Below, in pieces: positions 1 through 64,000 of a stretch of DNA of 64,000 nt. Positions within the stretch are counted from its first letter, which is position 1, and the number at the start of each line of letters is the position of its first letter. The notes beneath the pieces are model-generated. The model saw only the letters and a program-made list of their open reading frames with translations. It made no database searches and had not been told where the DNA came from. This stretch comes from a virus. Location: the IMG/VR virus record IMGVR_UViG_3300009109_000001, positions 1 through 64,000 of that record; one strand, given 5' to 3'. Made by a program: the position numbers and the translations under genes.

Positions 1-1
1 A

Positions 2-1201
2 GTAAAAGTAACTAAAGATAAAATAACTGAAGAAGAATACGCAATAAAAGGTATAATAAAAGCAAATGAGAATATAGAGACAACAATAAACAGTTTGCGT
101 TTGAAACAAAAAGCGTGGGAAGAATCAAAAAATACTGAAATAGATAAACTAAACAAAGCAATTGATAAATTAATAGCAGTGAATATAGAGGATGAATTAG
201 CATTACATACTAAAAAAGCAGACATTGAAAAAATAGAATCCAAATTACGCAGTTATGAACGTGAACGCAGAACATCAGAGAGTTCATTAACAAAGTATGA
301 AAGAGAACTGAAAAATTATAATACTAATTTAGCATCAGCAGAAGACAAAAAATGTCATGCATGTGGGCAACCATTACATGATGCATTGCATCAAGAAATG
401 TTATCTGATATAAACACGCAGATAAACGAACATAAAGACATAATAAAAAAGGAAAAGAAAAATTTAAAATCTATAATTAAAAAAATAGATGAGATAGATA
501 ATATAGATACTGAAATAGAAACATTTTATGAAACGATTGCTGATGCTTATAAACATGATTCAAGTTTAGAGTATTTAAAAAAGGAATTAGCAACTAAAAT
601 AGATGCAGTTGATCCGTTTAGCAGTCAAATAGAAGATCTTCAAGATTCTGTATTGCAAGAAGTTAATTATGATAAACTAAATGATATAGTAAGAGTGCGA
701 GAACATCAGGAATTTTTATTACGTTTGCTCGTAAATAAGGATTCGTTTATACGTAAACGTATAATAGATCAAAACTTGGCATTCTTAAATAAACGTTTAA
801 GTTATTATTTAGATAGAATAGGATTACCACATACTGTAGAATTCCAAAATGATTTAAGTGTTGAAATTACAGAGTATGGCCGTGACTTAGACTTTGATAA
901 TTTAAGTAGAGGCGAACGCAATAGACTTATTTTAAGTTTAAGTTGGGCATTTAGAGACGTTTGGGAACATTTATATAATAATATAAACTTATTAATTATA
1001 GATGAATTAGTAGATAGTGGAATGGATACTTTGGGATTGGAAGGTAGTATCAGCATACTTAAAAAAGTTAGTAGAGATAGAAACAAAAGTGTGTTCCTAA
1101 TATCCCATAAGGATGAACTGGCAGGGCGAGTACATAGCGTTTTGACAGTTACAAAAGAGAACGGATTCACAAATTACAGTGATGACGTACAGATAATGTA
1201 A
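2..1201 (+). CDS. 46: Recombination endonuclease subunit gp46 (SbcC/Rad50-like), 5' partial
   Basis: The reading frame is open from base 2, so the gene starts before the window and only the C-terminal part is present. A Rad50-type zinc hook is visible (Cys codons at 353-355 and 362-364, motif KCHACGQP), flanked by charged coiled-coil segments. Near the end come an ABC signature (LSRGERNR, about 900-925) and a Walker B strand (LLIIDELVDS, about 990-1020), followed by the H-loop region (LISHKDE). The Walker A half lies outside the window. In T4, gp46 works with nuclease gp47 to resect ends during recombination-dependent replication and degrades host DNA. It is followed with a short gap by a small basic gene and a nuclease gene in the same direction. 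Confidence 0.9.
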   Translation, partial: VKVTKDKITEEEYAIKGIIKANENIETTINSLRLKQKAWEESKNTEIDKLNKAIDKLIAVNIEDELALHTKKADIEKIESKLRSYERERRTSESSLTKYERELKNYNTNLASAEDKKCHACGQPLHDALHQEMLSDINTQINEHKDIIKKEKKNLKSIIKKIDEIDNIDTEIETFYETIADAYKHDSSLEYLKKELATKIDAVDPFSSQIEDLQDSVLQEVNYDKLNDIVRVREHQEFLLRLLVNKDSFIRKRIIDQNLAFLNKRLSYYLDRIGLPHTVEFQNDLSVEITEYGRDLDFDNLSRGERNRLILSLSWAFRDVWEHLYNNINLLIIDELVDSGMDTLGLEGSISILKKVSRDRNKSVFLISHKDELAGRVHSVLTVTKENGFTNYSDDVQIM

Positions 1202-1227
1202 ATACAAATACCAAAGGAGTATAGAAA

Positions 1228-1407
1228 ATGGCAACGATCCATCAACAAATTTTAGACCAAGTAGATAGTTACTTGAGCGAATCAGCAAAATTCGAAGATA
1301 AAGGTGTTAAAGCAGCTGCCGCTCGTGCTCGCAAAGCACTCGGTGAATTAGGCAAATTATCTAAAGCACGTAGAGCAGAAATTCAAGAAAAGAAAAACTC
1401 TATGTAA
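1228..1407 (+). CDS. Small basic Ala/Lys/Arg-rich protein (histone H1/Hc1-like character)
   Basis: A 59-residue ORF preceded by AAAGGAGT about 10 bases before ATG, a good ribosome binding site. The C-terminal half is rich in Ala, Lys and Arg (KGVKAAAARARKALGELGKL) and ends in KKNS. Short proteins with this kind of Lys/Ala/Arg helix are frequent in marine T4-like phages and are often named histone-like or Hc1-like. DNA binding is an inference from composition only. The stop codon overlaps the start of the downstream nuclease gene (TAATG), implying translational coupling between the two. Confidence 0.75.
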   Translation: MATIHQQILDQVDSYLSESAKFEDKGVKAAAARARKALGELGKLSKARRAEIQEKKNSM

Positions 1408-1997
1408 TGCCTAGCAAGCAAAAAATAAAAGGCGCCACGTGGGAACGAGATGTTGCAAAACATTTATCAGAAATATATGACGAGTCATTTATTCGAGTTC
1501 CCCATAGTGGAGCTTACATCGGCGGATCCAATAAAGCACGTAAAGAATACTTACATGAAGGAGTAATAAGAACTTTTAAAGGTGATATTATTCCTGGGCC
1601 TAGTATGCCCTATTTAAATATAGAGTGTAAGGCATATAAAGATTTCCCCTTTCATCATTTGTTTACAGGTGATGTAAAATTACTAGATGAATGGATTAAT
1701 CAAGTATTAGATTCAGCAGATGAACACGACTTCAATATGTTAATAATGAAGTTCAATCGAAAAGGCAAATATGTAGCAATAGAAGACAAACATTTACATC
1801 ACAGATTTAAAAGGCACATTAATTACAAAGGATGGAATTTTAGTGAGTATGATCAATTCTGGAAACTAAATTCCAAAGTAGTAAGATTACAATCAGCGAT
1901 AAAAAAAAGACCAATGAACTATAATATGACATCAATAACACGACACCCAACTTTTGGCTCCCGCAGGCAAGAAAAAGAAACTAACATAGCAACCTAA
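1407..1997 (+). CDS. PD-(D/E)XK nuclease, Holliday-junction-resolvase-like
   Basis: A 196-residue protein. The N-terminal half has the order of catalytic residues of the PD-(D/E)XK fold: E13 in GATWERD, a conserved-looking HSGA at 33-36, D60 in KGDIIPG, then E73-x-K75 in NIECKAY. This pattern is typical of Hjc/RecU-like resolvases and related recombination nucleases. Position directly after gp46 and a small basic protein suggests a role in recombination or packaging-associated branch resolution. The start overlaps the preceding stop by one base. Nuclease fold is well supported; resolvase specificity is inferred. The last 20 residues are not recognisable and run up to the structured non-coding region. 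Confidence 0.7.
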   Translation: MPSKQKIKGATWERDVAKHLSEIYDESFIRVPHSGAYIGGSNKARKEYLHEGVIRTFKGDIIPGPSMPYLNIECKAYKDFPFHHLFTGDVKLLDEWINQVLDSADEHDFNMLIMKFNRKGKYVAIEDKHLHHRFKRHINYKGWNFSEYDQFWKLNSKVVRLQSAIKKRPMNYNMTSITRHPTFGSRRQEKETNIAT

Positions 1998-2004
1998 ATG
2001 CAGT

Positions 2005-2310
2005 TAAGAGCTGCTCGCCTCGAGCACGTAGCATAGGCACGTGAATACAGGAATTGGCGAAGTTGCAACCCAGGCTAAGGGCGCCAAAAGATGTGGATAT
2101 AAGAAAAAGAAACCACAGCTATTTTAATGTTGATACTATAGCATTAAGATGGTCCTGCTACGACGAAAGTCAGAAGTCTGAGGTAGGGGGTACAGGGTAA
2201 CCGCCTCCGTGCTAACGCAATCCTCAATAGTATTAATGAGTTAAACAATGGAAAAAGAACTCATATTTCTCCTGGAAGCAGGAGAAGTGTGAATAAAACT
2301 TCAGGAAAAA
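2005..2310 (+). ncRNA. Candidate structured non-coding RNA
   Basis: This gap holds no convincing ORF and is clearly richer in G+C than the flanking AT-rich genes. It is full of local inverted repeats: 2054-2059 with 2082-2087 (TTGGCG/CGCCAA), 2092-2096 with 2113-2117 (TGTGG/CCACA), 2118-2122 with 2138-2142 (GCTAT/ATAGC), a GAC-GAAA-GTC tetraloop hairpin at 2162-2171, TGAGG 2179-2183 with CCTCA 2222-2226 enclosing GGGGG/CCTCC (2186-2190/2203-2207), a 7-bp stem 2236-2242/2258-2264 and an 8-bp stem 2267-2274/2279-2286. The set reads as a multi-helix RNA. No match to tmRNA, RNase P, group I intron or tRNA could be made. Strand is assumed from the neighbours. Confidence 0.5.
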
Positions 2311-2317
2311 GTAAACA

Positions 2318-2325
2318 AATAAATA
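2318..2325 (+). promoter_or_regulatory. Late-promoter-like AATAAATA upstream of the ATE-like gene
   Basis: Seven of eight bases match the T4 late motif TATAAATA. Initiation would fall near 2331 and give a leader of about 50 bases to the ATG at 2382. Confidence 0.5.
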
Positions 2326-2362
2326 TTATAAAGCGTTCATGGTTCGAATGAAATGAAGAACC

Positions 2363-2381
2363 AGTTGAACGTAGTTCAACT
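2363..2381 (+). promoter_or_regulatory. Perfect hairpin abutting a start codon
   Basis: AGTTGAAC (2363-2370), loop GTA, GTTCAACT (2374-2381): an 8-bp perfect stem that ends on the base before ATG 2382. No Shine-Dalgarno sequence is present there. A second possible stem, GGTTC/GAACC (2341-2345/2358-2362), sits just upstream. The hairpin could regulate translation of the downstream gene. Confidence 0.55.
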
Positions 2382-3089
2382 ATGCAATACACTTACGATA
2401 CACACTTCGGAAAACAAGAAACTCGAAATATAATAATAAACCAAATAAGTTTACGCAATGTAGATCCACGAGAGGAATTCCTAGCACTCGAAAAAGGATT
2501 TGCTTTAGATATTGTAGATGGAAAAGAAGAATGGTATATGTCGCGTAATACGCGAATTAAATTATCAGAAACAAATTATGATTTTCTTGATTTCAAATTA
2601 GGTTTATCGTTGCATTCAAATGTTAATGAAATGCCTACGGTATTTCAAAAGATTCTAACAAAGTATATACATCATAATAATTTTAAAAATATTCATAGTG
2701 CTAGTGTAGATCATGAACGTTTTAAATATATTTCATATTATGATAAAGGTAGTATTGTAGCAATAACCAAAATGCTTCATTATAATCCACCATTTCCATT
2801 TGCAGATCATGACATATTAGAAACAAACTTTTTTATATGGAATTATCATAAACCAGAAATGCGTTTGGGAGAACTTACTTTAGAACATGAAATTGCTTGG
2901 GCAAAATCATTAGGTTTAAAATATTTGTATACTGGTCCTGGATACGAACAAAGTAGCATATACAAATCCAAGTTCGACGGTTTTCAATGGTTTAACGGAA
3001 TGGAATGGAGTACCGACGTGGAAGAGTATACGCTACTTTGCGAAAGGGATAGTAAAATAAGAAGTTTTAAGGCTTATACTACAATTTAA
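2382..3089 (+). CDS. Arginyl-tRNA-protein transferase-like / GNAT-fold protein
   Basis: A 235-residue protein. Residues 162-204 read LGELTLEHEIAWAKSLGL, then YLY, then YKSKFDGFQWF. This resembles the C-terminal (GNAT-like) domain of Ate1/Bpt aminoacyl-tRNA-protein transferases, where a helix ending in a 'LGL.Y.YLGY' strand is followed by 'YK..F.P'. The N-terminal Cys cluster of classical ATE enzymes is absent. If the assignment holds, it would transfer an amino acid from tRNA to a protein N-terminus. An ordinary N-acetyltransferase is an alternative. There is no ribosome binding site; the start lies immediately after a hairpin. The 3' end overlaps the convergent gene by 4 bases. Confidence 0.5.
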   Translation: MQYTYDTHFGKQETRNIIINQISLRNVDPREEFLALEKGFALDIVDGKEEWYMSRNTRIKLSETNYDFLDFKLGLSLHSNVNEMPTVFQKILTKYIHHNNFKNIHSASVDHERFKYISYYDKGSIVAITKMLHYNPPFPFADHDILETNFFIWNYHKPEMRLGELTLEHEIAWAKSLGLKYLYTGPGYEQSSIYKSKFDGFQWFNGMEWSTDVEEYTLLCERDSKIRSFKAYTTI

Positions 3090-3634
3090 TCAATATATTT
3101 TTTAAATTCTTCTGGCGTAGATTCGAAACGCCATAGTGTGACCCAATTTAAATGTTCTTTTGTCCAACTTTTATAGTAGTCTGTATTTTTTGCGAGTGCT
3201 AGTGATGCGGAGTTTAAAACATCAAGCCTTGCCACTAGAAACAAAGCCGCTTTGCCGAAGTTTAATTCTAAACCTTCGTGCGTTTCAACGTTATGTGGGT
3301 GATCATCTAATGCTACTAAATTCATAGGCATTAAGTAATCGTTGATTTCATCTGAAATTTTTGTAAACTCCTCAGCGGAGTATCTTTCTGTAGGTGTAAT
3401 TACTGCTATAATTTCAACACCTTCATCTGTCCAAGTATTACCAATTTCCTTTAACTTGTTAAGCAAGTCATCATAAACAATTTCAACTTTCATTGTATTG
3501 TCTCTTAACGCCGCTTGAGCATAAGGACATGCTGGCAAATTACCAAACTCTTTGTGCTTTTTTGCTACAAAGTTATTGATCCAATCGTATAAAGCGTCGA
3601 TGATTTTATTTTGTTCAATAATGTCGTTTGTCAT
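3086..3634 (-). CDS. Conserved-looking hypothetical protein (182 aa)
   Basis: Minus-strand gene with a strong AGGAGG six bases before ATG. The sequence has an early helix, then FGNLPACPYAQAAL around residues 30-44, and later a DDHPHNVETHEG segment and a Trp-rich end. The 'CPYA' motif in this position is faintly reminiscent of DUF1415-type proteins (W..N...LCPFA), but I cannot confirm this by eye. No catalytic signature, signal peptide or membrane segment is seen. It converges with the ATE-like gene, their stop codons overlapping by 4 bases. The region 3635-3742 upstream contains no gene. Confidence 0.7.
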   Translation of the reverse strand: MTNDIIEQNKIIDALYDWINNFVAKKHKEFGNLPACPYAQAALRDNTMKVEIVYDDLLNKLKEIGNTWTDEGVEIIAVITPTERYSAEEFTKISDEINDYLMPMNLVALDDHPHNVETHEGLELNFGKAALFLVARLDVLNSASLALAKNTDYYKSWTKEHLNWVTLWRFESTPEEFKKYID

Positions 3635-3742
3635 TTTTTACCTCCTATGATCAGAATTATTGTGGGGATTTTACAGCGGGGTTTTTCTACGGGTGTAGTA
3701 TTAATATTTAGCCAGCTGGCGTGAAAATAAAGTAAGTATTTC

Positions 3743-3955
3743 TTAAAAATAAGGCAACCCTGAATCTTTTGTTGTTTGCATATTTTCTTCTATTAATTCT
3801 GCTATGATTTGTCTATCATTAAAACTAGTGTTATACATTTCTTCCATAGTCATACCACCGCGCATATGCCAAGCAAGTTTGAAGCATAGGCGTTTTATAC
3901 TTCTTGTTTCTTGTTCATAATCATTTATCAAGGTCACGACTTCATTATAATCCAT
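3743..3955 (-). CDS. Tail assembly chaperone extension (T part), probably made by -1 frameshift
   Basis: A 70-residue reading frame of the kind found next to gp26 homologues in marine T4-like phages (SIKRLCFKLAWHMRGG...TTKDSGLPYF). It begins 11 bases after the stop of the gp26-like gene, and its ATG has no Shine-Dalgarno sequence. The frame is open upstream of the ATG back to the slippery site T TTT TTC (complement of 3973-3979). A -1 slip there adds R-L-K-L-L-S and then enters this ORF, giving a fusion of about 357 residues. This parallels G/GT chaperones encoded beside tape-measure genes in other long-tailed phages. Independent initiation at the ATG cannot be excluded. Confidence 0.7.
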   Translation of the reverse strand: MDYNEVVTLINDYEQETRSIKRLCFKLAWHMRGGMTMEEMYNTSFNDRQIIAELIEENMQTTKDSGLPYF

Positions 3956-3966
3956 TGACAGCAGCT

Positions 3967-4815
3967 TTAAACGAAAAAATTTGCATAATCAAATAATAGT
4001 GGAACTTTCATTGTATTTTTACATTCTGGGCATTGTGCATCAATAGGATCAAGTTCTACGTTTTCTCTAATTTGTTGTATTGTGTCAGTAATTTTTCTAT
4101 ATAATTTAATACTAGTATTATTGACAAAATCTACAATTTCTTGTTTGTTAGTTATAACTTGGCCATCAGGTAATTCTATGCCTTGTACTCCTGATGTTAG
4201 TGAAGAAATATTTAATTCAGTTAAATTATTGAGAATTCTCTGATACATTTCTTGTCTTTCTTCTTCTGATACATCTTCCATTTGTTGAGCTGCATCCATT
4301 GCTCGTTGCTCTTCAAATGAACGCCGTTGTATAATAGATAAATCTTTATATGTTAATGGTTTTATATGTACTTTTAACTCGCCATATGATATAACTGATG
4401 AGTCATATGAAATATTAATATTACCTAAATGTTCAATATAAGGGTTTAAATCAACTCCTACTTGAAATTCTTCATTGCATTCTTCATTAGAGCATAAATT
4501 ATCTAAAAGCATTTCATTACCAAATGATGCTATTCTAATTGCGATTAATGCAAAATCTACATCAGTTGCAGGCATTTGCCATGGATCCTTTATTGATGGA
4601 ATACAACTAGATATAACTTGTACTACCGCTTCTCCAGAAATTAATGCATCAGGTGTTTTAATAGCAATATCATCCTTTGCTGTCATTGGAAATACTGGTA
4701 TCTCGCCTGTTGCTCCTATTTCCAAAGTTCCTTCTGGATAGAATTGAGCACCTGGTAATGTAATATAAATTTCTGGTTGTCTATAAAACTGTGCTAAACG
4801 ACTGGTCTCACTCAT
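3967..4815 (-). CDS. 26: gp26-like baseplate hub / tail assembly protein (T4_baseplate family)
   Basis: A 282-residue protein with the features of the T4 gp26-like family (Pfam T4_baseplate). It has an N-terminal FYRQPEIYITLPG segment and two CxxC-type pairs: CSNEEC in the middle and CPEC near the C-terminus, followed by PLLFDYANFF, which suggest zinc ribbons. It is larger than T4 gp26 (208 aa). AGAGGA lies upstream of the ATG. The gene ends in a run of six T residues forming a T TTT TTC heptamer three codons before the stop, consistent with programmed -1 frameshifting into the 70-residue ORF. It diverges from the tape-measure-like gene, which fits a role in tail or hub assembly. Confidence 0.75.
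   Translation of the reverse strand: MSETSRLAQFYRQPEIYITLPGAQFYPEGTLEIGATGEIPVFPMTAKDDIAIKTPDALISGEAVVQVISSCIPSIKDPWQMPATDVDFALIAIRIASFGNEMLLDNLCSNEECNEEFQVGVDLNPYIEHLGNINISYDSSVISYGELKVHIKPLTYKDLSIIQRRSFEEQRAMDAAQQMEDVSEEERQEMYQRILNNLTELNISSLTSGVQGIELPDGQVITNKQEIVDFVNNTSIKLYRKITDTIQQIRENVELDPIDAQCPECKNTMKVPLLFDYANFFV
3973..3979 (-). promoter_or_regulatory. Putative -1 ribosomal frameshift site T TTT TTC
   Basis: On the minus strand the zero-frame codons are AAT TTT TTC GTT TAA. The heptamer T TTT TTC fits the X XXY YYZ rule. After a -1 slip the next codon is CGT, and the frame runs without a stop into the 70-residue ORF at 3955. No strong downstream stem was recognised by eye. Confidence 0.55.
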
Positions 4816-4838
4816 TTGAAATCCTCTAAATCTAAATG

Positions 4839-4846
4839 TATAAATA
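4839..4846 (+). promoter_or_regulatory. Late promoter, exact TATAAATA
   Basis: A perfect match to the T4 late promoter 58 bases before ATG 4897, with predicted initiation near 4852. It lies in the divergent gap between the gp26-like gene and the tape-measure-like gene. Confidence 0.75.
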
Positions 4847-4896
4847 ATACAATATTATACTATATTTACTATAAATTATAAACTACGCATATTATT

Positions 4897-7296
4897 ATGG
4901 CAGATGACGCAATTTTACGAGAAACTAAACAAAGAATAGATAGCCTATTTGCTCAGGTAAGTGGTGGTGCTAGTTCTGCATCTAAAGGATTATATGACGT
5001 AAGTAGAGCAGCTGGCCGTGCTGAATCTGGATTAGGTGATTTAGCATCTGGTACTGCCAGAGCTGGACGAGCAGCTAGTGGCTTTGTTACTGCCGTAAGT
5101 ACAATGGAATCAGCCGCCGCTGGTTACAGTACTTCGTTATCAGCAACAGCACAAAAGTTAAAAGATAGTGTTGGTTTTACTACAAACAGTATAACCGAGA
5201 GTGTTGAGCACATAGCTGGAGGTATAGGTATAGGCGCAGGTGCGCTCAGCCAATCAGTTGCTGGAGCGGTTGGTGGAATCAAAAAGTTTACAGAAGTATT
5301 TAAAACAGGAAAATTTGCGGCGGCTTTTGGAGGGTTAGCGAAAAGCGTAGGCCTAGGCCGAATAGCCATGATGGGTTTGGGCGCGACTACACTCGCCCTT
5401 GAAGATTATATAGATGATTCATATAAAACTTGGAAAGTAATGTCTCAGGCAGGTATGACTCTCAGCGGTGATTTAGCAAAGGTTGGTGGCATGGCTGGTA
5501 GAACACGTATGGACATGGCTGAATTTGGCATGGCTATGGTACAAGGTTCTAAAGTAATGGCAAAATTTGGTGGTATGGCTGATATGGGTGCTGAAACCAT
5601 GGTAGATATGCAAGAAGCAATGATGTCCACTGTGGAGGGATATGCAGATAGTGGTCAATCTTATTCTAAAACAATGAAAATGATGGGCGTAGCACCAAAA
5701 GAATCTATGAATTTGCTTACTGAATTAATGGGTGATCAAGTTTTTGCATCTAAGTTGCGAGGTATGCAAGATGGCCAAGATGCCATAAAAAGATCTGAAA
5801 TAACTGCTGAATATATTGCTCAGTTAGATCAACTATCCAAACTTACCGGTAAGAGTAGAGAAACCCTTGCTAAAGAGATGAAACAAAAAGCACAAGATGC
5901 TCAATTTAGTGCTACATTATTGGATATGGATGCAGATCAGGCAGCTGCCGCAAAAGCACAATTAGCATTTGTAGAAAACACATATGGTAAAGACGCATCT
6001 GAATTATTTAAAGCAAGATTAGCAGGTGTTGTTCCAGTTGGAGATGCAGCTAGAAAATTAATGTCCACATCATTAGGTGGTGTTATTAGTGATATGGCAG
6101 GTGAAACAGCATCTGCTGGTGGTTCAGCCGCGGCTGACATATTAGAATCGTATATGGGCGATCTTGGCCAAGCTGCTATGGAAACTCGAGATCTGTTACT
6201 ACCACTAGCAAAAGCAGGTGGATTAGTTGGCGCAAGTTTTGGTAATTTGTATACAGCAACAAATGAAGCAACGTTGAAAAATCAAGCAATTCTTGAAGCA
6301 ATGGATAAAGAAATTACTGCAATGGATAAGTTGACTACTGCTATAACTGAAGCGCGTAATAAAACATTGGGTGTTTATGTTGAGGGTGGTCAAAGAGTGT
6401 ATGATGATGCAACTCGTTTATTACAAAGTAAAGCAATGATGGAACAACTTGTAGATTTGGCAGGTACTGCTGTTCATGAATTAATAACGGGTTACGGCCG
6501 AGGCGGTGCGAAATCTTTGATGCCAATGTCCGGCGAGGCACTTAAACTCGGGACACGTGGTTATGAAACAATTCTTAGTAGTATTGAGCATTTATTAATG
6601 ATGCGAATAGAAGCTCCGGCAGTTAATGATGGTTCGTATGGTGGTGGTCATGGTGGTAATTTTTATTCCTTCGACACGGTATTTGAAAATCTCCGTGATC
6701 TTTTCACGGCCCGCCCCGGGATGTCTCAAGAAGACTTAACGGAAGCATTAGAAAAACGAGATCTTGGTAATGCGGTATTGAACGGAGCAATCCCAGCAGA
6801 AGCTGCAATTAGAAAAATAAAAGAAGAACTCGCCGCAACTGGAAATGCAAATCTTGATGCTGGCGCCGCTGTTGCTACTTTAGTTAATGAAAGAGCATTG
6901 GAATTGACTGGCATGACACAAGCAGAAATGGATAAGGCGCGAGCGGGCAGAGGTCCTCGACAGCAGTTAAGTACAAGACAAGTCACAGATCAAGTTATAC
7001 AATCTTATGGAGTTGCTAGAGCTGAGGCGATCGCCAACGCGAAAACTACAAAAGAAGTTACACAATCTCAAGGAATTGCTTCAGCTGATGGAGCCAAGAA
7101 TGATATAGCCAGCCAGCAATTATCGACAAGCAAAGAACAACTTGCCATATTGAATAGACAGCTTATTATAATGGAAAGAGGCAATAATGGTGGTTCAGAT
7201 AATTTAGCAAAGACTAAGGGTGACGTCACTATCGGCCCGGGAGATTTCCTTATGGCCGAGTCTCGGCAAGCCTTGGGTAATGATACATATACTTGA
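4897..7296 (+). CDS. Tail tape-measure-like protein (799 aa)
   Basis: A large Ala/Gly/Met-rich, mostly helical protein. The N-terminus is low complexity (repeated A-G-R-A, S-A-S-K-G). A hydrophobic stretch lies around residues 120-180 (IGIGAGALSQSVAGAVGG and LGRIAMMGLGATTLAL). Long helical segments with M-G-G-M repeats follow, and the C-terminus is Gln-rich. These features, its length and its position beside chaperone-like genes fit a tape measure protein, filling the role of T4 gp29 (590 aa), though no sequence identity to gp29 was recognised. Tape measures occupy the tube lumen and set tail length. An internal virion protein is the alternative. It is preceded by a perfect late promoter. Confidence 0.55.
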   Translation: MADDAILRETKQRIDSLFAQVSGGASSASKGLYDVSRAAGRAESGLGDLASGTARAGRAASGFVTAVSTMESAAAGYSTSLSATAQKLKDSVGFTTNSITESVEHIAGGIGIGAGALSQSVAGAVGGIKKFTEVFKTGKFAAAFGGLAKSVGLGRIAMMGLGATTLALEDYIDDSYKTWKVMSQAGMTLSGDLAKVGGMAGRTRMDMAEFGMAMVQGSKVMAKFGGMADMGAETMVDMQEAMMSTVEGYADSGQSYSKTMKMMGVAPKESMNLLTELMGDQVFASKLRGMQDGQDAIKRSEITAEYIAQLDQLSKLTGKSRETLAKEMKQKAQDAQFSATLLDMDADQAAAAKAQLAFVENTYGKDASELFKARLAGVVPVGDAARKLMSTSLGGVISDMAGETASAGGSAAADILESYMGDLGQAAMETRDLLLPLAKAGGLVGASFGNLYTATNEATLKNQAILEAMDKEITAMDKLTTAITEARNKTLGVYVEGGQRVYDDATRLLQSKAMMEQLVDLAGTAVHELITGYGRGGAKSLMPMSGEALKLGTRGYETILSSIEHLLMMRIEAPAVNDGSYGGGHGGNFYSFDTVFENLRDLFTARPGMSQEDLTEALEKRDLGNAVLNGAIPAEAAIRKIKEELAATGNANLDAGAAVATLVNERALELTGMTQAEMDKARAGRGPRQQLSTRQVTDQVIQSYGVARAEAIANAKTTKEVTQSQGIASADGAKNDIASQQLSTSKEQLAILNRQLIIMERGNNGGSDNLAKTKGDVTIGPGDFLMAESRQALGNDTYT

Positions 7297-7329
7297 TAAT
7301 CAAATTGGACAGCAATATAATGAAAATAG

Positions 7330-7337
7330 GGTAAATA
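7330..7337 (+). promoter_or_regulatory. Late-promoter-like GGTAAATA before gp20
   Basis: It carries the TAAATA core and would initiate near 7343, leaving a leader of about 13 bases before ATG 7356. Confidence 0.5.
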
Positions 7338-7355
7338 GTAGTAGAGAATAACTTA

Positions 7356-9035
7356 ATGACTTGGAAAAAATATTTTACACAGCCAAATAACGTAGTTCCA
7401 TTACGTAACGGCACACCAGACGTAGGTTTTAAAAACTACAGTTCAGTATTACCTGAAGTATATTCAGGACATCCTAACCGTATCGAACGTTATATTCAAT
7501 ACGATGGTATGGATCAAGATAGTGAGGTTAATTCAGCACTAGATATCCTTGCTGAATTTTGTACACAATCTAATACTGAATCTGGTATCGCTTTTCACGT
7601 GCATTATCATGAAGATGCTACAGATACAGAAGTAGACATCTTACAAACACAATTACGACATTGGTATAACTTGCAAGGGTTTGAACGTAAGGTATTTAAA
7701 TTATTTCGTAATGTGTTAAAATATGGTGACCAAGTTTTTATTAGAGATCCTGAAACACAAAAATGGCATTTTGTAGATAGTGCTAAAGTAGAAAAAATTG
7801 TTGTTGATGAAAGTGCTGGGCGAGAAATTGAACAGTATACAATTCGTGATTTAGCAATTAATTTTGAAACACTTGCAGTTACTGAAAAGGATACAACAGG
7901 TAGTACAATTCCTAACTTAACCAGTAGGCAAGGACATCAAACACAACAAACATTAGCAGACTCAGCAAAATATAGTTATGGTAAGAAGTCTGTTGCTGTA
8001 GATGCACAGCACATTGTTCATATTAGTATGACAGAAGAGATGGATGGAAGTTGGCCATTTGGTAATAGTATTTTAGAAAATATTTTTAAAACTTATAAAC
8101 AAAAAGAATTGCTTGAAGATGCTATTATTATATACAGAGTACAAAGAGCACCAGAGCGTAGAGTATTTTATATTGATGTAGGTAACATGCCTTCCCATAT
8201 GGCTATGGGTTTTGTAGAGCGTGTTAAAAACGAAATACACCAACGTAGAATTCCTACAACAACTGGCGGCGGTACTAAAATGATGGATTCAACATATAAT
8301 CCATTATCCATTATGGAAGATTACTTTTTCCCACAAACAGGTGAAGGACGTGGTAGTAAAGTTGAAACATTACCAGGTGGTGAGAACTTAGGTCAAATTG
8401 ATGACTTAAAATTCTTTACTAACAAGATGTATAGAGCACTACGCATACCAAGTAGTTATTTGCCAACAGGTCCAGATGAAGGTGTTGCAGCTTTTTCAGA
8501 TGGTAGAGTTGGTACAGCATTAATACAAGAATATAGATTTAACGAATATTGTAAGAGATTACAACAAATAGTTGCCGCAGTAATTGATGATGAGTTTAAG
8601 TTGTTTATAAAAACACGTGGTATTAATATTGATAATAGTATTTTTGAAGTTAAATTTAATGAACCACAAAACTTTGCATCATATAGACAAGCAGAGTTGG
8701 ATAATACAAAGATTTCAGCATTTACTCAATTAGAAGCGTTGCCATATATGAGTAAACGTTTTATGATGCAACGTTATCTTGGTTTAACTGAAGAAGAGTT
8801 AGCAGAAAATACAAAAATGTGGCAAGAAGAAACTGGTAATTCAGTAAATGCTTCTGTTGAAGGATCGGATATGAGGTCCATTGGTATTACTCCAGGTGGA
8901 TTGGAAAGTGATATGGCTATGGCTGAGATACCTGAACCTCCTATGGAAGAAGGCATGGAAGGTATGGAAGGTGAAGAACCTGGTATGGCACCTGGCGCGC
9001 CTGAAGTAGCACCAACGGAACCAGCACCGGTTTAA
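7356..9035 (+). CDS. 20: Portal vertex protein gp20
   Basis: A 559-residue homologue of the T4 portal gp20 (524 aa). The N-terminal segment (VLPEVYSGHPNRIERY, then DMDSEVNSALDILAEF-like residues) and the central stretch with YRVQRAPERRVFYIDVGNMP, followed by NEIHQRR, are hallmarks of T4-like portals. The C-terminus is acidic and Met/Pro/Gly-rich, an extension not needed for the fold. The protein forms the dodecameric ring through which DNA is packaged and on which the prohead nucleates. It heads a collinear head module (20, small ORF, 67, 21, 22, 23), as in T4. Its stop codon precedes a late-promoter-like motif for the next gene. Confidence 0.95.
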   Translation: MTWKKYFTQPNNVVPLRNGTPDVGFKNYSSVLPEVYSGHPNRIERYIQYDGMDQDSEVNSALDILAEFCTQSNTESGIAFHVHYHEDATDTEVDILQTQLRHWYNLQGFERKVFKLFRNVLKYGDQVFIRDPETQKWHFVDSAKVEKIVVDESAGREIEQYTIRDLAINFETLAVTEKDTTGSTIPNLTSRQGHQTQQTLADSAKYSYGKKSVAVDAQHIVHISMTEEMDGSWPFGNSILENIFKTYKQKELLEDAIIIYRVQRAPERRVFYIDVGNMPSHMAMGFVERVKNEIHQRRIPTTTGGGTKMMDSTYNPLSIMEDYFFPQTGEGRGSKVETLPGGENLGQIDDLKFFTNKMYRALRIPSSYLPTGPDEGVAAFSDGRVGTALIQEYRFNEYCKRLQQIVAAVIDDEFKLFIKTRGINIDNSIFEVKFNEPQNFASYRQAELDNTKISAFTQLEALPYMSKRFMMQRYLGLTEEELAENTKMWQEETGNSVNASVEGSDMRSIGITPGGLESDMAMAEIPEPPMEEGMEGMEGEEPGMAPGAPEVAPTEPAPV

Positions 9036-9046
9036 TAAATACTAAT
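9034..9046 (+). promoter_or_regulatory. Late promoter placed for a leaderless mRNA (AATAAATA + 5 nt + ATG)
   Basis: AATAAATA at 9034-9041 overlaps the gp20 stop; CTAAT then leads directly to ATG 9047. With the T4 geometry (motif -13 to -6) transcription starts on the A of ATG. Confidence 0.6.
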
Positions 9047-9292
9047 ATGATTTTACTAGAAATTTTTACAGATGTTAAAATGCAAGAACATGACAAGGAT
9101 GATAAACATTCACGTTATGATCCTTCTGCTGACCAAACTGTAATGAAAAAAGACGATACACGAAAAACTCGTTTAACGTTGAAGCAAATTAATAAAATTC
9201 GTCGAATGCAAGAATTACGTGCATCCGAGCAATTACAAGATGAAGAGCAATATGCAATACAATATGCTCCTGCACCAGCGGCACCTATGTAA
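9047..9292 (+). CDS. Small prohead-module protein (gp68-position, conserved in marine T4-like phages)
   Basis: An 81-residue, highly charged protein between portal and prohead core genes. The C-terminal part (KTRLTLKQINKIRRM, then QELRASEQL) is a basic amphipathic helix and the tail is Ala/Pro-rich (APAPAAPM). Many marine T4-like phages carry a small protein of this type after gp20. In T4 the equivalent slot holds core proteins gp67 and gp68, so a prohead core or core-assembly role is likely. No ribosome binding site is present; the ATG sits exactly five bases after TAAATA. Confidence 0.65.
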   Translation: MILLEIFTDVKMQEHDKDDKHSRYDPSADQTVMKKDDTRKTRLTLKQINKIRRMQELRASEQLQDEEQYAIQYAPAPAAPM

Positions 9293-9421
9293 AATTACCC
9301 TTTTTCTCCCCTTTTCACTCATTTTACCCTTATAATCAAGTATATTAGCAAATTATTATTAAATATAATTATATATTTGTAATTTGTACCTTTATGAAAT
9401 ATTAAAAGGAGTGATTTCGCT

Positions 9422-10141
9422 ATGAGTAATAAATTTGAACAGTTGCTTGATTTTATTATCAATGAAGAGCAAGATAAAGCCAAAGAGCTTTTCCATGAAA
9501 TTATTGTGGATAAGTCTCGTGAGATTTATGAAGGCTTGATTGATGAGCAAGATTTAGAAGCTATCGAAGAGGAAATTGAAGAAGTAGAAGAAGCAGTTTC
9601 CGATAACGAAGTTGAAGATTTTGTTTCCGATATTGAAGGCGACGAAGAAGGTATGTCACTAGAAGATGCTGGTGATGAACTTGAAGATGTTATGGACATG
9701 GAAGCCGACGAAGAAGGCGGTGAAGAAGAAGTAAGTCCAGAAGAGAACGAAGAAAGGATTAGTGATCTTGAAGCTGCTTTTGCAGAACTTCAAGCAGAAT
9801 TTGACGCTTTGATGGGTGGTGAAGCAGAAGCAGAAGCAGAAGCAGAGGAAGAAGTTCCTTTTGAATCTGTAGAAACTGATGAAGAGCCAGTAGAAGAAGC
9901 CGAAGAAGAAGTTGCAGAAGAAGCAGATGAAGAATTAACCGAAGCTTCACTTGAAAAAGTTGCGGCCCCTAAAGGCGGTGACTCAGATGGTACAGCAATG
10001 AGCCATAACCGTGGTGACCTAAAAATTAAATCAACTAACAGTATGATGGGACACGGCGGTGAGGAATCAGGCGGCGCCGCGCCAAGTGTAAACAAGGGTG
10101 GTATGGACACAAAAGCACCACTTGAAAACGAGAGTAAGTAA
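9422..10141 (+). CDS. 67: Prohead core protein gp67-like (enlarged, acidic)
   Basis: A 239-residue protein. The first 45 residues (FEQLLDFIINEEQDKAKELF, then IVDKSREIYEGLIDE) have the layout of T4 gp67/PIP, in which an amphipathic helix pair precedes a Glu/Asp-rich tail. Here the acidic region is far longer than in T4 (80 aa), with long Glu/Ala runs around residues 50-185, then a Gly/Ser/Lys tail. gp67 is a core component cleaved by gp21 to internal peptides. The start has a good AAAGGAGTG site. The 130 bases before it contain no gene and are AT-rich with a pyrimidine-rich stretch. Confidence 0.75.
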   Translation: MSNKFEQLLDFIINEEQDKAKELFHEIIVDKSREIYEGLIDEQDLEAIEEEIEEVEEAVSDNEVEDFVSDIEGDEEGMSLEDAGDELEDVMDMEADEEGGEEEVSPEENEERISDLEAAFAELQAEFDALMGGEAEAEAEAEEEVPFESVETDEEPVEEAEEEVAEEADEELTEASLEKVAAPKGGDSDGTAMSHNRGDLKIKSTNSMMGHGGEESGGAAPSVNKGGMDTKAPLENESK

Positions 10142-10154
10142 CGGATAATATAAG

Positions 10155-10778
10155 ATGACTTATCTAAGAGAACACTTGACATTTGACCAAGCACGTATGG
10201 TAACCGAGACTGATTCAGAAGGTAAGGATCTATTTATGAAGGGCATTTGTATTCAAGGTGGTGTAAAGAATGCAAATAAACGAGTATATCCAGTCAATGA
10301 AATACAAGACGCCGTATCAACATTAAATGAACAAATCAATCAAGGTATGTCAGTATTGGGCGAGGTTGACCATCCAGATGATTTAAAGATTAATTTAGAT
10401 CGTGTTTCCCACATGGTTACAGAAATGTGGATGGACGGACCTAATGGTTATGGTAAGATGAAAATCCTACCAACACCAATGGGTAATTTAGTCAAAACAA
10501 TGCTAGAGTCAGGTGTTAAATTAGGAGTATCCTCCAGGGGTTCCGGAAATGTGAAGGAAGCCAGTGGAGATGTGTCAGATTTTGAAATAGTCACTATTGA
10601 TGTAGTGGCTCAACCAAGTGCTCCAGATGCATATCCAACAGCAATTTATGAAGGCCTTCTCAATATGAGAGGCGGACATAGGATGTTAGAGGTAGCAGCT
10701 GAAGTACGTGAGAATCAAAAGGCGCAGAAGTACCTTAAAGAAGGGATTTTGCGTCTCATAAAGGACCTAAAAATTTAG
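10155..10778 (+). CDS. 21: Prohead maturation protease gp21
   Basis: A 207-residue protein close in size to T4 gp21 (212 aa). The herpesvirus-like serine protease layout is visible: catalytic His in GEVDHP (H73), catalytic Ser in LGVSSRG (S126 or S127), and a conserved FEIVTIDVVAQPSAP segment around 143-157. It cleaves the scaffold and capsid proteins after short (L/I)-x-E motifs, one of which is present in the gp23 homologue downstream. The gene follows the gp67-like gene by 13 bases and precedes gp22 by 9 bases, as in T4. Confidence 0.92.
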   Translation: MTYLREHLTFDQARMVTETDSEGKDLFMKGICIQGGVKNANKRVYPVNEIQDAVSTLNEQINQGMSVLGEVDHPDDLKINLDRVSHMVTEMWMDGPNGYGKMKILPTPMGNLVKTMLESGVKLGVSSRGSGNVKEASGDVSDFEIVTIDVVAQPSAPDAYPTAIYEGLLNMRGGHRMLEVAAEVRENQKAQKYLKEGILRLIKDLKI

Positions 10779-10787
10779 GAGAGCATT

Positions 10788-11894
10788 ATGATAGAGGTAT
10801 TCAAACCACTTATCGACAACAATCTCATCTCAGAAGAAGCAAGAGATGAGCTTCAGGAGGCTTGGGAATCCAAGTTGGCAGAAGCGACTGAGCAAAATAA
10901 AACGGAACTCCGTGAAGAGTTTGCTCAACGATATGAGCACGATAAGGAAGCAATTGTCGAAGCCCTAGATACAATGGTTACAGATTCTCTAAAACAAGAA
11001 ATCCAAGAATTTGTTGAGGATAAGCAAGCAGTAGTTGCTGAGCGAGTTGCATACAAGACAGCAATTAAAGAGCATGCCGATATGCTTAACACATTCGTAA
11101 CAAAAAATCTAACAAATGAAATGCAAGAGTTTCGCACAGACAGAGGTTCGCAGACTGAAGCATTTGGTAAGTTAGAGGATTTCGTAATCAAAGCATTAAG
11201 TGAAGAAATTGTCGAATTCAATGAAGACAAACAGGACGTAATTGATACAAAAGTTAAGTTAGTTGCTGAAGCAAAAGCAAAACTAGCAGAACTTAAGAAG
11301 ACATTTATTGAGCGTAGTGCTAAGATGGTGGAAGAGACTGTCACCAAAACTATTAAAGGTGAAATGTCACAATTAAAAGAAGATATCCAGAGTGCTCGTG
11401 AGAGTAATTTTGGACGTCAATTATTTGAAGCATTTGCCGCTGAATATGCTAACTCATATTTAAATGAGAAGACTGAAGTAGCAAAGCTTATGAAGCAACT
11501 TTCCGATAAGGAAGAAGAACTTGCGGAAGCAAGTAAAGAAGTAACAGAAAAAGATGCTCTTGTGGAAGCAAGAGAAATTGAAATTAGAATGATTAATGAT
11601 CAGGCAAACAGGAAAGAAGTTCTTTCAGAAATGCTTAACCCATTGGCTAAGGATAAGAAAGAAATTATGGAAAGTTTACTTGAATCAGTTCAAACTGAAA
11701 AACTTAAAGCATCTTTTGATAAGTACCTGCCAGCAGTTATCAATGGCGATGGCAGTGGTATAAAACGCAAACTAACTGAGTCAGTAAAGAAAGAAGTTAC
11801 CGGTGATCGTAAAATCAAAGAAGAAACTCAACCAGAGAACGATATCACCACTTCAAACATTATTGATATCAAGAAGCTAGCGGGATTAAATTAA
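10788..11894 (+). CDS. 22: Prohead scaffold protein gp22
   Basis: A 368-residue, charged, almost wholly helical protein, longer than T4 gp22 (269 aa). It consists of repeated coiled-coil blocks (EEFAQRYEHDKEAIVEALD, later LKQEIQEFVEDKQAV, EEIVEFNEDKQDVIDT). Three segments of the type 'L..E...F..DK' at about residues 70, 105 and 140 suggest internal duplication. It occupies the T4 position between gp21 and gp23 and would form the bulk of the core around which the capsid assembles, before proteolysis. GGAGAG lies upstream of ATG. Confidence 0.85.
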   Translation: MIEVFKPLIDNNLISEEARDELQEAWESKLAEATEQNKTELREEFAQRYEHDKEAIVEALDTMVTDSLKQEIQEFVEDKQAVVAERVAYKTAIKEHADMLNTFVTKNLTNEMQEFRTDRGSQTEAFGKLEDFVIKALSEEIVEFNEDKQDVIDTKVKLVAEAKAKLAELKKTFIERSAKMVEETVTKTIKGEMSQLKEDIQSARESNFGRQLFEAFAAEYANSYLNEKTEVAKLMKQLSDKEEELAEASKEVTEKDALVEAREIEIRMINDQANRKEVLSEMLNPLAKDKKEIMESLLESVQTEKLKASFDKYLPAVINGDGSGIKRKLTESVKKEVTGDRKIKEETQPENDITTSNIIDIKKLAGLN

Positions 11895-11922
11895 TTTAAT
11901 TAAGGAGTTTAGGAGACAAAAA

Positions 11923-13092
11923 ATGTCAGAACTATTAACAGAACGTTGGGACGAGACCAAAGAAGCCTTGTGTGAAGGCCTTGAAGGCAACCAACGTAGT
12001 ACAATGTCAGCTGTTCTAGAAAATACAAAACAGTATCTTTCAGAAGCTGCAGGAGCAGGCGCGACTGCTTCAGGCAACGTTGCAACACTAAACCGTGTAA
12101 TTTTGCCAGTAATCCGCCGCGTAATGCCATCAGTAATTGCTAACGATATCGTTGGTGTTCAACCAATGGCAGGTCCAGTAGGACAAATTCATACATTGCG
12201 TGTACGATACGCAGACGCATTTACAAGTGCATCAGGCACAAGTACAGTAGCAGGTGATGAGGCATTAAGCCCATTCCAAATTGCTGAAGGTTACTCCGGT
12301 AATGTAGACATTGCTGGTGCACCAACAGCAACTTTAGAAGGCGCCCCAGGCAACAAGTTAAGCATTCAAATTTTAAAGCAACCTGTAGAAGCAAAAACCA
12401 GAAAGCTATCCGCTCGCTGGACTTTTGAATCTGCACAGGACGCGAATGCAATGCACGGTATCGACATGGAAGCAGAAATTATGAGTGCATTAGCACAAGA
12501 AATTACTGCAGAAATCGATCAAGAGATTTTAGCATCTCTACGTAGTATCGCAAGTACTGCTCCACAAGCATTTGACCAAGCCGCTGTATCAGGTACAGCA
12601 ACATATGTTGGTGATGAGCATGCCGCACTAGCGGTTGCTATGAACCGCGCAGCTAACCGTATTGCACAACGCACACGTCGAGGCGCAGGTAACTGGGCAG
12701 TTGTTTCACCAGCTGCACTAACAGTACTACAAAGTGCTTCAACAAGTGCATTTGCACGTACAACAGAAGGTTCATTCGAAGCACCAACAAATCAAAAGAT
12801 GGTTGGTACATTGAATGGCGCAATGAAGATTTATGTTGACACATATCTAGGCGATGGTGGCGCAACATTAGTTGGTTATAAGGGTTCAAGCGAGGCAGAC
12901 GCCGCCGCTTTCTATTGCCCATATATCCCACTTATGAGCTCCGGCACAGTACTAGACCCAGCATCTTTCGAACCAGTCGTAGGCTTCATGACACGTTATG
13001 GTTATGTCGCACTAACAAATACTGCATCATCCTTGGGTAATGCAGCTGACTACCTCGAGAGTATTGGTATGTCTAATCTATCATTCACATAA
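11923..13092 (+). CDS. 23: Major capsid protein gp23
   Basis: A 389-residue protein with T4 gp23-type landmarks: an N-terminal targeting segment ending in QYLSE|AAGAG, where cleavage after E41 fits the gp21 consensus, then LNRVILPVIRRVMPSVIAND and MAGPVGQIHTLRVRY, and a C-terminal YCPYIPLMSSGTVLDP, followed by FEPVVGFMTRYGY. It is much shorter than T4 gp23 (521 aa), probably lacking most of the insertion domain; this places the phage far from T4 proper. A strong GGAG ribosome site precedes it and a rho-independent terminator follows. Confidence 0.95.
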   Translation: MSELLTERWDETKEALCEGLEGNQRSTMSAVLENTKQYLSEAAGAGATASGNVATLNRVILPVIRRVMPSVIANDIVGVQPMAGPVGQIHTLRVRYADAFTSASGTSTVAGDEALSPFQIAEGYSGNVDIAGAPTATLEGAPGNKLSIQILKQPVEAKTRKLSARWTFESAQDANAMHGIDMEAEIMSALAQEITAEIDQEILASLRSIASTAPQAFDQAAVSGTATYVGDEHAALAVAMNRAANRIAQRTRRGAGNWAVVSPAALTVLQSASTSAFARTTEGSFEAPTNQKMVGTLNGAMKIYVDTYLGDGGATLVGYKGSSEADAAAFYCPYIPLMSSGTVLDPASFEPVVGFMTRYGYVALTNTASSLGNAADYLESIGMSNLSFT

Positions 13093-13114
13093 GTTATTAA
13101 CTTATTTGACGAAG

Positions 13115-13140
13115 AAACCACCCACTTTGGGTGGTTTTTT
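13115..13140 (+). terminator. Rho-independent terminator after gp23
   Basis: A 10-bp stem (13115-13124 with 13128-13137, AAACCACCCA/TGGGTGGTTT) with a 3-base loop runs into a T tract ending at 13140. Confidence 0.9.
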
Positions 13141-13144
13141 CTTG

Positions 13145-13152
13145 GATAAATA
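13145..13152 (+). promoter_or_regulatory. Late-promoter-like GATAAATA
   Basis: It lies just beyond the gp23 terminator. Predicted initiation is near 13158, one base before a 7-bp hairpin, so the mRNA would begin with that stem. Confidence 0.6.
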
Positions 13153-13158
13153 CAAATG

Positions 13159-13223
13159 CGTAGTAATACAGTAGTAATATACTACGTTTATGGGGAACAC
13201 CATCCCCGTAGTCCATAGAATGG
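13159..13223 (+). promoter_or_regulatory. Structured 5' leader with three consecutive hairpins
   Basis: CGTAGTA/TACTACG (13159-13165/13180-13186), GGGGA/TCCCC and GTCCAT/ATGGAC follow one another before a free TTAAGGAG ribosome site. A 5'-terminal hairpin may protect an abundant late mRNA from decay. Confidence 0.55.
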
Positions 13224-13245
13224 ACCAACCTTAAGGAGAAACAAA

Positions 13246-13875
13246 ATGGGTAGACCAATTAACAAAAAGCACATTGGTGACGGTGCAGGTAAAATTCAAG
13301 TCACCGCAGTACGATTCGCATCAGGCGCAGAAGTAGCCGCCGCAACAGAAGCACACATTATTAAACAGAAAGCAACCAAAAAGTTCCAAGTAACTGATGG
13401 TAGTAAAACTGAAATAGTTACACTAGTAAATAAGAGCCCAGGCTCATTAGCAGCTAGTGAAATGTGTATCAATGTTGTTGACTCTGATGGTGTATCAAAG
13501 CAGATCACAAAACTACGCAACAGAACCTTCCAAGTTGAAGGCACATCTAACGCAAAGTGGTCACGATCTTCCACAGGTACATCAGAAGCAGTAGAAAAAG
13601 TTATTACTAATATTACAAAGGCCAACCCTGCTGTAGTTACAAGTGCTGGCCACGGTTTAGCAAACGGTACTAAAATTGCTATTCGCGGTGTAGTAGGTAT
13701 GACAGAAATTAATCTTGAAACAGCATTCACAGTTGCTAATACAGCAACAAATACCTTCGAGTTGTCAGGTTTTGATACTAGTGGTGGTGGTTTTACAGCA
13801 TACACTTCAGGTGGTGTTGCAACAGTTGCCGCCGCAACAGCTGGTGAAATCGTAGTTGACGCACAAGCATCATAA
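13246..13875 (+). CDS. Virion structural protein with FCCH-like beta domain
   Basis: A 209-residue protein. The N-terminal GRPINKKHIGDG and 'VTAVRFASGAE...IKQKATKKFQVTDG' pattern is common in abundant virion proteins of marine T4-like phages encoded just after gp23. The C-terminal 80 residues (VVTSAGHGLANGTKIAIRGV, GMTEIN, later FELSGFDTSGGGF) match the ubiquitin-E1 FCCH-like beta domain seen in many phage tail and decoration proteins. It is flanked by terminators on both sides and has its own late promoter with a hairpin-rich leader, so it is probably made in quantity. A capsid or tail decoration role is inferred. Confidence 0.65.
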   Translation: MGRPINKKHIGDGAGKIQVTAVRFASGAEVAAATEAHIIKQKATKKFQVTDGSKTEIVTLVNKSPGSLAASEMCINVVDSDGVSKQITKLRNRTFQVEGTSNAKWSRSSTGTSEAVEKVITNITKANPAVVTSAGHGLANGTKIAIRGVVGMTEINLETAFTVANTATNTFELSGFDTSGGGFTAYTSGGVATVAAATAGEIVVDAQAS

Positions 13876-13900
13876 ACTTTATAAAGTTGGTGATTTTGAG

Positions 13901-13925
13901 AAGGAGCCGTTATGGCTCCTTTTCT
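13901..13925 (+). terminator. Rho-independent terminator
   Basis: AAGGAGCC (13901-13908), a 5-base loop and GGCTCCTT (13914-13921) run into a short T-rich tail. Confidence 0.85.
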
Positions 13926-13937
13926 ATTTAAAATTTG

Positions 13938-13945
13938 TATAAATA
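13938..13945 (+). promoter_or_regulatory. Late promoter, exact TATAAATA
   Basis: A perfect T4 late motif between a terminator and ATG 13970, with predicted initiation near 13951. It starts the fibre gene cluster. Confidence 0.75.
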
Positions 13946-13969
13946 ATATAACATTGGAAATAACGAAAT

Positions 13970-14848
13970 ATGGCTAGAACCTTAACGACAAGTGGTGATT
14001 ATACTATTGATGCTGGAACAAATGATATTAAGTTAACAGCATCTGATGTTACAGTTACTGGTAATTTAGCAGTTACTGGATCAACCACTACTATTACAAC
14101 TACTAACACAACTATAACAGATAATGTTATTGTTTTGAATAAAGACGAATCTGGCGCAGGTGTTACAGCAGGTACTGCTGGTGTAGAAATTGAACGTGGT
14201 TCAGTTGATAATGCATCGATTGTTTGGAATGAAGCAACTGATAAATTTAATTTAAAAGTAGGATCAGGTTTGGCGGCGTTAGACGTACTTAATGTTACCT
14301 CATCTGGTGGTTTAACAATAGGATCAGTTACTGCCACAGCGATATTAGATGAAGATAATATGGCGAGTAATAGTGCTACCGCACTAGCAACACAACAAAG
14401 TATTAAAGCATATGTAGATACTACATCTGCTGGTGCGGCCGCCGGCGCAAATACACAAGTTCAGTATAATAATTCAGGTTCATTTGGTGGCAATTCTGCC
14501 TTTACTTTTACTTCTGGAACAGGGGCAGTAGGAATTACAGGACAGTTAAATGTAGATAATTTGAGAGCAGATGGTAATACTATTAGTTCAACTAATACTA
14601 ATGGTGATATTGTAATTACTCCCGATGGCACCGGTGAAATTACATTGTCCAAAGCGGCCAATGTGAGTATACAATTGGATTTTGCTGACCAAGGCAGTGA
14701 TCCAAGTGCAACAGGTAGTACAAACAAAGTTTACTCTAAAACACCTGGCAGTGGAGGTACTGGATTGTATTTCGTTAATAACACAACAAGTGGAGAAATG
14801 ATAAGTAAAAGTAAAGCAATTGCTTTTTCTTTAGTATTTGGTGGATAA
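13970..14848 (+). CDS. Tail-fibre-like virion protein (292 aa)
   Basis: A Thr/Ser/Gly/Ala-rich protein with the beta-repeat style of phage fibres: TVTGNLAVTGSTTTI, IVWNEATDKFNL, ALATQQSIKAYVD and DIVITPDGTGEI. Several of these blocks (LATQQSIKAYVD; NGDI.(I/L)TP.GTG) recur in the larger fibre genes at 15729 and 20704, pointing to shared ancestry by duplication. The exact location in the virion is not determinable. The gene starts the fibre cluster behind a terminator and a perfect late promoter, and the next gene starts three bases after its stop. Confidence 0.65.
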   Translation: MARTLTTSGDYTIDAGTNDIKLTASDVTVTGNLAVTGSTTTITTTNTTITDNVIVLNKDESGAGVTAGTAGVEIERGSVDNASIVWNEATDKFNLKVGSGLAALDVLNVTSSGGLTIGSVTATAILDEDNMASNSATALATQQSIKAYVDTTSAGAAAGANTQVQYNNSGSFGGNSAFTFTSGTGAVGITGQLNVDNLRADGNTISSTNTNGDIVITPDGTGEITLSKAANVSIQLDFADQGSDPSATGSTNKVYSKTPGSGGTGLYFVNNTTSGEMISKSKAIAFSLVFGG

Positions 14849-14851
14849 AAT

Positions 14852-15250
14852 ATGGCAGTCACAATAACAAACATAGTAAACAATAGCTCAACAACAGTTT
14901 TCACAGCATCAGGAAATGTTGCTGTTACAGATATAGTATTATGGAATAACGATCCTCATGCTGGTTCATTCTTTCATTGGAAACTAAACCTAGTACCAAA
15001 TAGTGCTTCAGTTACAGTTAATAATGTATTATATAATTCAGGTGGCGGTGGCGGCTTTACACTACCAATTTTTCCAGGATCAAATGTACATGTAAATACT
15101 ATAAGTGGTCAGATAGCAAATAAATGGTTACTAGCTAATGGTGATAAGTTTTATATTGATTTAGATGATAGTTCTAATACGTCTCCTACTTGGTCGGGTT
15201 CTCCTGCTACAGTTCCAGTGAACGTATTTGTTAATTACATGAGTTTATAA
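14852..15250 (+). CDS. Small predicted virion protein (132 aa)
   Basis: A 132-residue beta-rich protein with no recognised family. It has a short Gly run (SGGGGGF) in the middle and ends in PVNVFVNYMSL. Content and position within the fibre cluster (3 bases after the preceding stop, 1 base before the next start) indicate a fibre-associated or adaptor component. No membrane segment or enzyme motif is seen. Confidence 0.6.
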   Translation: MAVTITNIVNNSSTTVFTASGNVAVTDIVLWNNDPHAGSFFHWKLNLVPNSASVTVNNVLYNSGGGGGFTLPIFPGSNVHVNTISGQIANKWLLANGDKFYIDLDDSSNTSPTWSGSPATVPVNVFVNYMSL

Positions 15251-15251
15251 T

Positions 15252-15680
15252 ATGCCTTTTGATAGCACTAGACCACAATACTATCCACATTCTAATTTTA
15301 GATTAGGCGATACTAAAGGTATGACTGTGCCTTCTGGTACAACTAACCAACGAGGTGAAGGCACGCCAATTAATGGTACAATTAGATATAATACAACTAC
15401 TCTAAGTTTAGAAGCATATGTTGCGGGTGGTTGGTCATCTATTAGAGTTCCAAGTCAGGCAATTATTACTAAAGATACAGCAACTGGTGATGGGTCTACC
15501 ACAGCATTTAATATGTTGAGTTCTAGTGTTCTTGATGAAAATAATGTTCTTATTTTTATTAATAACGTTTTCCAAGAAGCAGATGTAGCATATACTATAT
15601 CAGGAACTACTGTAACATTTACCTCCGCTCCTCCGAACACGCATAAAATAGTAGCGTTGCGTGGATTTGATACCGTTTAA
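15252..15680 (+). CDS. Fibre-associated protein with GDGSTTAF beta module
   Basis: A 142-residue protein with two recognisable blocks. Residues 35-60 (GTIRYNTTTLSLEAYVAGGW) match the 'G.(F/I)RYN......E.Y..G.W' fibre motif. The C-terminal half (TGDGSTTAFNML, VLIFINNVFQEADVAYTISG) is the beta module also present in the fibres at 19190 and 20704. Such modules are common in marine phage fibre and tail adhesion proteins. It is translated with its upstream neighbour. Confidence 0.65.
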   Translation: MPFDSTRPQYYPHSNFRLGDTKGMTVPSGTTNQRGEGTPINGTIRYNTTTLSLEAYVAGGWSSIRVPSQAIITKDTATGDGSTTAFNMLSSSVLDENNVLIFINNVFQEADVAYTISGTTVTFTSAPPNTHKIVALRGFDTV

Positions 15681-15692
15681 TACTTTTACCAA

Positions 15693-15700
15693 ACTAAATA
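15693..15700 (+). promoter_or_regulatory. Late-promoter-like ACTAAATA
   Basis: It has the TAAATA core; initiation near 15706 would give a short leader with CGGAG before ATG 15729. Confidence 0.5.
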
Positions 15701-15728
15701 GTATAAAGTATTATATTCGGAGAATATT

Positions 15729-18700
15729 ATGGCTATAGGTCGCGTCTCGGGCCCGATGTTACAAGCAAACCTTGCAAGACAAGGTACTAATCTAGCATTT
15801 GAAACCAATTTATTATATTTAGATGTTACTAATTCACGTATTGGTGTTGGTACGGCATCTCCGGGATTTTCTTTGGAAGTTGCAGGCGATGCTGAAATTG
15901 GTAATATTGAGTTAGATACTAATACTATTACAACAACTAATACCAACGGTGATTTAGTATTAAATGCTAATGGAACTGGTAATATTTCAGTTAGCAGTAA
16001 AAAAATTACTAATGTGGCAACACCTACTGCTAATAATGATGCGGCTAACAAAGCATATGTTGACGGACAACTTACTGCTACTGATGGTATGGATCTTAAT
16101 TTAGGTACTCCGACTGACAGTAGTTTAACAACCAACGGTGCTTACCAAAGTTGGCTTACAACTACAAAAGTTACAGATGCTATTGATGATTTAAATGAAG
16201 TTACAGAAAATATTCGTAATGATACATTTATAAAAAGCACATCATTTGTTTCAGATATTACTGCTGGTGGTGCTGGAACAACTGTTACCTTAACAATTAC
16301 TACTGTAGGTAATCCTACACATTATGATATTGATTGGGGTACTGGTGAAACAGCAACAACCAATACGACAGATTCTACACCTTCACACACTTATAGTTCA
16401 AATACTAATTCGCCTTTTACTGTAACAGTAACAGCAAAAAATAATAGTGGAGCAGGTACAGGTAGTACAGCAAGTTCTACAAGAACAAATTATATTGTAA
16501 TTTACACAGCCAACCCAGTTGTAAGTTTTGCCGCATATGCCGCTTCTTCAGGTGGAAGTCCAATTACGAGTTGGGATGACGGCGCAACTGTTTATTTTGA
16601 TAATAATACAACAAATATTGGTGGTGCAACAATACAATATACATGGAATTGGGGAGATGGTTCCAGTAATGATGTTATTTCAAGTGATAGTGCCGCAGGT
16701 GGTGCGGCCGGCGCAAGACTTGCTCACACATTTACAGCAAGTACAGAGCAAGAACAAACTCGCACAGTACAATTAACATTAGATAGTCATAGTACTGCCA
16801 ATCCAGCAGTAATACCTACTAATAGTAGTACTGCGTATAAGATTTACGATACACATACACCAACAGTATCGTTGAGTGCTACAACAGGTATAAACCAAGA
16901 AGCAACAAGTGGATTACCAATAACATTTACTAATAATACAGAAGCAACTATTGGTAGTTATGCTACTTATGGTCAACAATATGTTTATACTTGGGGTGAT
17001 GGCACAGCAAATACTACAGTAAATGTAGGTGCTGGTGGCTCAGGTGATACAGGGAATACTATATCACATACATTTGCATTGAGTAATGCTCAACAAGCAG
17101 CTGGTACTGATGTAGATTTTACTGGTAACTTGCGAGTAACAAGTAGTCACTCAAGTAGTCCGTTTATAAGTGCTAACTTTACTGTACACGTAGAGCCCGA
17201 TGTGCGTTGTAACATTGCGGCAACTGCGGTAACAGTAAGTACTGGTAGTGGTGATAATCAATATGATTTGTATGACTATAATGATCTTGACAGTAACAAT
17301 AGAGCACTAGTAAGAGCGACTAACACATCACAAAATGCTGATAGTTATGTATATACTTGGAATGATGGTGATAGTGATAATGTAACTGAAGATGGCTCAG
17401 CCGCAGGTAGTATTGGCGCACCACTAGACCATAACTATGCTGGCGAGTCAGCAGGTAACTATACTTTGAGTGTTCAAGCATCTGGCACACCAGACTTAAC
17501 AGCACAAACCGATACAGACGCTGACCAAACATTTACAATAAATGCTACTCCTGCCGCGGCACCAAATTTAAGTACGAAGAGTTTAACATTGTCTGATTCA
17601 GCGCAAGGATCATCACCAAAATTATGTCATGGATTTACAGATAATACAGGAGCGTTTACATCACAATCACCAGGTGATTCATTAAACACGACAACAGCAA
17701 GACGCTACACAAGTGGTACAATTGATACAAATGTTGTTTCGAACTTTATAACGAATCATTATAATGGCACAAACCAAACTGTAACAGCAAAAATTAATAA
17801 TGTTGATAGAGGGAACAGACCATTTACAACTTCAGAAGGCGGTGCAAATAATAACACCTTTACTAGTTTAGTTACCTCAAACCACAGAGATTATGATGAA
17901 GTTAATGGATCTTATCCACAAAGAACATATCTTGTAGCATCAGCAAAAATTACTCAAGCGTTGGGTAGTTATAGTGTTGGCTCTAATGCCCAAAGGCTAG
18001 AAAGTTCAGCAGGTGGAAATACTAATTTAGTTCATGTAGTTAGAGATGATATGACATCAGCCGCAACAATTTCTAATGTAGGCACATTAGCAGAAGGAAC
18101 TGCTGGCACAAAACGATACATTTCAGGTATTCCATATTATAACACAGGTAGTCCGACACTTAATTTGACAGGTGTTCAAGTTACCAATTTAACTGGACAA
18201 GCATACAGAGATATTCCTGGAGTAGTTGAAGTTGACAGTGGTACTAATCAAGAAAGCACATCAAGTAACGCATTTAGTAATCAAAATTACACTTATGCAC
18301 AAATAGATGGTGCCACAACAATGTTGAGTAGTGGCATTCCAAAAGCTAATACTGGTGTTGGTGGTGCTTATACATTAGGCACATTATCAATTCCAATTAC
18401 AAGCAGTAGTGTAAGAACAGTTGATAGAGCAAAAGTACGATGTACTGGTGTTAATGGTACAACATCATATTCTAATATAGGTACCACTAATATACAAGTA
18501 CATACAGCATCACAAAGTGGTATCGTTGAACAGGCTATTGCTGTAGCAGATTCGTTAGGTAATGGTACACATACAGATGATGGCAAACGAGTGTTTAACT
18601 TTAGTGCGGCCACTACAGATAATCCTGCAGTTGTTGGCGCAACAAATTATTATACTAGCAGTTTATATAGTGAGAGTGCTGACCCAGGTGTGAGTGGAAC

Positions 18701-19190
18701 TAAAGAAGCAACTATTAGACTTGGCGTAATGAAATATGATGTAACAGACTATAGTTCAGGCTACTTACCAGTTGGCCCAGATCGTAGTAGTGATACAGGC
18801 GCACAATATTATACATTTGCGTTCCGTAGACAAGTTGTTAGTAACTTTGATATTAACATTACTTCAACAGGAATTGCTGGACTTTGGATTGCCGCACCAG
18901 GTACTGATATTGATGATGCTAGTGGATTAAATGGTTGGATTGATGCAAGCACTACCTATGGTGGTAGTGGTGTTCCAGGTAGTGATACAGGAAACGGTGG
19001 CAATGGTTCAGATGGTTGTGCATTTACTTCAGGTGATAGAATTGCCGCAAGCACATCATTAAGTGGTGGTTATACAATGACGTTGGGTAGTGAGAATATG
19101 TCTAATGCTACAGCCAATGTTGTGTTAGTAAGAATAAAATTAACTTCAGGTCAAAGTGTAACGGCTATTAGTATAGGAGAAGCGAGCTAA
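15729..19190 (+). CDS. Large tail fibre with PKD-like repeats (1153 aa)
   Basis: The N-terminus carries fibre blocks (NGDLVLNANGTGNI, NAANKAYVDGQL-like) also seen in neighbouring genes, suggesting virion attachment or trimerisation. From about residue 190 to 600 there are four PKD-like beta domains, recognised by their DWGTG/NWGDG/TWGDG/TWNDG motifs at about residues 199, 304, 418 and 540, each followed by a (T/S)HT(F/Y) strand. The C-terminal half is Ser/Thr/Gly-rich with no known fold. PKD domains occur in surface adhesins and carbohydrate-binding enzymes, so host-surface recognition is likely. The stop overlaps the next start (TAATG). Confidence 0.7.
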   Translation: MAIGRVSGPMLQANLARQGTNLAFETNLLYLDVTNSRIGVGTASPGFSLEVAGDAEIGNIELDTNTITTTNTNGDLVLNANGTGNISVSSKKITNVATPTANNDAANKAYVDGQLTATDGMDLNLGTPTDSSLTTNGAYQSWLTTTKVTDAIDDLNEVTENIRNDTFIKSTSFVSDITAGGAGTTVTLTITTVGNPTHYDIDWGTGETATTNTTDSTPSHTYSSNTNSPFTVTVTAKNNSGAGTGSTASSTRTNYIVIYTANPVVSFAAYAASSGGSPITSWDDGATVYFDNNTTNIGGATIQYTWNWGDGSSNDVISSDSAAGGAAGARLAHTFTASTEQEQTRTVQLTLDSHSTANPAVIPTNSSTAYKIYDTHTPTVSLSATTGINQEATSGLPITFTNNTEATIGSYATYGQQYVYTWGDGTANTTVNVGAGGSGDTGNTISHTFALSNAQQAAGTDVDFTGNLRVTSSHSSSPFISANFTVHVEPDVRCNIAATAVTVSTGSGDNQYDLYDYNDLDSNNRALVRATNTSQNADSYVYTWNDGDSDNVTEDGSAAGSIGAPLDHNYAGESAGNYTLSVQASGTPDLTAQTDTDADQTFTINATPAAAPNLSTKSLTLSDSAQGSSPKLCHGFTDNTGAFTSQSPGDSLNTTTARRYTSGTIDTNVVSNFITNHYNGTNQTVTAKINNVDRGNRPFTTSEGGANNNTFTSLVTSNHRDYDEVNGSYPQRTYLVASAKITQALGSYSVGSNAQRLESSAGGNTNLVHVVRDDMTSAATISNVGTLAEGTAGTKRYISGIPYYNTGSPTLNLTGVQVTNLTGQAYRDIPGVVEVDSGTNQESTSSNAFSNQNYTYAQIDGATTMLSSGIPKANTGVGGAYTLGTLSIPITSSSVRTVDRAKVRCTGVNGTTSYSNIGTTNIQVHTASQSGIVEQAIAVADSLGNGTHTDDGKRVFNFSAATTDNPAVVGATNYYTSSLYSESADPGVSGTKEATIRLGVMKYDVTDYSSGYLPVGPDRSSDTGAQYYTFAFRRQVVSNFDINITSTGIAGLWIAAPGTDIDDASGLNGWIDASTTYGGSGVPGSDTGNGGNGSDGCAFTSGDRIAASTSLSGGYTMTLGSENMSNATANVVLVRIKLTSGQSVTAISIGEAS

Positions 19191-20470
19191 TGCCTATTTC
19201 CGATAGCCAGAAAGTTGATTACCTTTGGAAAAAGATTGGTTATACTGCTACTAAAACAGACACTAATGCGGCTAAAAAAGCACCAAACGAAGCCATAGCA
19301 AGTCCACTTCCTTTACGTGGTGACAAAGTATGGAAGTCCGCTGGTAGTATTCCTGCAGTCATACCAGGTAGTAGTTCAGAACCAGTAACAGTGTATCCAA
19401 CATCTGCACCAGATGAATGTACTGTTGATGGAACGGCAACTGCTAATAGAACTTGGAAAACTGGATTAACAGATTGGATTAGTCCTGAGTTTGGTTCAAC
19501 TTATCAAGTTAAAGTTTATATACACACAGCAGGCAATGCTGGCTCAGCGGCATCAGGTGGTACGCAAGTATTTGCTACAGGTTCTGGTAATAACGACGAA
19601 TGGTTTTTTGATTATCAATCAGGTGTTTTACATTTTATTGGTACAAACTTACCTAATGGTGTAAACTTTACAGGTAAAAGTTGTTATATAAGTGGTGCGC
19701 GATACACTGGTGAATTTGGTGTTGGTGGTGATTTAGGTAACTTTACTTTTAGCACTAACACAATGACAACCAGCGGTTCAAATGAGAACTTAATTGTTGA
19801 TCCAAATGGTACAGGTACATTAGTAGTATCAGCAACTAACTCAATGCGTCCTCCAATAGGTACAACAGCACAACGCCCAGGTAGTCCAACTGCTGGTGAT
19901 TTTCGTTATAATTCAACTGAGAACAAATTAGAATATTATAATGGATCTGCTTGGACTTTATTACAAGCATCGTCAAGTTCTATTATTACAAGTCAAACAT
20001 TTACTGGTAATGGTTCTACTACAGCATTTACTTTAAGTACAACTCAAACAACAGCAAATGTTATAGTTAGTATTGAAGGCGCATTACAACAACCGACAAC
20101 TTCTTATGCTGTTAGTGGTACAACATTGACATTTACACAAGCACCAGCAAATGGTGATGTGATTGAAGTAAGAAAAATTAATACATTATCTTCAAATTCA
20201 GCCTTACAACTTTCAGATACAGATGGTGATACTTTAGTGCAAACTGAAGAGTCAAGTGATGAAGATAAAATACGAATGGATACGGGTGGTGCTGAACGTG
20301 TTGTTATAGATAGCACAAAAATTGAAACAAAAGTTCCCGTCCAATTTCCTACCTATACAACCACACAACGCAATGCATTATCAGGTGTTGCAAATGGTAT
20401 GGTTATATACAATTCTACTACTAGTAAGTTCCAAGGACGAGCGGGTGGTTCTTGGGTTGATTTCCATTAA
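19190..20470 (+). CDS. Tail fibre protein (426 aa)
   Basis: The N-terminal half (residues 1-180) is unique. The C-terminal part carries fibre modules shared with the gene at 20704: LIVDPNGTGTLVV, GTTAQRPGSPTAGDFRYN, YYNGSAW, then GNGSTTAFTLS and VSIEGALQQPTTSYAVSGTT, and EESSDEDKIRMDTGG. The last two blocks are near-identical in order to the C-terminal third of the 1,488-residue fibre. A role in the same fibre or in a related receptor-binding structure is inferred. It is coupled to the PKD fibre by overlapping stop and start codons. The 233 bases after it are a regulatory leader, not a gene. Confidence 0.65.
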   Translation: MPISDSQKVDYLWKKIGYTATKTDTNAAKKAPNEAIASPLPLRGDKVWKSAGSIPAVIPGSSSEPVTVYPTSAPDECTVDGTATANRTWKTGLTDWISPEFGSTYQVKVYIHTAGNAGSAASGGTQVFATGSGNNDEWFFDYQSGVLHFIGTNLPNGVNFTGKSCYISGARYTGEFGVGGDLGNFTFSTNTMTTSGSNENLIVDPNGTGTLVVSATNSMRPPIGTTAQRPGSPTAGDFRYNSTENKLEYYNGSAWTLLQASSSSIITSQTFTGNGSTTAFTLSTTQTTANVIVSIEGALQQPTTSYAVSGTTLTFTQAPANGDVIEVRKINTLSSNSALQLSDTDGDTLVQTEESSDEDKIRMDTGGAERVVIDSTKIETKVPVQFPTYTTTQRNALSGVANGMVIYNSTTSKFQGRAGGSWVDFH

Positions 20471-20532
20471 AATCTGTATTCTAAATACATTCCTTTAACA
20501 AAAAACTGCTGTTAGTATTTTCTAATCTGTAT

Positions 20533-20540
20533 AATAAATA
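20533..20540 (+). promoter_or_regulatory. Late-promoter-like AATAAATA
   Basis: It belongs to a tandem repeat of AATCTGTAT-N2-TAAATAC (first copy near 20472, second near 20523). Initiation from this copy would be near 20546. Confidence 0.55.
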
Positions 20541-20700
20541 CGAAGGTACTGTGTATGCTCGAGCATATATTTTATGATCCTTGTTATCTACTATAAGAAT
20601 AGAAACAAGGGAACCTTCGCAAAGAGGGTGTCATTCCACTATATGTATATACGGTATTTTTACAAGGTCTTAGCGGACCTTCTTAAGGAATGGAGAAAAA
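20541..20700 (+). promoter_or_regulatory. Long structured leader of the giant fibre gene
   Basis: Potential stems are the palindrome TATGCTCGAGCATA (20554-20567), CCTTGTT/AACAAGG (20579-20585/20604-20610), both enclosed by CGAAGGT/ACCTTCG (20541-20547/20613-20619) as a three-way junction, then AAGGTC/GACCTT (20664-20669/20676-20681). CATTCC (20632-20637) can pair with GGAATG (20687-20692) and mask part of the AAGGAATGGAG ribosome site. The outer stem would form only on transcripts that start upstream of the local promoter. Confidence 0.5.
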
Positions 20701-20703
20701 TAA

Positions 20704-23700
20704 ATGGCTTTAACTAGATTAGGAACAGACCAGATATCTGATGGTGCGATTACTAATGCCAAAATTAACGGTTCAGCTGCTATCGCAGGTAGTAAGCTCG
20801 CTGATGATTTAACATATGGATCAAACCTCACAGTTTCTGGTAACTTAACTGTAAATGGTACAACAACAACTGTTGACACCACAAACATGTCTATTGAAGA
20901 TCCACTTTTAGTTTTTAGTTCAGGCGCAACTGGCTCAGCAGCTGTTGACGCTGGTTTTGTTGTAGAACGTGGAGACGATACCAACGTTGGTATTATTTGG
21001 GATGAATCCGCTGATAAGTTTAACTTTATCACAACAACAGAAACTGGTAGTACAGCAGGCAACGTTTCAGTCGCCGGTCAAGCAAACATTATTGCTGGTA
21101 ATATTGAAGGAACAATTACTACAGCGGCACAAAACACAATTTCCTCTGCTACATCATTAGCGGCAGTGGGTACTGTTACAACAGGTGTTTGGTCAGCAAC
21201 AGACGTTGCTGTAGCAGCTGGTGGTACAGGTAGTTCAACCGCTTCAGGCGCACGAACTAACTTGGGCCTAGCAATTGGTTCAGATGTACAAGCATATGAC
21301 GCACAACTAGCAGATGTCGCAGGTCTTGCAGTAACAGATGGCGGTTTCATAGTTGGTGATGGTTCTAACTTCACATTAGAAACAGGTGCGACAGCAAGAG
21401 CATCGTTAGGTTTAACAATTGGTACACATGTACAGGCATATGACGCTGAATTGGCAGCCATTGCTGGTTTAACATCAGCGGCTGATAAAGGTATCCAATT
21501 TACTGGTTCAGGTACAGCCGCAGTATATGATCTAACAACAGCAGGTAAAGCATTACTTGATGATGCAAATGCCGCAGCTCAGTTAGTGACACTTGGCCTA
21601 ACAGCAACCGCAGCTGAACTTAATACTTTAGATGATATCGCATCAACAACCGCAGAATTGAATATTATGGATGGTGATACATCTGCAACTAGCACAACAT
21701 TAGTAGACGCTGATCGCGTGGTAGTTAACGATGGTGGTACAATGAAGCAAGTAGCATTGACAGACTTCGAAACTTATTTTGAAGCAGGTCTTGATACTTT
21801 GAATGCAGTAACTTCAGCATCATCTCTAGCAACTGTAGGTACAATTGGTTCAGGTACATGGCAAGGTACAGCAGTCGCAGACGCATATGTAGCAAATGAT
21901 CTAACTATTAGTGGTGGTACAGTAAACAACTCAGTAATTGGTGGTTCAACACCAGCAGCTGGTACATTTACAACATTAACAGCCAACGATCAGTTGGTAG
22001 TAGCCGCCGGTGCAACAATCACTGGTGATACAACAAACGAGATTACATTAGCAGTTAAAGGTGTAGGCTCACAGACAGCTAACTTAATGACTGTCGAAAT
22101 TTCCGATGGCACAGATAAATTTACTATCGCCGCCGACGGTTCAGTAGTAATTGCACAGGATCTAACACTAGCTTCTGGCGCAACAGTAACAGCAATCCTC
22201 GATGAGGATGCAATGGGTAGCAACAGTGCAACAGCACTAGCAACTCAACAATCAATCAAAGCATATGTCGATTCAGAAGTTGGTTCATCCGCACTAACAA
22301 TTGGTGCAGATTCAGGTTCTGATGATACAGTAACAGTTGGTACAGATACACTTAACATATCTGGTGGTGCTAACATTACAACAACAGTAAGTAATAATGA
22401 TATTAGTGTCGCATTAGACGCAACTATCACAAGTGGTATTACCGCTCTTACAGCTGGTCAGTTGAATGCTGATAATATCCGTATTGACGGAAACGTTATT
22501 AGTTCAACAGACTCAAATGGTAACATTACACTTACACCAAATGGTACAGGTGACGTTGTTATTTCCGGTGACTTAACAGTTAACGGTACAACAACAACTG
22601 TAAACTCCACAGTTGTAACATTGGATGACCCAATTATGCAACTTGGTGGTGACTCTGCTCCTGGTTCAGATGATGACAAGGATAGAGGTGTTGCATTCCG
22701 TTGGCATAACGGTTCAGCCGCTAAAAACGGTTGGTTTGGTTATGACGACAGTCAGAGTAAATTTACATTTGTCCCTGATGCAACAATTACTTCAGAAGTT
22801 ATTTCTGGTACAGTTGGTAACGCAATCTTTGGTAACATTGAAGGCACAATTACTACAGCTGCACAAAACAGCATTACTTCTGCAACAGGCCTAGCCGCAG
22901 TTGGTACAGTAACAACAGGTGTATGGCAAGGTACAGACGTAGGCGTAGCACATGGTGGTACAGGTAGTTCAACTGCTTCTGGCGCACGTACAAACCTAGG
23001 CCTAGCAATTGGCTCAGATGTACAGGCATATGATGCAGAACTAGCTGCTATTGCTGGTTTAACATCTGCCGCTGATAAAGGTATTCAGTTTACTGGTTCC
23101 GGAACAGCCGCAGTATATGACCTAACAGCCGCTGGTAAAGCGTTGTTAGATGACGCTAACGCCGCCGCTCAACGTACAACATTAGGTCTAGTAATTGGTA
23201 CAAATGTACAAGCCTATGACGCTGAATTGGCAGCCATTGCTGGTTTAACATCAGCAGCTGACAAAGGTATCCAGTTTACTGGTTCAGGTACAGCTTCAAC
23301 ATATGACTTAACATCCGCAGGTAAAGCATTGTTGGATGATGCCAACGCCTCAGCCCAACGCACAACCTTGGGTCTAGCAATTGGTTCAGATGTACAAGCA
23401 TATGACGCACAACTAGCAGATGTCGCAGGTCTTGCAGTAACAGATGGCGGTATTATTGTTGGTGATGGATCTAATTTCGTATTAGAAACAGGTGCAACTG
23501 CTCGTGCTTCACTAGGTTTAACAATTGGTACACATGTACAGGCATATGACGCAGAACTAGCCGCAATTGCAGGTCTAACTTCCGCAGCTGATAAAGGTAT
23601 CCAGTTTACTGGTTCCGGAACAGCCGCAGTATATGACCTAACAGCTGCTGGTAAAGCATTGTTGGATGACGCCAATGCAGCCGCACAATTAGTAACATTA

Positions 23701-25170
23701 GGTGTAACACCTACAGCCGCTGAACTTACAGCGGCCGCTGATGGTGATACAGCCGCAACAAGCACAACATTGGCAGATGCCGATCGCGTGGTAGTTAACG
23801 ATAATGGTACTATGGTTCAGGTAGCACTAACTGATTTCGAGACATACTTCGAAACAGCACTTGATACATTGAATAATGTTACATCTGCAAGTTCATTAGC
23901 AACTGTTGGTACAATTACTTCAGGTACATGGCAAGGTACTACTGTAGCAGTAGACCAAGGTGGTACAGGTGCAACATCCTTAACTGCTAACAGCCTACTA
24001 ACAGGTAATGGTACATCTGCTATCCAAGCAGAAGCAAACATCACATATGATGGCACAACATTTGGTGTAAATGACGCCGCAGTCTTCAACGAAGGCGGTG
24101 GTGATAATGACTTCCGTATTGAGTCAGACAACCAAGCAAATATGTTCGTAGTAGACGCAAGTGTAGACGCAATTGGTTTGTTAACAGCAACACCTAATGC
24201 AGGTACAGTACTTGACATGAGTGGCTCAACAGAGTCCTTAATGCTCCCAATGGGAACAACAGCTCAACGTCCAGGTTCAGCTGCAGAAGGCATGTTCCGT
24301 TATAACACAACAAATGACACATTTGAATTTTATAATGGTTCAGCTTGGAAACAGTCCACAACCGAGTTTACAGTTGTACGAAGTGAAACAAAAACTGGTG
24401 ATGGTACAACAACAGCATTTACAGGCTTGAATTCAAGTCTAACAACTGCTGGTTGTATGGTAAGCATTAACGGTGTTGTTCAACTTCCAACAACAGCATA
24501 TGCTATTAGTGGTACAACAATTACTTTCACAGAAGCACCTGCTAACGGTGATAAAATTGAAATTCGTGAGTTTACAACAACGACTTCAGTTAACGCATTA
24601 GAAGATGCTGACAATGATACAAAAATTCAAGTTGAAGAGTCAAGTGACGAGGATATTATCCGCTTCGACACTGGTGGTACAGAGCGTTTTACTGTAACTG
24701 CCGCAGGTCACGTTGTTCCGTCCGCGGATGCAACATACGACCTAGGTACCTCATCCCTCGGATGGCGTAACATTTATGGCGTTTCCAGTTCAGCAAAATA
24801 TGCTGACTTGGCAGAACGTTATTCAAGTGATGCATCATACGAAGCAGGTACAGTTGTTACATTTGGCGGTGACGCTGAAGTAACAATGTCTACAGAGACA
24901 ATGGATTCAAGAATTGCTGGTGTAGTAAGTACAAACCCTGGTTATTTGATGAATGCAGATCTTGAGGGCACACAAGTAGCAGTAGCACTAACAGGTCGTG
25001 TACCTGTTAAGGTAACAGGCACAATCCGTAAGGGTGACATGCTAGTTTCCGCAGGCGAAGGTTACGCAAAGGCAGAGGCAAATCCAAGAATGGGTTCCGT
25101 AATTGGTAAGGCTCTAGAAGACTTCAACGGTACGAATGGTATCATCGAAGTTGTTGTAGGTAGACTATAA
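20704..25170 (+). CDS. Giant repeat-built tail fibre (1488 aa) with C-terminal head domain
   Basis: The N-terminus (ALTRLGTDQISDGAITNAKI) is a common phage-fibre start. The body is made of two repeat units: A (48 codons, VQAYDAQLADVAGLAV type) and B (62 codons, VQAYDAELAAIAGLTSAADK type). They occur as A-B at 21274-21603 and B-B-A-B at 23008-23709, with NGTTTTV/NITLTPNGTGDV blocks between. The C-terminal 150 residues (DLGTSSLGWRNIYG, YADLAERYSSDASYEAGTVV, RIAGVVSTNPGYLMN) match the conserved terminal domain of many marine phage fibres, possibly a self-cleaving chaperone or peptidase-G2-like domain. It probably mediates adsorption. Repeats this similar can recombine. Confidence 0.75.
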   Translation: MALTRLGTDQISDGAITNAKINGSAAIAGSKLADDLTYGSNLTVSGNLTVNGTTTTVDTTNMSIEDPLLVFSSGATGSAAVDAGFVVERGDDTNVGIIWDESADKFNFITTTETGSTAGNVSVAGQANIIAGNIEGTITTAAQNTISSATSLAAVGTVTTGVWSATDVAVAAGGTGSSTASGARTNLGLAIGSDVQAYDAQLADVAGLAVTDGGFIVGDGSNFTLETGATARASLGLTIGTHVQAYDAELAAIAGLTSAADKGIQFTGSGTAAVYDLTTAGKALLDDANAAAQLVTLGLTATAAELNTLDDIASTTAELNIMDGDTSATSTTLVDADRVVVNDGGTMKQVALTDFETYFEAGLDTLNAVTSASSLATVGTIGSGTWQGTAVADAYVANDLTISGGTVNNSVIGGSTPAAGTFTTLTANDQLVVAAGATITGDTTNEITLAVKGVGSQTANLMTVEISDGTDKFTIAADGSVVIAQDLTLASGATVTAILDEDAMGSNSATALATQQSIKAYVDSEVGSSALTIGADSGSDDTVTVGTDTLNISGGANITTTVSNNDISVALDATITSGITALTAGQLNADNIRIDGNVISSTDSNGNITLTPNGTGDVVISGDLTVNGTTTTVNSTVVTLDDPIMQLGGDSAPGSDDDKDRGVAFRWHNGSAAKNGWFGYDDSQSKFTFVPDATITSEVISGTVGNAIFGNIEGTITTAAQNSITSATGLAAVGTVTTGVWQGTDVGVAHGGTGSSTASGARTNLGLAIGSDVQAYDAELAAIAGLTSAADKGIQFTGSGTAAVYDLTAAGKALLDDANAAAQRTTLGLVIGTNVQAYDAELAAIAGLTSAADKGIQFTGSGTASTYDLTSAGKALLDDANASAQRTTLGLAIGSDVQAYDAQLADVAGLAVTDGGIIVGDGSNFVLETGATARASLGLTIGTHVQAYDAELAAIAGLTSAADKGIQFTGSGTAAVYDLTAAGKALLDDANAAAQLVTLGVTPTAAELTAAADGDTAATSTTLADADRVVVNDNGTMVQVALTDFETYFETALDTLNNVTSASSLATVGTITSGTWQGTTVAVDQGGTGATSLTANSLLTGNGTSAIQAEANITYDGTTFGVNDAAVFNEGGGDNDFRIESDNQANMFVVDASVDAIGLLTATPNAGTVLDMSGSTESLMLPMGTTAQRPGSAAEGMFRYNTTNDTFEFYNGSAWKQSTTEFTVVRSETKTGDGTTTAFTGLNSSLTTAGCMVSINGVVQLPTTAYAISGTTITFTEAPANGDKIEIREFTTTTSVNALEDADNDTKIQVEESSDEDIIRFDTGGTERFTVTAAGHVVPSADATYDLGTSSLGWRNIYGVSSSAKYADLAERYSSDASYEAGTVVTFGGDAEVTMSTETMDSRIAGVVSTNPGYLMNADLEGTQVAVALTGRVPVKVTGTIRKGDMLVSAGEGYAKAEANPRMGSVIGKALEDFNGTNGIIEVVVGRL
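21274..21603 (+). repeat. Fibre repeat block A-B
   Basis: Unit A (21274-21417, 48 codons) is followed by unit B (21418-21603, 62 codons). Both recur at 23008-23709 with high identity at DNA level. Confidence 0.8.
23008..23709 (+). repeat. Fibre repeat block B-B-A-B
   Basis: B units start at 23008, 23194 and 23524 and an A unit starts at 23380; spacing is exactly 186 or 144 bases. Long stretches are identical to the first block. Confidence 0.8.
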
Positions 25171-25204
25171 GTTTAAAAGTTTACGACAATAAAGTTGTAA
25201 TTAT

Positions 25205-25228
25205 GGAGGGGCGAATATTCGCCCCTCC
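25205..25228. terminator. Perfect 24-bp palindrome after the giant fibre gene
   Basis: GGAGGGGCGAAT followed by its exact complement. It forms a very stable hairpin and could stop or stabilise transcripts, but no U tract follows on either strand, so classical rho-independent termination is uncertain. Confidence 0.65.
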
Positions 25229-25239
25229 ATTATCTGCAA

Positions 25240-25247
25240 AATAAATA
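25240..25247 (+). promoter_or_regulatory. Late-promoter-like AATAAATA
   Basis: Initiation near 25253 would leave about 11 bases of leader that are essentially just the AGGAG ribosome site before ATG 25264. Confidence 0.6.
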
Positions 25248-25263
25248 TTTACAGGAGAACAAA

Positions 25264-26013
25264 ATGGTAAACAAATATGTTACTGATTATGATGGTGAAT
25301 ATGTAGTATCCGGTATTGTAGTTAAGAATGGCCGGAAACATCAAGATAGATTCTGGATTCCACACAGTGTTCCTAACTCTGACCATAAAAAAGTAGCATA
25401 TGTAGTTGGCAATGGTAGATCTCGAATAGACCATTCTGGCGTTGCAATGAAGTTAAGTTATCTTACAACGGCAGGCGGCGGCCATTTTGGAGCATATAAA
25501 GGACAGTGTTATGGTTGTAATAGAATCTATCAGGATTGGAATCCGGATTTTCTTGTAGTAACACATCCTGAATTAGCAGATGAAATAGTTGAAAGTGGTT
25601 ATGCTGAAGATAATATTGTATTTGGTAGAGCAAAAAGCGTATTAGAACATCCTGAATATGTATCGCTCATTCCGCATGATCCACGAATGAACGCCGGTGC
25701 AACAGCAACATATCTTGCTTGCTTTCACGGCCATAAGAAAATTTATTTGTATGGATTTGATAATCAACCTGAAGATCCAAACACAAATAACAATGTATAT
25801 GCTGGTACAGATTTATATGGTCCAGCAGATGTGAATCCAGGCGATGTAGTTTGGATTAATAATATGAAAAGAATATTTGACACATATAATGATGTTGATT
25901 TTATAAGAGTAACTGCTGATGGTATGGAAGATGAAATGCCTGAAGAATGGAAATGGTGTAAGAATTTCCGCCAATTAAAAGTATGGGATTTTGTAATAGA
26001 AGCAGATATTTAA
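25264..26013 (+). CDS. Putative glycosyltransferase (GT42/MptE-like Rossmann protein)
   Basis: A 249-residue protein. It has an early VVGNGRSR motif (about residues 47-55) and a later NAGATATYLACFHGHKKIYL segment followed by YGFDNQ. This pair resembles the 'GNGPSL' and 'TG..A...A...G...I.L.G.D' motifs of sialyltransferase-type GT42 and the DUF115/MptE-like family. Between them is a CYGCNR motif. If right, it would add a sugar or nucleotide-linked group to a virion or cell-surface glycan. It lies at the end of the fibre cluster, which suits fibre or receptor glycosylation. Its stop overlaps the convergent Nudix gene by 4 bases. Confidence 0.45.
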   Translation: MVNKYVTDYDGEYVVSGIVVKNGRKHQDRFWIPHSVPNSDHKKVAYVVGNGRSRIDHSGVAMKLSYLTTAGGGHFGAYKGQCYGCNRIYQDWNPDFLVVTHPELADEIVESGYAEDNIVFGRAKSVLEHPEYVSLIPHDPRMNAGATATYLACFHGHKKIYLYGFDNQPEDPNTNNNVYAGTDLYGPADVNPGDVVWINNMKRIFDTYNDVDFIRVTADGMEDEMPEEWKWCKNFRQLKVWDFVIEADI

Positions 26014-26432
26014 ATTGTTTCTACTATAGTTTTAATCTTATCTTTAATTGAATCTAGTTTAAGGGTTGAAAAAACACCAGGATGCAATGGGCCTGGCCAC
26101 CCTGCCATAGTAACCCAAGCAAACCCACAATGTTCTCCATTCAAAACGGGTATAAATTCCTTATCAATTATTAAAATAAATGTGTGATAAAAGAAGTGAC
26201 CATCTTCTGATGTAAATAATTCAATAGGAATTGTTTTCTCTATATCGGGTAAGTGTCCTACTTCCTCGAAAATTTCCCTTTTTAAACCATTAATAGTTGT
26301 TTCATCTTTTTCTATTTTGCCGCCTGCAAAACCCCATCTATTTTTATATTTTTTATCATTCCTTAATAGAAATAGAAAACGTTTTGTATCGCGGCAGTAG
26401 AAAATACCACCCGCTCCAGTGACCTGCTTCAT
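26010..26432 (-). CDS. Nudix hydrolase
   Basis: A 140-residue protein with a complete Nudix box: G38-x5-E44-x7-R52-E53-I-F-E56-E57-V-G59. It therefore hydrolyses a nucleoside diphosphate linked to another moiety. T4 encodes NudE, which acts on ADP-ribose and Ap3A, but substrate cannot be read from sequence here. The start has no Shine-Dalgarno sequence; TAATTA lies exactly five bases before ATG, a one-base variant of the leaderless late-promoter arrangement found elsewhere. It is convergent with the glycosyltransferase-like gene and lies just downstream of gp15 on the same strand. Confidence 0.85.
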   Translation of the reverse strand: MKQVTGAGGIFYCRDTKRFLFLLRNDKKYKNRWGFAGGKIEKDETTINGLKREIFEEVGHLPDIEKTIPIELFTSEDGHFFYHTFILIIDKEFIPVLNGEHCGFAWVTMAGWPGPLHPGVFSTLKLDSIKDKIKTIVETI

Positions 26433-26454
26433 AGTAATAATTATATAAAATTTA

Positions 26455-27906
26455 TTATGGAAGTAGGGAAATAGACCACAAGCCAGTTAGGTATTCACCT
26501 TCATAGGATTTAATCCATTCGGCTGTATCTTCGTTTCCAGTCCATTTATATTGAATACCAGTTTTTGTATTAGTTACATAATGGATGCCCTTCCCCACGT
26601 CTGATGAACTAGCATCAAATGACACTGACCAATTTGTACCATCATACTCTATAATATCAAATTTACTTGCTTGTAAGTCATCAGCACTTGCGTCTGGCCA
26701 CATTGCAGGACCGCCTGATGTGTTAAGAGTTGAACCAATATCTTCTAATATCAAATAACGTTGGCCACTTGCCGCGGCTGGTAACCCATCACCAGGTCCA
26801 TTTTTTAATGGATTAATAACAGCATTGATAGCGGTTTGTGTATTTGCTGGGATAGTATCTGTATCTACTGTAAAGTCTAATATTGTTTCGTCAGTGGAAT
26901 TATATGCTACTGTGCCAATAACTTCTGTAAAATCCGATCCTGTGTCTTTATTTTGGAATTTTGTTAATAGTTTTACTTGACTAATGCCTGCTTTTAATTC
27001 ACCATATTGTGCTATAATTTTTGGCCATGGTAGATTAGCTCCATATTTTACTGGAACGTGATCAAAAGTAACGTCTTCTTTAGTGTCCCCACTAATTGGT
27101 TCGCTAACTGATAGTGCCTTTAATTGTCCATTTAATAATAGCACACCGTAGTTTAATGGAGTATAATATTGCCTACTACCCATTAGTTTTGTATCGTCTA
27201 GTACACTACTTGCTAAATCACCACTGCCATCAAATATACCCATGACAACTTTAGAAATAACACCGAGACGTTTAATAATTGCTGGAGGATTAATCCAAAT
27301 TGGTATTTCAAAAGTCATTGTTGCTATGTCTATCATATCGTCAGCACCAACTGGAACAGTTCTGTTGCTAAATGATATTTCAGTTAGTTCTACATATGAT
27401 AAACTGGTCCAATCAACATAATTGTCTGTAGTTTGGATTTCTAAACTTGGATTAAACATATAAAACATTTGTTCAGTAATTTGCATTTTTTGTTCAGTAT
27501 TACTTGTCCAAATATCTGCATTAACTGTTAGTCTATATGGACTTGGCATACTACGTTCAATAGTATAACTATCACCAGGACCTGCTGTATATGAGGCCGT
27601 GTCCTTATCATAGAATCGTTCTTTAATATGAACTTTGTCTATATGAGAGGGAGATTGTATTCTATCTCGATCAAAAGCTACATTTGTTATATAACAAGAA
27701 ATTTGGGGTACCGTATTAAGAGCATTTTCACTATTTTTGCGAATAATACTTGCTACTTGACGAGAAATATCTCCATATTTTACAGGAACTTGAATTAATG
27801 CAGAGTTACCAGCAGAATCTTTGCCAGTTTCTACATAAAAATGACTTAACAGTCTAATAAATTGAGCAAGGTAACGGCGCATTTGGCCGTCATAATAAAA
27901 ATCCAT
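26455..27906 (-). CDS. 15: Tail completion / sheath stabiliser gp15 with long C-terminal extension
   Basis: A 483-residue protein. The first 250 residues follow T4 gp15 (272 aa): N-terminal FYYDGQMRRYLAQF, then IQVPVKYGD, a central SMPSPYRLTVNADIWTSN, and FEIPIWINPPA. gp15 caps the tail tube and sheath and joins the tail to the neck. The extra 200 C-terminal residues carry a 'RYLILEDIG...D.L.A...DIIEYDGTNW' module resembling small beta repeats in the phage's fibres and sheath. The start overlaps the gp14 stop by one base (TAATG) with GAGAGGA upstream. It is on the minus strand, unlike gp13. Confidence 0.8.
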   Translation of the reverse strand: MDFYYDGQMRRYLAQFIRLLSHFYVETGKDSAGNSALIQVPVKYGDISRQVASIIRKNSENALNTVPQISCYITNVAFDRDRIQSPSHIDKVHIKERFYDKDTASYTAGPGDSYTIERSMPSPYRLTVNADIWTSNTEQKMQITEQMFYMFNPSLEIQTTDNYVDWTSLSYVELTEISFSNRTVPVGADDMIDIATMTFEIPIWINPPAIIKRLGVISKVVMGIFDGSGDLASSVLDDTKLMGSRQYYTPLNYGVLLLNGQLKALSVSEPISGDTKEDVTFDHVPVKYGANLPWPKIIAQYGELKAGISQVKLLTKFQNKDTGSDFTEVIGTVAYNSTDETILDFTVDTDTIPANTQTAINAVINPLKNGPGDGLPAAASGQRYLILEDIGSTLNTSGGPAMWPDASADDLQASKFDIIEYDGTNWSVSFDASSSDVGKGIHYVTNTKTGIQYKWTGNEDTAEWIKSYEGEYLTGLWSISLLP

Positions 27907-29114
27907 TATTTGTCCTCTCTAGCACTTAATACATTTGATAAACTTTGTCTAGAATCAATTTTAGTACCGTCTGCCAGTGTAATACTTGTTTTAGTATTAA
28001 AGTTTTTAGTTCTATATGTTGATCTTGTACTTGTATTTGTAATATCCATTCGTACATTATCTTCAACATGTACCCATTTTTTACCATTATAAACGTATAA
28101 TCTGTTAGGACTATAGTCTGTTCTTAATACATATTCGCCTTTAGTTGGATTAATAGTAAAACTGGTTAATGCTTTTACTGGTGCTCCGTTTGGTGGAATA
28201 CCATCACCTGCCAAGTAATGTTCTAATTTTTTCTCGGGTCGGCCGTAATATGTATCACCAGTTACTGCGGCTGGTGAAGATTCATCTGCATCAACTGTGA
28301 TTCCAGTGTCGTCAGTAGATACTAATATTATTGAACCATCTTCAGCACCTGGTGCTATCCAAAAGCGTGTTGTATCATAACCACTACGACCATCTACTAT
28401 ATCTTGTGTAAATGGAGCCATGGCTTCTGCTTGTTTTATAACAGCGTCATTTACTTCTAAGTTTTTAGAATAGTCACTTAAAATTTGTTTTAATGTATCA
28501 TCACCATCACCAGATTCAATGTCACCAAGTATATCTCTATATTCTTGTGCATCTACTAGTGGGGTACATTTTACACGCCATAAATGTGGATACCAAGTTT
28601 GGCTAAATCCCTCTGCCGCCCTGCTACCGTCTTGTATTACGTAATAACGTTTTAAACTTTCGTATACTTTATCAACATTTTCATCTTCTAATGCATAATC
28701 ATCTTTTAAATGTGGCAATTCAATAACATCACCACTTATTAGTTTTCTACCAAGAACACTAACCATATCAGTCATATGAAATGTAATAAAAATAGTGTCA
28801 TTTTGTAAAAACAATCCAAATTGACTTAAATCAAAGTCTATATCGTTTACGTTATAGACTCCTTTCATGAAAGTTACATCTTTTTCATATTTTCGATCAC
28901 GATTTTCTAAAAACAATAAATCCTGTATGTTAGTTACAGAATTATTAGTGTGCATCGGTTGGTCGGCTTTTTTTAAGTCGCCTTGATTGACAGGACCCAT
29001 GTATTTGTGTATATTAACACCAGTGCCGCCAATGATAAATTGCTCACGAATACGGTTATCCATGAACTTAAAGTCATTTCCTTTAGTTGGTTTCCACAGT
29101 GAAAGTCTTGGCAT
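27906..29114 (-). CDS. 14: Neck protein gp14-like
   Basis: A 402-residue protein, much longer than T4 gp14 (256 aa). The central FGLFLQNDTIFITFHMTDMV, followed by SGDVIELPHLKDD, has the arrangement of the gp14 family ('FG....D...I.......GD.I..P'). Position directly before gp15 and near gp13 supports the call. The C-terminal half contains an insert with 'TYYGRPEKKLEHYLAGDGIP' and 'LRTDYSPNRLYVYNGKKW', similar to the small modules inserted in gp15, gp18 and the fibres. gp14 with gp13 completes the head for tail joining. AAGAG lies upstream of ATG. Confidence 0.6.
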   Translation of the reverse strand: MPRLSLWKPTKGNDFKFMDNRIREQFIIGGTGVNIHKYMGPVNQGDLKKADQPMHTNNSVTNIQDLLFLENRDRKYEKDVTFMKGVYNVNDIDFDLSQFGLFLQNDTIFITFHMTDMVSVLGRKLISGDVIELPHLKDDYALEDENVDKVYESLKRYYVIQDGSRAAEGFSQTWYPHLWRVKCTPLVDAQEYRDILGDIESGDGDDTLKQILSDYSKNLEVNDAVIKQAEAMAPFTQDIVDGRSGYDTTRFWIAPGAEDGSIILVSTDDTGITVDADESSPAAVTGDTYYGRPEKKLEHYLAGDGIPPNGAPVKALTSFTINPTKGEYVLRTDYSPNRLYVYNGKKWVHVEDNVRMDITNTSTRSTYRTKNFNTKTSITLADGTKIDSRQSLSNVLSAREDK

Positions 29115-29138
29115 TTTGTAACTCTTATGTTATAATAC

Positions 29139-29146
29139 TATTTAGC
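29139..29146 (-). promoter_or_regulatory. Late-promoter-like GCTAAATA for gp14-gp15
   Basis: Initiation on the minus strand near 29133 would give a leader of about 19 bases to ATG 29114. It lies in the divergent gap shared with the gene at 29169. Confidence 0.5.
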
Positions 29147-29168
29147 ACTATATATACGAGGCAATACT

Positions 29169-30341
29169 ATGGCTAGAAAGAAACAAAAACGAGTATCTAA
29201 GAAGAAAGACGGGTTATTTTCTGAACCTAAATTTGATGATATTGTTATAGAAGGCGAATTAATGGATATAAGTGATAAACAACGTCAAGATATTAACCTT
29301 AGAATTAATCAGGGTTTAAATTTTTACAATTATCATTTTACTTCAAAGCATTCTAAACAACCATTAATACAGTGGATGGAAGCACAAAAAGTAGTAGATA
29401 AAGAATCTATTAGAAAAGTTCGATCGGCAAAAGATTGGCAAATAGGAATAACTGTGGGCTCTGTAGCAAGAATGTTATTAAATGGTTGCCCACCAATGGA
29501 AAATCTTTTATTGGCTCTTAGGCAAAAAATAAAAGAGTTACCAGATGTAGTAGAAGAAGAAAAAGAAGAAGTTAAAAATCTTGCCCCTGTAATATCTATA
29601 CAGGAACGCATGAAAATAAATCTTAATGAATTTCTTGGTGAGCATGTAGAAGGTGAGATTGATGACTTTTTTGATAATGGATTAAAAAGTGATTTTAAAA
29701 TGTCAAATGCATTACAATTAAAGGAGATTACTGGTAAAGCGGCGGCATTAATACCTGCTATATACGCACAAGAAGTTGCAGACTTTAATACTTTGCTCAA
29801 TCCTGTAGAGAAAGATGACGAATATGAGCAGTTGGTAGAAGCATACCCATATAAAAAAGCGGAGATAAAACGTATATTAGAGTTTTATAATATGCTTATA
29901 GAGGATGCCTTACACCATTCTAATATACAAAAAGCAAATCGTAAAGTGCGAGCGAGAAAAGCACCATCAAAAGAAAAACAAGTAGCCAAATTAAAATACA
30001 AAGTAAATGATGACAAGTATAAATTAGTATCAATTGATCCTCAAAATATTATAGGTGCTCAAGAGTTGTGGGTGTTTAATACCAAAACTCGTAAAATTGG
30101 CAAGTATGTTGCTACAAATGGATTTAGTGTTGGTCAATTAGGTATTAAAGGAACTACTATTACTGGATTTGATGATGTCAAGAGTATACAAAAAACATTA
30201 CGCAAGCCTGAAGAATCACTTAAAGAGTTTAATAGTGCTGGTAAAGTAGTATTGCGTAAATTTTTAGATAATTTAACTACTACAGGTATTAAATTGAATG
30301 GGAGAGTTAATAGCGATGTTATATTGCTGAAGGTATTTTAA
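29169..30341 (+). CDS. Hypothetical protein of the neck region (390 aa)
   Basis: A Lys/Glu-rich protein with a basic N-terminus (ARKKQKRVSKKK) and a long central helical, acidic section. A compact C-terminal beta domain (YKLVSIDPQNIIGAQELWVF, then TRKIGKYVATNG) recalls a conserved hypothetical family in marine T4-like phages. No enzymatic motif is seen. It is divergent from gp14 and immediately precedes gp13, so it may be a virion or assembly protein. ACGAGG supplies the ribosome site. Confidence 0.65.
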   Translation: MARKKQKRVSKKKDGLFSEPKFDDIVIEGELMDISDKQRQDINLRINQGLNFYNYHFTSKHSKQPLIQWMEAQKVVDKESIRKVRSAKDWQIGITVGSVARMLLNGCPPMENLLLALRQKIKELPDVVEEEKEEVKNLAPVISIQERMKINLNEFLGEHVEGEIDDFFDNGLKSDFKMSNALQLKEITGKAAALIPAIYAQEVADFNTLLNPVEKDDEYEQLVEAYPYKKAEIKRILEFYNMLIEDALHHSNIQKANRKVRARKAPSKEKQVAKLKYKVNDDKYKLVSIDPQNIIGAQELWVFNTKTRKIGKYVATNGFSVGQLGIKGTTITGFDDVKSIQKTLRKPEESLKEFNSAGKVVLRKFLDNLTTTGIKLNGRVNSDVILLKVF

Positions 30342-30352
30342 TAAATACATAT
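30340..30352 (+). promoter_or_regulatory. Late promoter placed for a leaderless mRNA before gp13
   Basis: AATAAATA (30340-30347), then CATAT, then ATG 30353. It overlaps the end of the upstream gene. Confidence 0.6.
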
Positions 30353-31117
30353 ATGGCAAGTAAAGAATTAACTAAACTAAAAACTGCGTTGTTTGATAAT
30401 GTTAGATTACGACTTGGTGCTCAGATTATTGACGTTGAATTAGATAATGAGCATTTAGAAGTAGGCTTAGAAAATGCTATTAATAAGTATCGTCAATTAA
30501 GTTCAAACTCTGTAGAAGAATCTTACGGCTTCTTAAAACTTGAGAAAAATAGACAAGATTACTTTTTAGATGCTAATGTTTTAGAAGTAAGACAAATTTT
30601 CCGTAGAACAATTGGTAGCACAACAGGTGGTGGTGCCTCCAATTTTGAACCATTTGAAGCAGGATATATGAATATGTATATGCTTAAAGCAGGTATGGTT
30701 GGTGGTTTAGCAACATATGAAATGTTTAGTGGTTATCAAGAAACAGCCGCAAGAATGTTTGGTGGTTTTATTAATTATAGATTTGATCCAGTTACTAAAA
30801 AATTAACCATTGTGCGTAAAATTGATAGTGATGAAGGTGAAGATGTTTTGATGTGGATGTATAATCAAAAACCAGATGAAAATCTTTTACAACATCATAT
30901 GACTAAGAAATGGATGGAAGATTATACACTTGCTATGAATAAAGAAATACTTGGCGAATCTCGTGGTAAATTTGCTACAATTGCTGGTCCACAAGGTGGT
31001 ACTACTATGAATGGTGCTGAATTAAAAGCAGAAGGACAGCAAATGATGGCAGATTTAATATTACAACTTAATAATTACGAAGATGGTGGTGTGCCAATGT
31101 CGTTTATTATCGGTTAA
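30353..31117 (+). CDS. 13: Neck protein gp13
   Basis: A 254-residue protein, shorter than T4 gp13 (309 aa). It has the N-terminal LGAQIIDVELDNEHLEVGLE segment and 'A..KYRQLSSNSVEESY' followed by a RRTIGS loop and a C-terminal MTKKWMEDYTLAMNKEILGE, then GRG-type residues, all typical of gp13 in marine T4-like phages. It completes the portal vertex and forms the neck with gp14. Its ATG lies five bases after TAAATA with no ribosome site, one of the leaderless candidates. Confidence 0.82.
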   Translation: MASKELTKLKTALFDNVRLRLGAQIIDVELDNEHLEVGLENAINKYRQLSSNSVEESYGFLKLEKNRQDYFLDANVLEVRQIFRRTIGSTTGGGASNFEPFEAGYMNMYMLKAGMVGGLATYEMFSGYQETAARMFGGFINYRFDPVTKKLTIVRKIDSDEGEDVLMWMYNQKPDENLLQHHMTKKWMEDYTLAMNKEILGESRGKFATIAGPQGGTTMNGAELKAEGQQMMADLILQLNNYEDGGVPMSFIIG

Positions 31118-31129
31118 TAAATTTCTCTA

Positions 31130-31142
31130 ATTAAATATTACT
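31130..31142 (+). promoter_or_regulatory. Late promoter placed for a leaderless mRNA
   Basis: ATTAAATA (31130-31137), then TTACT, then ATG 31143. It falls in a true intergenic gap. Confidence 0.55.
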
Positions 31143-31994
31143 ATGACTCAATCTCCATTGAAGTTCTATGTTATTGCGTATGCCAGTGGACATAAGGGCA
31201 ATAAATTAGCACATAATTTAATTACAAAATTTCCAGAGCAATTTGAAGTAAAATACTATAATGAAAAAGTACATAAATTAGATGGTTGGGGACATGAGTT
31301 TTTAGAACATTATCTTGCAGACATATATTGGTATCATGAGTTTTTACCTGTTGAAAAAAACACGTATTTTAGTACAGTATTATATCACAAATATGTTGAT
31401 GAAATTATTGCTGACTTGCATCGTAGGTTACAAGATGATGACAGATATCCACGTAATGATAAATGGAAAATAGTTTTAACTCATGGTAGTTCTATTATTC
31501 AATTACATGCTATACGTAATCAAATATTAGATGCTCTTGGAGGAGTACTGCTTCTTAATAGGAATCAATTAGGACATTGTGTCCATATTACTCAAGTAAT
31601 GTGTGATGATCTACAGCAAAACGCTCAGTATTTTCGTCGGCACCATGAAAGTACTAATGGATATGGTGATTATTTTGATGATTTACGTAGTTATGCTATA
31701 GGACCTGGTGGGTATATGTATTTTGGTGGGCAAGTAGATGTATCTTTTGAAACGGATACAATTATTAAAACAGAAGATATAGATGATGAATCTTTTTATA
31801 CTTTAGATAATTTATTTAAATCACGCCCAGTTTTACCTGAGTATATTGTAAATCGTTGGACTAAAAATATTACTATAGAAGAAGATACTTGGATTTATAC
31901 TAATATAGCATATAAATTACAGGCATTAGGGTATCAAGTGCCTCCAGATAAAATTTATAAAAATAAGGCAGATTTGCTTGCAATTTGTGGTTAG
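31143..31994 (+). CDS. Hypothetical protein, possibly P-loop/sulfotransferase-like (283 aa)
   Basis: The N-terminus reads FYVIAYASGHKGNKLAHNLI, a beta strand followed by a Gly/Lys-containing loop and a helix, as in the phosphate-binding start of P-loop or sulfotransferase folds. Later comes KWKIVLTHGSS (about residues 108-118), which could be a second core strand. It shares this general layout with the protein at 40363. No certain family can be named. It sits between gp13 and dNMP kinase and has a leaderless-type promoter. Confidence 0.5.
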   Translation: MTQSPLKFYVIAYASGHKGNKLAHNLITKFPEQFEVKYYNEKVHKLDGWGHEFLEHYLADIYWYHEFLPVEKNTYFSTVLYHKYVDEIIADLHRRLQDDDRYPRNDKWKIVLTHGSSIIQLHAIRNQILDALGGVLLLNRNQLGHCVHITQVMCDDLQQNAQYFRRHHESTNGYGDYFDDLRSYAIGPGGYMYFGGQVDVSFETDTIIKTEDIDDESFYTLDNLFKSRPVLPEYIVNRWTKNITIEEDTWIYTNIAYKLQALGYQVPPDKIYKNKADLLAICG

Positions 31995-32012
31995 TTATGC
32001 TACAATAATGAA

Positions 32013-32642
32013 ATGATTATAGGACTTGTTGGTCTAAAAGGCTGTGGTAAAGACACAGCGGCTGATTTTTTTATCACACATTATGATAATTGGATTAAGG
32101 GTAGTTTTGCTGACTCTCTTAAAGATACCTGTGCTTGTGTATTTGGTTGGGATAGAGAAATGCTTGAAGGTAGCACACATGAAAGCAGAGAATGGCGCGA
32201 AACAGTAGATAAGTGGTGGGCAGAAAAATTAGATCGTTCAGGCTTTACACCACGTATAGCCTTACAACTCATTGGCACGGATTTGTGGCGTAATCAATTT
32301 AATGATGGTATTTGGTTATTAAGTTTTGAGAAAAAACTATTAGACATTAAAGAAAATGTTATGATTACTGATTGCCGTTTTCCAAATGAGATTGATTTAA
32401 TTCAACGATTAAACGGAAAAATTGTTAGAGTTAAACGTGGTGAAGATCCACCATGGTGGGATCTTGCTATTGAAGATAATGCTCGACGAAATGAACCATA
32501 TTATAATCCAATGGTTCCACAAGCATATCCTGAAGTTCATGCTAGTGAATCTTCATGGGCAGGTTGCACTGAAGATTATGTTATAGTTAATGATGGAACA
32601 TTGGAAGATTTAGAAGAGGCAGTTAAGAATCTGAATGTATAG
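32013..32642 (+). CDS. 1: Deoxynucleoside monophosphate kinase (gp1-like)
   Basis: A 209-residue protein with Walker A GLKGCGKDT at residues 7-15, the exact form of T4 gp1-type dNMP kinases and related phage enzymes. A lid/base-recognition region (RIALQLIGTDLWRNQF) and MITDCRFPNEID follow at about residues 118-130, typical of the family. It phosphorylates dNMPs to dNDPs for phage DNA synthesis. Its 3' end overlaps the convergent radical SAM gene by 20 bases. Confidence 0.85.
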   Translation: MIIGLVGLKGCGKDTAADFFITHYDNWIKGSFADSLKDTCACVFGWDREMLEGSTHESREWRETVDKWWAEKLDRSGFTPRIALQLIGTDLWRNQFNDGIWLLSFEKKLLDIKENVMITDCRFPNEIDLIQRLNGKIVRVKRGEDPPWWDLAIEDNARRNEPYYNPMVPQAYPEVHASESSWAGCTEDYVIVNDGTLEDLEEAVKNLNV

Positions 32643-33960
32643 CGTCATAAACTACCGGAAAAAGTTCTGGATAATTAGTGCCGCGACGTCGGTCTAGTTC
32701 GGAAAGATAACGGTGTAGTTGTTTTTGTAATTCCTTATCGGGAGTAGATGCTTTAATACTTTTAGCAATGCCTTCCCAGTATTCTTTAGTGTTTATTATT
32801 GTTTGTTCACCAAATGTTTCTATTCTATTAATAGCTTCAGTATAACCCCAATCAAGAATTTGTGGTCCAAATATAGAAGGGTGTATACAAGGTCGTCCAC
32901 CTGCTTGCATCAATGAAATGTTTACTACTCTATATATTTTCTCTCTTTTTCTTTTTTCGGTTCTATTTTGTTTAAAAAATTGCTCTTGCCATGTATTAAC
33001 TTTATCGATGAGATCTGCCATTGTAAAAGTTGTTAATGGCATCCAACACATGTTAATGCTTGGATTCATATTAGTATTATCTATATAATAATTAAAATTA
33101 GTCTCCCACCATTCAAGATTTAACCCAGATCTAACATATTCTGCTTCCTTACCCCAACAATCTAAACTAGCGATAAGTTTAAATTGTCTTAAATTACCGT
33201 TATCACATAAGGCCTGCATTTTGTCCATCATGCGAGATACTTTTTTTGGTTCTAATGAAAGATTGCTATTAATATTTAATATTAATTCAGGACATTTTTT
33301 AGTAGATAAGAAATCTAATAACTCGATGGTTTCGGGTTGAGTAAAGGGCTCGCCGCCTAATATATATAAGTTTCTTAAATGTTGTATATTTTCATCAAGC
33401 CAAACATATAGTTTTTCTTTTACATTTAACACGTTACTAGTATAGTTGGATTTCCAGTTTCTTGGATCCAAATCTGTTGCAAATCCATACAGATATTCAT
33501 CTATATGTCCAAATTTCTTATTTTCAGCTTCCCATGTAGTGCTAAAATATTGCCCACAATATGTACAAGACATTTGGCAATTAGTACTAAAAAATAATTC
33601 TAATTCAGTAGGGGTAATATTGTCGACTTGAGTAGGATTATCTTTTAATTCCTTTGCAGATTCTGGACCATGTGGCCACTTTGAATGCAACATTCTATCG
33701 CTCATTCCGCCAGCATCTTCTATAACTTTACAATGTTCACAGCCGTTGCCTGGCCATTCATCCCTGAGCATTTTTTGTCTTGCGAGAACTTTTTCTTCAG
33801 TGTTATGAAAATCAAAGTTATCTGGTATTCTATCTTGGTCAACTCTGTGGCAACTTGCAGTAGTGTTAGTGGTTAGAAATATAGTGCTATGTGACCATTT
33901 AAGACGACATTGTAAATTCGACTGTAATGGATGCATAAAATAATTTGGTCCGTTTGTCAT
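32623..33960 (-). CDS. Radical SAM protein, N-terminal twitch/SPASM-type (445 aa)
   Basis: Radical SAM cysteines are C128, C132 and C135 (CX3CX2C, CQMSCTYC), followed by GGEP at 202-205. Ahead of the core, C37 and the pair C74/C77 (CEHC) fit an N-terminal auxiliary cluster, as in the 'twitch domain' radical SAM family. This binds extra Fe-S clusters and usually modifies peptides or proteins. The same architecture and the motif TYCG..FS..WEA appear in the gene at 45164, so the two are paralogues. It stands alone on the minus strand between dNMP kinase and an HNH gene, behind TAAATA-N5-ATG. Substrate unknown. Confidence 0.8.
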   Translation of the reverse strand: MTNGPNYFMHPLQSNLQCRLKWSHSTIFLTTNTTASCHRVDQDRIPDNFDFHNTEEKVLARQKMLRDEWPGNGCEHCKVIEDAGGMSDRMLHSKWPHGPESAKELKDNPTQVDNITPTELELFFSTNCQMSCTYCGQYFSTTWEAENKKFGHIDEYLYGFATDLDPRNWKSNYTSNVLNVKEKLYVWLDENIQHLRNLYILGGEPFTQPETIELLDFLSTKKCPELILNINSNLSLEPKKVSRMMDKMQALCDNGNLRQFKLIASLDCWGKEAEYVRSGLNLEWWETNFNYYIDNTNMNPSINMCWMPLTTFTMADLIDKVNTWQEQFFKQNRTEKRKREKIYRVVNISLMQAGGRPCIHPSIFGPQILDWGYTEAINRIETFGEQTIINTKEYWEGIAKSIKASTPDKELQKQLHRYLSELDRRRGTNYPELFPVVYDAIHSDS

Positions 33961-33973
33961 AATAATATTTACC
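33961..33973 (-). promoter_or_regulatory. Late promoter placed for a leaderless mRNA
   Basis: On the minus strand GGTAAATA, then TTATT, then ATG (33960). An AAAGG sequence also lies upstream, so a leadered transcript would have a weak ribosome site. Confidence 0.55.
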
Positions 33974-33975
33974 TT

Positions 33976-34332
33976 TTAAAAATCTGGTATTAAATCTCCT
34001 TGCTTCCATCCTTTTCCTGAGATATATAACATTCTATGGCAATTAGCACACACTGTTCTTAAATTTTTCCAATTGTTGTTTTTTCTATTTCCATCTTGAT
34101 GATATACATCTAGTTGTATATGATGTTGTGGTTTAAAACCACATCTTTCGCATTGAGTTTTTTTAGTATATCCGCTTGCTTTCCATTCTGTGTGTGATGT
34201 TGTTTCTAATTTTTTATCTTGTCGTATGCATTTATCACACTGTGTTCTGTAATGTGGTATTCCTTTTTTATAATAATTTACAGCAACTGGACGCATACCA
34301 CAACGACAGAGTGGTCTTTTAGCATGTTTCAT
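33976..34332 (-). CDS. HNH endonuclease
   Basis: A 118-residue protein. It has a zinc-binding HNH core: C61-x2-C64, the D75-x2-H78 (LDVYHQDGN) catalytic segment, N-rich NRKNNNW and C95-x2-C98-H99. An N-terminal second zinc motif (C9, C11, C32, C35) is also present. Free-standing HNH proteins of this type are typical homing endonucleases of T4-like phages, often inserted between structural genes. Here it sits directly upstream of the sheath gene on the opposite strand. Its ATG lies exactly five bases after TAAATA. Confidence 0.85.
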   Translation of the reverse strand: MKHAKRPLCRCGMRPVAVNYYKKGIPHYRTQCDKCIRQDKKLETTSHTEWKASGYTKKTQCERCGFKPQHHIQLDVYHQDGNRKNNNWKNLRTVCANCHRMLYISGKGWKQGDLIPDF

Positions 34333-34345
34333 AATATTATTTATT
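34333..34345 (-). promoter_or_regulatory. Late promoter placed for a leaderless mRNA
   Basis: On the minus strand AATAAATA, then ATATT, then ATG (34332). Late expression of a homing-type gene would be unusual. Confidence 0.55.
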
Positions 34346-34406
34346 TCATGGAACCCTTTTTTATACCCTTTATGAGTTTGTATCGACGCTTATTTTACTA
34401 AGATCA

Positions 34407-34414
34407 AATAAATA
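34407..34414 (+). promoter_or_regulatory. Late-promoter-like AATAAATA before the sheath gene
   Basis: Initiation near 34420 gives a leader of about 67 bases that contains a stem (ATACATC/GATGTAT) and a GAGG ribosome site. Confidence 0.6.
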
Positions 34415-34486
34415 CGAGTATTAAGATACATCAAAAAGGATGTATGAATTTTAATATTAAAATTTAAGACATACGAGGAAAAAATT

Positions 34487-37400
34487 ATGGCTTTAGTATC
34501 TCCAGGCGTTGAAGTTACAGTAACGAATGAGTCAGCGTATGTTTCTTCAGATCCCGGCACAGTTCCTTTAATATTTGTTGCGACGGCAAACGATAAAACA
34601 CAAGGTTCTGGTACTGGCACAGCTGCAGGAACAACTACCGCAAATGTAGACAAAACGTATCTCATCACTTCACAAAGAGAATTAGTCAATACATTTGGTA
34701 CTCCTACTTTTTATAAAAGTACTTCGGGTACCATGTTACATGGCTACGAATTAAATGAGTATGGTTTGCAAGCTGCATATTCATACTTAGGTTTAGCCAA
34801 CAGAGCATATATTGTAAGAGCAAATGTAGATTTATCTGAGATGGCCGCATCAGCAACTGCACCATCAGGTACACCTACAGCAGGAACATATTGGTTGGAT
34901 CTTACAAATACAGAATGGGGCATTCATGAATGGAATGCATCCACTGGTACCACTGGTGCATTTACAAATAAAATACCAAAATTGGTAACAAAGGCTTCTG
35001 AACATAGCAGTCACGTACCAGTTGCATCATTTGGCTCAGTTGGTGATTATGCTGTAGTTACAACAACAACAAGTAACGCAGTATATTACAAAAATAGAAG
35101 TAATACATGGAAGTTGACCGGTGATGGCACAGCAACAACAGCCGCACATGCAGGTGCAACTAAAGATGCTACGTGGGCATCTAGTCGACCTACAGTCGCA
35201 GGTACGGCGGCAAGTCCACCAGCAATGGCATCAGGTGATGCTATTACTGTTAATGGGCAAGCAGTTAACTTGTCAGCAGTTGCTAACGTTGCTAGTGTAG
35301 TTTCAGCAATTAACACAGTAATGGACGGTAGTTCAGCAGGTAAGAAAGGTGTTCAATGTGCTGTAGTTGACAATAAGATTGAATTTTATGCTATTGGTTC
35401 AGCCGCAAGTAATGGAACTACAGTAGATGGTAAACTTGCTTTGGCTAATACAGCAGGCACACCATTAGCAACATTGGGTGTAACTGCCGGTACTCATGCA
35501 AGTCCAACAACGCAATCAAGTTCATATACAGCAATACCAAGTTGGGAATCAACTGGTTCTGATCCACGACCAACAGGTAGTGTATGGATGAAGTTAGACA
35601 AAGCAGGTACAAATGCTACTGATTTAAAATTTAAATCATATTCATCAACTTCTTCATCATGGGTTGATTCAACAATTTATACATATGATACAATAGCATT
35701 GGCAACAGCAGACTTGGGTAAAACAGATCCAAGAACCATTGCAGTAGGTCAATTGATTGCAGATCATGATGTTGATGAAGTAGAAGCATTAACATTAAAA
35801 ACATATCGAAGAGTTTCATCAGGTGCAACTGTTATCACTGGTTCAGATACAACACCAAGTTTTACAAGTTCTGAAACATTTACAATAAATGGTACTACAG
35901 TAACATTGGGTGGCACAGGTGCAACAGATTTTGTTGCCGCAGTTAGTGCCGCGAGTATCGCTGACGTTTCAGCCGCAGTATTAGCAACCGGCGCAGTAAG
36001 TATTACACACGCCAAGGGTGGTGATTTAATACTGCGTGATACATCAGGCAAGCCATTGGAAGATGACGCTGGTATTAGTGATGCTTTAACTAATGTTTAT
36101 AAACTTCCTAATAATGATTTTATTGGTACAAACTGGCAAGAGCTTACATATGAAGCAAAAGCAACAGAACCAACAACTGATCCAGCAAACGGTAGGTTAT
36201 GGTATGATAGTACATTAGTTGCAGATATTATGGTTAATGATGGTACAACATGGAAAGGTTATAGAACAGTATCCGCTGACTTTAGAGGATATAATTTAGT
36301 AAATACAGATCCAAAAGGTCCTATTTTTGCCGCAACAGCACCAACACTACAATCAGATAAAACTGCTCTTGTAAATGGTGATTTGTGGATTGATACTTCA
36401 GATTTGGAAAATTATCCAAAGATTTCTAGGTATCAAACTGATGCCTGGGTTGCAATTGATAATTCAGATCAAGTATCAGGTAATGGTATTGTGTTTGGAG
36501 ATGCAAGATGGCAAACAGAAGCAGGCGCAACGGTATCAGGTACTGGTGCTGGTACAGCAAGCGATATTGATGATATGTTGCTTGATAGTTTCTTAGATCC
36601 AGATGCACCAAATCCAGCATTATCTCCACGTGGTTCTTTGTTGTTTAATACACGACGAAGTGGTTATGGGGTTAAGGAATATAGTAAAGATGCAGTAACA
36701 GCTGCCAAATATCCTTCAGGTAACGCACGTTTTTCAAATGATGCAGTAACTGATTACTATCCAGATAGATGGGTTAATAAAGCAGGTAATAAAACTGATG
36801 GTTCACCTTATATGGGTAGAAAATCACAGCGTCAAGTAGTAGTAGCTGCATTGAAATCGGTAATTAATTCAAATACAGATGTTCGTGAAGAACAACGTCA
36901 ATTTAACTTAATAGCAACTCCTGGATATCCAGAAGCAATTAGTAATATGGCAACATTAAATACTGATAGAAAAGAAACAGCACATATTATTGCTGATGCT
37001 CCTTTACGTTTAGCAGCTAACGCCGCTGATTTGGAATCATGGAGTAAGAACGCTAATGCCGCAACAGATAATGGTGAAGATGGTCTAGTAACCAATAATG
37101 CGTATATGAGTGTTTATTATCCTTCAGGATTTTCAAGTGACCTAGCAGGTAACTCAGTTGTAGTACCATCTAGTCATATGATGTTGCGTACATTTGCTTA
37201 TAATGATAGTGTTGGCTTCCAATGGTTTGCCGCCGCAGGCACAAACCGTGGTAAAGTTTCTAATGCTTCTGCTATTGGTTATATCGATGCAAAAACAGCA
37301 GAGTTCCAAAGTATTGCAGTTCGTGAAGGATTGCGTGATGCTTTATATACTAATAGAGTTAATCCAATTACCTTTATTAATGGTAGTGGTTTAATGAACT

Positions 37401-37780
37401 TTGGTAATAAATCACGTGCTTCAACATCCTCTGCAATTGATAGAGTTAACGTTTCAAGGCTAGTTTCATACATGAGACGCCAATTGGACCTCATGTCTAA
37501 GCCATTCATCTTTGAACCTAATGATGAACTTACACGTAATGAAATTAAAGGTGTAATTGAATCATTTTGTAACGAATTGATGGCAAAACGAGCCCTTAAT
37601 GATTATTTGGTTGTATGTGATGAATCTAACAACACAGCCGCAAGAATTGATCGTAACGAACTATACGTAGACGTAGCGATTGAGCCTGTGAAAGCGTTAG
37701 AATTTATTTATATTCCAGTAAGACTTAAAAATACAGGTGAAATAGCAGCTTTAGGTTCAGCAACAGTCACTGAAGAATAA
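34487..37780 (+). CDS. 18: Tail sheath protein gp18, greatly enlarged (1097 aa)
   Basis: The N-terminus (SPGVEVTVTNES) and the C-terminal 160 residues (VSRLVSYMRRQLDLMSKPFI, FEPND, then VIESFCNELMAKRALNDYLV, DVAIEPVKALEFIYIPVRLK) identify the contractile sheath. T4 gp18 has 659 residues; the extra length lies at about residues 110-700. Within it, four segments have the form 'P..G.(L/V)W.D/K......(Y/W)......W' near residues 130, 361, 565 and 626, like modules in the fibre genes. They would decorate the outside of the sheath. The gene is followed by a strong hairpin and then the tube gene, the usual 18-19 order. Confidence 0.92.
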   Translation: MALVSPGVEVTVTNESAYVSSDPGTVPLIFVATANDKTQGSGTGTAAGTTTANVDKTYLITSQRELVNTFGTPTFYKSTSGTMLHGYELNEYGLQAAYSYLGLANRAYIVRANVDLSEMAASATAPSGTPTAGTYWLDLTNTEWGIHEWNASTGTTGAFTNKIPKLVTKASEHSSHVPVASFGSVGDYAVVTTTTSNAVYYKNRSNTWKLTGDGTATTAAHAGATKDATWASSRPTVAGTAASPPAMASGDAITVNGQAVNLSAVANVASVVSAINTVMDGSSAGKKGVQCAVVDNKIEFYAIGSAASNGTTVDGKLALANTAGTPLATLGVTAGTHASPTTQSSSYTAIPSWESTGSDPRPTGSVWMKLDKAGTNATDLKFKSYSSTSSSWVDSTIYTYDTIALATADLGKTDPRTIAVGQLIADHDVDEVEALTLKTYRRVSSGATVITGSDTTPSFTSSETFTINGTTVTLGGTGATDFVAAVSAASIADVSAAVLATGAVSITHAKGGDLILRDTSGKPLEDDAGISDALTNVYKLPNNDFIGTNWQELTYEAKATEPTTDPANGRLWYDSTLVADIMVNDGTTWKGYRTVSADFRGYNLVNTDPKGPIFAATAPTLQSDKTALVNGDLWIDTSDLENYPKISRYQTDAWVAIDNSDQVSGNGIVFGDARWQTEAGATVSGTGAGTASDIDDMLLDSFLDPDAPNPALSPRGSLLFNTRRSGYGVKEYSKDAVTAAKYPSGNARFSNDAVTDYYPDRWVNKAGNKTDGSPYMGRKSQRQVVVAALKSVINSNTDVREEQRQFNLIATPGYPEAISNMATLNTDRKETAHIIADAPLRLAANAADLESWSKNANAATDNGEDGLVTNNAYMSVYYPSGFSSDLAGNSVVVPSSHMMLRTFAYNDSVGFQWFAAAGTNRGKVSNASAIGYIDAKTAEFQSIAVREGLRDALYTNRVNPITFINGSGLMNFGNKSRASTSSAIDRVNVSRLVSYMRRQLDLMSKPFIFEPNDELTRNEIKGVIESFCNELMAKRALNDYLVVCDESNNTAARIDRNELYVDVAIEPVKALEFIYIPVRLKNTGEIAALGSATVTEE

Positions 37781-37797
37781 TATGCTATTATTATTTT

Positions 37798-37820
37798 TGG
37801 GGTGGTGTAAAACCACCCCA
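37798..37820 (+). terminator. Hairpin between sheath and tube genes
   Basis: TGGGGTGGT (37798-37806), a 5-base loop and ACCACCCCA (37812-37820): a 9-bp perfect stem, lacking a U tract downstream. Partial termination or 3'-end protection is more likely than full termination. Confidence 0.55.
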
Positions 37821-37827
37821 TGAATAA

Positions 37828-37835
37828 GATAAATA
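37828..37835 (+). promoter_or_regulatory. Late-promoter-like GATAAATA before the tube gene
   Basis: Initiation near 37841 gives a short leader with TAGGAG before ATG 37858. Confidence 0.6.
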
Positions 37836-37857
37836 TTGATAACAATAGGAGAAGAAA

Positions 37858-38466
37858 ATGTCCGTAGCGTCATTAACAAAATTTACAGTACCAATTAGTG
37901 GTGCTGGTTCAATGGGCACATTGATGCCGAAGTTAAAATATCGATATCGTGCAATACTTGAAAATTTTGGTGTTACTACTCCAAGATCAGAAATTACAAA
38001 AAATGTAATGGATATTACACGACCATCCGTTGCACATGATATGATAACACTTGATGTGTATAACTCAAGGGTATATCTAGCAGGGAAACATACATGGGAT
38101 CCAACTACAATTCAGTTACGTGATGACGTAAATGGTGAAATTGCTCGTAGAGTAGGCGAACAAATGCAGAAGCAGTTCGACTTTTTTGAACAAACATCTG
38201 CTGTATCAGGATCTGATTATAAATTTGTAACAAAATTTGAAGTATTAGATGGCGGCAACGGTGCCGCAGCTGCAACAGTATTAGAAACTTGGGAATTATA
38301 TGGTTGTTATATTGAATCAGTTAACTACCAAGATATGAACTATGCATCAAGTGAGCCAGCAACAATTTCATTAAGTGTGAGATTTGATAATGCTTTGAAT
38401 ACACCAACTGAAACTGGTATTGGAGCCGCAGTAGGTAGATCAGTAAGTAGCGCCGCAACAGGATAA
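37858..38466 (+). CDS. 19: Tail tube protein gp19
   Basis: A 202-residue protein. It contains the tube-family segment KLKYRYRAILENFG (about 25-38), ITRPSVAHDMITLDVYNSRV, GKHTWDPTTIQLRDD and a C-terminal WELYGCYIESVNYQDMNYAS. These are the conserved strands of T4-like tube proteins (T4 gp19, 163 aa). It forms the hexameric rings through which DNA passes. Adjacent to the sheath gene with its own promoter and ribosome site, consistent with the high copy number needed. Confidence 0.93.
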   Translation: MSVASLTKFTVPISGAGSMGTLMPKLKYRYRAILENFGVTTPRSEITKNVMDITRPSVAHDMITLDVYNSRVYLAGKHTWDPTTIQLRDDVNGEIARRVGEQMQKQFDFFEQTSAVSGSDYKFVTKFEVLDGGNGAAAATVLETWELYGCYIESVNYQDMNYASSEPATISLSVRFDNALNTPTETGIGAAVGRSVSSAATG

Positions 38467-38474
38467 TTAGTCCT

Positions 38475-39509
38475 GTGGCATCATTTATAACGAATTTCTT
38501 GCATGGAATCGGTAGTGGAGAACATATCAAAGACTACCGCCATGCAAGTAATCTTTTCACTCATGATAATTTTAGGTTATCACCTAAAACCGCATTTTTA
38601 TATCATTGTCTAATTAAATTAAATAGGCAAGCAGTTGGATATTCTGGTATGTCTGCAATGTTACAACATGAACCTGAGTTAAGTTTCATGGTTAAAGCAG
38701 TAGATTTGCCTAGAATGTCGGTTGATATTGAAGAATTAAATCAATATAATCGAAAAACTTATAATATGACAAAAGTTAATTATAGTCCTATAACTATAAC
38801 TTTTCATGATGATAGTGCAAATACAATTCGTGATTTCTTAGCAAATTATTATAATTACTATTTTAGTGACGGATCAGTTAGTCATGACGCGCAACATGAT
38901 TTGCGTGATGGGACTGGACTTCGCCAGTCATATAGTCAAAATGGTTTTCTTGGTACTGGCGGAGCTTGGGGTTTAGATTCAACCTTCACACATGAGGCGA
39001 GAGGACAAAATTTACTTGATTATATTCAAATATATTCTTTAAGTAAAGGCAGAGCAAGTGGTTATAAATTGATAAATCCAATACTTTCAGGTATAAATCA
39101 TGGCACTCATGATGCTTCTGCTGGTGGCACTCCGATGGAACATAGTGTTACTGTAAATTATGAAGCAATTATGTATGATGAAAAACAAGTATCTGAAATG
39201 AGTATTTTAGGTGGTTCTTTTTATGATAGAGAGAAAAGCGTATTGTCTGGAGCGGGTGGCGGAACTAATAGTGTATTAGGTCCAGGTGGCATGTTTGATA
39301 AAGGTATGGATATTTTTGGTAATTTACAACAAGGTGGCATTGGTGGTATAGCAAAAGCTGCTATAAATGCATATTCTTTAAAAGAGCAAATGCGCCGTTT
39401 TGATGCAAGAGATTCTTTAAAACATGAAGTTCGTGATATGTCACGAGGCGTGGAAGACTATGTAGCACGTGAAGTTGGAAAGAAATTTGCAACAGCAACT
39501 CGTGAGTAA
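38475..39509 (+). CDS. Tube-like baseplate protein (gp48/gp54-type)
   Basis: A 344-residue protein starting at GTG. The middle (FMVKAVDLPRMSVDIEELNQ, YNRK, then VNYSPITITFHDDSANTIRD, FLANYYNYYF) shows the tube-protein fold of the T4 baseplate tube initiators gp54 (320 aa) and gp48 (364 aa). A Gly-rich stretch and a charged helical C-terminus follow. It would lie between hub and first tube ring, or cap the tube. Immediate linkage to gp19 supports this. Which of gp48 or gp54 it represents cannot be told. Confidence 0.6.
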   Translation: MASFITNFLHGIGSGEHIKDYRHASNLFTHDNFRLSPKTAFLYHCLIKLNRQAVGYSGMSAMLQHEPELSFMVKAVDLPRMSVDIEELNQYNRKTYNMTKVNYSPITITFHDDSANTIRDFLANYYNYYFSDGSVSHDAQHDLRDGTGLRQSYSQNGFLGTGGAWGLDSTFTHEARGQNLLDYIQIYSLSKGRASGYKLINPILSGINHGTHDASAGGTPMEHSVTVNYEAIMYDEKQVSEMSILGGSFYDREKSVLSGAGGGTNSVLGPGGMFDKGMDIFGNLQQGGIGGIAKAAINAYSLKEQMRRFDARDSLKHEVRDMSRGVEDYVAREVGKKFATATRE

Positions 39510-39517
39510 ATATTACG
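39505..39517 (+). promoter_or_regulatory. Late promoter placed for a leaderless mRNA
   Basis: AGTAAATA (39505-39512) overlaps the stop of the upstream gene; TTACG then leads to ATG 39518. Confidence 0.55.
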
Positions 39518-39910
39518 ATGGCCATTAATAAAACTAATTTACCTATATTTGATGAGACTTTTGCTGAGTTTACGCAAGATGAAAAACAAAAGCAATTTTT
39601 TAGTAATTATTATACACAAGTAGATTCAGTAGATCCAGCACATTTTGATATTGTGCGTGGTTTTCTTGTAGGTAAAAATTTTGATGCATCAACTGTTGAT
39701 AATTTAGTTATATCATTGTTAGAAGTAGCAAAAGAGCAAGATTTAAGTATACCTGATTTAATAGAGCAATTAGATGGTTTGGAAGATACATTGCAACTTA
39801 ATACCTTATTAAGTTTATTATTAAATACTACAAGAAATCGAACCAGTATATTGGGTTTTGAACAAACTACGGCAGTTTCTGATAATATTTCTCGAACTAT
39901 ACTGGCTTAA
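39518..39910 (+). CDS. Hypothetical protein (130 aa), probable tail/baseplate component
   Basis: A 130-residue, mainly helical, acidic protein; I do not recognise its family. It has no Cys, no membrane segment and no enzyme motif. It lies between the tube-like baseplate gene and gp4, with 3 bases to the next start, so a structural or assembly role is the simplest reading. The start has no ribosome site and lies five bases after TAAATA. Confidence 0.6.
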   Translation: MAINKTNLPIFDETFAEFTQDEKQKQFFSNYYTQVDSVDPAHFDIVRGFLVGKNFDASTVDNLVISLLEVAKEQDLSIPDLIEQLDGLEDTLQLNTLLSLLLNTTRNRTSILGFEQTTAVSDNISRTILA

Positions 39911-39913
39911 GTC

Positions 39914-40351
39914 ATGGCTAAATTTGCCCAAGGTCGTTTCCTTCCTAAAAACAATAAAAAATATGTAGGAACAAAAAATCCAAAATATCGTAGTGGATGG
40001 GAATTTGCGTTTATGCAATTTTGTGATAATCATCCTAGCATAACAGAATGGGCAAGTGAAGCAATTAAAATACCTTATAGAAATCCATTAACAGGTAAAC
40101 AGACACAATATGTTCCAGATTTTTTTATTGTGTATAATGATAAGTCTGGTAAACGTATGGCAGAATTAATAGAGATAAAACCTAAAAATCAAACATTAAT
40201 AGAGAGAGCCGGTAAAAGTAAGTACAATCAAGCACACGTAGCAATGAACCATGCAAAGTGGGAAGCTGCAAATAAATGGTGTCAACGTCAAGGTATACGT
40301 TTTAGAATAGTAACCGAGGACGATATTTTTCATCAAGGTAAGAAACGCTAA
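39914..40351 (+). CDS. 4: Head completion protein gp4 (PD-(D/E)XK nuclease fold)
   Basis: A 145-residue protein matching T4 gp4 (150 aa) in size and in its N-terminal GRFLPKNNKKYVG and YRSGWEFAFMQFCD segments. Nuclease-fold residues E30, D69 (VPDFFI) and E87-x-K89 (LIEIKPK) are all present. gp4 is needed to finish the packaged head, probably trimming DNA at the portal before tail joining. The start is three bases after the preceding stop. Confidence 0.82.
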   Translation: MAKFAQGRFLPKNNKKYVGTKNPKYRSGWEFAFMQFCDNHPSITEWASEAIKIPYRNPLTGKQTQYVPDFFIVYNDKSGKRMAELIEIKPKNQTLIERAGKSKYNQAHVAMNHAKWEAANKWCQRQGIRFRIVTEDDIFHQGKKR

Positions 40352-40362
40352 TAAGTATTAGT
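40350..40362 (+). promoter_or_regulatory. Variant late promoter with leaderless spacing before a GTG start
   Basis: TAAGTA (40352-40357), then TTAGT, then GTG 40363: one mismatch to TAAATA with the same five-base spacing. It would drive the radical SAM operon. Confidence 0.4.
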
Positions 40363-41109
40363 GTGTTCGTCTTACCTGAATTAAATTTTATATTTTTATG
40401 TTATCCACACGGTGCAGGTGGAGAATTCTTGTCCTATATTATAAGCAAATCAGACGAGTGTAATACTTTAGATAGGCGTAAAATAGGTGATAGGTATAAA
40501 GTTGATGACGTATTTAATCAAAACTTATTGCGTATGGATTTTAAGCCAGAAAGATTATATGATCATAAAGATATAAACACATTAGATAAAGACAAATATG
40601 TTGTAGTTCCTACGCATTATAGAGAAGATGACATATGGAAGTATTTTAAAAGATATAAATTTATTAATATAACATATCCTGCTTCTAAAGAAGGCCATAA
40701 GCAAATATTACGCAATATTAAAAGTAAAGTTTGGTATCAGCCACAGCCAACACAGTTAGAATTTTTTGGTATGTTGTTACAGTTAACTACGAATAATGAC
40801 AAATCGTGGTATATCAATACACATTATAATATGAATACTATAGATATCATACTTGCCTCACGTAAACAAGAATTAACAGATAAAAATAGAAAAAAATTAG
40901 AAAAAGAATGGGATAAAGCAGAGTATAATTATCATTCTGTTGTTGATAGAAATTTAAATATAAATTATGATGATTTAGATGCTCGTCAACAATACGTGCC
41001 ATCACAAAGTAGAGTATTGAGGCAAATAAGTCAACATTGTGACATAACTATGCAAGATGAGTTACATCAAGAGTTTCGAGTTAAAATAGAAAATGACAAA
41101 CAAATATGA
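40363..41109 (+). CDS. P-loop/sulfotransferase-like protein (248 aa)
   Basis: The N-terminus NFIFLCYPHGAGGEFLSYII (about residues 8-27) is a beta strand, a Gly-rich anion-binding loop and a helix, as in the 5'-phosphosulfate-binding loop of sulfotransferases or a P-loop kinase. A second strand (KYVVVPTHYRED) follows at about 77-88. Similar 'CYP.GAGG.(F/W)L' proteins occur in marine phages beside sugar- or peptide-modifying genes. GTG is chosen as start because it has the five-base spacing from a TAAGTA motif. It is the first gene of the overlapping radical SAM operon. Confidence 0.5.
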   Translation: MFVLPELNFIFLCYPHGAGGEFLSYIISKSDECNTLDRRKIGDRYKVDDVFNQNLLRMDFKPERLYDHKDINTLDKDKYVVVPTHYREDDIWKYFKRYKFINITYPASKEGHKQILRNIKSKVWYQPQPTQLEFFGMLLQLTTNNDKSWYINTHYNMNTIDIILASRKQELTDKNRKKLEKEWDKAEYNYHSVVDRNLNINYDDLDARQQYVPSQSRVLRQISQHCDITMQDELHQEFRVKIENDKQI

Positions 41110-41986
41110 TTTAAAATACTTAGATGTAATGGTGCAATATGCTTGTAGTTTGTCTTGTAGGGGTTGTATAGTAATGTCTAATTATAATCGTAAAGGTCAT
41201 GTTCCTTGGAGTGATGGTGAGCAATGGTTTAAAGAGTGGAGTCAACGTTTTACTATACAGGAAGTTAATTTGATGGGTGGTGAACCTCTGCTTAATAAAG
41301 ATTTAAAACAATGGATGTTTGGTATAAGAGAATATTTTCCAACTGCTAGGGTAAAACTTATTACTAATGGATTTCATTACTTTGTGCGTCCAGATTTATA
41401 TAATTGGTGTAGAGAATTGGAAAATGTTTTAATACAAACTAGTTTACATTTTTATCCACCTTCAGAGGAATATATTAACAATGTTAAATTTTTCTTAAAA
41501 CATTCTGATTGGAAAGTAACAGCAACTCCGTTTGATCCACCAGATAAACTTATTAAATTAAAAGATAGGAATGCTGATATAAAATGGCATATGAATTTGT
41601 TTGGTGAGTTTAGGCGTCCATTTATGGGAGAAGGACCTAAATTAGTACCTGCTAATAATGAAGATTTTATTGGCGCCCATAAAGTATGCGGTGCTCCAAA
41701 TTCTCCTACACTATATAAAAATAAATTATACAAATGTCCTCCCGTTGCTAATTTAGATGATACTTTAGCATTGTTTAATATACGAGATTCAGAAGTATGG
41801 CAACCATACCTTAATACAGGATTAAGTTATGATGATAATCTAGATGAGTTTGTTAATAATATTAAAAAGCCAAATCCTGTTGTATGTAAGGCGTGTAGTG
41901 GTAATCCAGATGAAATAGAATATGATCATTATGGACAAGGAAATGTTATAACACGGAAGCAATATAATGCAATATTTGCTAACTAG
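41093..41986 (+). CDS. Radical SAM protein, SPASM-like C-terminus (297 aa)
   Basis: The cluster-binding motif is C18-x3-C22-x2-C25 (CSLSCRGC), followed by GGEP at 62-65, where SAM amine binding occurs. C-terminal cysteines (KVCGAP, YKCPP, VVCKACSG) suggest an auxiliary SPASM- or twitch-type cluster. Such enzymes commonly modify peptides or proteins, or act on sugars. It overlaps the preceding gene by 17 bases and the next by 20 bases, so it is translated as part of one operon. It is distinct from the other radical SAM subtypes in this window. Confidence 0.8.
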   Translation: MTNKYDLKYLDVMVQYACSLSCRGCIVMSNYNRKGHVPWSDGEQWFKEWSQRFTIQEVNLMGGEPLLNKDLKQWMFGIREYFPTARVKLITNGFHYFVRPDLYNWCRELENVLIQTSLHFYPPSEEYINNVKFFLKHSDWKVTATPFDPPDKLIKLKDRNADIKWHMNLFGEFRRPFMGEGPKLVPANNEDFIGAHKVCGAPNSPTLYKNKLYKCPPVANLDDTLALFNIRDSEVWQPYLNTGLSYDDNLDEFVNNIKKPNPVVCKACSGNPDEIEYDHYGQGNVITRKQYNAIFAN

Positions 41987-42761
41987 TGGTTGCGGAATAA
42001 GTCAACGAGAATTTAAACATTATCCAATTTGGGTACATTTTCCTACACTTACACATAAATTAAAACATTTGTCTATGGGAGGACCTGCTGTAGGGAACGA
42101 GTTTATAGGACGAGTATGTAAAAAACATATATTAGAGAATTTAGACAAAGAATTAGTAGTAATAATACAATGGACTAGTATTGGTAAATTAGATATGTTT
42201 GTTGAGGATCCTGAAGTTCTAAAGCAAATAAAAACATTTAATTTAAGAAATTTTATTGTAGATATGAAAGCAAATGTTGTAGAGAATAGAGGGTTTTGGG
42301 CAAGTAGTCATAGTGATGACAATATAATCAAAGAGTTATATATACAATCTAAAGTATATGATCATATAAGAGATTTAGAACAAATATTGGATGTGCAAAA
42401 TTTATGTGAATTACATAATATTCCTTATTATTTCTTTTATGGATATCCATTTGATTTTGAATTTATAAACAATACGGAAGAATTAGAACATTTGCGGAGT
42501 AATATTAAATGGGATAAGTTTTTAATACATACACCAATATATGATTTATATAAAGAAAGTGATCATTATCAGTATCGCATATTTGAAGATCCGAGGTTCA
42601 TGTCTCCAATGCCTTCATTTCATATAGATTTTTATATTGAACATATTGTACCAATATTAGATACATATTTTACAACAATAAATTTTGATACAGGTAAGTT
42701 GAAAGAATATTGTGTAGAGATAACAAACGAATTATATTACAAGTATAAAAATGTACATTAA
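41967..42761 (+). CDS. SGNH-hydrolase-like protein (264 aa)
   Basis: The N-terminus LLTSGCGISQREFKHYPIWV, then KHLSMGGPAVGNEFIGR, and VVIIQWTSIGKLD have the spacing of block I (GxS), block II (Gly) and block III strands of GDSL/SGNH-type proteins found in marine phages. The usual serine position in block I is occupied by Gly-Cys-Gly, so catalytic competence is doubtful. Located between two radical SAM genes with overlaps on both sides (20 and 11 bases), so it probably works in the same pathway, for example as an acyl- or glycan-directed partner. The function is inferred only. Confidence 0.4.
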   Translation: MQYLLTSGCGISQREFKHYPIWVHFPTLTHKLKHLSMGGPAVGNEFIGRVCKKHILENLDKELVVIIQWTSIGKLDMFVEDPEVLKQIKTFNLRNFIVDMKANVVENRGFWASSHSDDNIIKELYIQSKVYDHIRDLEQILDVQNLCELHNIPYYFFYGYPFDFEFINNTEELEHLRSNIKWDKFLIHTPIYDLYKESDHYQYRIFEDPRFMSPMPSFHIDFYIEHIVPILDTYFTTINFDTGKLKEYCVEITNELYYKYKNVH

Positions 42762-43764
42762 TGCAGACAAAGTAAATTTATTACATGTTGAACCTACAAC
42801 AAGATGTAATGCATCTTGCCCTGGTTGTCCACGTAATAATAATGGATTTGGGGTGAGAGATGATTTAATAATTGGTGATATAGATCCAAATGTTGTAATT
42901 AACGTTGCAAGAAAACTTACTGAGTTAAAAGTAATACATTTGTGTGGTAATTTAGGAGATCCAATAGCATACAAATATTTGAATGAATTAATTGATCAAG
43001 TTATAAAACAAAACAAATATTTTTGGAAACGGTATGAATTTTACCCAACAGGTGAGTATAAAGATCATTGGTTTGTTGATATACACACAAATGGTAGTTT
43101 ACGTTCAGTAAAATGGTGGCAAGAATTAGGTGAGAAATGTAATAAAAATTTATATAGATTACATAAAATTGTATTTGGTATTGATGGATTAAAAGATACT
43201 AATCATATATATAGGCAAGCAACTAATTTTAATAAAATAATAGATAATGCTAAAGCTTTTATAGATAGTGGCGGGGTTGCGGAATGGCAGTTTTTAATAT
43301 TTAAGCATAATGAACATCAAGTTGAAGATGCAAGGCAACTGTCAGAAAGTATAGGGTTTACTAGATTTTATACAAGGCAACCGTGGTTTACTAAAGCATT
43401 TCATTGGAAAACTAATGAAGAATATTACTTAGAACCAGGAAGTGTGTTTGGTGATGTGCAACGACCTAATGATATGTATCATGAAAATAAATTATATGGA
43501 GATCCAGAGGCAGAAAACGAACTTCGTACAGATAACACTTATGTTAAAAGTGAGAACTGTATGCATTTAGATATACACCAAGATAATTCTAATTTATATA
43601 GTATGTTTATGTCAATTGATGGAAAAGTTATGCCATGTTGTCATTGGTCTAATAGGTTTCCTTATAAAGAAGAATATGATATAGAAACATTAGATATTAG
43701 AAAAGAATTTAGTACTAATAACTATCGTTTAACTTGCCGGGCGATATGCGGATCAATTGAATAA
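42751..43764 (+). CDS. Radical SAM protein A of a tandem pair (337 aa)
   Basis: Radical SAM motif C19-x3-C23-x2-C26 (CNASCPGC). In place of GGEP there is a CGNLGDP loop at 65-71. C-terminal cysteines (ENCMHL, VMPCCHW, TCRAICG) form a SPASM-like auxiliary-cluster site. It is a paralogue of the next gene, with long identical stretches at both protein and DNA level. Overlaps of 11 bases upstream and one base (TAATG) downstream show a coupled operon. Substrate cannot be inferred; SPASM enzymes usually modify peptides, and the C-terminus is the likely substrate-interacting part. Confidence 0.82.
   Translation: MYINADKVNLLHVEPTTRCNASCPGCPRNNNGFGVRDDLIIGDIDPNVVINVARKLTELKVIHLCGNLGDPIAYKYLNELIDQVIKQNKYFWKRYEFYPTGEYKDHWFVDIHTNGSLRSVKWWQELGEKCNKNLYRLHKIVFGIDGLKDTNHIYRQATNFNKIIDNAKAFIDSGGVAEWQFLIFKHNEHQVEDARQLSESIGFTRFYTRQPWFTKAFHWKTNEEYYLEPGSVFGDVQRPNDMYHENKLYGDPEAENELRTDNTYVKSENCMHLDIHQDNSNLYSMFMSIDGKVMPCCHWSNRFPYKEEYDIETLDIRKEFSTNNYRLTCRAICGSIE
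42778..42851 (+). repeat. 74-bp direct repeat, copy 1
   Basis: Identical to 43785-43858. It covers the codons for LLHVEPTTRCNASCPGCPRN and the residues after it, the radical SAM active-site region. Confidence 0.9.
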
Positions 43765-44684
43765 TGTATACTGAAAAAACAACATTATTACATGTTGAAC
43801 CTACAACAAGATGTAATGCATCTTGCCCTGGTTGTCCACGTAATAATAATGGATTTGGTCTTGCAGACGGGTTTGTGTTGCAAGATTTATCACCTGACAC
43901 TATTGTTGCAGAGGCAAGTAAATTGCCTAATTTAAGAGCAATTCATTTGTGCGGTAATTTAGGCGATCCAATAGCATACAAATATTTGAATGAATTAATT
44001 GACAAGGCAGTGGCCCAAACTAGATTTTTTCATCAATTTCTTAAAGTAGATAGATGTTGGGATATTAATATAGCAACCAATGGCAGTTTGCGTTCAGTAA
44101 AATGGTGGCAAGAGTTAGGTAAAAAGTGTAGTGTAGATCTTACTAACTCTCATACTGTAGTGTTTGGTATTGATGGGTTAGCAGACACGAGTCCAATGTA
44201 TAGACAAGGAACTAATTTTAATAAAGTAATTGATAATGCTAAAGCGTTTATAGATGAAGGTGGTGTTGCAGAATGGCAATATCTAGTTTTTAAACACAAT
44301 CAACATCACATTGAGGAAGCAAAGCAACTAGCAAAAGATATAGGATTTAAGAAATTTTTTGTATTACAGCCGCATATCACATCGGCATATCATTGGAAAA
44401 CAGGAGAAAGATATTATTTAGAACCAGCAGATTTTATAGAATCTAAGGATAAAGCAAATAATACATATGTTAAACATGAAGATTGTATGCATATAAATGT
44501 AAATGGTAATGGAGATTATAGTTTATTTTTAACAGTGGGTGGTAAATTAACACCTTGTTGTCATTTTGATATTTTAGGAACCTCAAAAGAAGAATATGAT
44601 ATAGAAACATTAGATATTAAAAATGAATTTGATAATAATGAATACCGATTTACATGTCGTAGGAAGTGCGGATCAGTTAAATAG
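43764..44684 (+). CDS. Radical SAM protein B of a tandem pair (306 aa)
   Basis: Motif C17-x3-C21-x2-C24, CGNLGDP loop and C-terminal cysteines (EDCMHI, LTPCCHF, TCRRKCG) as in the preceding gene, but 31 residues shorter, mostly by lacking an insert around residue 250 of the paralogue. Its start overlaps the upstream stop by one base. The 3' end carries GTTAAATA, which forms the late promoter for the terminase small subunit four bases beyond the stop. The two proteins may act as a heterodimer or on successive positions of one substrate; this is speculation. Confidence 0.82.
   Translation: MYTEKTTLLHVEPTTRCNASCPGCPRNNNGFGLADGFVLQDLSPDTIVAEASKLPNLRAIHLCGNLGDPIAYKYLNELIDKAVAQTRFFHQFLKVDRCWDINIATNGSLRSVKWWQELGKKCSVDLTNSHTVVFGIDGLADTSPMYRQGTNFNKVIDNAKAFIDEGGVAEWQYLVFKHNQHHIEEAKQLAKDIGFKKFFVLQPHITSAYHWKTGERYYLEPADFIESKDKANNTYVKHEDCMHINVNGNGDYSLFLTVGGKLTPCCHFDILGTSKEEYDIETLDIKNEFDNNEYRFTCRRKCGSVK
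43785..43858 (+). repeat. 74-bp direct repeat, copy 2
   Basis: Identical to 42778-42851, about 1,007 bases apart. Further shared stretches occur downstream in both genes. Confidence 0.9.
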
Positions 44685-44688
44685 TATT
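44676..44688 (+). promoter_or_regulatory. Late promoter placed for a leaderless mRNA before gp16
   Basis: GTTAAATA (44676-44683) lies inside the last codons of the upstream gene; GTATT then leads to ATG 44689. Confidence 0.6.
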
Positions 44689-45177
44689 ATGACAAAGAAA
44701 TTAGAAGAATTGTTTGATTTAGAAACACCTGTTGAAGAAATACAACCAGATAGTAAGATAGCAAAAACTGATGCTAAAAAACTTAAAAAAGTTCTGTCTG
44801 ATGTAGATAAAATAGACAGTGCTTTGCCACTTGTGCGAGATTTGGAAGCAAATGACTTAGAAATGGATAGTATTGCTACTAAATCTGTAGATACGTTTAA
44901 TGACTTGATGGACTTGGGTATGAATGTAGAGGCACGATACGCAGGTAAAATATTTGAAGTTGCTGGTACTATGATGAAAAATGCTATAGATGCCAGAACA
45001 GCAAAAATAGATAAAAAGTTGCGTATGGTCGAATTACAGATTAAAAAACAACGGGTTGATCAACAAGGTAAAGACTTGGATCCATATAGTGATACTATGG
45101 ATGGAGAAGCAACAATAGTAGCAGATCGCAATGAGTTAGTAAAACAAATCTTAAATCAAAATAATGACAAGAAATAA
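44689..45177 (+). CDS. 16: Terminase small subunit gp16
   Basis: A 162-residue protein, nearly the size of T4 gp16 (164 aa). The central helical region (SVDTFNDLMDLGMNVEARYA, then AGTMMKNAIDARTAKIDKKL) fits the coiled-coil oligomerisation core of T4-like small terminases. An upstream in-frame ATG at 44623 is rejected because it lies inside the radical SAM gene. ATG 44689 follows its stop and has the exact TAAATA-N5 spacing. The protein recognises DNA and regulates gp17. It is separated from gp17 by 4.5 kb, whereas in T4 the genes are adjacent. Confidence 0.75.
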   Translation: MTKKLEELFDLETPVEEIQPDSKIAKTDAKKLKKVLSDVDKIDSALPLVRDLEANDLEMDSIATKSVDTFNDLMDLGMNVEARYAGKIFEVAGTMMKNAIDARTAKIDKKLRMVELQIKKQRVDQQGKDLDPYSDTMDGEATIVADRNELVKQILNQNNDKK

Positions 45178-46369
45178 TATTTGCATATTGCCGTGGGTAT
45201 CTGTAGCAATAATGCCCGATGGTAATGTGTATCCCTGTTGTATGTCTATGCATGGCACAGCAATGGGAAATGTTAATGAATCCTCTTTAGAAGATATTTG
45301 GAATAGTGATGTATCGAGAGACATACGCAAAGACTTCCTTGCTGATAAACGTCTTGATATGTGTTCTGAGTGTTGGAAAGTAGAAGATAAAGGCAACTTC
45401 CATAGCACTCGTTTGTGGGCCAATAAAAACTTTAAACATCATTTTAGTTTATTAGAAAATACTAATGATGGTAGAGCAGATATGAATTTAATTTATACTG
45501 ATATACGATTCTCTAATAAATGTAATCTTATGTGTTTTTATTGTGGCTCGATTTTTAGTAGTAAGTGGGAGGCCTTTAATAAGAAAGTTAGTAAAAAAGT
45601 ATCACCTATTCCTAAAATAAACAAACCTGAAAATTTATTAAACAGTTTAATAGATAACATTTCTAAAGTAGAACAAATATATTTGTCTGGTGGTGAACCA
45701 AGTATAATGGAAGAGAGTTATACTATGCTTGAAGCAATAATTGATATGGACCTATCTAAGAATATTAAACTATTATTGAATAGTAATATGTCCAATGTAA
45801 CATATAGGGGCAAAAACTTTTGGGACATATTATCAAAGTTTAAAGAAGTAGAACTTGCCGCAAGTATTGATGAGATAGAACAACGTGCAGAATGGATACG
45901 TTATGGTGAAAAATGGCCTAATATTGTAGAGACTAATGATTATGTTAAACAATATCCTAACATTAGTGTGCAATACTCACCTGTTGTTTCTATGTTTAAT
46001 TTTCATAGATTGCCAGAGATAATAACACATTGGCAAAATAAAGGATGGATTACGAAAAACTTTCATAATGTTTATTTGGCAGAGCCAGGTCATGGTACAA
46101 GTTCTGATTATAGATATATGCCAATGAAATGGAAACAGCATGTTAAAGAAGTTATGGAGTGTTTTCTTGAAGAAACCCAAATGCATATAAAAAATAGATT
46201 TTTATTTGATACTGCTACTAGTTTAATAAAAACAATGATAGAATTTAATGATGAAATAAAGATACGAGAGAATATAACGTGTGTAATGGATGATATTAAA
46301 CGACATGACGTATATAGAAAAGTAAAATTTATAGATATATTTCCTGAATTAGAGTTTTTAAATGAATGA
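45164..46369 (+). CDS. Radical SAM protein with N-terminal SPASM/twitch domain (401 aa)
   Basis: Residues 7-72 form a SPASM-like unit ahead of the core: C7, PWVSVAIMPDGNVYPCC (C25, C26), MGNVNESSLEDIW and C67-x2-C70. The radical SAM motif is C120-x3-C124-x2-C127 (CNLMCFYC), followed by GGEP at 176-179. This N-to-C order matches the twitch-domain radical SAM family and the gene at 32623. Starts 14 bases inside the gp16 stop region and overlaps the following methyltransferase by 8 bases, so it is coupled to both. A peptide or protein substrate is likely from the family; none is identified here. Confidence 0.82.
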   Translation: MTRNNICILPWVSVAIMPDGNVYPCCMSMHGTAMGNVNESSLEDIWNSDVSRDIRKDFLADKRLDMCSECWKVEDKGNFHSTRLWANKNFKHHFSLLENTNDGRADMNLIYTDIRFSNKCNLMCFYCGSIFSSKWEAFNKKVSKKVSPIPKINKPENLLNSLIDNISKVEQIYLSGGEPSIMEESYTMLEAIIDMDLSKNIKLLLNSNMSNVTYRGKNFWDILSKFKEVELAASIDEIEQRAEWIRYGEKWPNIVETNDYVKQYPNISVQYSPVVSMFNFHRLPEIITHWQNKGWITKNFHNVYLAEPGHGTSSDYRYMPMKWKQHVKEVMECFLEETQMHIKNRFLFDTATSLIKTMIEFNDEIKIRENITCVMDDIKRHDVYRKVKFIDIFPELEFLNE

Positions 46370-47069
46370 TTATTGGAAAACAATACCTGGATATTTTCCT
46401 CCGACAAGTGCAGAAGGAATAACATATATTATTCCAGAATTACCATCGTCAGGCACTATATTGGAACTTGGTAGTGCTTATGGTAGATCTACATGTTATT
46501 GGGCAGGGCAGTTAATTAAGCATGGTAAAAATTATGACATCGTAACTATAGACGATTGGTCACTTATTACAGAAAAAATACATCCTTTATTTAAAAATTT
46601 AAAAGAAGGTAATAAAATTGGTAAGGATTGGGGGAATAATATATCTAAAATAATACTTGGAAATGATTGTACCTCAGAGGAAAATTTACTTAAATTGCGA
46701 AATTGTTATCTTTATAATTCTCCAACTATGGCAGAATTATTTGATGATTATACTGAACCATATAAAAATATGATTACAATATTAGATATAGATTTATTTA
46801 ATCAAGCATACGCGGCTCCAGAAAATGTACAATGTGTTTTTGATGCTATTGGCAGTAAGTATGAAAAATGGTTTAATATAATATATGATAAACTAGAAGT
46901 TGGCGGTTATTATATTTTTGATAAACAAGCAATATATAGGGATAAAAAAATAATGGGTTATTTAGATCAGTTTTTGGCTAATAAAGGCACTAAAATACAA
47001 GATTTACAACTTAAAAATATACAAAGTAACGTATCAGAAATAAAATATTTTATAAAAACAACTAAATAA
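46362..47069 (+). CDS. Class I SAM-dependent methyltransferase (235 aa)
   Basis: Motif I GTILELGSAYGRST lies at residues 31-44, then the acidic end of strand 2 (IVTIDDWS) and a later LDIDLFN strand and 'YDKLEVGGYYIFDK', the motif common to Methyltransf_24/TylF-like enzymes. These often methylate sugars or small molecules. It closes the overlapping operon of radical SAM genes, overlapping the last of them by 8 bases. The product may therefore be part of the same modification route. Confidence 0.75.
   Translation: MNDYWKTIPGYFPPTSAEGITYIIPELPSSGTILELGSAYGRSTCYWAGQLIKHGKNYDIVTIDDWSLITEKIHPLFKNLKEGNKIGKDWGNNISKIILGNDCTSEENLLKLRNCYLYNSPTMAELFDDYTEPYKNMITILDIDLFNQAYAAPENVQCVFDAIGSKYEKWFNIIYDKLEVGGYYIFDKQAIYRDKKIMGYLDQFLANKGTKIQDLQLKNIQSNVSEIKYFIKTTK
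47061..47068 (+). promoter_or_regulatory. Late-promoter-like ACTAAATA
   Basis: Initiation near 47074 would give a leader of about 22 bases before ATG 47096. Confidence 0.45.
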
Positions 47070-47095
47070 GTATAATACCTTAATGGGCCAATATT

Positions 47096-47698
47096 ATGAA
47101 AAGTTTGAAAACATATATAACAGAAGCAAAGACAGAGTATCCTTTTAGGTTAAAATTTGCTGTAGATATTACAGATGATCACCTAGATGCTCTCGAAAGT
47201 TGCCTAGATAGATATGGTGTAAAAAGCGTATCCAAAGCAACTAAAACAATTATGCAAAAGCATCCAATGGACTTTGGTAACTTGCCAGCAGGCGAGATAC
47301 ACATTGTAGATATTGTATTAGAATATCCTACAACTCCAGACACATTGACCTCTTATTTACACAATAAGTTGGGTGTTCCGCAAAGTCACATTGTAGTGCG
47401 TAGTCCAAATCATCCTGAAGAAGTACAAAATGACAAGGATCAAAAAGCAATTGAAGATAAAGATCCAGACGCAAAGCCAGAATCTCTATTAGATAGTGAT
47501 TATGAAGATAGTGATGGCGATGCTGTAGCAGGACAAGAGCACGTTGATGCAATGCTAGATACAGAAGATAAAAAACGTAAAGGCAGATTGTTTGATATGA
47601 TTAATTTTGCAAAGGATCCAAGTAGTGAAATTGAGCATGATCCAGATGAGTTTCTTAAAGCTCCACAAGGTACAAAATCACCAGTAGGAAGTAATTAA
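47096..47698 (+). CDS. Conserved virion-associated hypothetical protein (200 aa)
   Basis: The N-terminal 100 residues (YPFRLKFAVDITDDHLDALE, then VSKATKTIMQKHPMDFGNLP, VDIVLEYPTT) form an alpha/beta domain of a type present upstream of gp17 in marine T4-like phages. The C-terminal 100 residues are acidic and probably disordered. No known enzymatic motif. The next gene starts one base after its stop, so the two are likely translated together. A head or packaging-related role is inferred from position only. Confidence 0.65.
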   Translation: MKSLKTYITEAKTEYPFRLKFAVDITDDHLDALESCLDRYGVKSVSKATKTIMQKHPMDFGNLPAGEIHIVDIVLEYPTTPDTLTSYLHNKLGVPQSHIVVRSPNHPEEVQNDKDQKAIEDKDPDAKPESLLDSDYEDSDGDAVAGQEHVDAMLDTEDKKRKGRLFDMINFAKDPSSEIEHDPDEFLKAPQGTKSPVGSN

Positions 47699-47699
47699 A

Positions 47700-49538
47700 A
47701 TGGAAGGTACAAAATATAATTTAAGTATTACAACAAGTGGCGAAAATGGCGACCACGCTTCAACTAATATTAGCACAAGTAACCCAGCACAACTTGCAGA
47801 TATATTGCAATTGGCAGGAATGCAAGGAGGCCATCCAGTTGCTCTTAGCGCACCTGAAGCACCAGCACACGAAGAGCACGGCTCTTGTGATGTGTGTGGC
47901 GGTATGCATGAAGGTGATGAGCATGTTGCGGAAGGAGATAGTTGGGATAATGAACCAAATGGCGCAACTGAAGTAGTATATTCTCCAGAAGAAATTACAC
48001 AAACTGGTAATGATTTACACAAAGTAAAGAAAACTTATCCAAAAGTAAATGGTGGCGATAATCCAATGGCTTTGGAAGAAGCAGAAGGCAAACTTCGAGA
48101 AAAATGGGAAAACTTTCTAGCAGAAGATATGGAAGAAGAAATAACAGAAGACGTTGAGTTAGTAAGTCCATGGAAGAAGCAAGATACTAGTATTGAGATT
48201 GTTGAAGAAGAAGAGCTTGACGAAGAAGAAGTAGAAGAAGCCGCAGGTAAAATGAAGAAAAAGAAACCCTGTCCCGAAGAAAAAATTATTGAGAACAAAA
48301 ATATGAATGATATAAGAAAATTAGTGGACAGTATAGATTCCATTAATGGTGATGGATCAACCGTTGTTACAGAAGCAACAACTGCCGAATTACAAGCACA
48401 AATTGCCGCATTGAAAAAACAATTAGCCGCACAACAAGCAAATGAGCCAGATCCTTGGAGTCCAGAAGGTCAAGCCGCGATGGCAGCTAGACAACAAGCC
48501 AGAGCGTCAAAGGAAGGTGGTAGAGAATCAGGTCCAGCAGGCAGTTTTACAGATGCTGATTATGATGATGATGGCAATTTTATTGGTACTCCACTTAACG
48601 TATTTGGTAAAGCAGAAAAACATAGTGGTCGTGAATCAGGTCCAACAGGTAGTCATACAGCTGATGATTATGAATTAGACGCCGATGGTAACGTGGATTA
48701 CACAAAGCTTAAACCTGGCCGTGAAATTAAAGTATTTGGTAAAGCAGAAAAACAAGTTGGTCGTGAAAATAGTGGTGGCGGTGCACCTAGTGGGCCATAC
48801 AATCCACGAACTCCTGGTATTAGAGCCAGAGCAGAAGGACTACAAGCAAGAATGGCCGCAGCTAGGGAAGCCGGTTATCCTTCACTAAAAGCCGCAAGAG
48901 CAGGTGGCCATCCATCTGGAAGTGAGCATACATGGACAGGAAGTGGTGCTTTTGAAGTAGGTGGTCCAAATGATCCAAATCGCGCCGGTGCTGGTGATGG
49001 AGAGGATGGATATGCTATTACTACTGCACTACCACCTGGACCAGAAGTAGTAGGCACTCCAATTGGTGACGGTGACAAAGAAATTGCACCAGAAGTATTA
49101 GGTCAAATAATGCGGGAGCCGAAGTGGACGGACCAGCCAGCAGGTGATGATTCAAGTACTGATTCACAATTAAAAGATATAGTAAAACTTTCAGGTGGTT
49201 CATGGAGTGCTGAACAGCAAGCTGCGATGGCGAGACGCCAAGCAGAGCGATCGGCAAGAGAAAGAGGCCAAGGTGGTGGTAGAGAATCAGGTCCAGCTGG
49301 TAGTTACACAGATGATGATTATGATGATGACGGTAATTTAATCCGTAAGCCACTCAAAGTATTTAAAAAACCAGAACCAAGATATGGTCCAGGAGATTCT
49401 AATAATCCAAAATATGGATCTGGTAAGAAAGTTGGTGGTAGAACTGGTGCAGAAATGGGAGGTGGCCCAGGTCACGTAGATCCTGTTTTTACAAGGCCGA
49501 TTAAATCAAAAGGCAGAGAAGGCGGTAGAGAAAATTAA
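47700..49538 (+). CDS. Repeat-rich, Gly/Asp/Glu-rich virion-type protein (612 aa)
   Basis: The N-terminal 90 residues have a beta-type start and a HEEHGSCDVCGGMH segment that could bind a metal. An acidic middle follows. From about residue 275 there are three copies of a 'GRESGP(A/T)GS.T..DY..D.DGN' unit with partial spacing (near 275, 305 and 520), each carrying a D-x-D-x-D-G-N loop like calcium-binding EF-hand or dockerin loops, followed by 'L.VFGKAEK'. Other segments are Gly/Pro-rich. I do not recognise the family. Location between two virion-type genes before gp17 suggests a structural component. Confidence 0.55.
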   Translation: MEGTKYNLSITTSGENGDHASTNISTSNPAQLADILQLAGMQGGHPVALSAPEAPAHEEHGSCDVCGGMHEGDEHVAEGDSWDNEPNGATEVVYSPEEITQTGNDLHKVKKTYPKVNGGDNPMALEEAEGKLREKWENFLAEDMEEEITEDVELVSPWKKQDTSIEIVEEEELDEEEVEEAAGKMKKKKPCPEEKIIENKNMNDIRKLVDSIDSINGDGSTVVTEATTAELQAQIAALKKQLAAQQANEPDPWSPEGQAAMAARQQARASKEGGRESGPAGSFTDADYDDDGNFIGTPLNVFGKAEKHSGRESGPTGSHTADDYELDADGNVDYTKLKPGREIKVFGKAEKQVGRENSGGGAPSGPYNPRTPGIRARAEGLQARMAAAREAGYPSLKAARAGGHPSGSEHTWTGSGAFEVGGPNDPNRAGAGDGEDGYAITTALPPGPEVVGTPIGDGDKEIAPEVLGQIMREPKWTDQPAGDDSSTDSQLKDIVKLSGGSWSAEQQAAMARRQAERSARERGQGGGRESGPAGSYTDDDYDDDGNLIRKPLKVFKKPEPRYGPGDSNNPKYGSGKKVGGRTGAEMGGGPGHVDPVFTRPIKSKGREGGREN

Positions 49539-49543
49539 AGTTA

Positions 49544-49705
49544 ATGCTTATAAATGAAGTATTACTTGTTGAAAAAGCACCTCCGGGTCGTGAAAAACAA
49601 GTATTAGCATTAAAAAAGAAATTATGCGGCGGGAAGAAAGACTGTCCCGCCGCTTACCGCATTGCTTGGGCATCCTACAATAAGTCCAAGAAAAAGAAAT
49701 CTTAA
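49544..49705 (+). CDS. Small basic Cys-containing conserved protein (53 aa)
   Basis: A 53-residue ORF between the repeat-rich gene and gp17: MLINEVLLVEKAPPGREKQV, then a Lys-rich stretch, C28-GGKKD-C34 and AYRIAWASYNKSKKKK. Short proteins with 'GREKQVL.LKKK' and 'AY.IAWASYNK' are widespread in tailed phages, often as separate small ORFs or at the ends of virion proteins. It starts six bases after the previous stop and lacks a strong ribosome site, so translation is probably coupled. Too short for a confident role; DNA or RNA binding is possible from its charge. Confidence 0.7.
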   Translation: MLINEVLLVEKAPPGREKQVLALKKKLCGGKKDCPAAYRIAWASYNKSKKKKS

Positions 49706-49716
49706 CCGTTTTCCCT

Positions 49717-49729
49717 GTTAAATAGTAGT
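49717..49729 (+). promoter_or_regulatory. Late promoter placed for a leaderless mRNA before gp17
   Basis: GTTAAATA (49717-49724), then GTAGT, then ATG 49730. No Shine-Dalgarno sequence is near. Confidence 0.6.
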
Positions 49730-51313
49730 ATGGCCAATAAATCTCTCGATGGCAATTTAGTCAAGCGAGCACACGCAAAAGAAAAATATACTGATGATCA
49801 ACTATTGGAGTTGGCAAAATGTGCAGATTTGGCGACTGGTCCTGGTCATTTTATAAACAATTATTTTTGGATACAACATCCGCGACGCGGCCGTATTCCG
49901 TATAAAGCGTTTGACTATCAAACAAGATTATTAGCAAGTTATCATGATAATAGATTTAGTATAAATTTAATGCCACGGCAAACAGGTAAAACTACAACTG
50001 CCGCAGGTTATATATTGTGGTATGCTATGTTTATACCTGATAGTGCAATACTAATTGCCGCACACAAATATGCAGGTTCCCAAGAGATTATGCAACGTAT
50101 ACGATATTCGTATGAAGACGTGCCAGATCATATACGCCCAGGTGTGTATAGTTATAACAAAGGTAGCATAGACTTTGATAATGGCAGTAGAATTGTCAGT
50201 ACAACAACTACTGAAAACACTGGACGTGGTATGGCACTCAGTATGCTATATTTAGACGAGTTTGCGTTTGTAAAACCCAGCATTGCGAGAGAGTTTTGGA
50301 CAAGTATTTCACCTACATTAGCAACAGGCGGTAAAGCAATAATAACATCAACGCCAAACAGTGATGAAGATCAGTTTGCTATGATTTGGCGCCAAGCAAA
50401 TAAAACTATAGATGATGAAGGTAACGAAACTACTGTAGGACGCAACGGATTTTTTGCTTTTAGGTCATACTGGAATGAACATCCAGAGCGTGATGCTCAG
50501 TGGAAAGCGGAAGAAATGGGACGCATTGGTGCTGAACGTTTCGCTAGAGAGCATGATTGTGAGTTTCTTATTAATGATGAAACATTAATAGACTCTAGGG
50601 CATTGTCAATGTTGCGTCCAACTGATGTATTAGAAAAACATGGACAAGTTAGGTGGTTTGATAAACCTAGAAAAGGACATAATTATTTGGTGTCACTTGA
50701 TCCAAGTTTAGGAACAGGCGGAGATAATGCCGCCATTCAAGTGTTTGAAATACCAACTATGAAACAAGTTGCTGAATGGATGCATAACAAAACACCAGTT
50801 CAAGGACAAGTAAAAATATTACGGGATATTACTAATTATATTGCAGATGAGATAGATCACAGAGATGAATCAAACCCGGCCGTTTGGTATAGTATAGAAA
50901 ATAATACATTAGGTGAAGCGGCACTTGTAGTTATTGATGATATGGGTGAACAGCAATTTGGTGGTGTATTTTTAACAGAAACTCGTAAGCATGGTAATAC
51001 AAAACGTTATAGGAAGGGGTTTAATACTACCCATAAAAACAAATTATTAGCATGTAGTAGGTTAAAAAATCTTGTTGAAACAGACAAGATAAAGTTAAGA
51101 AGTAAGAATTTAATATCAGAACTAAAAACATATATTGCCCGTGGGCAAAGTTATGCCGCTAAAGACGGTGAAACGGATGATTTGGTTTCTGCTACATTAT
51201 TAATAATACGGATGAGTTATGAAGTAAGGCAATGGGATATTAATTTATTTGACAGACTTAAAGATGGTTTAGATCAAGAGCATGATATGCCGATGCCTTT
51301 TATAATAGTTTAA
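49730..51313 (+). CDS. 17: Terminase large subunit gp17
   Basis: A 527-residue protein (T4 gp17, 610 aa). The ATPase half has Walker A MPRQTGKTTT (81-90), Walker B MLYLDEF (172-178) and the coupling motif ITSTPN (205-210). The RNase H-like nuclease half has its first catalytic Asp in VSLDPSLGTGGDNA (D324), a second acidic site in SIENNTLGEAAL and a third in DDLVSATLL. It drives DNA into the prohead through the portal. It is shorter than T4 gp17 mainly at the N-terminus. The start has the leaderless late-promoter spacing. Confidence 0.96.
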   Translation: MANKSLDGNLVKRAHAKEKYTDDQLLELAKCADLATGPGHFINNYFWIQHPRRGRIPYKAFDYQTRLLASYHDNRFSINLMPRQTGKTTTAAGYILWYAMFIPDSAILIAAHKYAGSQEIMQRIRYSYEDVPDHIRPGVYSYNKGSIDFDNGSRIVSTTTTENTGRGMALSMLYLDEFAFVKPSIAREFWTSISPTLATGGKAIITSTPNSDEDQFAMIWRQANKTIDDEGNETTVGRNGFFAFRSYWNEHPERDAQWKAEEMGRIGAERFAREHDCEFLINDETLIDSRALSMLRPTDVLEKHGQVRWFDKPRKGHNYLVSLDPSLGTGGDNAAIQVFEIPTMKQVAEWMHNKTPVQGQVKILRDITNYIADEIDHRDESNPAVWYSIENNTLGEAALVVIDDMGEQQFGGVFLTETRKHGNTKRYRKGFNTTHKNKLLACSRLKNLVETDKIKLRSKNLISELKTYIARGQSYAAKDGETDDLVSATLLIIRMSYEVRQWDINLFDRLKDGLDQEHDMPMPFIIV

Positions 51314-51321
51314 TATAAATA
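51314..51321 (+). promoter_or_regulatory. Late promoter, exact TATAAATA
   Basis: A perfect motif nine bases before ATG 51331; predicted initiation near 51327 leaves a leader of about four bases. Confidence 0.75.
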
Positions 51322-51330
51322 CTATAAGTT

Positions 51331-52719
51331 ATGAAAGAAATAGAACACATTGCAGAAGATTTATTTAATAAATTAAGGTCGGCATATCCAACATTGCAGA
51401 TTGGTGATGCTAGTGCTATAAAAACACTAGATCCAGAACAAGCTCGCTTTTTTGATTTTACGTTTGAATCTGAAGGAACAGATGTTGGTTCTGTGACCAT
51501 TAGTTTAGTTGATGATCATTTTAAATTGTTTTATAACAAAGAGTTGACAGAAAGTTTGGGTGAAAATAAACAACAGTGGTATAATTTTTTACGTGAAATG
51601 CGTCAGTTTGCAAAGAGGCGGTTAATGACATTTGACGTAAGAGATATTACAAAATCTAATCTAGAACGTAAGGACTTTGAGTTTTTACGCACACAACAAC
51701 AAGAATTTAGGGATTCTGATATGAACGAAGGCAAAATGTACGGTAGCATTAAAAGCAGTTACCAAGATTTAGGCGAAACAGCAAAAATTATTGTAAGGCA
51801 TAAACGCCCTGTAGATGAGGACGTTAGAGGTTCACGCAGTAGACACATTAGCAAAATTTTTATTGAAAATACTGACGGCGAACGTATGCTTTTACCATTT
51901 AAAAACTTACTAGGCGCAAGAGCAGCTGCAAGGCACGTTAGTGAAGGTGGGCAATTACACGATGATATTGGCACACATATTACTAATACAGTGGATCAAA
52001 TGGGACAGTTGAAAAATTTTATCAATTATAGTAAACGAAATAAACTAGTTAATGAGGATACTGTTGATATTGTAGAAAGTGTACGCGATGCGTATAACAA
52101 CATTAGACAGGACTTAACTAGAATGACTTCACGCCGTGGTTATGCCAACTTTGCTGAAGGTTTTGACCCAGTAGAAGTGACATTATCTGAAGATGATTTG
52201 GATGAAATGAAAGACCGTTTTACTGTAAAGAAGCATGATGATAATGTTTTTGAATCCCTACCACTCATTAACAGCATCTACAAAACTGCAATGGAAAACA
52301 AAGCAAATACTTTAGACCAAATTAAAGAGTTTGTTGAAAGTGGTAATTTAGTATTAGAAAATTCATTAGATCGTGACGCATTAGCACGCTCAATACAACA
52401 TTCAGATGTTAGAGGTTTAGTACAAGCGGCATTAGAAGATATTAGCACACGTATTGTAGATAATAATATTATTAAAGAGTTTGCACAAAAACATCTTAAC
52501 CAAGAACTTACAGAGTCAGAAGAAAGTGCGTTAGCAGTTCAATTGGCTAAAAAATATGTAAGTGATTTAGGACGTATTGCTGAAGATGCAGAGTATGCAG
52601 AGCATGTAAGGCACCTCCAAACAGAAGATTACAGGGTAATTGACGAATCAGAATTAGTAGATAAGTGGGCAGATGATATTGTTGATGATTTAGAAGAAAA
52701 GTTAATTACTGTGGAGTAA
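51331..52719 (+). CDS. Conserved virion structural protein (462 aa)
   Basis: A charged, largely helical protein found in this position after gp17 in marine T4-like phages. An N-terminal alpha/beta part (residues 1-110) precedes 'FLRTQQQEFRDSDMNEGKMY' and a basic region (RGSRSRHISKIFIENTDGER). The C-terminal half is helical and acidic. I cannot assign a T4 gene. The very short distance from an exact late promoter argues for a nearly leaderless late transcript. The next gene starts four bases after its stop. Confidence 0.65.
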   Translation: MKEIEHIAEDLFNKLRSAYPTLQIGDASAIKTLDPEQARFFDFTFESEGTDVGSVTISLVDDHFKLFYNKELTESLGENKQQWYNFLREMRQFAKRRLMTFDVRDITKSNLERKDFEFLRTQQQEFRDSDMNEGKMYGSIKSSYQDLGETAKIIVRHKRPVDEDVRGSRSRHISKIFIENTDGERMLLPFKNLLGARAAARHVSEGGQLHDDIGTHITNTVDQMGQLKNFINYSKRNKLVNEDTVDIVESVRDAYNNIRQDLTRMTSRRGYANFAEGFDPVEVTLSEDDLDEMKDRFTVKKHDDNVFESLPLINSIYKTAMENKANTLDQIKEFVESGNLVLENSLDRDALARSIQHSDVRGLVQAALEDISTRIVDNNIIKEFAQKHLNQELTESEESALAVQLAKKYVSDLGRIAEDAEYAEHVRHLQTEDYRVIDESELVDKWADDIVDDLEEKLITVE

Positions 52720-52723
52720 ATTA

Positions 52724-55201
52724 ATGCTTCTAGATGAGTTTACAAATACCACTAATGTGATTCGAGCAGTTACAAACGCAAATGCCGAAGCACAAAAGCG
52801 AACTGGTGGCGCTGGTGGCGCTGGTGGCTCGACTACTGTTCAAAGTACGCAAGGTAATTTGGGCATCCTTTCAGGCGGGACTGACATGGGACCTGGTGGT
52901 GTAGAACCAGACTACAAGTTTCGTAGAAAACTTACTCGTGATGAAGAATTAAAATTAAAAACATATCCTGAGTTAAAAGCCAGATGGGATAAGCTTCCTG
53001 ATAATGATAAAGATGGTTTTGCGGGAACGTCCAGTAACCCTGGTAAATATTCTGAAAAAGTTCGCCGTTATATAATGAATTATGGAAAAACAGGTTCTAG
53101 TGGTGGTGCTTGGGATAAAGAATCTAAAGCCACAGATGGTTCAATAATTGGTGGTGCATTAGGAAATCCCTTTAGAATTGGCCGTCGCAAAAAAAAAACT
53201 GATACATCCAAGTACGATTTCGGAGATGCGTTAGGAACTCCCTTACCCGGGACTCCTGGTGCAGGACAAGCACCGGTTAACACGGCAACACAAGTACCTT
53301 CGGGATACCCTGCTCATGCTTCTGGTGCATTGCCAGTTCCAGTTCCAGACAAACAACCAGCACCTTCGGGATACCCTGCTCATGCCTCTGGTAACTTGCC
53401 AGCACCTGCAGGTGCCCGCGAAACTGATCCTAATGCTTTAACTGCTAAAGCGGAGTTCATGGCAAAAATAGACGCCGAGAGAGAACGTGCTTATGAAGAT
53501 GCTCTTGTACAGTTGGACGATTTAAAGGTTGAACAAGGAGAACGAGAAAAAATTGCGGCCGCAGCTGCCGCGGCACATGCCGCATGGGTTATAAAACAAA
53601 ATAAGATAGCAGATGATAAATTAATAGAATTAAATCGGAAATATGCAATTCAAAAGGCAATTGATGATTATAAATTTGGTGTTGGATCCCCTCATTATGA
53701 GCCGGATCCAGGACCTGATAGTGATCATACACTTCCACCACCAAAAGCACATGATCATGAGACAGTACATGGACCTGATCAAAAGCCAATACCGGAACCT
53801 ATACAAGTAATACCAAGTGACACAACTGGTATGGCAGGTAAAGGTGACGCACCTGATAAAGAGAAACCTATACAACAAGTAATACCAAGTGATACAACTG
53901 GTATGGCAGGTACAGGTGATGCACCCGATCAGGCAAAACCTATACAAGTACTGCCAGATCCATTAGATGCAAAAGCAGAACATATGGAATGGGTGGATAA
54001 AGCGAGAGGAGATGCTCTTTTACAACTGCAAGATCATATGGATGAGCAACTTGCAAGACAAGAGGCAGATAGAGTTGCCGCGGCAATTGCTGATGCTCTT
54101 ATGCAGATAGATGATTTAACTGTTGAACAACGAAATCGATTAATAGAACTGGAAATTCAGAAAGCAATTGATAACTTTAAACAAGGGCAACCACATTCTG
54201 ATGCAGATGATTCAGAATTAGATAATTTACCAATAAGCATGGCTGACGTTCCAGATTCTGATGCAGATGATGATGAACCAGTAGGTGGTAGAACTGACCC
54301 AGAAGGTGGCCCAATACCAGTTGATGAACCAATTGCTCCACTTGAGAATCGACGCAGAGCTGACGCAATAAAAGCACTAATGCAACAAGGTATACCAAGA
54401 GACCTTGCCACAAAACTAGCCGAACAGGCTATAGCATCTGGTATAGAAACAGAAGCTTTTATAGAACAGCAAATAGAACGTTATAATAATATATTTAAGG
54501 TTAGAGAAGAACTTAAAATTGATCCTCCAACACCAGGTGATACTAAAGATAACTTTATGAAGGCTTATGATAAAACGATAGCTGAAAATGGTTTACCGAA
54601 CAGTGAAAATCTAATTAGAGATTCGTATACTATCGGAGAAGATGGTATATTTGTACAAACAACACCATATGGTCCTGATTCAGAAAACCCGAACCCATAT
54701 CTTCAAGAAAGGATTGATGAACGTATACAGAAATTAAATGCTATGATAGCCCAAAATCCTAATCCTCAGTCTGACAAAGATTGGCAGGCTCTAATTGTGA
54801 AGTATGGCATATGGGTTGTCGCCGCCGGCATTACTGCACTTGCTATTTGGACGGCACCAGTATGGGTTACAGCGATACTTGGTGCTTTAGGTCTAGCAGG
54901 TGCCGCAGGTGCCGCACAAGAACCACAAGGTAGAACTGATCGAGAAGGTGGTGATATAATTACTGATACTCCGAGAAATAATTTTGGTTATGATTATGGT
55001 AAAATGACTCTTGCTGATATTGATAAAGAAATAGCCAGAGTAAACGCTGATATGCGAACACCAGGTATTACAGCTGCTATGAGAAAGTTGCTTGAAGATA
55101 GATTGGTTGTATTAAAAGGTTATCGAAAACAAAAACTCCGAGATAAGCGGTCAAATGAATCACTAGATAAAGTAAGTAGATTTAGACAACTTCGTGGTTA
55201 A
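52724..55201 (+). CDS. Repeat-containing protein with a C-terminal membrane segment (825 aa)
   Basis: Unrecognised family. Residues 160-250 hold two copies of PSGYPAHASG with Pro-rich linkers; residues 365-410 hold two copies of IPSDTTGMAG(K/T)GDAPD. Two helical blocks containing 'DAL(V/M)Q(L/I)DDL(K/T)VEQ' and 'KAEFMAKIDAERERAYEDAL'-like segments are duplicated. A strongly hydrophobic segment near residue 705 (YGIWVVAAGITALAIWTAPV, then WVTAILGALGLAGAAG) is a likely transmembrane or fusogenic helix pair. A pilot or ejected virion protein is one possibility. It ends the late block before the gp32 promoter. Confidence 0.5.
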   Translation: MLLDEFTNTTNVIRAVTNANAEAQKRTGGAGGAGGSTTVQSTQGNLGILSGGTDMGPGGVEPDYKFRRKLTRDEELKLKTYPELKARWDKLPDNDKDGFAGTSSNPGKYSEKVRRYIMNYGKTGSSGGAWDKESKATDGSIIGGALGNPFRIGRRKKKTDTSKYDFGDALGTPLPGTPGAGQAPVNTATQVPSGYPAHASGALPVPVPDKQPAPSGYPAHASGNLPAPAGARETDPNALTAKAEFMAKIDAERERAYEDALVQLDDLKVEQGEREKIAAAAAAAHAAWVIKQNKIADDKLIELNRKYAIQKAIDDYKFGVGSPHYEPDPGPDSDHTLPPPKAHDHETVHGPDQKPIPEPIQVIPSDTTGMAGKGDAPDKEKPIQQVIPSDTTGMAGTGDAPDQAKPIQVLPDPLDAKAEHMEWVDKARGDALLQLQDHMDEQLARQEADRVAAAIADALMQIDDLTVEQRNRLIELEIQKAIDNFKQGQPHSDADDSELDNLPISMADVPDSDADDDEPVGGRTDPEGGPIPVDEPIAPLENRRRADAIKALMQQGIPRDLATKLAEQAIASGIETEAFIEQQIERYNNIFKVREELKIDPPTPGDTKDNFMKAYDKTIAENGLPNSENLIRDSYTIGEDGIFVQTTPYGPDSENPNPYLQERIDERIQKLNAMIAQNPNPQSDKDWQALIVKYGIWVVAAGITALAIWTAPVWVTAILGALGLAGAAGAAQEPQGRTDREGGDIITDTPRNNFGYDYGKMTLADIDKEIARVNADMRTPGITAAMRKLLEDRLVVLKGYRKQKLRDKRSNESLDKVSRFRQLRG

Positions 55202-55243
55202 GATAAAATCTTCAAAAATCACCAAAAAACACCCACATTTTTA

Positions 55244-55272
55244 TTGACAAACTAAATACAATATCATATAAT
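55244..55272 (+). promoter_or_regulatory. Consensus sigma70 promoter before gp32
   Basis: TTGACA (55244-55249), a 17-base spacer and TATAAT (55267-55272) match the consensus in all positions. A late-like ACTAAATA (55251-55258) is nested in the spacer. Host sigma70 polymerase would read it early in infection. Confidence 0.85.
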
Positions 55273-55338
55273 GTATATTAATGTGTATTATATGATTAGG
55301 CACATTTTAGGCAAATAACAGACAAGAGGCATATTATT

Positions 55339-56292
55339 ATGGCATCATTAGCAGATATTCGTGCGCGGCTACAGGCACAAGACAATAAAAGTAGCGGTTC
55401 TAGTTTTAGTGGCGATAACGCCATTTACCCATTCTGGAATATCCCAGAACAATCCACAGCAGTAATGCGATTTCTACCCGATGCAGACGCGAGCAATCCG
55501 TTCTTTTGGGCAGAAAGGCTTATGATCAGGCTTCCTTTTACAGGCGTAAAAGGCGATACTGATTCTAAAAACTGCTTTGTACAAGTTCCTTGTATGGAAA
55601 TGTGGGGAGAAACTTGTCCAATATTAACTGAGGTTCGTACTTGGTTTAAAGACGCATCCCTTGAGGACATGGGTCGGAAATATTGGAAAAAGCGTTCTTA
55701 TGTTTTCCAAGGATTTGTTTTGGATAGTCCCCTTGCAGAGGACACAGTTCCAGAAAATCCCATTCGCCGATTTATTATCGGTCCACAGATTTTCCAAATC
55801 TTAAAGTCAGCATTAATGGATCCTGAGTTAGAGGAACTTCCAACTGACTATATGCAGGGTTTGGATTTTCGTTTGACAAAGACAACAAAAGGCGGTTATT
55901 CTGATTATTCAACATCATCTTGGTCACGCCGTGAACGAGCGTTAGACAAAGAAGAAATGAATGCTATTACTGAACATGGACTTTGGAACTTGGCTGATTT
56001 CCTTCCAAAGAAACCTGAAGAGACAGCGATAAATGTTATCAAAGACATGTTTGAAGCATCAGTTGATGGTAATCAGTATGATCCTGATCTTTATGGTCAG
56101 TATTTCCGTCCCGCTGGTATGTTTAAGCCAGATAACGGAACGACAACTTCCACCGCTCCAGAAGCATCCACTACCGCATCTGAGGAAAAGGAAGTAAAAC
56201 AAGAAGAGAGTGTCTCCGAAGCTCCAAAGAGTAGTGGCGGTTCTAAAGCAGAGGATATTTTAGCAACTATTCGCTCAAGACAGAATCAGTAA
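55339..56292 (+). CDS. 32: Single-stranded DNA-binding protein gp32
   Basis: A 317-residue protein (T4 gp32, 301 aa). The zinc/OB-fold core is visible: YPFWNIPEQSTAVMRFLPDA, then three cysteines in the NCFVQVPCMEMWGETCPI stretch (about residues 78-95), and 'NPIRRFIIGPQIFQIL'. The C-terminus is acidic and Ser-rich (EEKEVKQEESVSEAPKSSGG), ending in IRSRQNQ. The usual acidic protein-interaction tail therefore ends in a short basic peptide. It coats ssDNA and organises replication and recombination with UvsX and UvsY encoded downstream. It has a consensus sigma70 promoter and a terminator of its own. Confidence 0.93.
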   Translation: MASLADIRARLQAQDNKSSGSSFSGDNAIYPFWNIPEQSTAVMRFLPDADASNPFFWAERLMIRLPFTGVKGDTDSKNCFVQVPCMEMWGETCPILTEVRTWFKDASLEDMGRKYWKKRSYVFQGFVLDSPLAEDTVPENPIRRFIIGPQIFQILKSALMDPELEELPTDYMQGLDFRLTKTTKGGYSDYSTSSWSRRERALDKEEMNAITEHGLWNLADFLPKKPEETAINVIKDMFEASVDGNQYDPDLYGQYFRPAGMFKPDNGTTTSTAPEASTTASEEKEVKQEESVSEAPKSSGGSKAEDILATIRSRQNQ

Positions 56293-56306
56293 AGTAAGTT
56301 AAATAC

Positions 56307-56340
56307 AAGGGGCAGACATTGTTTGCCCCTTTATTTTATT
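56307..56340 (+). terminator. Rho-independent terminator after gp32
   Basis: AAGGGGCA (56307-56314) pairs with TGCCCCTT (56324-56331), followed by TATTTTATT. The next gene starts at the end of the T-rich tail. Confidence 0.85.
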
Positions 56341-57918
56341 ATGATTATCGATTCACTTAAAAAATTTAAAAAAATTCCAAGTGCTCAGGAAATTAAAACA
56401 GAATTAGGCATACCTTGGTTAAGATTACGTATAGATGTACCATACACAGAAATTTATAAAGAGTTTATAAATCTTAATATTTCACCTGTCGAGCATCGTG
56501 CTGATGATGTAGTAGCAGGAGCAAAAAACAAAGGCTGGAAAAGTTTAACCTTACACGGTATTGATTCTCACATTACAGAAGAAGGTAATGGAAAGCATAG
56601 TTGGACAGAAGTTGCAAAACAATGTCCTATTACTGTTAATTGGATTAAAGAAAATTTTATAATTAATGAATTCACCGGTAGAATTAGGTTTATGTTAATA
56701 GAACCTGGAGGATATATTTTACCACATCATGACAGAGATAAGAAAGGATTGCGTGAGATAAACGTAGCAATAAAACAACCTAAAAATTGTATATTTAAAT
56801 TTATAGAACGTGGTATTGTCCCATTTAAAGACGGATCTGTGTTTATGTTAGACATTAGTAATACGCATATGGTTTATAATGATTCAAACCAACCTAGGTT
56901 ACATATGATATTACATGCTAATGTAAGTGATAGAATAATAAGAACTAGTTATAGAAAAGAATATTTTCGCTACAATTATGATAATACAGGTAGAAAAGCA
57001 ATTATAGTACATGATTGTGATAATGAAAGTTTACTTCGATTTACCCAAACCAAATTATTTTTTAATGCAAAAAACGATGGACTTGAATTTTTTGATGAAT
57101 GTATAGTAGTTAACAGTTTAAAAGAAGCACATGATATAGCAAATAGTAATGAATCAATATTACATACAGGACAATTTTTAACTACAACGTATAGAGAAAA
57201 ACACAGAGATCAAGAAATACGACATGATGTATCTAATTGTAAGAATGAACCTGGTCATGAAGAATGTGTTATAGAGTTTGATCAAAATAAACCTATTGAC
57301 TTTAAACAGAGATATTATCATCATCCTTCAAAACAATGCTATATTGTAGAAAATATGTTAAGAACTATAATACATAGTAACAAATATATATACATTGATA
57401 ATACAGATTTGATTGAAGATATTAGTCCTGTATTTAATAGGTATTATCCAGGTCCATATGAAGAGTTTGATTATTCAATATCCTTTGATAGTATGAAACA
57501 TTTTTATGGACTAGCAAGTGGTTTTAAATCTATAAAACATGTTATACAGCATGATTATGAGTCTATTACTATATTTGATCGTAACCAACATCAGTTAAAT
57601 TTTGCTAAATTATTACATAGTTATGAAGAACTTCCAAATGAACTCCCAGCAGAAATAGATATTAATAAATGTATAGGAACTTGGAATCCTTCAGAATTTA
57701 TTAAAGATAATTGGCCTAAATGGCATAATATAGATGTAAAATTTGAGTTAATTGATCTATTTGATACCCCTAGGTTTAAATCAGATAGTATTGTTTGGTG
57801 TAGTAATGTGTTTTTTTATGAACCAATGATGTTTATATATGGATATGAAACTGTAGTAAGTAAGTTAAAAGAATTGACAGAAGTTAATTCAGATTGTATA
57901 ATAGTAACTGATGGATAA
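56341..57918 (+). CDS. 2-oxoglutarate/Fe(II) aspartyl/asparaginyl hydroxylase-like fusion protein (525 aa)
   Basis: Residues about 25-200 resemble the aspartyl/asparaginyl beta-hydroxylase family. Iron ligands fit H129-x-D131 in LPHHDRD and distal H176 in NTHMVYN, with R186 (QPRLHMILH) as likely 2-oxoglutarate ligand. The C-terminal 300 residues are a separate domain; 'YGLASGFKSIKHVIQHDYES' and then ITIFDRNQHQL look like a Rossmann strand-helix-strand with an acidic ribose ligand, so a methyltransferase-like fold is possible. ATG 56341 is chosen over an upstream TTG lying inside the gp32 terminator. It falls between gp32 and uvsX, an unusual place for such an enzyme. Confidence 0.65.
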   Translation: MIIDSLKKFKKIPSAQEIKTELGIPWLRLRIDVPYTEIYKEFINLNISPVEHRADDVVAGAKNKGWKSLTLHGIDSHITEEGNGKHSWTEVAKQCPITVNWIKENFIINEFTGRIRFMLIEPGGYILPHHDRDKKGLREINVAIKQPKNCIFKFIERGIVPFKDGSVFMLDISNTHMVYNDSNQPRLHMILHANVSDRIIRTSYRKEYFRYNYDNTGRKAIIVHDCDNESLLRFTQTKLFFNAKNDGLEFFDECIVVNSLKEAHDIANSNESILHTGQFLTTTYREKHRDQEIRHDVSNCKNEPGHEECVIEFDQNKPIDFKQRYYHHPSKQCYIVENMLRTIIHSNKYIYIDNTDLIEDISPVFNRYYPGPYEEFDYSISFDSMKHFYGLASGFKSIKHVIQHDYESITIFDRNQHQLNFAKLLHSYEELPNELPAEIDINKCIGTWNPSEFIKDNWPKWHNIDVKFELIDLFDTPRFKSDSIVWCSNVFFYEPMMFIYGYETVVSKLKELTEVNSDCIIVTDG

Positions 57919-57935
57919 AATTAAGGAAAATCTAA

Positions 57936-58034
57936 ATGAATATAATGACACCAGAATTTATTACTATGATTGTTGGCCAAATGATTTTGGCTCACATTAC
58001 ATTTGTAATGTTTAATAAGGAATTAGCATGGTAA
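57936..58034 (+). CDS. 32-residue hydrophobic peptide overlapping the uvsX start
   Basis: An ORF MNIMTPEFITMIVGQMILAH followed by ITFVMFNKELAW, preceded by AAGGAAAA and ATG. It would span a membrane once. Its last codons contain the AAGGA ribosome site and the ATG of uvsX (58028), which it overlaps by 7 bases. It may serve mainly as a translational coupler or be a real small membrane protein; no homologue is known to me. Confidence 0.5.
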   Translation: MNIMTPEFITMIVGQMILAHITFVMFNKELAW

Positions 58035-59077
58035 AACCATTTGATGTAAGCAAATTTAGACGAGATATTACAAAATCTATAGACGGATTGTCTGTAGGTT
58101 TTAATGATCCAACAGATTGGATATCTACAGGCAATTATTGTTTGAACTATCTTGTGAGCGGAGACTTTCATAAAGGAGTTCCACTTGGCAGAGTTACTGT
58201 ACTTGCTGGAGAATCAGGATCTGGTAAGTCATATATCGCGGCAGGTAATATTGTTAAAGCCGCACAAGCGCAAGATATTTTTGTAGTGTTAATAGATAGT
58301 GAAAATGCTCTCGATAAAGAATGGTTAGAGCGTTTGGATGTTAGCACTGATGAAGATAAACTTATGCGATTAAGCATGAGTATGATTGATGATGTTGCTA
58401 AAACTATTAGCACGTTTATGAAAGATTACAAAGTAATGCCAGAAGAGGAACGACCAAAAATGTTATTTGTTATTGACTCTTTAGGTATGCTACTTACTCC
58501 AACTGATGTAGATCAGTTTGATAAAGGTGATATGAAAGGTGATTTAGGTCGTAAACCTAAAGCATTAACAGCATTAGTTCGTAATTGTGTAAACATGTTT
58601 GGTGGGTATAATGTTGGACTTGTAGCAACAAATCATACATACGCATCACAAGATATGTTTGACCCAGATGACAAGATTAGTGGTGGGCAAGGCTTTATAT
58701 ATGCAAGTTCTATAGTAATTGCATTAAGAAAACTTAAACTAAAAGAAGATGCTGAAGGTAATAAAACTTCTGAAGTTAATGGCATTCGTGCCGCCGCAAA
58801 AGTAATGAAAACACGATACGCAAAACCATTTGAAGGTGTTCATGTTAAAATACCTTATGAGCAAGGCATGGACCCATATAGTGGTTTGCTTGATATGTTT
58901 GAAAAACAAAGTTGGGTAACAAAGCAAGGCAATAGGTTAAAGTATACTTGTAAAGATGGAACAGAGATTTTGGAATTTAGGAAAGGTTGGGTTGGTGAGA
59001 AGTTAGATTTAGTAATGGAAGATCTCGTTGCCCGTAATTTTAACGTATCAACACAAGAGGAAGAAACGGCTGATTGA
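58028..59077 (+). CDS. uvsX: Recombinase UvsX (RecA-like)
   Basis: A 349-residue protein (T4 UvsX, 391 aa). Walker A GESGSGKS is at residues 61-68 and Walker B MLFVIDSLGML at about 146-156, with the KGDMKGDLGRKPKALTALVR segment of the DNA-binding loop region and 'NHTYASQDMFDPDDKISGGQ' behind. It catalyses strand exchange with UvsY and gp32. The ribosome site lies inside the preceding small ORF. The acidic C-terminal tail (EEEETAD-like) is short. Confidence 0.95.
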   Translation: MVKPFDVSKFRRDITKSIDGLSVGFNDPTDWISTGNYCLNYLVSGDFHKGVPLGRVTVLAGESGSGKSYIAAGNIVKAAQAQDIFVVLIDSENALDKEWLERLDVSTDEDKLMRLSMSMIDDVAKTISTFMKDYKVMPEEERPKMLFVIDSLGMLLTPTDVDQFDKGDMKGDLGRKPKALTALVRNCVNMFGGYNVGLVATNHTYASQDMFDPDDKISGGQGFIYASSIVIALRKLKLKEDAEGNKTSEVNGIRAAAKVMKTRYAKPFEGVHVKIPYEQGMDPYSGLLDMFEKQSWVTKQGNRLKYTCKDGTEILEFRKGWVGEKLDLVMEDLVARNFNVSTQEEETAD

Positions 59078-59085
59078 CATAAATA
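59078..59085 (+). promoter_or_regulatory. Late-promoter-like CATAAATA
   Basis: It lies at the end of uvsX. Initiation near 59091 would give a leader of about 17 bases to GTG 59108. A stem (AATAAC/GTTATT) overlaps the start region. Confidence 0.4.
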
Positions 59086-59107
59086 ACTCTAAAACTGAGG
59101 GTTATTT

Positions 59108-59323
59108 GTGGAAGATACTGTTCTAATAGATATTTGGGACATACTTAAAGCATATATACCAAAAAAAGAATTATCATCAGCCGCGGAACAAATTGTCAAT
59201 TATTTAAATGGAGATACTACTGCTCAAGCATTAAGTGAGTTAGCAGAAAATTGTCCAGCAATTGCTCAAGCATTGGAAGAATTAAATGATATTGAGGAAT
59301 TTGATGACGAAGACGACTGGTGA
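59108..59323 (+). CDS. Small acidic protein upstream of uvsY (71 aa)
   Basis: A 71-residue protein starting at GTG: LIDIWDILKAYIPKKELSSA, then a helical part and an acidic C-terminus (EEFDDEDDW). A small protein with an 'IP.K' motif beside uvsY is common in marine T4-like phages, but its function is unknown to me. It is placed 30 bases after uvsX and 3 bases before uvsY, so it belongs to the recombination operon. Confidence 0.65.
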   Translation: MEDTVLIDIWDILKAYIPKKELSSAAEQIVNYLNGDTTAQALSELAENCPAIAQALEELNDIEEFDDEDDW

Positions 59324-59326
59324 TAT

Positions 59327-59782
59327 ATGACTTGGTATAATAAAATAGTTCAAGACTTGAGCAATATTCCTGATGCACTTGAATATTATGAGGGTGAATT
59401 AATTGACGCTAAAAAAGACGTCAAAATAAAAGGAATATTAGAGAAAAACTCGTCTGAATTACCTGGCGTTGTAGAGCACAGGTTTAACCAGTTACAAGAG
59501 ATAGAAGCGATATTACAGTTTCTAAACATCCAATTACGAAAAGTAAGACGTAAGCATTTTAAGAATTATTTAGAGAACTATCAGCGGGCCTTGACCTCCC
59601 GCGATGTTGAAAAGTATGTCGATGGAGAAGACGAGGTAATAGACCTCGAAACAATTATAAATGAAGTCGCACTAGTGCGAAATAAATGGTTAGGAGTTAT
59701 TAAGGGATTAGATGTTAAGCAGTTTCAGGTAAGTAATATAATAAGACTGAGAACTTCAGGAATGGAGGATGTTACTGTATAA
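59327..59782 (+). CDS. uvsY: Recombination mediator UvsY
   Basis: A 151-residue protein close to T4 UvsY (137 aa). It has the DAKKDVKIKGILEKNSSELP segment and a helical core RFNQLQEIEAILQFLNIQLR followed by KVRRKHF, the basic DNA-binding stretch. The C-terminal region (IINEVALVRNKWLGVIKGLD) forms the oligomerisation helix. UvsY loads UvsX onto gp32-covered ssDNA. The stop overlaps the downstream methyltransferase start (TAATG). Confidence 0.9.
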   Translation: MTWYNKIVQDLSNIPDALEYYEGELIDAKKDVKIKGILEKNSSELPGVVEHRFNQLQEIEAILQFLNIQLRKVRRKHFKNYLENYQRALTSRDVEKYVDGEDEVIDLETIINEVALVRNKWLGVIKGLDVKQFQVSNIIRLRTSGMEDVTV

Positions 59783-60546
59783 TGGATGATCAAATACGAC
59801 GAGCATATTATGGAGATCCAGATTCCTTAAGAGACTCCGCTAATAAATTTTTTACAGTTGTATCACAAGATTTATTTACTAATATGTTACATGTCTGTGA
59901 TTTTGGCTGTGGTGATGGATATAATACGCAATGGTGGTGTGATCAAGCACCATATGATGATGCGGACCCATATGCTAATCATACAAAAGTTTCAGGCATA
60001 GATTTAATAGATTCAAAAACTGATAAGTTTGATAGAATTCAAGGTGATATATTATCAATGCCTTATAAAGATGATGAGTTTAATTTAGGTTGGTGCCATC
60101 ATACTTTACAGCAATTAAAAGATCCTGTATTAGGATTAGTAGAAATGAAAAGAGTAATGACTGATTATTCGTTGCTATTCCTTACAGTTCCACAGTCTTT
60201 AGATACGGAATACAATCGTTTAAAAACTAAATTTAGTCAGTTTGATAGGGTTTTTTATACACTTCCGATATTGATAACGCATTTAGCAATGGCTGGGTGG
60301 GATTGCAGAGGTGGTTATTTTCAAAAATTAGAGAATAATCGAGACATTTGTGCAGTTGTAAAACCAATGAGAGATTGGAAAGCACCAGATGACCCATATG
60401 AGTTAAATATGTATGACTTAATGGATAGAAAAGTATTGCCAGAAAGTACAGATGATATGATTAAATCAAAAGGCTATTTTGACGAGACTGTATTGTTACT
60501 AAAATGGATGAATGGTATGTTGACAGATTATAATATGAGGGTATAA
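59782..60546 (+). CDS. Class I SAM-dependent methyltransferase (254 aa)
   Basis: Motif I VCDFGCGDGYNTQWW lies at 38-52, an acidic strand-2 end (SGIDLIDSKTDKFDRIQGDI), then LSMPYKDDEFNLGWCHHTLQ (motif IV region) and 'VLGLVEMKRVM', as in Methyltransf_11 enzymes. Such enzymes methylate small molecules, sugars or RNA. The start is coupled to uvsY, so it may be expressed with the recombination genes. It stands next to an FkbM methyltransferase, two bases apart. Substrate unknown. Confidence 0.75.
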   Translation: MDDQIRRAYYGDPDSLRDSANKFFTVVSQDLFTNMLHVCDFGCGDGYNTQWWCDQAPYDDADPYANHTKVSGIDLIDSKTDKFDRIQGDILSMPYKDDEFNLGWCHHTLQQLKDPVLGLVEMKRVMTDYSLLFLTVPQSLDTEYNRLKTKFSQFDRVFYTLPILITHLAMAGWDCRGGYFQKLENNRDICAVVKPMRDWKAPDDPYELNMYDLMDRKVLPESTDDMIKSKGYFDETVLLLKWMNGMLTDYNMRV

Positions 60547-60548
60547 GT

Positions 60549-61424
60549 ATGGGATTTCCGATAATTAATACAAAAAACGTGACTGTAAAACAGTGTAAGC
60601 ATGGTGATTTTGCTTATTTGAGAAGTGATACAGTAATTGGTAAAAGTTTAGATACTTATGGTGAATATGCTGAGACAGAACTTGCATTAGCATCTCAGTT
60701 GTTAAGACCAGGTGGTAAAGTAATAGATGTGGGTGCTAATATTGGATTACATTCTGTATTTTATAGTAAAATGGTTGGAGAAGAAGGTGAAATTTATGCA
60801 TTTGAACCGAGCAATTTAAATTATTATTTTCTTGTAACTAATTTAACTCTTAATGATGCTTTTAATGTCCAGCATCTTAAAGCGGCTATCGGAACGGAAA
60901 AACCATTATACTTGCCTATTAATACAGTGAATGATGAAATGAATCATGGAGCATTAAAAACGTCAGCAAAAGATGGTGGTGATAATTTCGAGCAATGTGC
61001 TGTATTTCAGTTAGATGATATTGGATTAGAACAATGTAATTTAGTAAAAGTGGATGTAGAAGGTAATGAAGTAGATGTGTTAAAAACTGGTGAGCAGTTA
61101 TTTACAAATTTACGTCCTTTTATTCTGTGTGAAGCACAAGAGAATACAAAAGAATTATTTCAACTAATTAAAGATATTGGATATGAATCATATTGGGTTC
61201 CTTCAAATAATTTTAATCCTGATAACTTTTTTGAAAGTAAAGAATGTATATTTGATGATCCAACAAGCCAAATAATTAATATTTTTGCTTATCCGAAAGA
61301 AATAGATATTGATATTACTAATTTAAAAAAGGTTAAAGGCGTCAATGATAAGTGGAAAACTCTTAAGAAAACTACGAAGAAGAAAACTAAAAAGAAAGCC
61401 AAGAAAAAAACTAAGAAGAAATAG
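60549..61424 (+). CDS. FkbM-family methyltransferase with Lys-rich tail (291 aa)
   Basis: VIDVGANIGLHS (58-69), then IYAFEPSNLNY, 'LDDIGLEQCNLVKVDVEGNE' and 'LRPFILCEAQEN' are the conserved FkbM blocks, typical of O-methylation of sugars or lipids. The last 22 residues are almost only Lys and Thr (TLKKTTKKKTKKKAKKK type), resembling a histone H1 or AlgP tail and suggesting nucleic acid or polyanion binding. The tail is not part of the FkbM fold. The 3' end overlaps the convergent gene by 14 bases. Confidence 0.8.
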   Translation: MGFPIINTKNVTVKQCKHGDFAYLRSDTVIGKSLDTYGEYAETELALASQLLRPGGKVIDVGANIGLHSVFYSKMVGEEGEIYAFEPSNLNYYFLVTNLTLNDAFNVQHLKAAIGTEKPLYLPINTVNDEMNHGALKTSAKDGGDNFEQCAVFQLDDIGLEQCNLVKVDVEGNEVDVLKTGEQLFTNLRPFILCEAQENTKELFQLIKDIGYESYWVPSNNFNPDNFFESKECIFDDPTSQIINIFAYPKEIDIDITNLKKVKGVNDKWKTLKKTTKKKTKKKAKKKTKKK

Positions 61425-61989
61425 CAATTAGTTCGTTTTCAATACCTATGTTAGGTAATGGTTCTTTATCGGTAAAATCATGATAATTTGCTATTGTAAA
61501 TCCATGATCCTCGAGATATTCGTATAAGTTTAATCCTAAACATTCATTAACAAAATCTCCACCAGCAGTAAATATTATTCCGCCTTGTAGTACAACATTA
61601 CGCATTGCGTAGTCTATAGAGAACATTCTTAACTCGGGAGTCCATCTAAAATCTCCTGCATCAACATTGCAGAATCCAAGATTCATATTTTCTAAATCAT
61701 ATATGTCCTTTTCAATAATATTTGGATGATTGAGAGGATTCCATAAATCTATCCCAATACAGCGATCGCCATATTGCCTATACAATATGTCAAAACTAAT
61801 GCCAAAATTAGTGCCCATTTGCATATATTTCCCGTAGGCAGGTTTTAGCATTCCGTGTAATACGTGTTCAAACATAAAACAAGATTTAGACATGTATCCG
61901 TGATTGTGCCCTTCTACCCCAACATCCCTAAACCAAAAATCAAAGCATTCTTGGGATTTCTGCGTGATTTGGGATTCAGTGAGATTCAT
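61411..61989 (-). CDS. Methyltransferase-like hypothetical protein (192 aa)
   Basis: A 192-residue protein. YGKYMQMGTNFGISFDILYR, followed by GDRCIGIDLWN, looks like motif I and the strand-2 acidic residue of a class I SAM-dependent fold, with NLGFCNVDAGDFRW and 'LQGGIIFTAGGDF' as later strands. The Gly-rich loop (MGTNFG) is degenerate relative to active methyltransferases, so activity is uncertain. Its ATG lies exactly five bases after TAAATA on the minus strand, the only gene in this segment on that strand. Confidence 0.5.
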   Translation of the reverse strand: MNLTESQITQKSQECFDFWFRDVGVEGHNHGYMSKSCFMFEHVLHGMLKPAYGKYMQMGTNFGISFDILYRQYGDRCIGIDLWNPLNHPNIIEKDIYDLENMNLGFCNVDAGDFRWTPELRMFSIDYAMRNVVLQGGIIFTAGGDFVNECLGLNLYEYLEDHGFTIANYHDFTDKEPLPNIGIENELIAISS

Positions 61990-62002
61990 ATGAATATTTA
62001 TG
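61990..62002 (-). promoter_or_regulatory. Late promoter placed for a leaderless mRNA
   Basis: On the minus strand CATAAATA, then TTCAT, then ATG (61989). No ribosome site is present. Confidence 0.6.
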
Positions 62003-62060
62003 AATACCCCAAATACCCTACAAAATATAGGGTTAATTATATATAAATTTTATAAAAAAT

Positions 62061-62169
62061 CAGTGATTTCAGTAAGTCATTGATTTCATTGACTTTTTTT
62101 CTTCAATGATTTCAACCACTTATCAGAATATCAGAAATTTGTGATTCTTCAATGAAATCAAGCACTTAC
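62061..62169. repeat. Iteron-like TGATTTCA repeats in a divergent intergenic region
   Basis: CAGTGATTTCAG (62061), CATTGATTTCATTG (62078-62091) and CAATGATTTCAACCACTTA (62104 onward) are direct copies. CAATGAAATCAAGCACTTA (62150 onward) repeats the last one with an inverted core. The region between divergent genes could be an origin-like or operator region. Confidence 0.55.
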
Positions 62170-62244
62170 AGGCACGAAAAGAGTGACAAATCTGAGTAAT
62201 ATGTTAGAGTAGTATTGTAAGTTAAGAAACAGAGAGTTACCCAA

Positions 62245-62499
62245 GTGTTAGATCAAGGCTGTTTTAAAATTTTATACCGCGAACCCATAATGGGCGGTGC
62301 TCGGGTTTTTACATCCGCCAGTACTGCCACCCTAATGGATGCGGTTGCGGAATTTAACCTGCTCAAGGGCGGGTTTGATACACCCCTTACTGTTGAACGG
62401 TATGGGATCGAAGGCAAACTGACGCATCGCTGGAACATGGATGGCCGTTATGGCGTCCCAAGATGCACAGTTGAAACCAACCACCACTCACAGAGATAA
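62245..62499 (+). CDS. Hypothetical protein (84 aa), GC-richer segment
   Basis: An 84-residue protein starting at GTG (LDQGCFKILYREPIMGGARV...). There is no recognised domain, although a beta-rich alpha/beta layout is likely. GAGAG lies upstream of GTG. Base and codon use is distinctly GC-richer than in genes before 62 kb and like the two genes that follow, with which it forms an operon (6 bases to the next start). Confidence 0.6.
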   Translation: MLDQGCFKILYREPIMGGARVFTSASTATLMDAVAEFNLLKGGFDTPLTVERYGIEGKLTHRWNMDGRYGVPRCTVETNHHSQR

Positions 62500-62505
62500 G
62501 GCACA

Positions 62506-62889
62506 ATGGCTTATATTACCACAGCAGAAGTTCGAGAGATTCGAAATGCTCTCAAAGAAGAGTTTGGACCCGATTTGAAATTTGGAGTAAAGAAGGAACA
62601 TTATTCCTCAGTCAAAGTCACCATCAAGAAAGGCAATGTCGATTTTTCCGATATAATGCGCGAAGGTGATAATGGCTATGCCCAAATCAATCAGTATCAT
62701 ACTTACCAGTATGGTAAACATGCTAACCTCTTTGATGACATTGTTGATGTTATCAAGAAGGCTCCCGGAAAAGCAGAAGGTGGCCGGGAATGGTTCGATG
62801 AAAGTGATGCGATGGTGGATTATTTCCACACCGCTTTTTACTTCAACCTCGAAGTAGGGAACTACAGTAAACCCTACGAATTAGTTTAA
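62506..62889 (+). CDS. LPD29-like protein (127 aa)
   Basis: The N-terminal AYITTAEVREIRNALKEEFG, then LKFGVKKEHYSSVKVTIKKG, fits the LPD29 family ('VK.IRKALK..FP..KFSV......I.V.W'), small domains found in phage and plasmid proteins. The C-terminal half has a Tyr-rich segment (QINQYHTYQYGKHANLFDDI). Function of LPD29 is not established. It lies between a small hypothetical gene and an AAA+ ATPase, and shares their higher G+C. Confidence 0.5.
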   Translation: MAYITTAEVREIRNALKEEFGPDLKFGVKKEHYSSVKVTIKKGNVDFSDIMREGDNGYAQINQYHTYQYGKHANLFDDIVDVIKKAPGKAEGGREWFDESDAMVDYFHTAFYFNLEVGNYSKPYELV

Positions 62890-62912
62890 CCAACGACACG
62901 CAGGAGCGAATT

Positions 62913-63977
62913 ATGTCACAAGAATATGTTTCAGTCACGAAGGGATACCACGCAGATGCACCCGGTGGGATAGTTGAAGATGTAGTATTCCCATTGGTCC
63001 GCGATTATAAAGTGGGCAAAAAAGGTGGGTACATCACAGTTGATGGAACTGGCAACCCTGCCTACCCTCAGCGGAATATCCGTGTAAAGGTCGATTCCCC
63101 ACTTCATTATGAGCGTGTGGGTGAGTCAGTAGCGGAAGACGCGGCCGCCAAGATGGTTGGCAACCCTGTTGAAGCGGGTGAGAGTGATGACGAAGTAATG
63201 TCTCGCATTTCGGAACGATTTGAGATCTTGGGCAGTATGACCCAAGCCACAATTGACGGTGATGTCCGAGCAATGATCGTAACAGGCCCTCCAGGGGTTG
63301 GTAAGTCCTACATTGTGGAAACCACTCTTGAGAAAGCCGTATTGTTCGACAAGATTGCTGGTAAGAAGATACGTTATGACGTAGTCAAAGGCGCGATGAC
63401 TGCCCTTGGACTTTACGCCAAACTGTATGAGTACAGTGATGCCAACAATGTGCTGGTGTTTGATGACTGTGACACAGTATTGTTTGATGACTTGTCACTC
63501 AACATACTGAAAGCGGCATTGGACTCAGGTAAGAGACGCCGAATCCACTGGAATGCTGATAGTGCCAAACTGAGAGCAGAAGGGATTCCAAATCACTTCG
63601 ACTTTAATGGCTCAGCGATCTTTATCACGAACGTGAAGTTTGAGAACGTCCGGAGCAAAAAGGTGAAAGATCACTTGGACGCACTTCAGTCACGTTGCCA
63701 TTACCTGGATTTGACGCTCGACACAATGCGCGACAAAATACTCCGTATTAAGGACATTGCCAAGAACGGTGAACTGTTCGCAGGGTACGGATTTAAATCT
63801 TCCGTCCAAGATGAGATTTTGGACTTTATGGAAGAAAACAAGGACAGGCTTCGGGAAATGAGCCTGCGTATGGCACTGAAGATTGGTGACCTGCGTAAAA
63901 TGTCGAAAGACAACTGGAAGCGCCTAGCCGAGACAACGGTTATGACCCGCGTCAACAAGCAGGCGTCGGCTAATTAG
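62913..63977 (+). CDS. AAA+ ATPase (354 aa)
   Basis: Walker A GPPGVGKS is at 125-132 and Walker B NVLVFDDCD at about 179-187; further motifs are SGRKR-type 'DSGKRRRIHW' and GSAIFITN (sensor 1) around 228-236. The N-terminal 100 residues are a separate basic/beta region. It looks like the small AAA+ proteins common in marine T4-like phages, perhaps a remodeller or replication factor; specific function is unknown. AGGAG precedes the ATG. It ends 23 bases before the window edge. Confidence 0.75.
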   Translation: MSQEYVSVTKGYHADAPGGIVEDVVFPLVRDYKVGKKGGYITVDGTGNPAYPQRNIRVKVDSPLHYERVGESVAEDAAAKMVGNPVEAGESDDEVMSRISERFEILGSMTQATIDGDVRAMIVTGPPGVGKSYIVETTLEKAVLFDKIAGKKIRYDVVKGAMTALGLYAKLYEYSDANNVLVFDDCDTVLFDDLSLNILKAALDSGKRRRIHWNADSAKLRAEGIPNHFDFNGSAIFITNVKFENVRSKKVKDHLDALQSRCHYLDLTLDTMRDKILRIKDIAKNGELFAGYGFKSSVQDEILDFMEENKDRLREMSLRMALKIGDLRKMSKDNWKRLAETTVMTRVNKQASAN

Positions 63978-64000
63978 AATAATAAAAATTTCCTAAAAGA

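Follow-up and report, generated by a model that had tools for sequence, protein, structure and literature searches.

In a phage genome and in many of its environmental relatives, we identified a class of genes in which the motif TAAATA begins eleven bases ahead of the start codon. Very likely, this motif is the core of a T4-type (gp55) late promoter whose transcription start (+1) falls on the A of the ATG, yielding leaderless mRNAs; this reading is inferred from sequence alone, with no RNA data.

The stretch studied, called the window below, comprises 64,000 nt (positions 1–64,000) of record IMGVR_UViG_3300009109_000001; the whole record has 158,042 bases. We denote by k the number of bases between TAAATA and the start codon, k = 5 being TAAATA-N5-ATG.

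TAAATA at a fixed distance from start codons

The window contains nine TAAATA-N5-ATG sites vs a mean of 2.36 obtained by shuffling (largest count 8; none of the 100 shuffles reached 9). An earlier note, made by reading the sequence, had listed these nine sites, two variants (at 40363 and 26432) and two contrasting genes with good ribosome sites (25264 and 37858). All nine sites were confirmed in place and strand, the variants and the contrasting genes held as well, and a third variant was added at 38475:

9036..9049, plus strand: TAAATA-N5-ATG of gene 9047-9292 (81 aa, PHROG 13986, function unknown)
30342..30355, plus strand: TAAATA-N5-ATG of gene 30353-31117 (gp13-like head-tail connector, PHROG 211, 7e-32)
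31132..31145, plus strand: TAAATA-N5-ATG of gene 31143-31994 (283 aa, no family)
33958..33971, minus strand: TAAATA-N5-ATG of gene 32623-33960 (445 aa, radical-SAM-like; the late genes around it run the other way)
34330..34343, minus strand: TAAATA-N5-ATG of gene 33976-34332 (HNH endonuclease, 118 aa)
39507..39520, plus strand: TAAATA-N5-ATG of gene 39518-39910; the preceding gene ends on the TAA of the motif, its stop codon
44678..44691, plus strand: TAAATA-N5-ATG of gene 44689-45177 (weak match to a gp16-like terminase small subunit, PHROG 445, 8e-4)
49719..49732, plus strand: TAAATA-N5-ATG of gene 49730-51313 (terminase large subunit gp17, 8e-116)
61987..62000, minus strand: TAAATA-N5-ATG of gene 61411-61989 (192 aa; both neighbours lie on the other strand)
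40352..40365, plus strand: variant TAAGTA-N5-GTG of gene 40363-41109; among one-mismatch forms at k = 5, TAAGTA is the most frequent
26430..26443, minus strand: variant TAATTA-N5-ATG of gene 26010-26432
38464..38477, plus strand: variant TAATTA-N5-GTG of gene 38475-39509, absent from the earlier note; the weakest variant
25242..25266, plus strand: contrasting late promoter with a leader; TAAATA-N5, then A, leader AGGAGAACAAA (AGGAG), ATG at 25264
37830..37860, plus strand: contrasting late promoter with a leader that contains GGAG; TAAATA-N5, then A, ATG at 37858

The k = 5 set of the window includes connector and terminase genes; the gp13 (30353) and gp17 (49730) identities proposed earlier are supported, that of gp16 (44689) only weakly. 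The gene at 89014 of the same genome has a partial baseplate-wedge match. PHROG matches were obtained for 11 of the 27 own proteins scanned, and most functions are unknown.

The earlier note had asked, as a test, whether the full genome is enriched for the five-base spacing. It is, and the effect is stronger than had been claimed: the record contains 27 TAAATA-N5-ATG sites (22 on the plus and 5 on the minus strand) vs 4 for the reversed pattern, and 25 of the 27 ATGs begin ORFs of at least 50 aa. The first of the two other sites is located 2 nt before a tRNA-Thr gene; the second opens four codons ahead of a longer ORF. Each of the other spacings (k from 0 to 40, whole record) has 1–13 ATGs and at most seven ORFs of at least 50 aa, the runner-up being k = 23 (7 of 13). 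When all hexamers were ranked at 13 spacings, TAAATA at k = 5 came first in this genome (25 observed vs 0.87 expected). In gene calls with starts picked blind to upstream motifs, 20 of the 160 genes of the record have TAAATA at k = 5 and any other spacing has 0–4; here, too, it is the top hexamer/position signal, exceeding Shine–Dalgarno (SD) words. Both the motif and its exact spacing are direct observations.

One-mismatch forms at k = 5, pooled over six genomes, are TAAGTA (10 genes), TAATTA (7) and GAAATA (6), vs a background of 0.7–1.0 genes per position further upstream; two other forms occur once each. The −10 box of host sigma-70 was tried and rejected: in this genome TATAAT-N5-ATG yields five ATGs, none opening an ORF of 50 aa, and no k = 5 peak.

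The T4 late motif TATAAATA spans −13 to −6 from the transcription start (PMC1524935), in agreement with the frame used in the earlier note. Naming the full octamer as the motif was an overstatement, as it is found at just 3 of the 27 sites and its leading TA is not kept. Since the T at −13 is poorly kept in most phages studied and Aeh1 uses CTAAATA (PMC1524935), the octamer is not defining outside T4.

The claim that most of these genes lack an SD sequence held: of the 20 called k = 5 genes, 15% have a 4-base SD word, vs 42% of 106 genes without a nearby TAAATA. Yet this low frequency is partly forced, because TAAATA itself takes up part of the SD position. The same genome has a second class of genes, with TAAATA 14–60 bases upstream and an ordinary leader, often with an SD; the SD word is present in 52% of the 25 own genes with TAAATA at k = 15–40.

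Conservation, sigma factor and start-site signals

The fraction of k = 5 ATGs opening ORFs is 36/46 in relative G002, 21/25 in G003, 10/13 in G006, 8/9 in G009 and 12/14 in the cultured Pelagibacter phage HTVC008M. TAAATA at k = 5 is the first hexamer-position signal in all five, as in the genome studied. Orthologues of called k = 5 genes keep the spacing in 15 of 18 cases in G002, 9 of 16 in G003, 4 of 6 in G009 and 3 of 4 in G006; many retain motif and spacing with a changed spacer sequence. This conservation is observed, not inferred.

For five of the nine sites in the window, the spacing is retained in one or more relatives. Genes 9047 and 30353 retain k = 5 in G002, G003, G009 and G006 (the former not in PA5oct, the latter not in G005 or PA5oct), and the sole orthologue found for gene 31143 (G002) retains it too. 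For gene 44689, k = 5 is seen in G002, G003 and G009, TAAGTA at k = 5 in G006 and k = 4 in G005. The spacing is not kept in any of the three orthologues found for gene 32623-33960, nor in the two (G002, G003) found for gene 39518. The sites at 34332 and 61989 were outside this comparison, as neither the HNH gene 33976-34332 nor gene 61411-61989 is among the called genes. Among 80 related loci of the terminase large subunit (TerL), 52 have TAAATA at k = 5, two more have TAAGTA, 25 have neither and one is cut off.

In G005 the k = 5 signal is weak (3 of 276 called genes, with k = 4 and k = 7 equally common; raw count 11/15), and relative G007 has no excess of TAAATA-N5-ATG (3 vs 3 for the reversed control). 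PA5oct belongs to the named phage group whose terminase is closest; it contains the motif, with one of 200 called genes at k = 5 and no peak among its 611 TAAATA sites. Raw counts vs the reversed control are 15 vs 12 in PA5oct, 15 vs 9 in Atu_ph07 and 3 vs 2 in Phosso.

HTVC008M (Kyanoviridae) is a distant relative (TerL 31%) with the same k = 5 peak. Its k = 5 set comprises genes for tape measure, end protector, head closure, tail tube cap, baseplate wedge and tail completion, and also an oxygenase, CsgF and a cyclase. In Mosig, another Pelagibacter phage of Kyanoviridae, the signal is weaker (6/11).

A gp55-like sigma gene was found in nine of the ten records searched: G001 (PHROG 12791, 4.8e-77), G002, G003, G005, G006, G009, HTVC008M, PA5oct and T4. 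The own 158-kb record gave no gp55 match; it looks like a fragment, and G001 is its near-identical longer sister (122 of the 160 own genes match it at ≥95%).

Leader-bearing promoters offer evidence on the transcription start that is independent of the ATG. In the own genome, 28 of 35 such promoters carry A at position 6 after TAAATA vs 46 of 151 other TAAATA (80% vs 30%, p 9e-8), the largest excess, while position 5 shows 34% vs 32%. In PA5oct the counts at position 6 are 37/53 vs 166/549. This independence makes the position-6 A support for +1 at the A of the ATG. The base at −1 is a pyrimidine in 17 of 19 k = 5 ATG genes vs 70 of 125 other genes. The A and pyrimidine signature is shown; the leaderless mRNAs claimed in the earlier note are supported by such indirect tests only.

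Further evidence is the lack of room for a leader in some relatives. Of 35 distinct TerL upstreams of relatives with TAAATA at k = 5, 21 have an intrinsic terminator ending 0–3 nt ahead of the motif, vs a terminator in 2 of 21 TerL upstreams without the motif. Scripted searches found terminators at 2 of 7 k = 5 genes in G006 and 2 of 11 in HTVC008M; the counts were 1/20 in the own genome (weak, 21 nt away), 0/23 in G002, 0/17 in G003, 0/7 in G009 and 0/3 in G005. In these last five, terminators are rarer at k = 5 than at leader-bearing promoters (2/25, 3/38, 6/26, 2/10 and 5/57, respectively). By eye, a terminator was also seen at 143069 of the own genome. The terminator argument is not general in the own genome; it rests on G006, HTVC008M, the TerL loci and the site at 143069.

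In HTVC008M, a 26-nt gap between two divergent genes consists of two back-to-back copies of the motif. This layout has 82 matches in viral contigs, and 66 of 80 read open ORFs both ways; with 7-nt spacers there are 14 matches, 2 of 14 with ORFs both ways (a control limited to the layout with 4 bases between motifs, not 3 or 8). The start codons of divergent pairs are separated by 25–30 nt. No divergent pair with both motifs at k = 5 (gap ≤60) was found in the own genome, G001, G002, G003, G005, G006 or G009. The abutting terminators in some relatives, the divergent pairs in relatives, and the gp55-like genes in the sister record and relatives are all directly observed; terminators and pairs leave no room for longer leaders there, which is indirect evidence only.

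Alternative explanations

The alternative that survives best, though unlikely, is that the mRNAs are near-leaderless: RNA would start 1–5 nt from the A of the ATG, leaving a tiny leader, and the spacing would reflect polymerase geometry and start-site preference. In its favour, the A signal in G005/G006 is split over positions 5 and 6 (60% and 49%), and position 7 of the own genome has some A excess (57% vs 29%). Genes at k = 4, 6 and 7 exist, e.g. 12 in G002 vs 23 at k = 5, and some of the 25 TerL loci without k = 5 have, by eye, TAAATA at k = 4, 7 or 8. Against it, k = 5 opens 25 ORFs in the own record vs 2 for k = 4 and 4 for k = 6, and the A excess in own leader promoters peaks at position 6.

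A much less likely possibility is that TAAATA is no promoter but a translation signal, i.e. an A/T-rich element within a longer mRNA, or coupling to an upstream TAA stop. Upstream genes do end ≤11 bases from the ATG in 23 of 100 sites (five genomes pooled), and k = 5 genes have A-rich sequence downstream of the ATG. However, the nearest called upstream gene is on the opposite strand in 19 of the 100 sites, and the same-strand gap exceeds 40 nt in 32; both counts are upper bounds, as the calls missed small genes such as the HNH gene before 33960. Other genes have the same motif, again with A at position 6, at a long distance upstream, and one of the k = 5 sites is followed by a tRNA instead of a gene. 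Because of the opposite-strand neighbours, the terminators and the divergent pairs, we set aside both the translation-signal and the stop-coupling readings.

Chance or A+T-rich composition, suggested by the 35% G+C of the genome and its 217 TAAATA occurrences, is all but excluded by the shuffles and the reversed pattern, by the ranking of 15 letter orders of TAAATA at 13 spacings, where the runners-up (14 and 9 ORFs) merely repeat these sites in shifted register, and by PA5oct, which has no peak in spite of its many TAAATA.

Predicted leaderless late genes and their meaning

We return to the preferred reading, a late promoter with its start on the ATG. TAAATA would form the core, from −11 to −6, of a T4-type late promoter that host RNA polymerase recognizes with a phage gp55-like sigma; in one class of genes the transcription start, at the sixth base past the motif, would coincide with the A of the start codon, and the leaderless mRNA would be translated from its 5′-terminal AUG without SD pairing. 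RNA start on the A, the role of gp55 and ribosome initiation on a bare AUG are all inferred. The benefit may be compactness, since promoter and ribosome site would need no space outside 11 bases.

T4 late promoters (gp55 sigma, gp33, gp45) share with this system the TAAATA core, a gp55-like sigma (encoded here in the sister record and relatives), apparent use for virion and packaging genes, among others, and, as a sequence signature without RNA evidence, +1 at the sixth base after TAAATA with a start-site A. T4 differs in the distance to the ATG, which peaks at k = 26–29; of 20 genes at that distance, 90% have SD words. None of its 189 called genes is at k = 5, vs 20 of 160 here with the start codon at the expected +1; the raw pattern in T4 numbers 10 vs 5 for the reversed control, and 3 of 10 open ORFs.

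Leaderless phage mRNAs are known for lambda cI, the Thermus phages phiYS40 and P23-45, and phiKZ; phage transcripts are often leaderless according to a paper on phage AR9 (PMC5312081). These mRNAs likewise begin on the start codon without an SD. They use host or phage polymerases with other motifs, whereas here the gp55 late system would drive them. Deinococcus, mycobacteria and archaea have leaderless genes with a promoter box a few fixed bases from the start codon; the fixed distance is the same, but those are cellular promoters and not a phage late regulon. In the related methylophage Melnitz, late promoters were searched as TATAAAT (PMC9004378), and the relevant sections of that paper have 'leaderless' only within a reference title. 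Each of the two elements, the T4-type late promoter and the leaderless mRNA, is known by itself; we did not find their combination in the open-access literature searched.

As a mere guess, host ribosomes could be biased toward such mRNAs late in infection, e.g. via a phage-encoded bS21. This protein scored above the cut-off in 10 of 23 records, including the own genome, HTVC008M, Mosig, PA5oct, Atu_ph07 and Phosso. A link to the k = 5 architecture was rejected: there is no clean correlation, because PA5oct, Atu_ph07 and Phosso, unenriched or barely enriched, have bS21, and none was found in the k = 5-enriched G006 and G009 (incomplete records). A match to the bS21 phages of PMC9723584 was rejected as well; their bS21 lies within the terminase region, and the own one is ∼52 kb from the terminase. 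A 3-kb query from the bS21 locus had no match in a plasmid collection. A betaproteobacterial host is possible, hinted at by a related TerL (55%) on one contig of a GTDB genome binned as Betaproteobacteria TMED41 and by the permuted tmRNA, which also matches the beta-type model; neither is proof.

A bolder reading, no more than possible, is that a large uncultured group of T4-superfamily phages shifts part of its late translation to 5′-terminal-AUG initiation, with a gp55-type promoter of ∼11 bp as the whole 5′ signal of a gene; two divergent genes could then share 25–30 bp.

Should RNA mapping bear this out, the phage would have a late regulon whose promoters are fused with the start codons into single units, with a class of leaderless genes across the genome under a T4-type sigma. 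Promoter surveys and gene finders built on the expectation of a leader could then misjudge starts in many environmental phages; among hexamer/position signals before starts, k = 5 ranks as the strongest in five environmental records and in HTVC008M. At ∼32 bp, the symmetric divergent module would also amount to a minimal two-way promoter. A large natural set of leaderless genes would stand beside leader-bearing genes with the same kind of promoter, and therefore how and when leaderless mRNAs are favoured in infection would become testable with HTVC008M and its Pelagibacter host.

Five-base spacing between TAAATA and start codons

The pattern TAAATA-N5-ATG was observed nine times in the window, against a mean of 2.36 in shuffled sequences, at these positions:

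Starts 9047, 30353, 31143, 39518 and 44689, plus strand: TAAATA-N5-ATG
49730-51313, plus strand: large terminase gene (gp17), with the same pattern at its start
Starts 33960, 34332 and 61989, minus strand: TAAATA-N5-ATG

The full record has 27 matches, versus four for the reversed pattern. If k denotes the number of bases between TAAATA and the start codon, 25 of the 27 ATGs at k = 5 open ORFs of at least 50 aa, while every other k within 0-40 gives 1-13 ATGs and at most seven such ORFs. With gene starts called blind to upstream motifs, TAAATA stands at k = 5 in 20 of 160 genes and in no more than four at any other spacing. When all hexamers were scanned at spacings 0-12 in this genome, TAAATA at k = 5 ranked first (25 seen, 0.87 expected); host-like TATAAT gave no signal at k = 5 in the same scan. 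Among called genes, TAAATA at k = 5 is the top hexamer/position signal, ahead of Shine-Dalgarno (SD) words, in this genome, in environmental records G002, G003, G006 and G009, and in Pelagibacter phage HTVC008M; in T4, PA5oct and environmental record G005 SD-like words rank top instead. Single-mismatch versions of the motif at this spacing are almost exclusively TAAGTA, TAATTA and GAAATA, in agreement with the earlier note, which had listed the first two as variants with the same spacing. Its claim of nine window sites with a spacing hard to attribute to chance also held against shuffles, reversed control, spacing spectrum and blind gene starts.

Several loci of the genome have unusual surroundings:

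Window 13170-13248, plus strand: Rfam 'freshwater-2' cis-regulatory RNA (RF02980, 63 bits), directly 5' of the gene at 13246-13875; from a TAAATA at 13147, the RNA is predicted to start at about 13158
Window 32623-34332, minus strand: radical-SAM-like and HNH endonuclease genes in a plus-strand neighbourhood, both having a separate k = 5 motif; apparently a mobile insertion connected to late expression
Record 107723: the k = 5 ATG begins a reading frame of just four codons (MAVT), which may be a mini-ORF leader; a longer ORF with GGAGG ahead of it comes next; the upstream sequence is similar to that of 108391
Record 154464: the ATG is not a gene start, its third base being the first base of tRNA-Thr; transcription from a late promoter here might begin almost at the tRNA itself

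Related phages and conservation of the layout

By gene content the record is a T4-superfamily phage, the window being bases 1-64,000 of 158,042. Its large terminase has 52% identity to the Pseudomonas PA5oct/Paride group, 49.5% to Phosso and 47% to Atu_ph07. A longer, largely near-identical record (G001, 235 kb) matches 122 of the 160 genes at ≥95%, which suggests that the present record is a fragment; G001 was left out as an independent comparison. Median identity of matched proteins is 85% for G002, 66% for G003, 63% for G009, 42% for G005, 41% for PA5oct and 40% for G006.

Twelve tRNA genes lie near the end of the record. A permuted tmRNA (RF04321) lies at record 106620-107001, where a betaproteobacterial tmRNA model matches too, a hint of a betaproteobacterial host. 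A bS21 match (record 101762-101917, plus strand, in a 120-aa frame) recurs in G001, G002, G003, G005, HTVC008M, Mosig, PA5oct, Atu_ph07 and Phosso.

A gp55-like late sigma factor (PHROG 12791/234) was found in G001, G002, G003, G005, G006, G009, HTVC008M, PA5oct and T4; no match was found in the present record. The gp55 protein is not known to have a domain reading a −35 box, and lack of one would explain a promoter this short.

The k = 5 peak is present in this genome, G002, G003, G006, G009 and HTVC008M, and weaker in Pelagibacter phage Mosig (6/11) and in G005 (11/15 raw, but only 3/276 called genes). Among further environmental records, the pattern exceeds its reversed control in G008 (9/4), G010 (9/1), G011 (8/2), G012 (6/2) and G013 (6/2), and does not in G007 (3/3). 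It is absent from called genes of T4 (raw count 10 vs 5 reversed) and PA5oct, and Syn9 gives no signal (0/3).

Pattern/reversed counts in other phages
P-SSM2 6/6; S-PM2 5/3; KVP40 2/2; Aeh1 1/2; 121Q 6/11; CBB 4/10; Vibrio 2.275.O 3/3
phiW-14 0/0; P-SSM4 4/6; phiM12 0/0; Phosso 3/2; PA5oct 15/12; Atu_ph07 15/9; CP220 6/2

Thus the layout occurs in more than one lineage but not in all T4-like phages.

Reciprocal best hits of the called k = 5 genes keep the spacing in 15/18 cases in G002, 9/16 in G003, 4/6 in G009 and 3/4 in G006, and in none in PA5oct (0/4), G005 (0/7), HTVC008M (0/1) and T4 (0/1). Starts up to 45 bases from the aligned start were accepted; at the aligned start itself lie 15, 7, 3 and 0 of the kept cases in G002, G003, G009 and G006, respectively. 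Spacer letters often differ among such orthologues (for terminase gtagt here, and gtggt, cagtt and ttcac). Of the nine window sites, five retain the spacing in at least one relative; 33960 and 39518 lack k = 5 in the orthologues found, and 34332 and 61989 start genes that were not called, hence lie outside the comparison. Viral contigs supplied 80 related terminase loci (starts allowed up to 30 codons upstream), of which 52 have TAAATA at k = 5, two TAAGTA and 25 neither; one is cut off.

Predicted transcription start

The T4 late motif occupies −13 to −6 relative to the transcription start (PMC1524935), so +1 would be the sixth base beyond TAAATA; in k = 5 genes this position coincides with the A of ATG. 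Leader-bearing genes, with TAAATA 14-60 bases upstream, offer an independent test, as position 6 is not constrained there by ATG. Here, A occupies position 6 in 28/35 such promoters versus 46/151 TAAATA elsewhere (p = 9e-8), and in 11/13 within the window. The same comparison gives 40/63 vs 107/311 in G002, 26/42 vs 63/200 in G003 and 37/53 vs 166/549 in PA5oct. The excess is weaker in HTVC008M (12/19 vs 51/148), T4 (13/24 vs 63/194) and pooled G005 and G006 (42/85 vs 47/161), the last with A at position 5 equally or more frequent. The preceding base is a pyrimidine in 17/19 k = 5 ATG genes versus 70/125 others; pyrimidine followed by A would match the expected pyrimidine-purine start step.

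SD words precede 52% of 25 leader-bearing genes versus 15% of 20 k = 5 genes, a low share that is partly forced, since TAAATA covers part of the SD position.

Room for a leader

A script found a hairpin with T-run ending 0-3 nt before TAAATA in 21 of 35 distinct terminase upstreams with TAAATA at k = 5 (related sequences, not independent events), versus 2/21 without the motif and 0/2 with TAAGTA. Four of these upstreams (three distinct) fold at −16.7 to −17.9 kcal/mol over 60 bases. Upstream RNA would be expected to end at such terminators adjoining the motif. Terminators occur at k = 5 genes in HTVC008M (2/11) and G006 (2/7) and are scarce in this genome (1/20, weak; another, at site 143069, was seen by eye), G002 (0/23), G003 (0/17), G009 (0/7) and G005 (0/3). 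They are more frequent at leader-bearing promoters (2/25 here, 3/38 in G002, 6/26 in G003, 2/10 in G009, 5/57 in G005).

In HTVC008M, 26 nt separate the start codons of gp025 (end protector, minus strand, start 18916) and gp026 (head closure, plus strand, start 18943), a gap filled by two TAAATA-N5 units placed back to back and 4 nt apart. This 4-nt layout occurs in 82 stretches of viral contigs; 66 of the 80 read have open ORFs both ways (≥40 aa, or ≥15 aa if running off the contig), and homologues of the HTVC008M pair account for 23 of those read. Layouts with 3 nt (74 stretches; ORFs both ways in 67/75 matches) and 8 nt (102 stretches; 73/80 read) behave alike. A control with 7-base spacers, for the 4-nt layout only, gave 14 stretches, seven of them one repeated sequence, and ORFs both ways in 2/14. 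The 206 divergent pairs form 41 protein-similarity groups, the largest of 69. A scan of 29 proteins, drawn from 15 of the pairs, gave PHROG matches for 13, including gp13-like connectors, tail tube, RNA ligase, homing endonuclease and nudix hydrolase. Once the divergent sites are masked in 234 such loci, k = 5 still opens 160 ORFs, and no other spacing up to 35 opens more than 32. The double layout is absent from the present genome and its close relatives.

The leaderless reading put forward in the earlier note is therefore well supported by sequence and unproven by RNA; on this evidence alone, the k = 5 genes very likely produce leaderless late transcripts. Late promoters of the T4 type have been described, and so, separately, have leaderless mRNAs; no paper combining them was found in the open-access literature searched (not exhaustively). 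One motif would thereby serve two classes of genes, leader-bearing ones that often have an SD sequence and k = 5 ones that seldom do.
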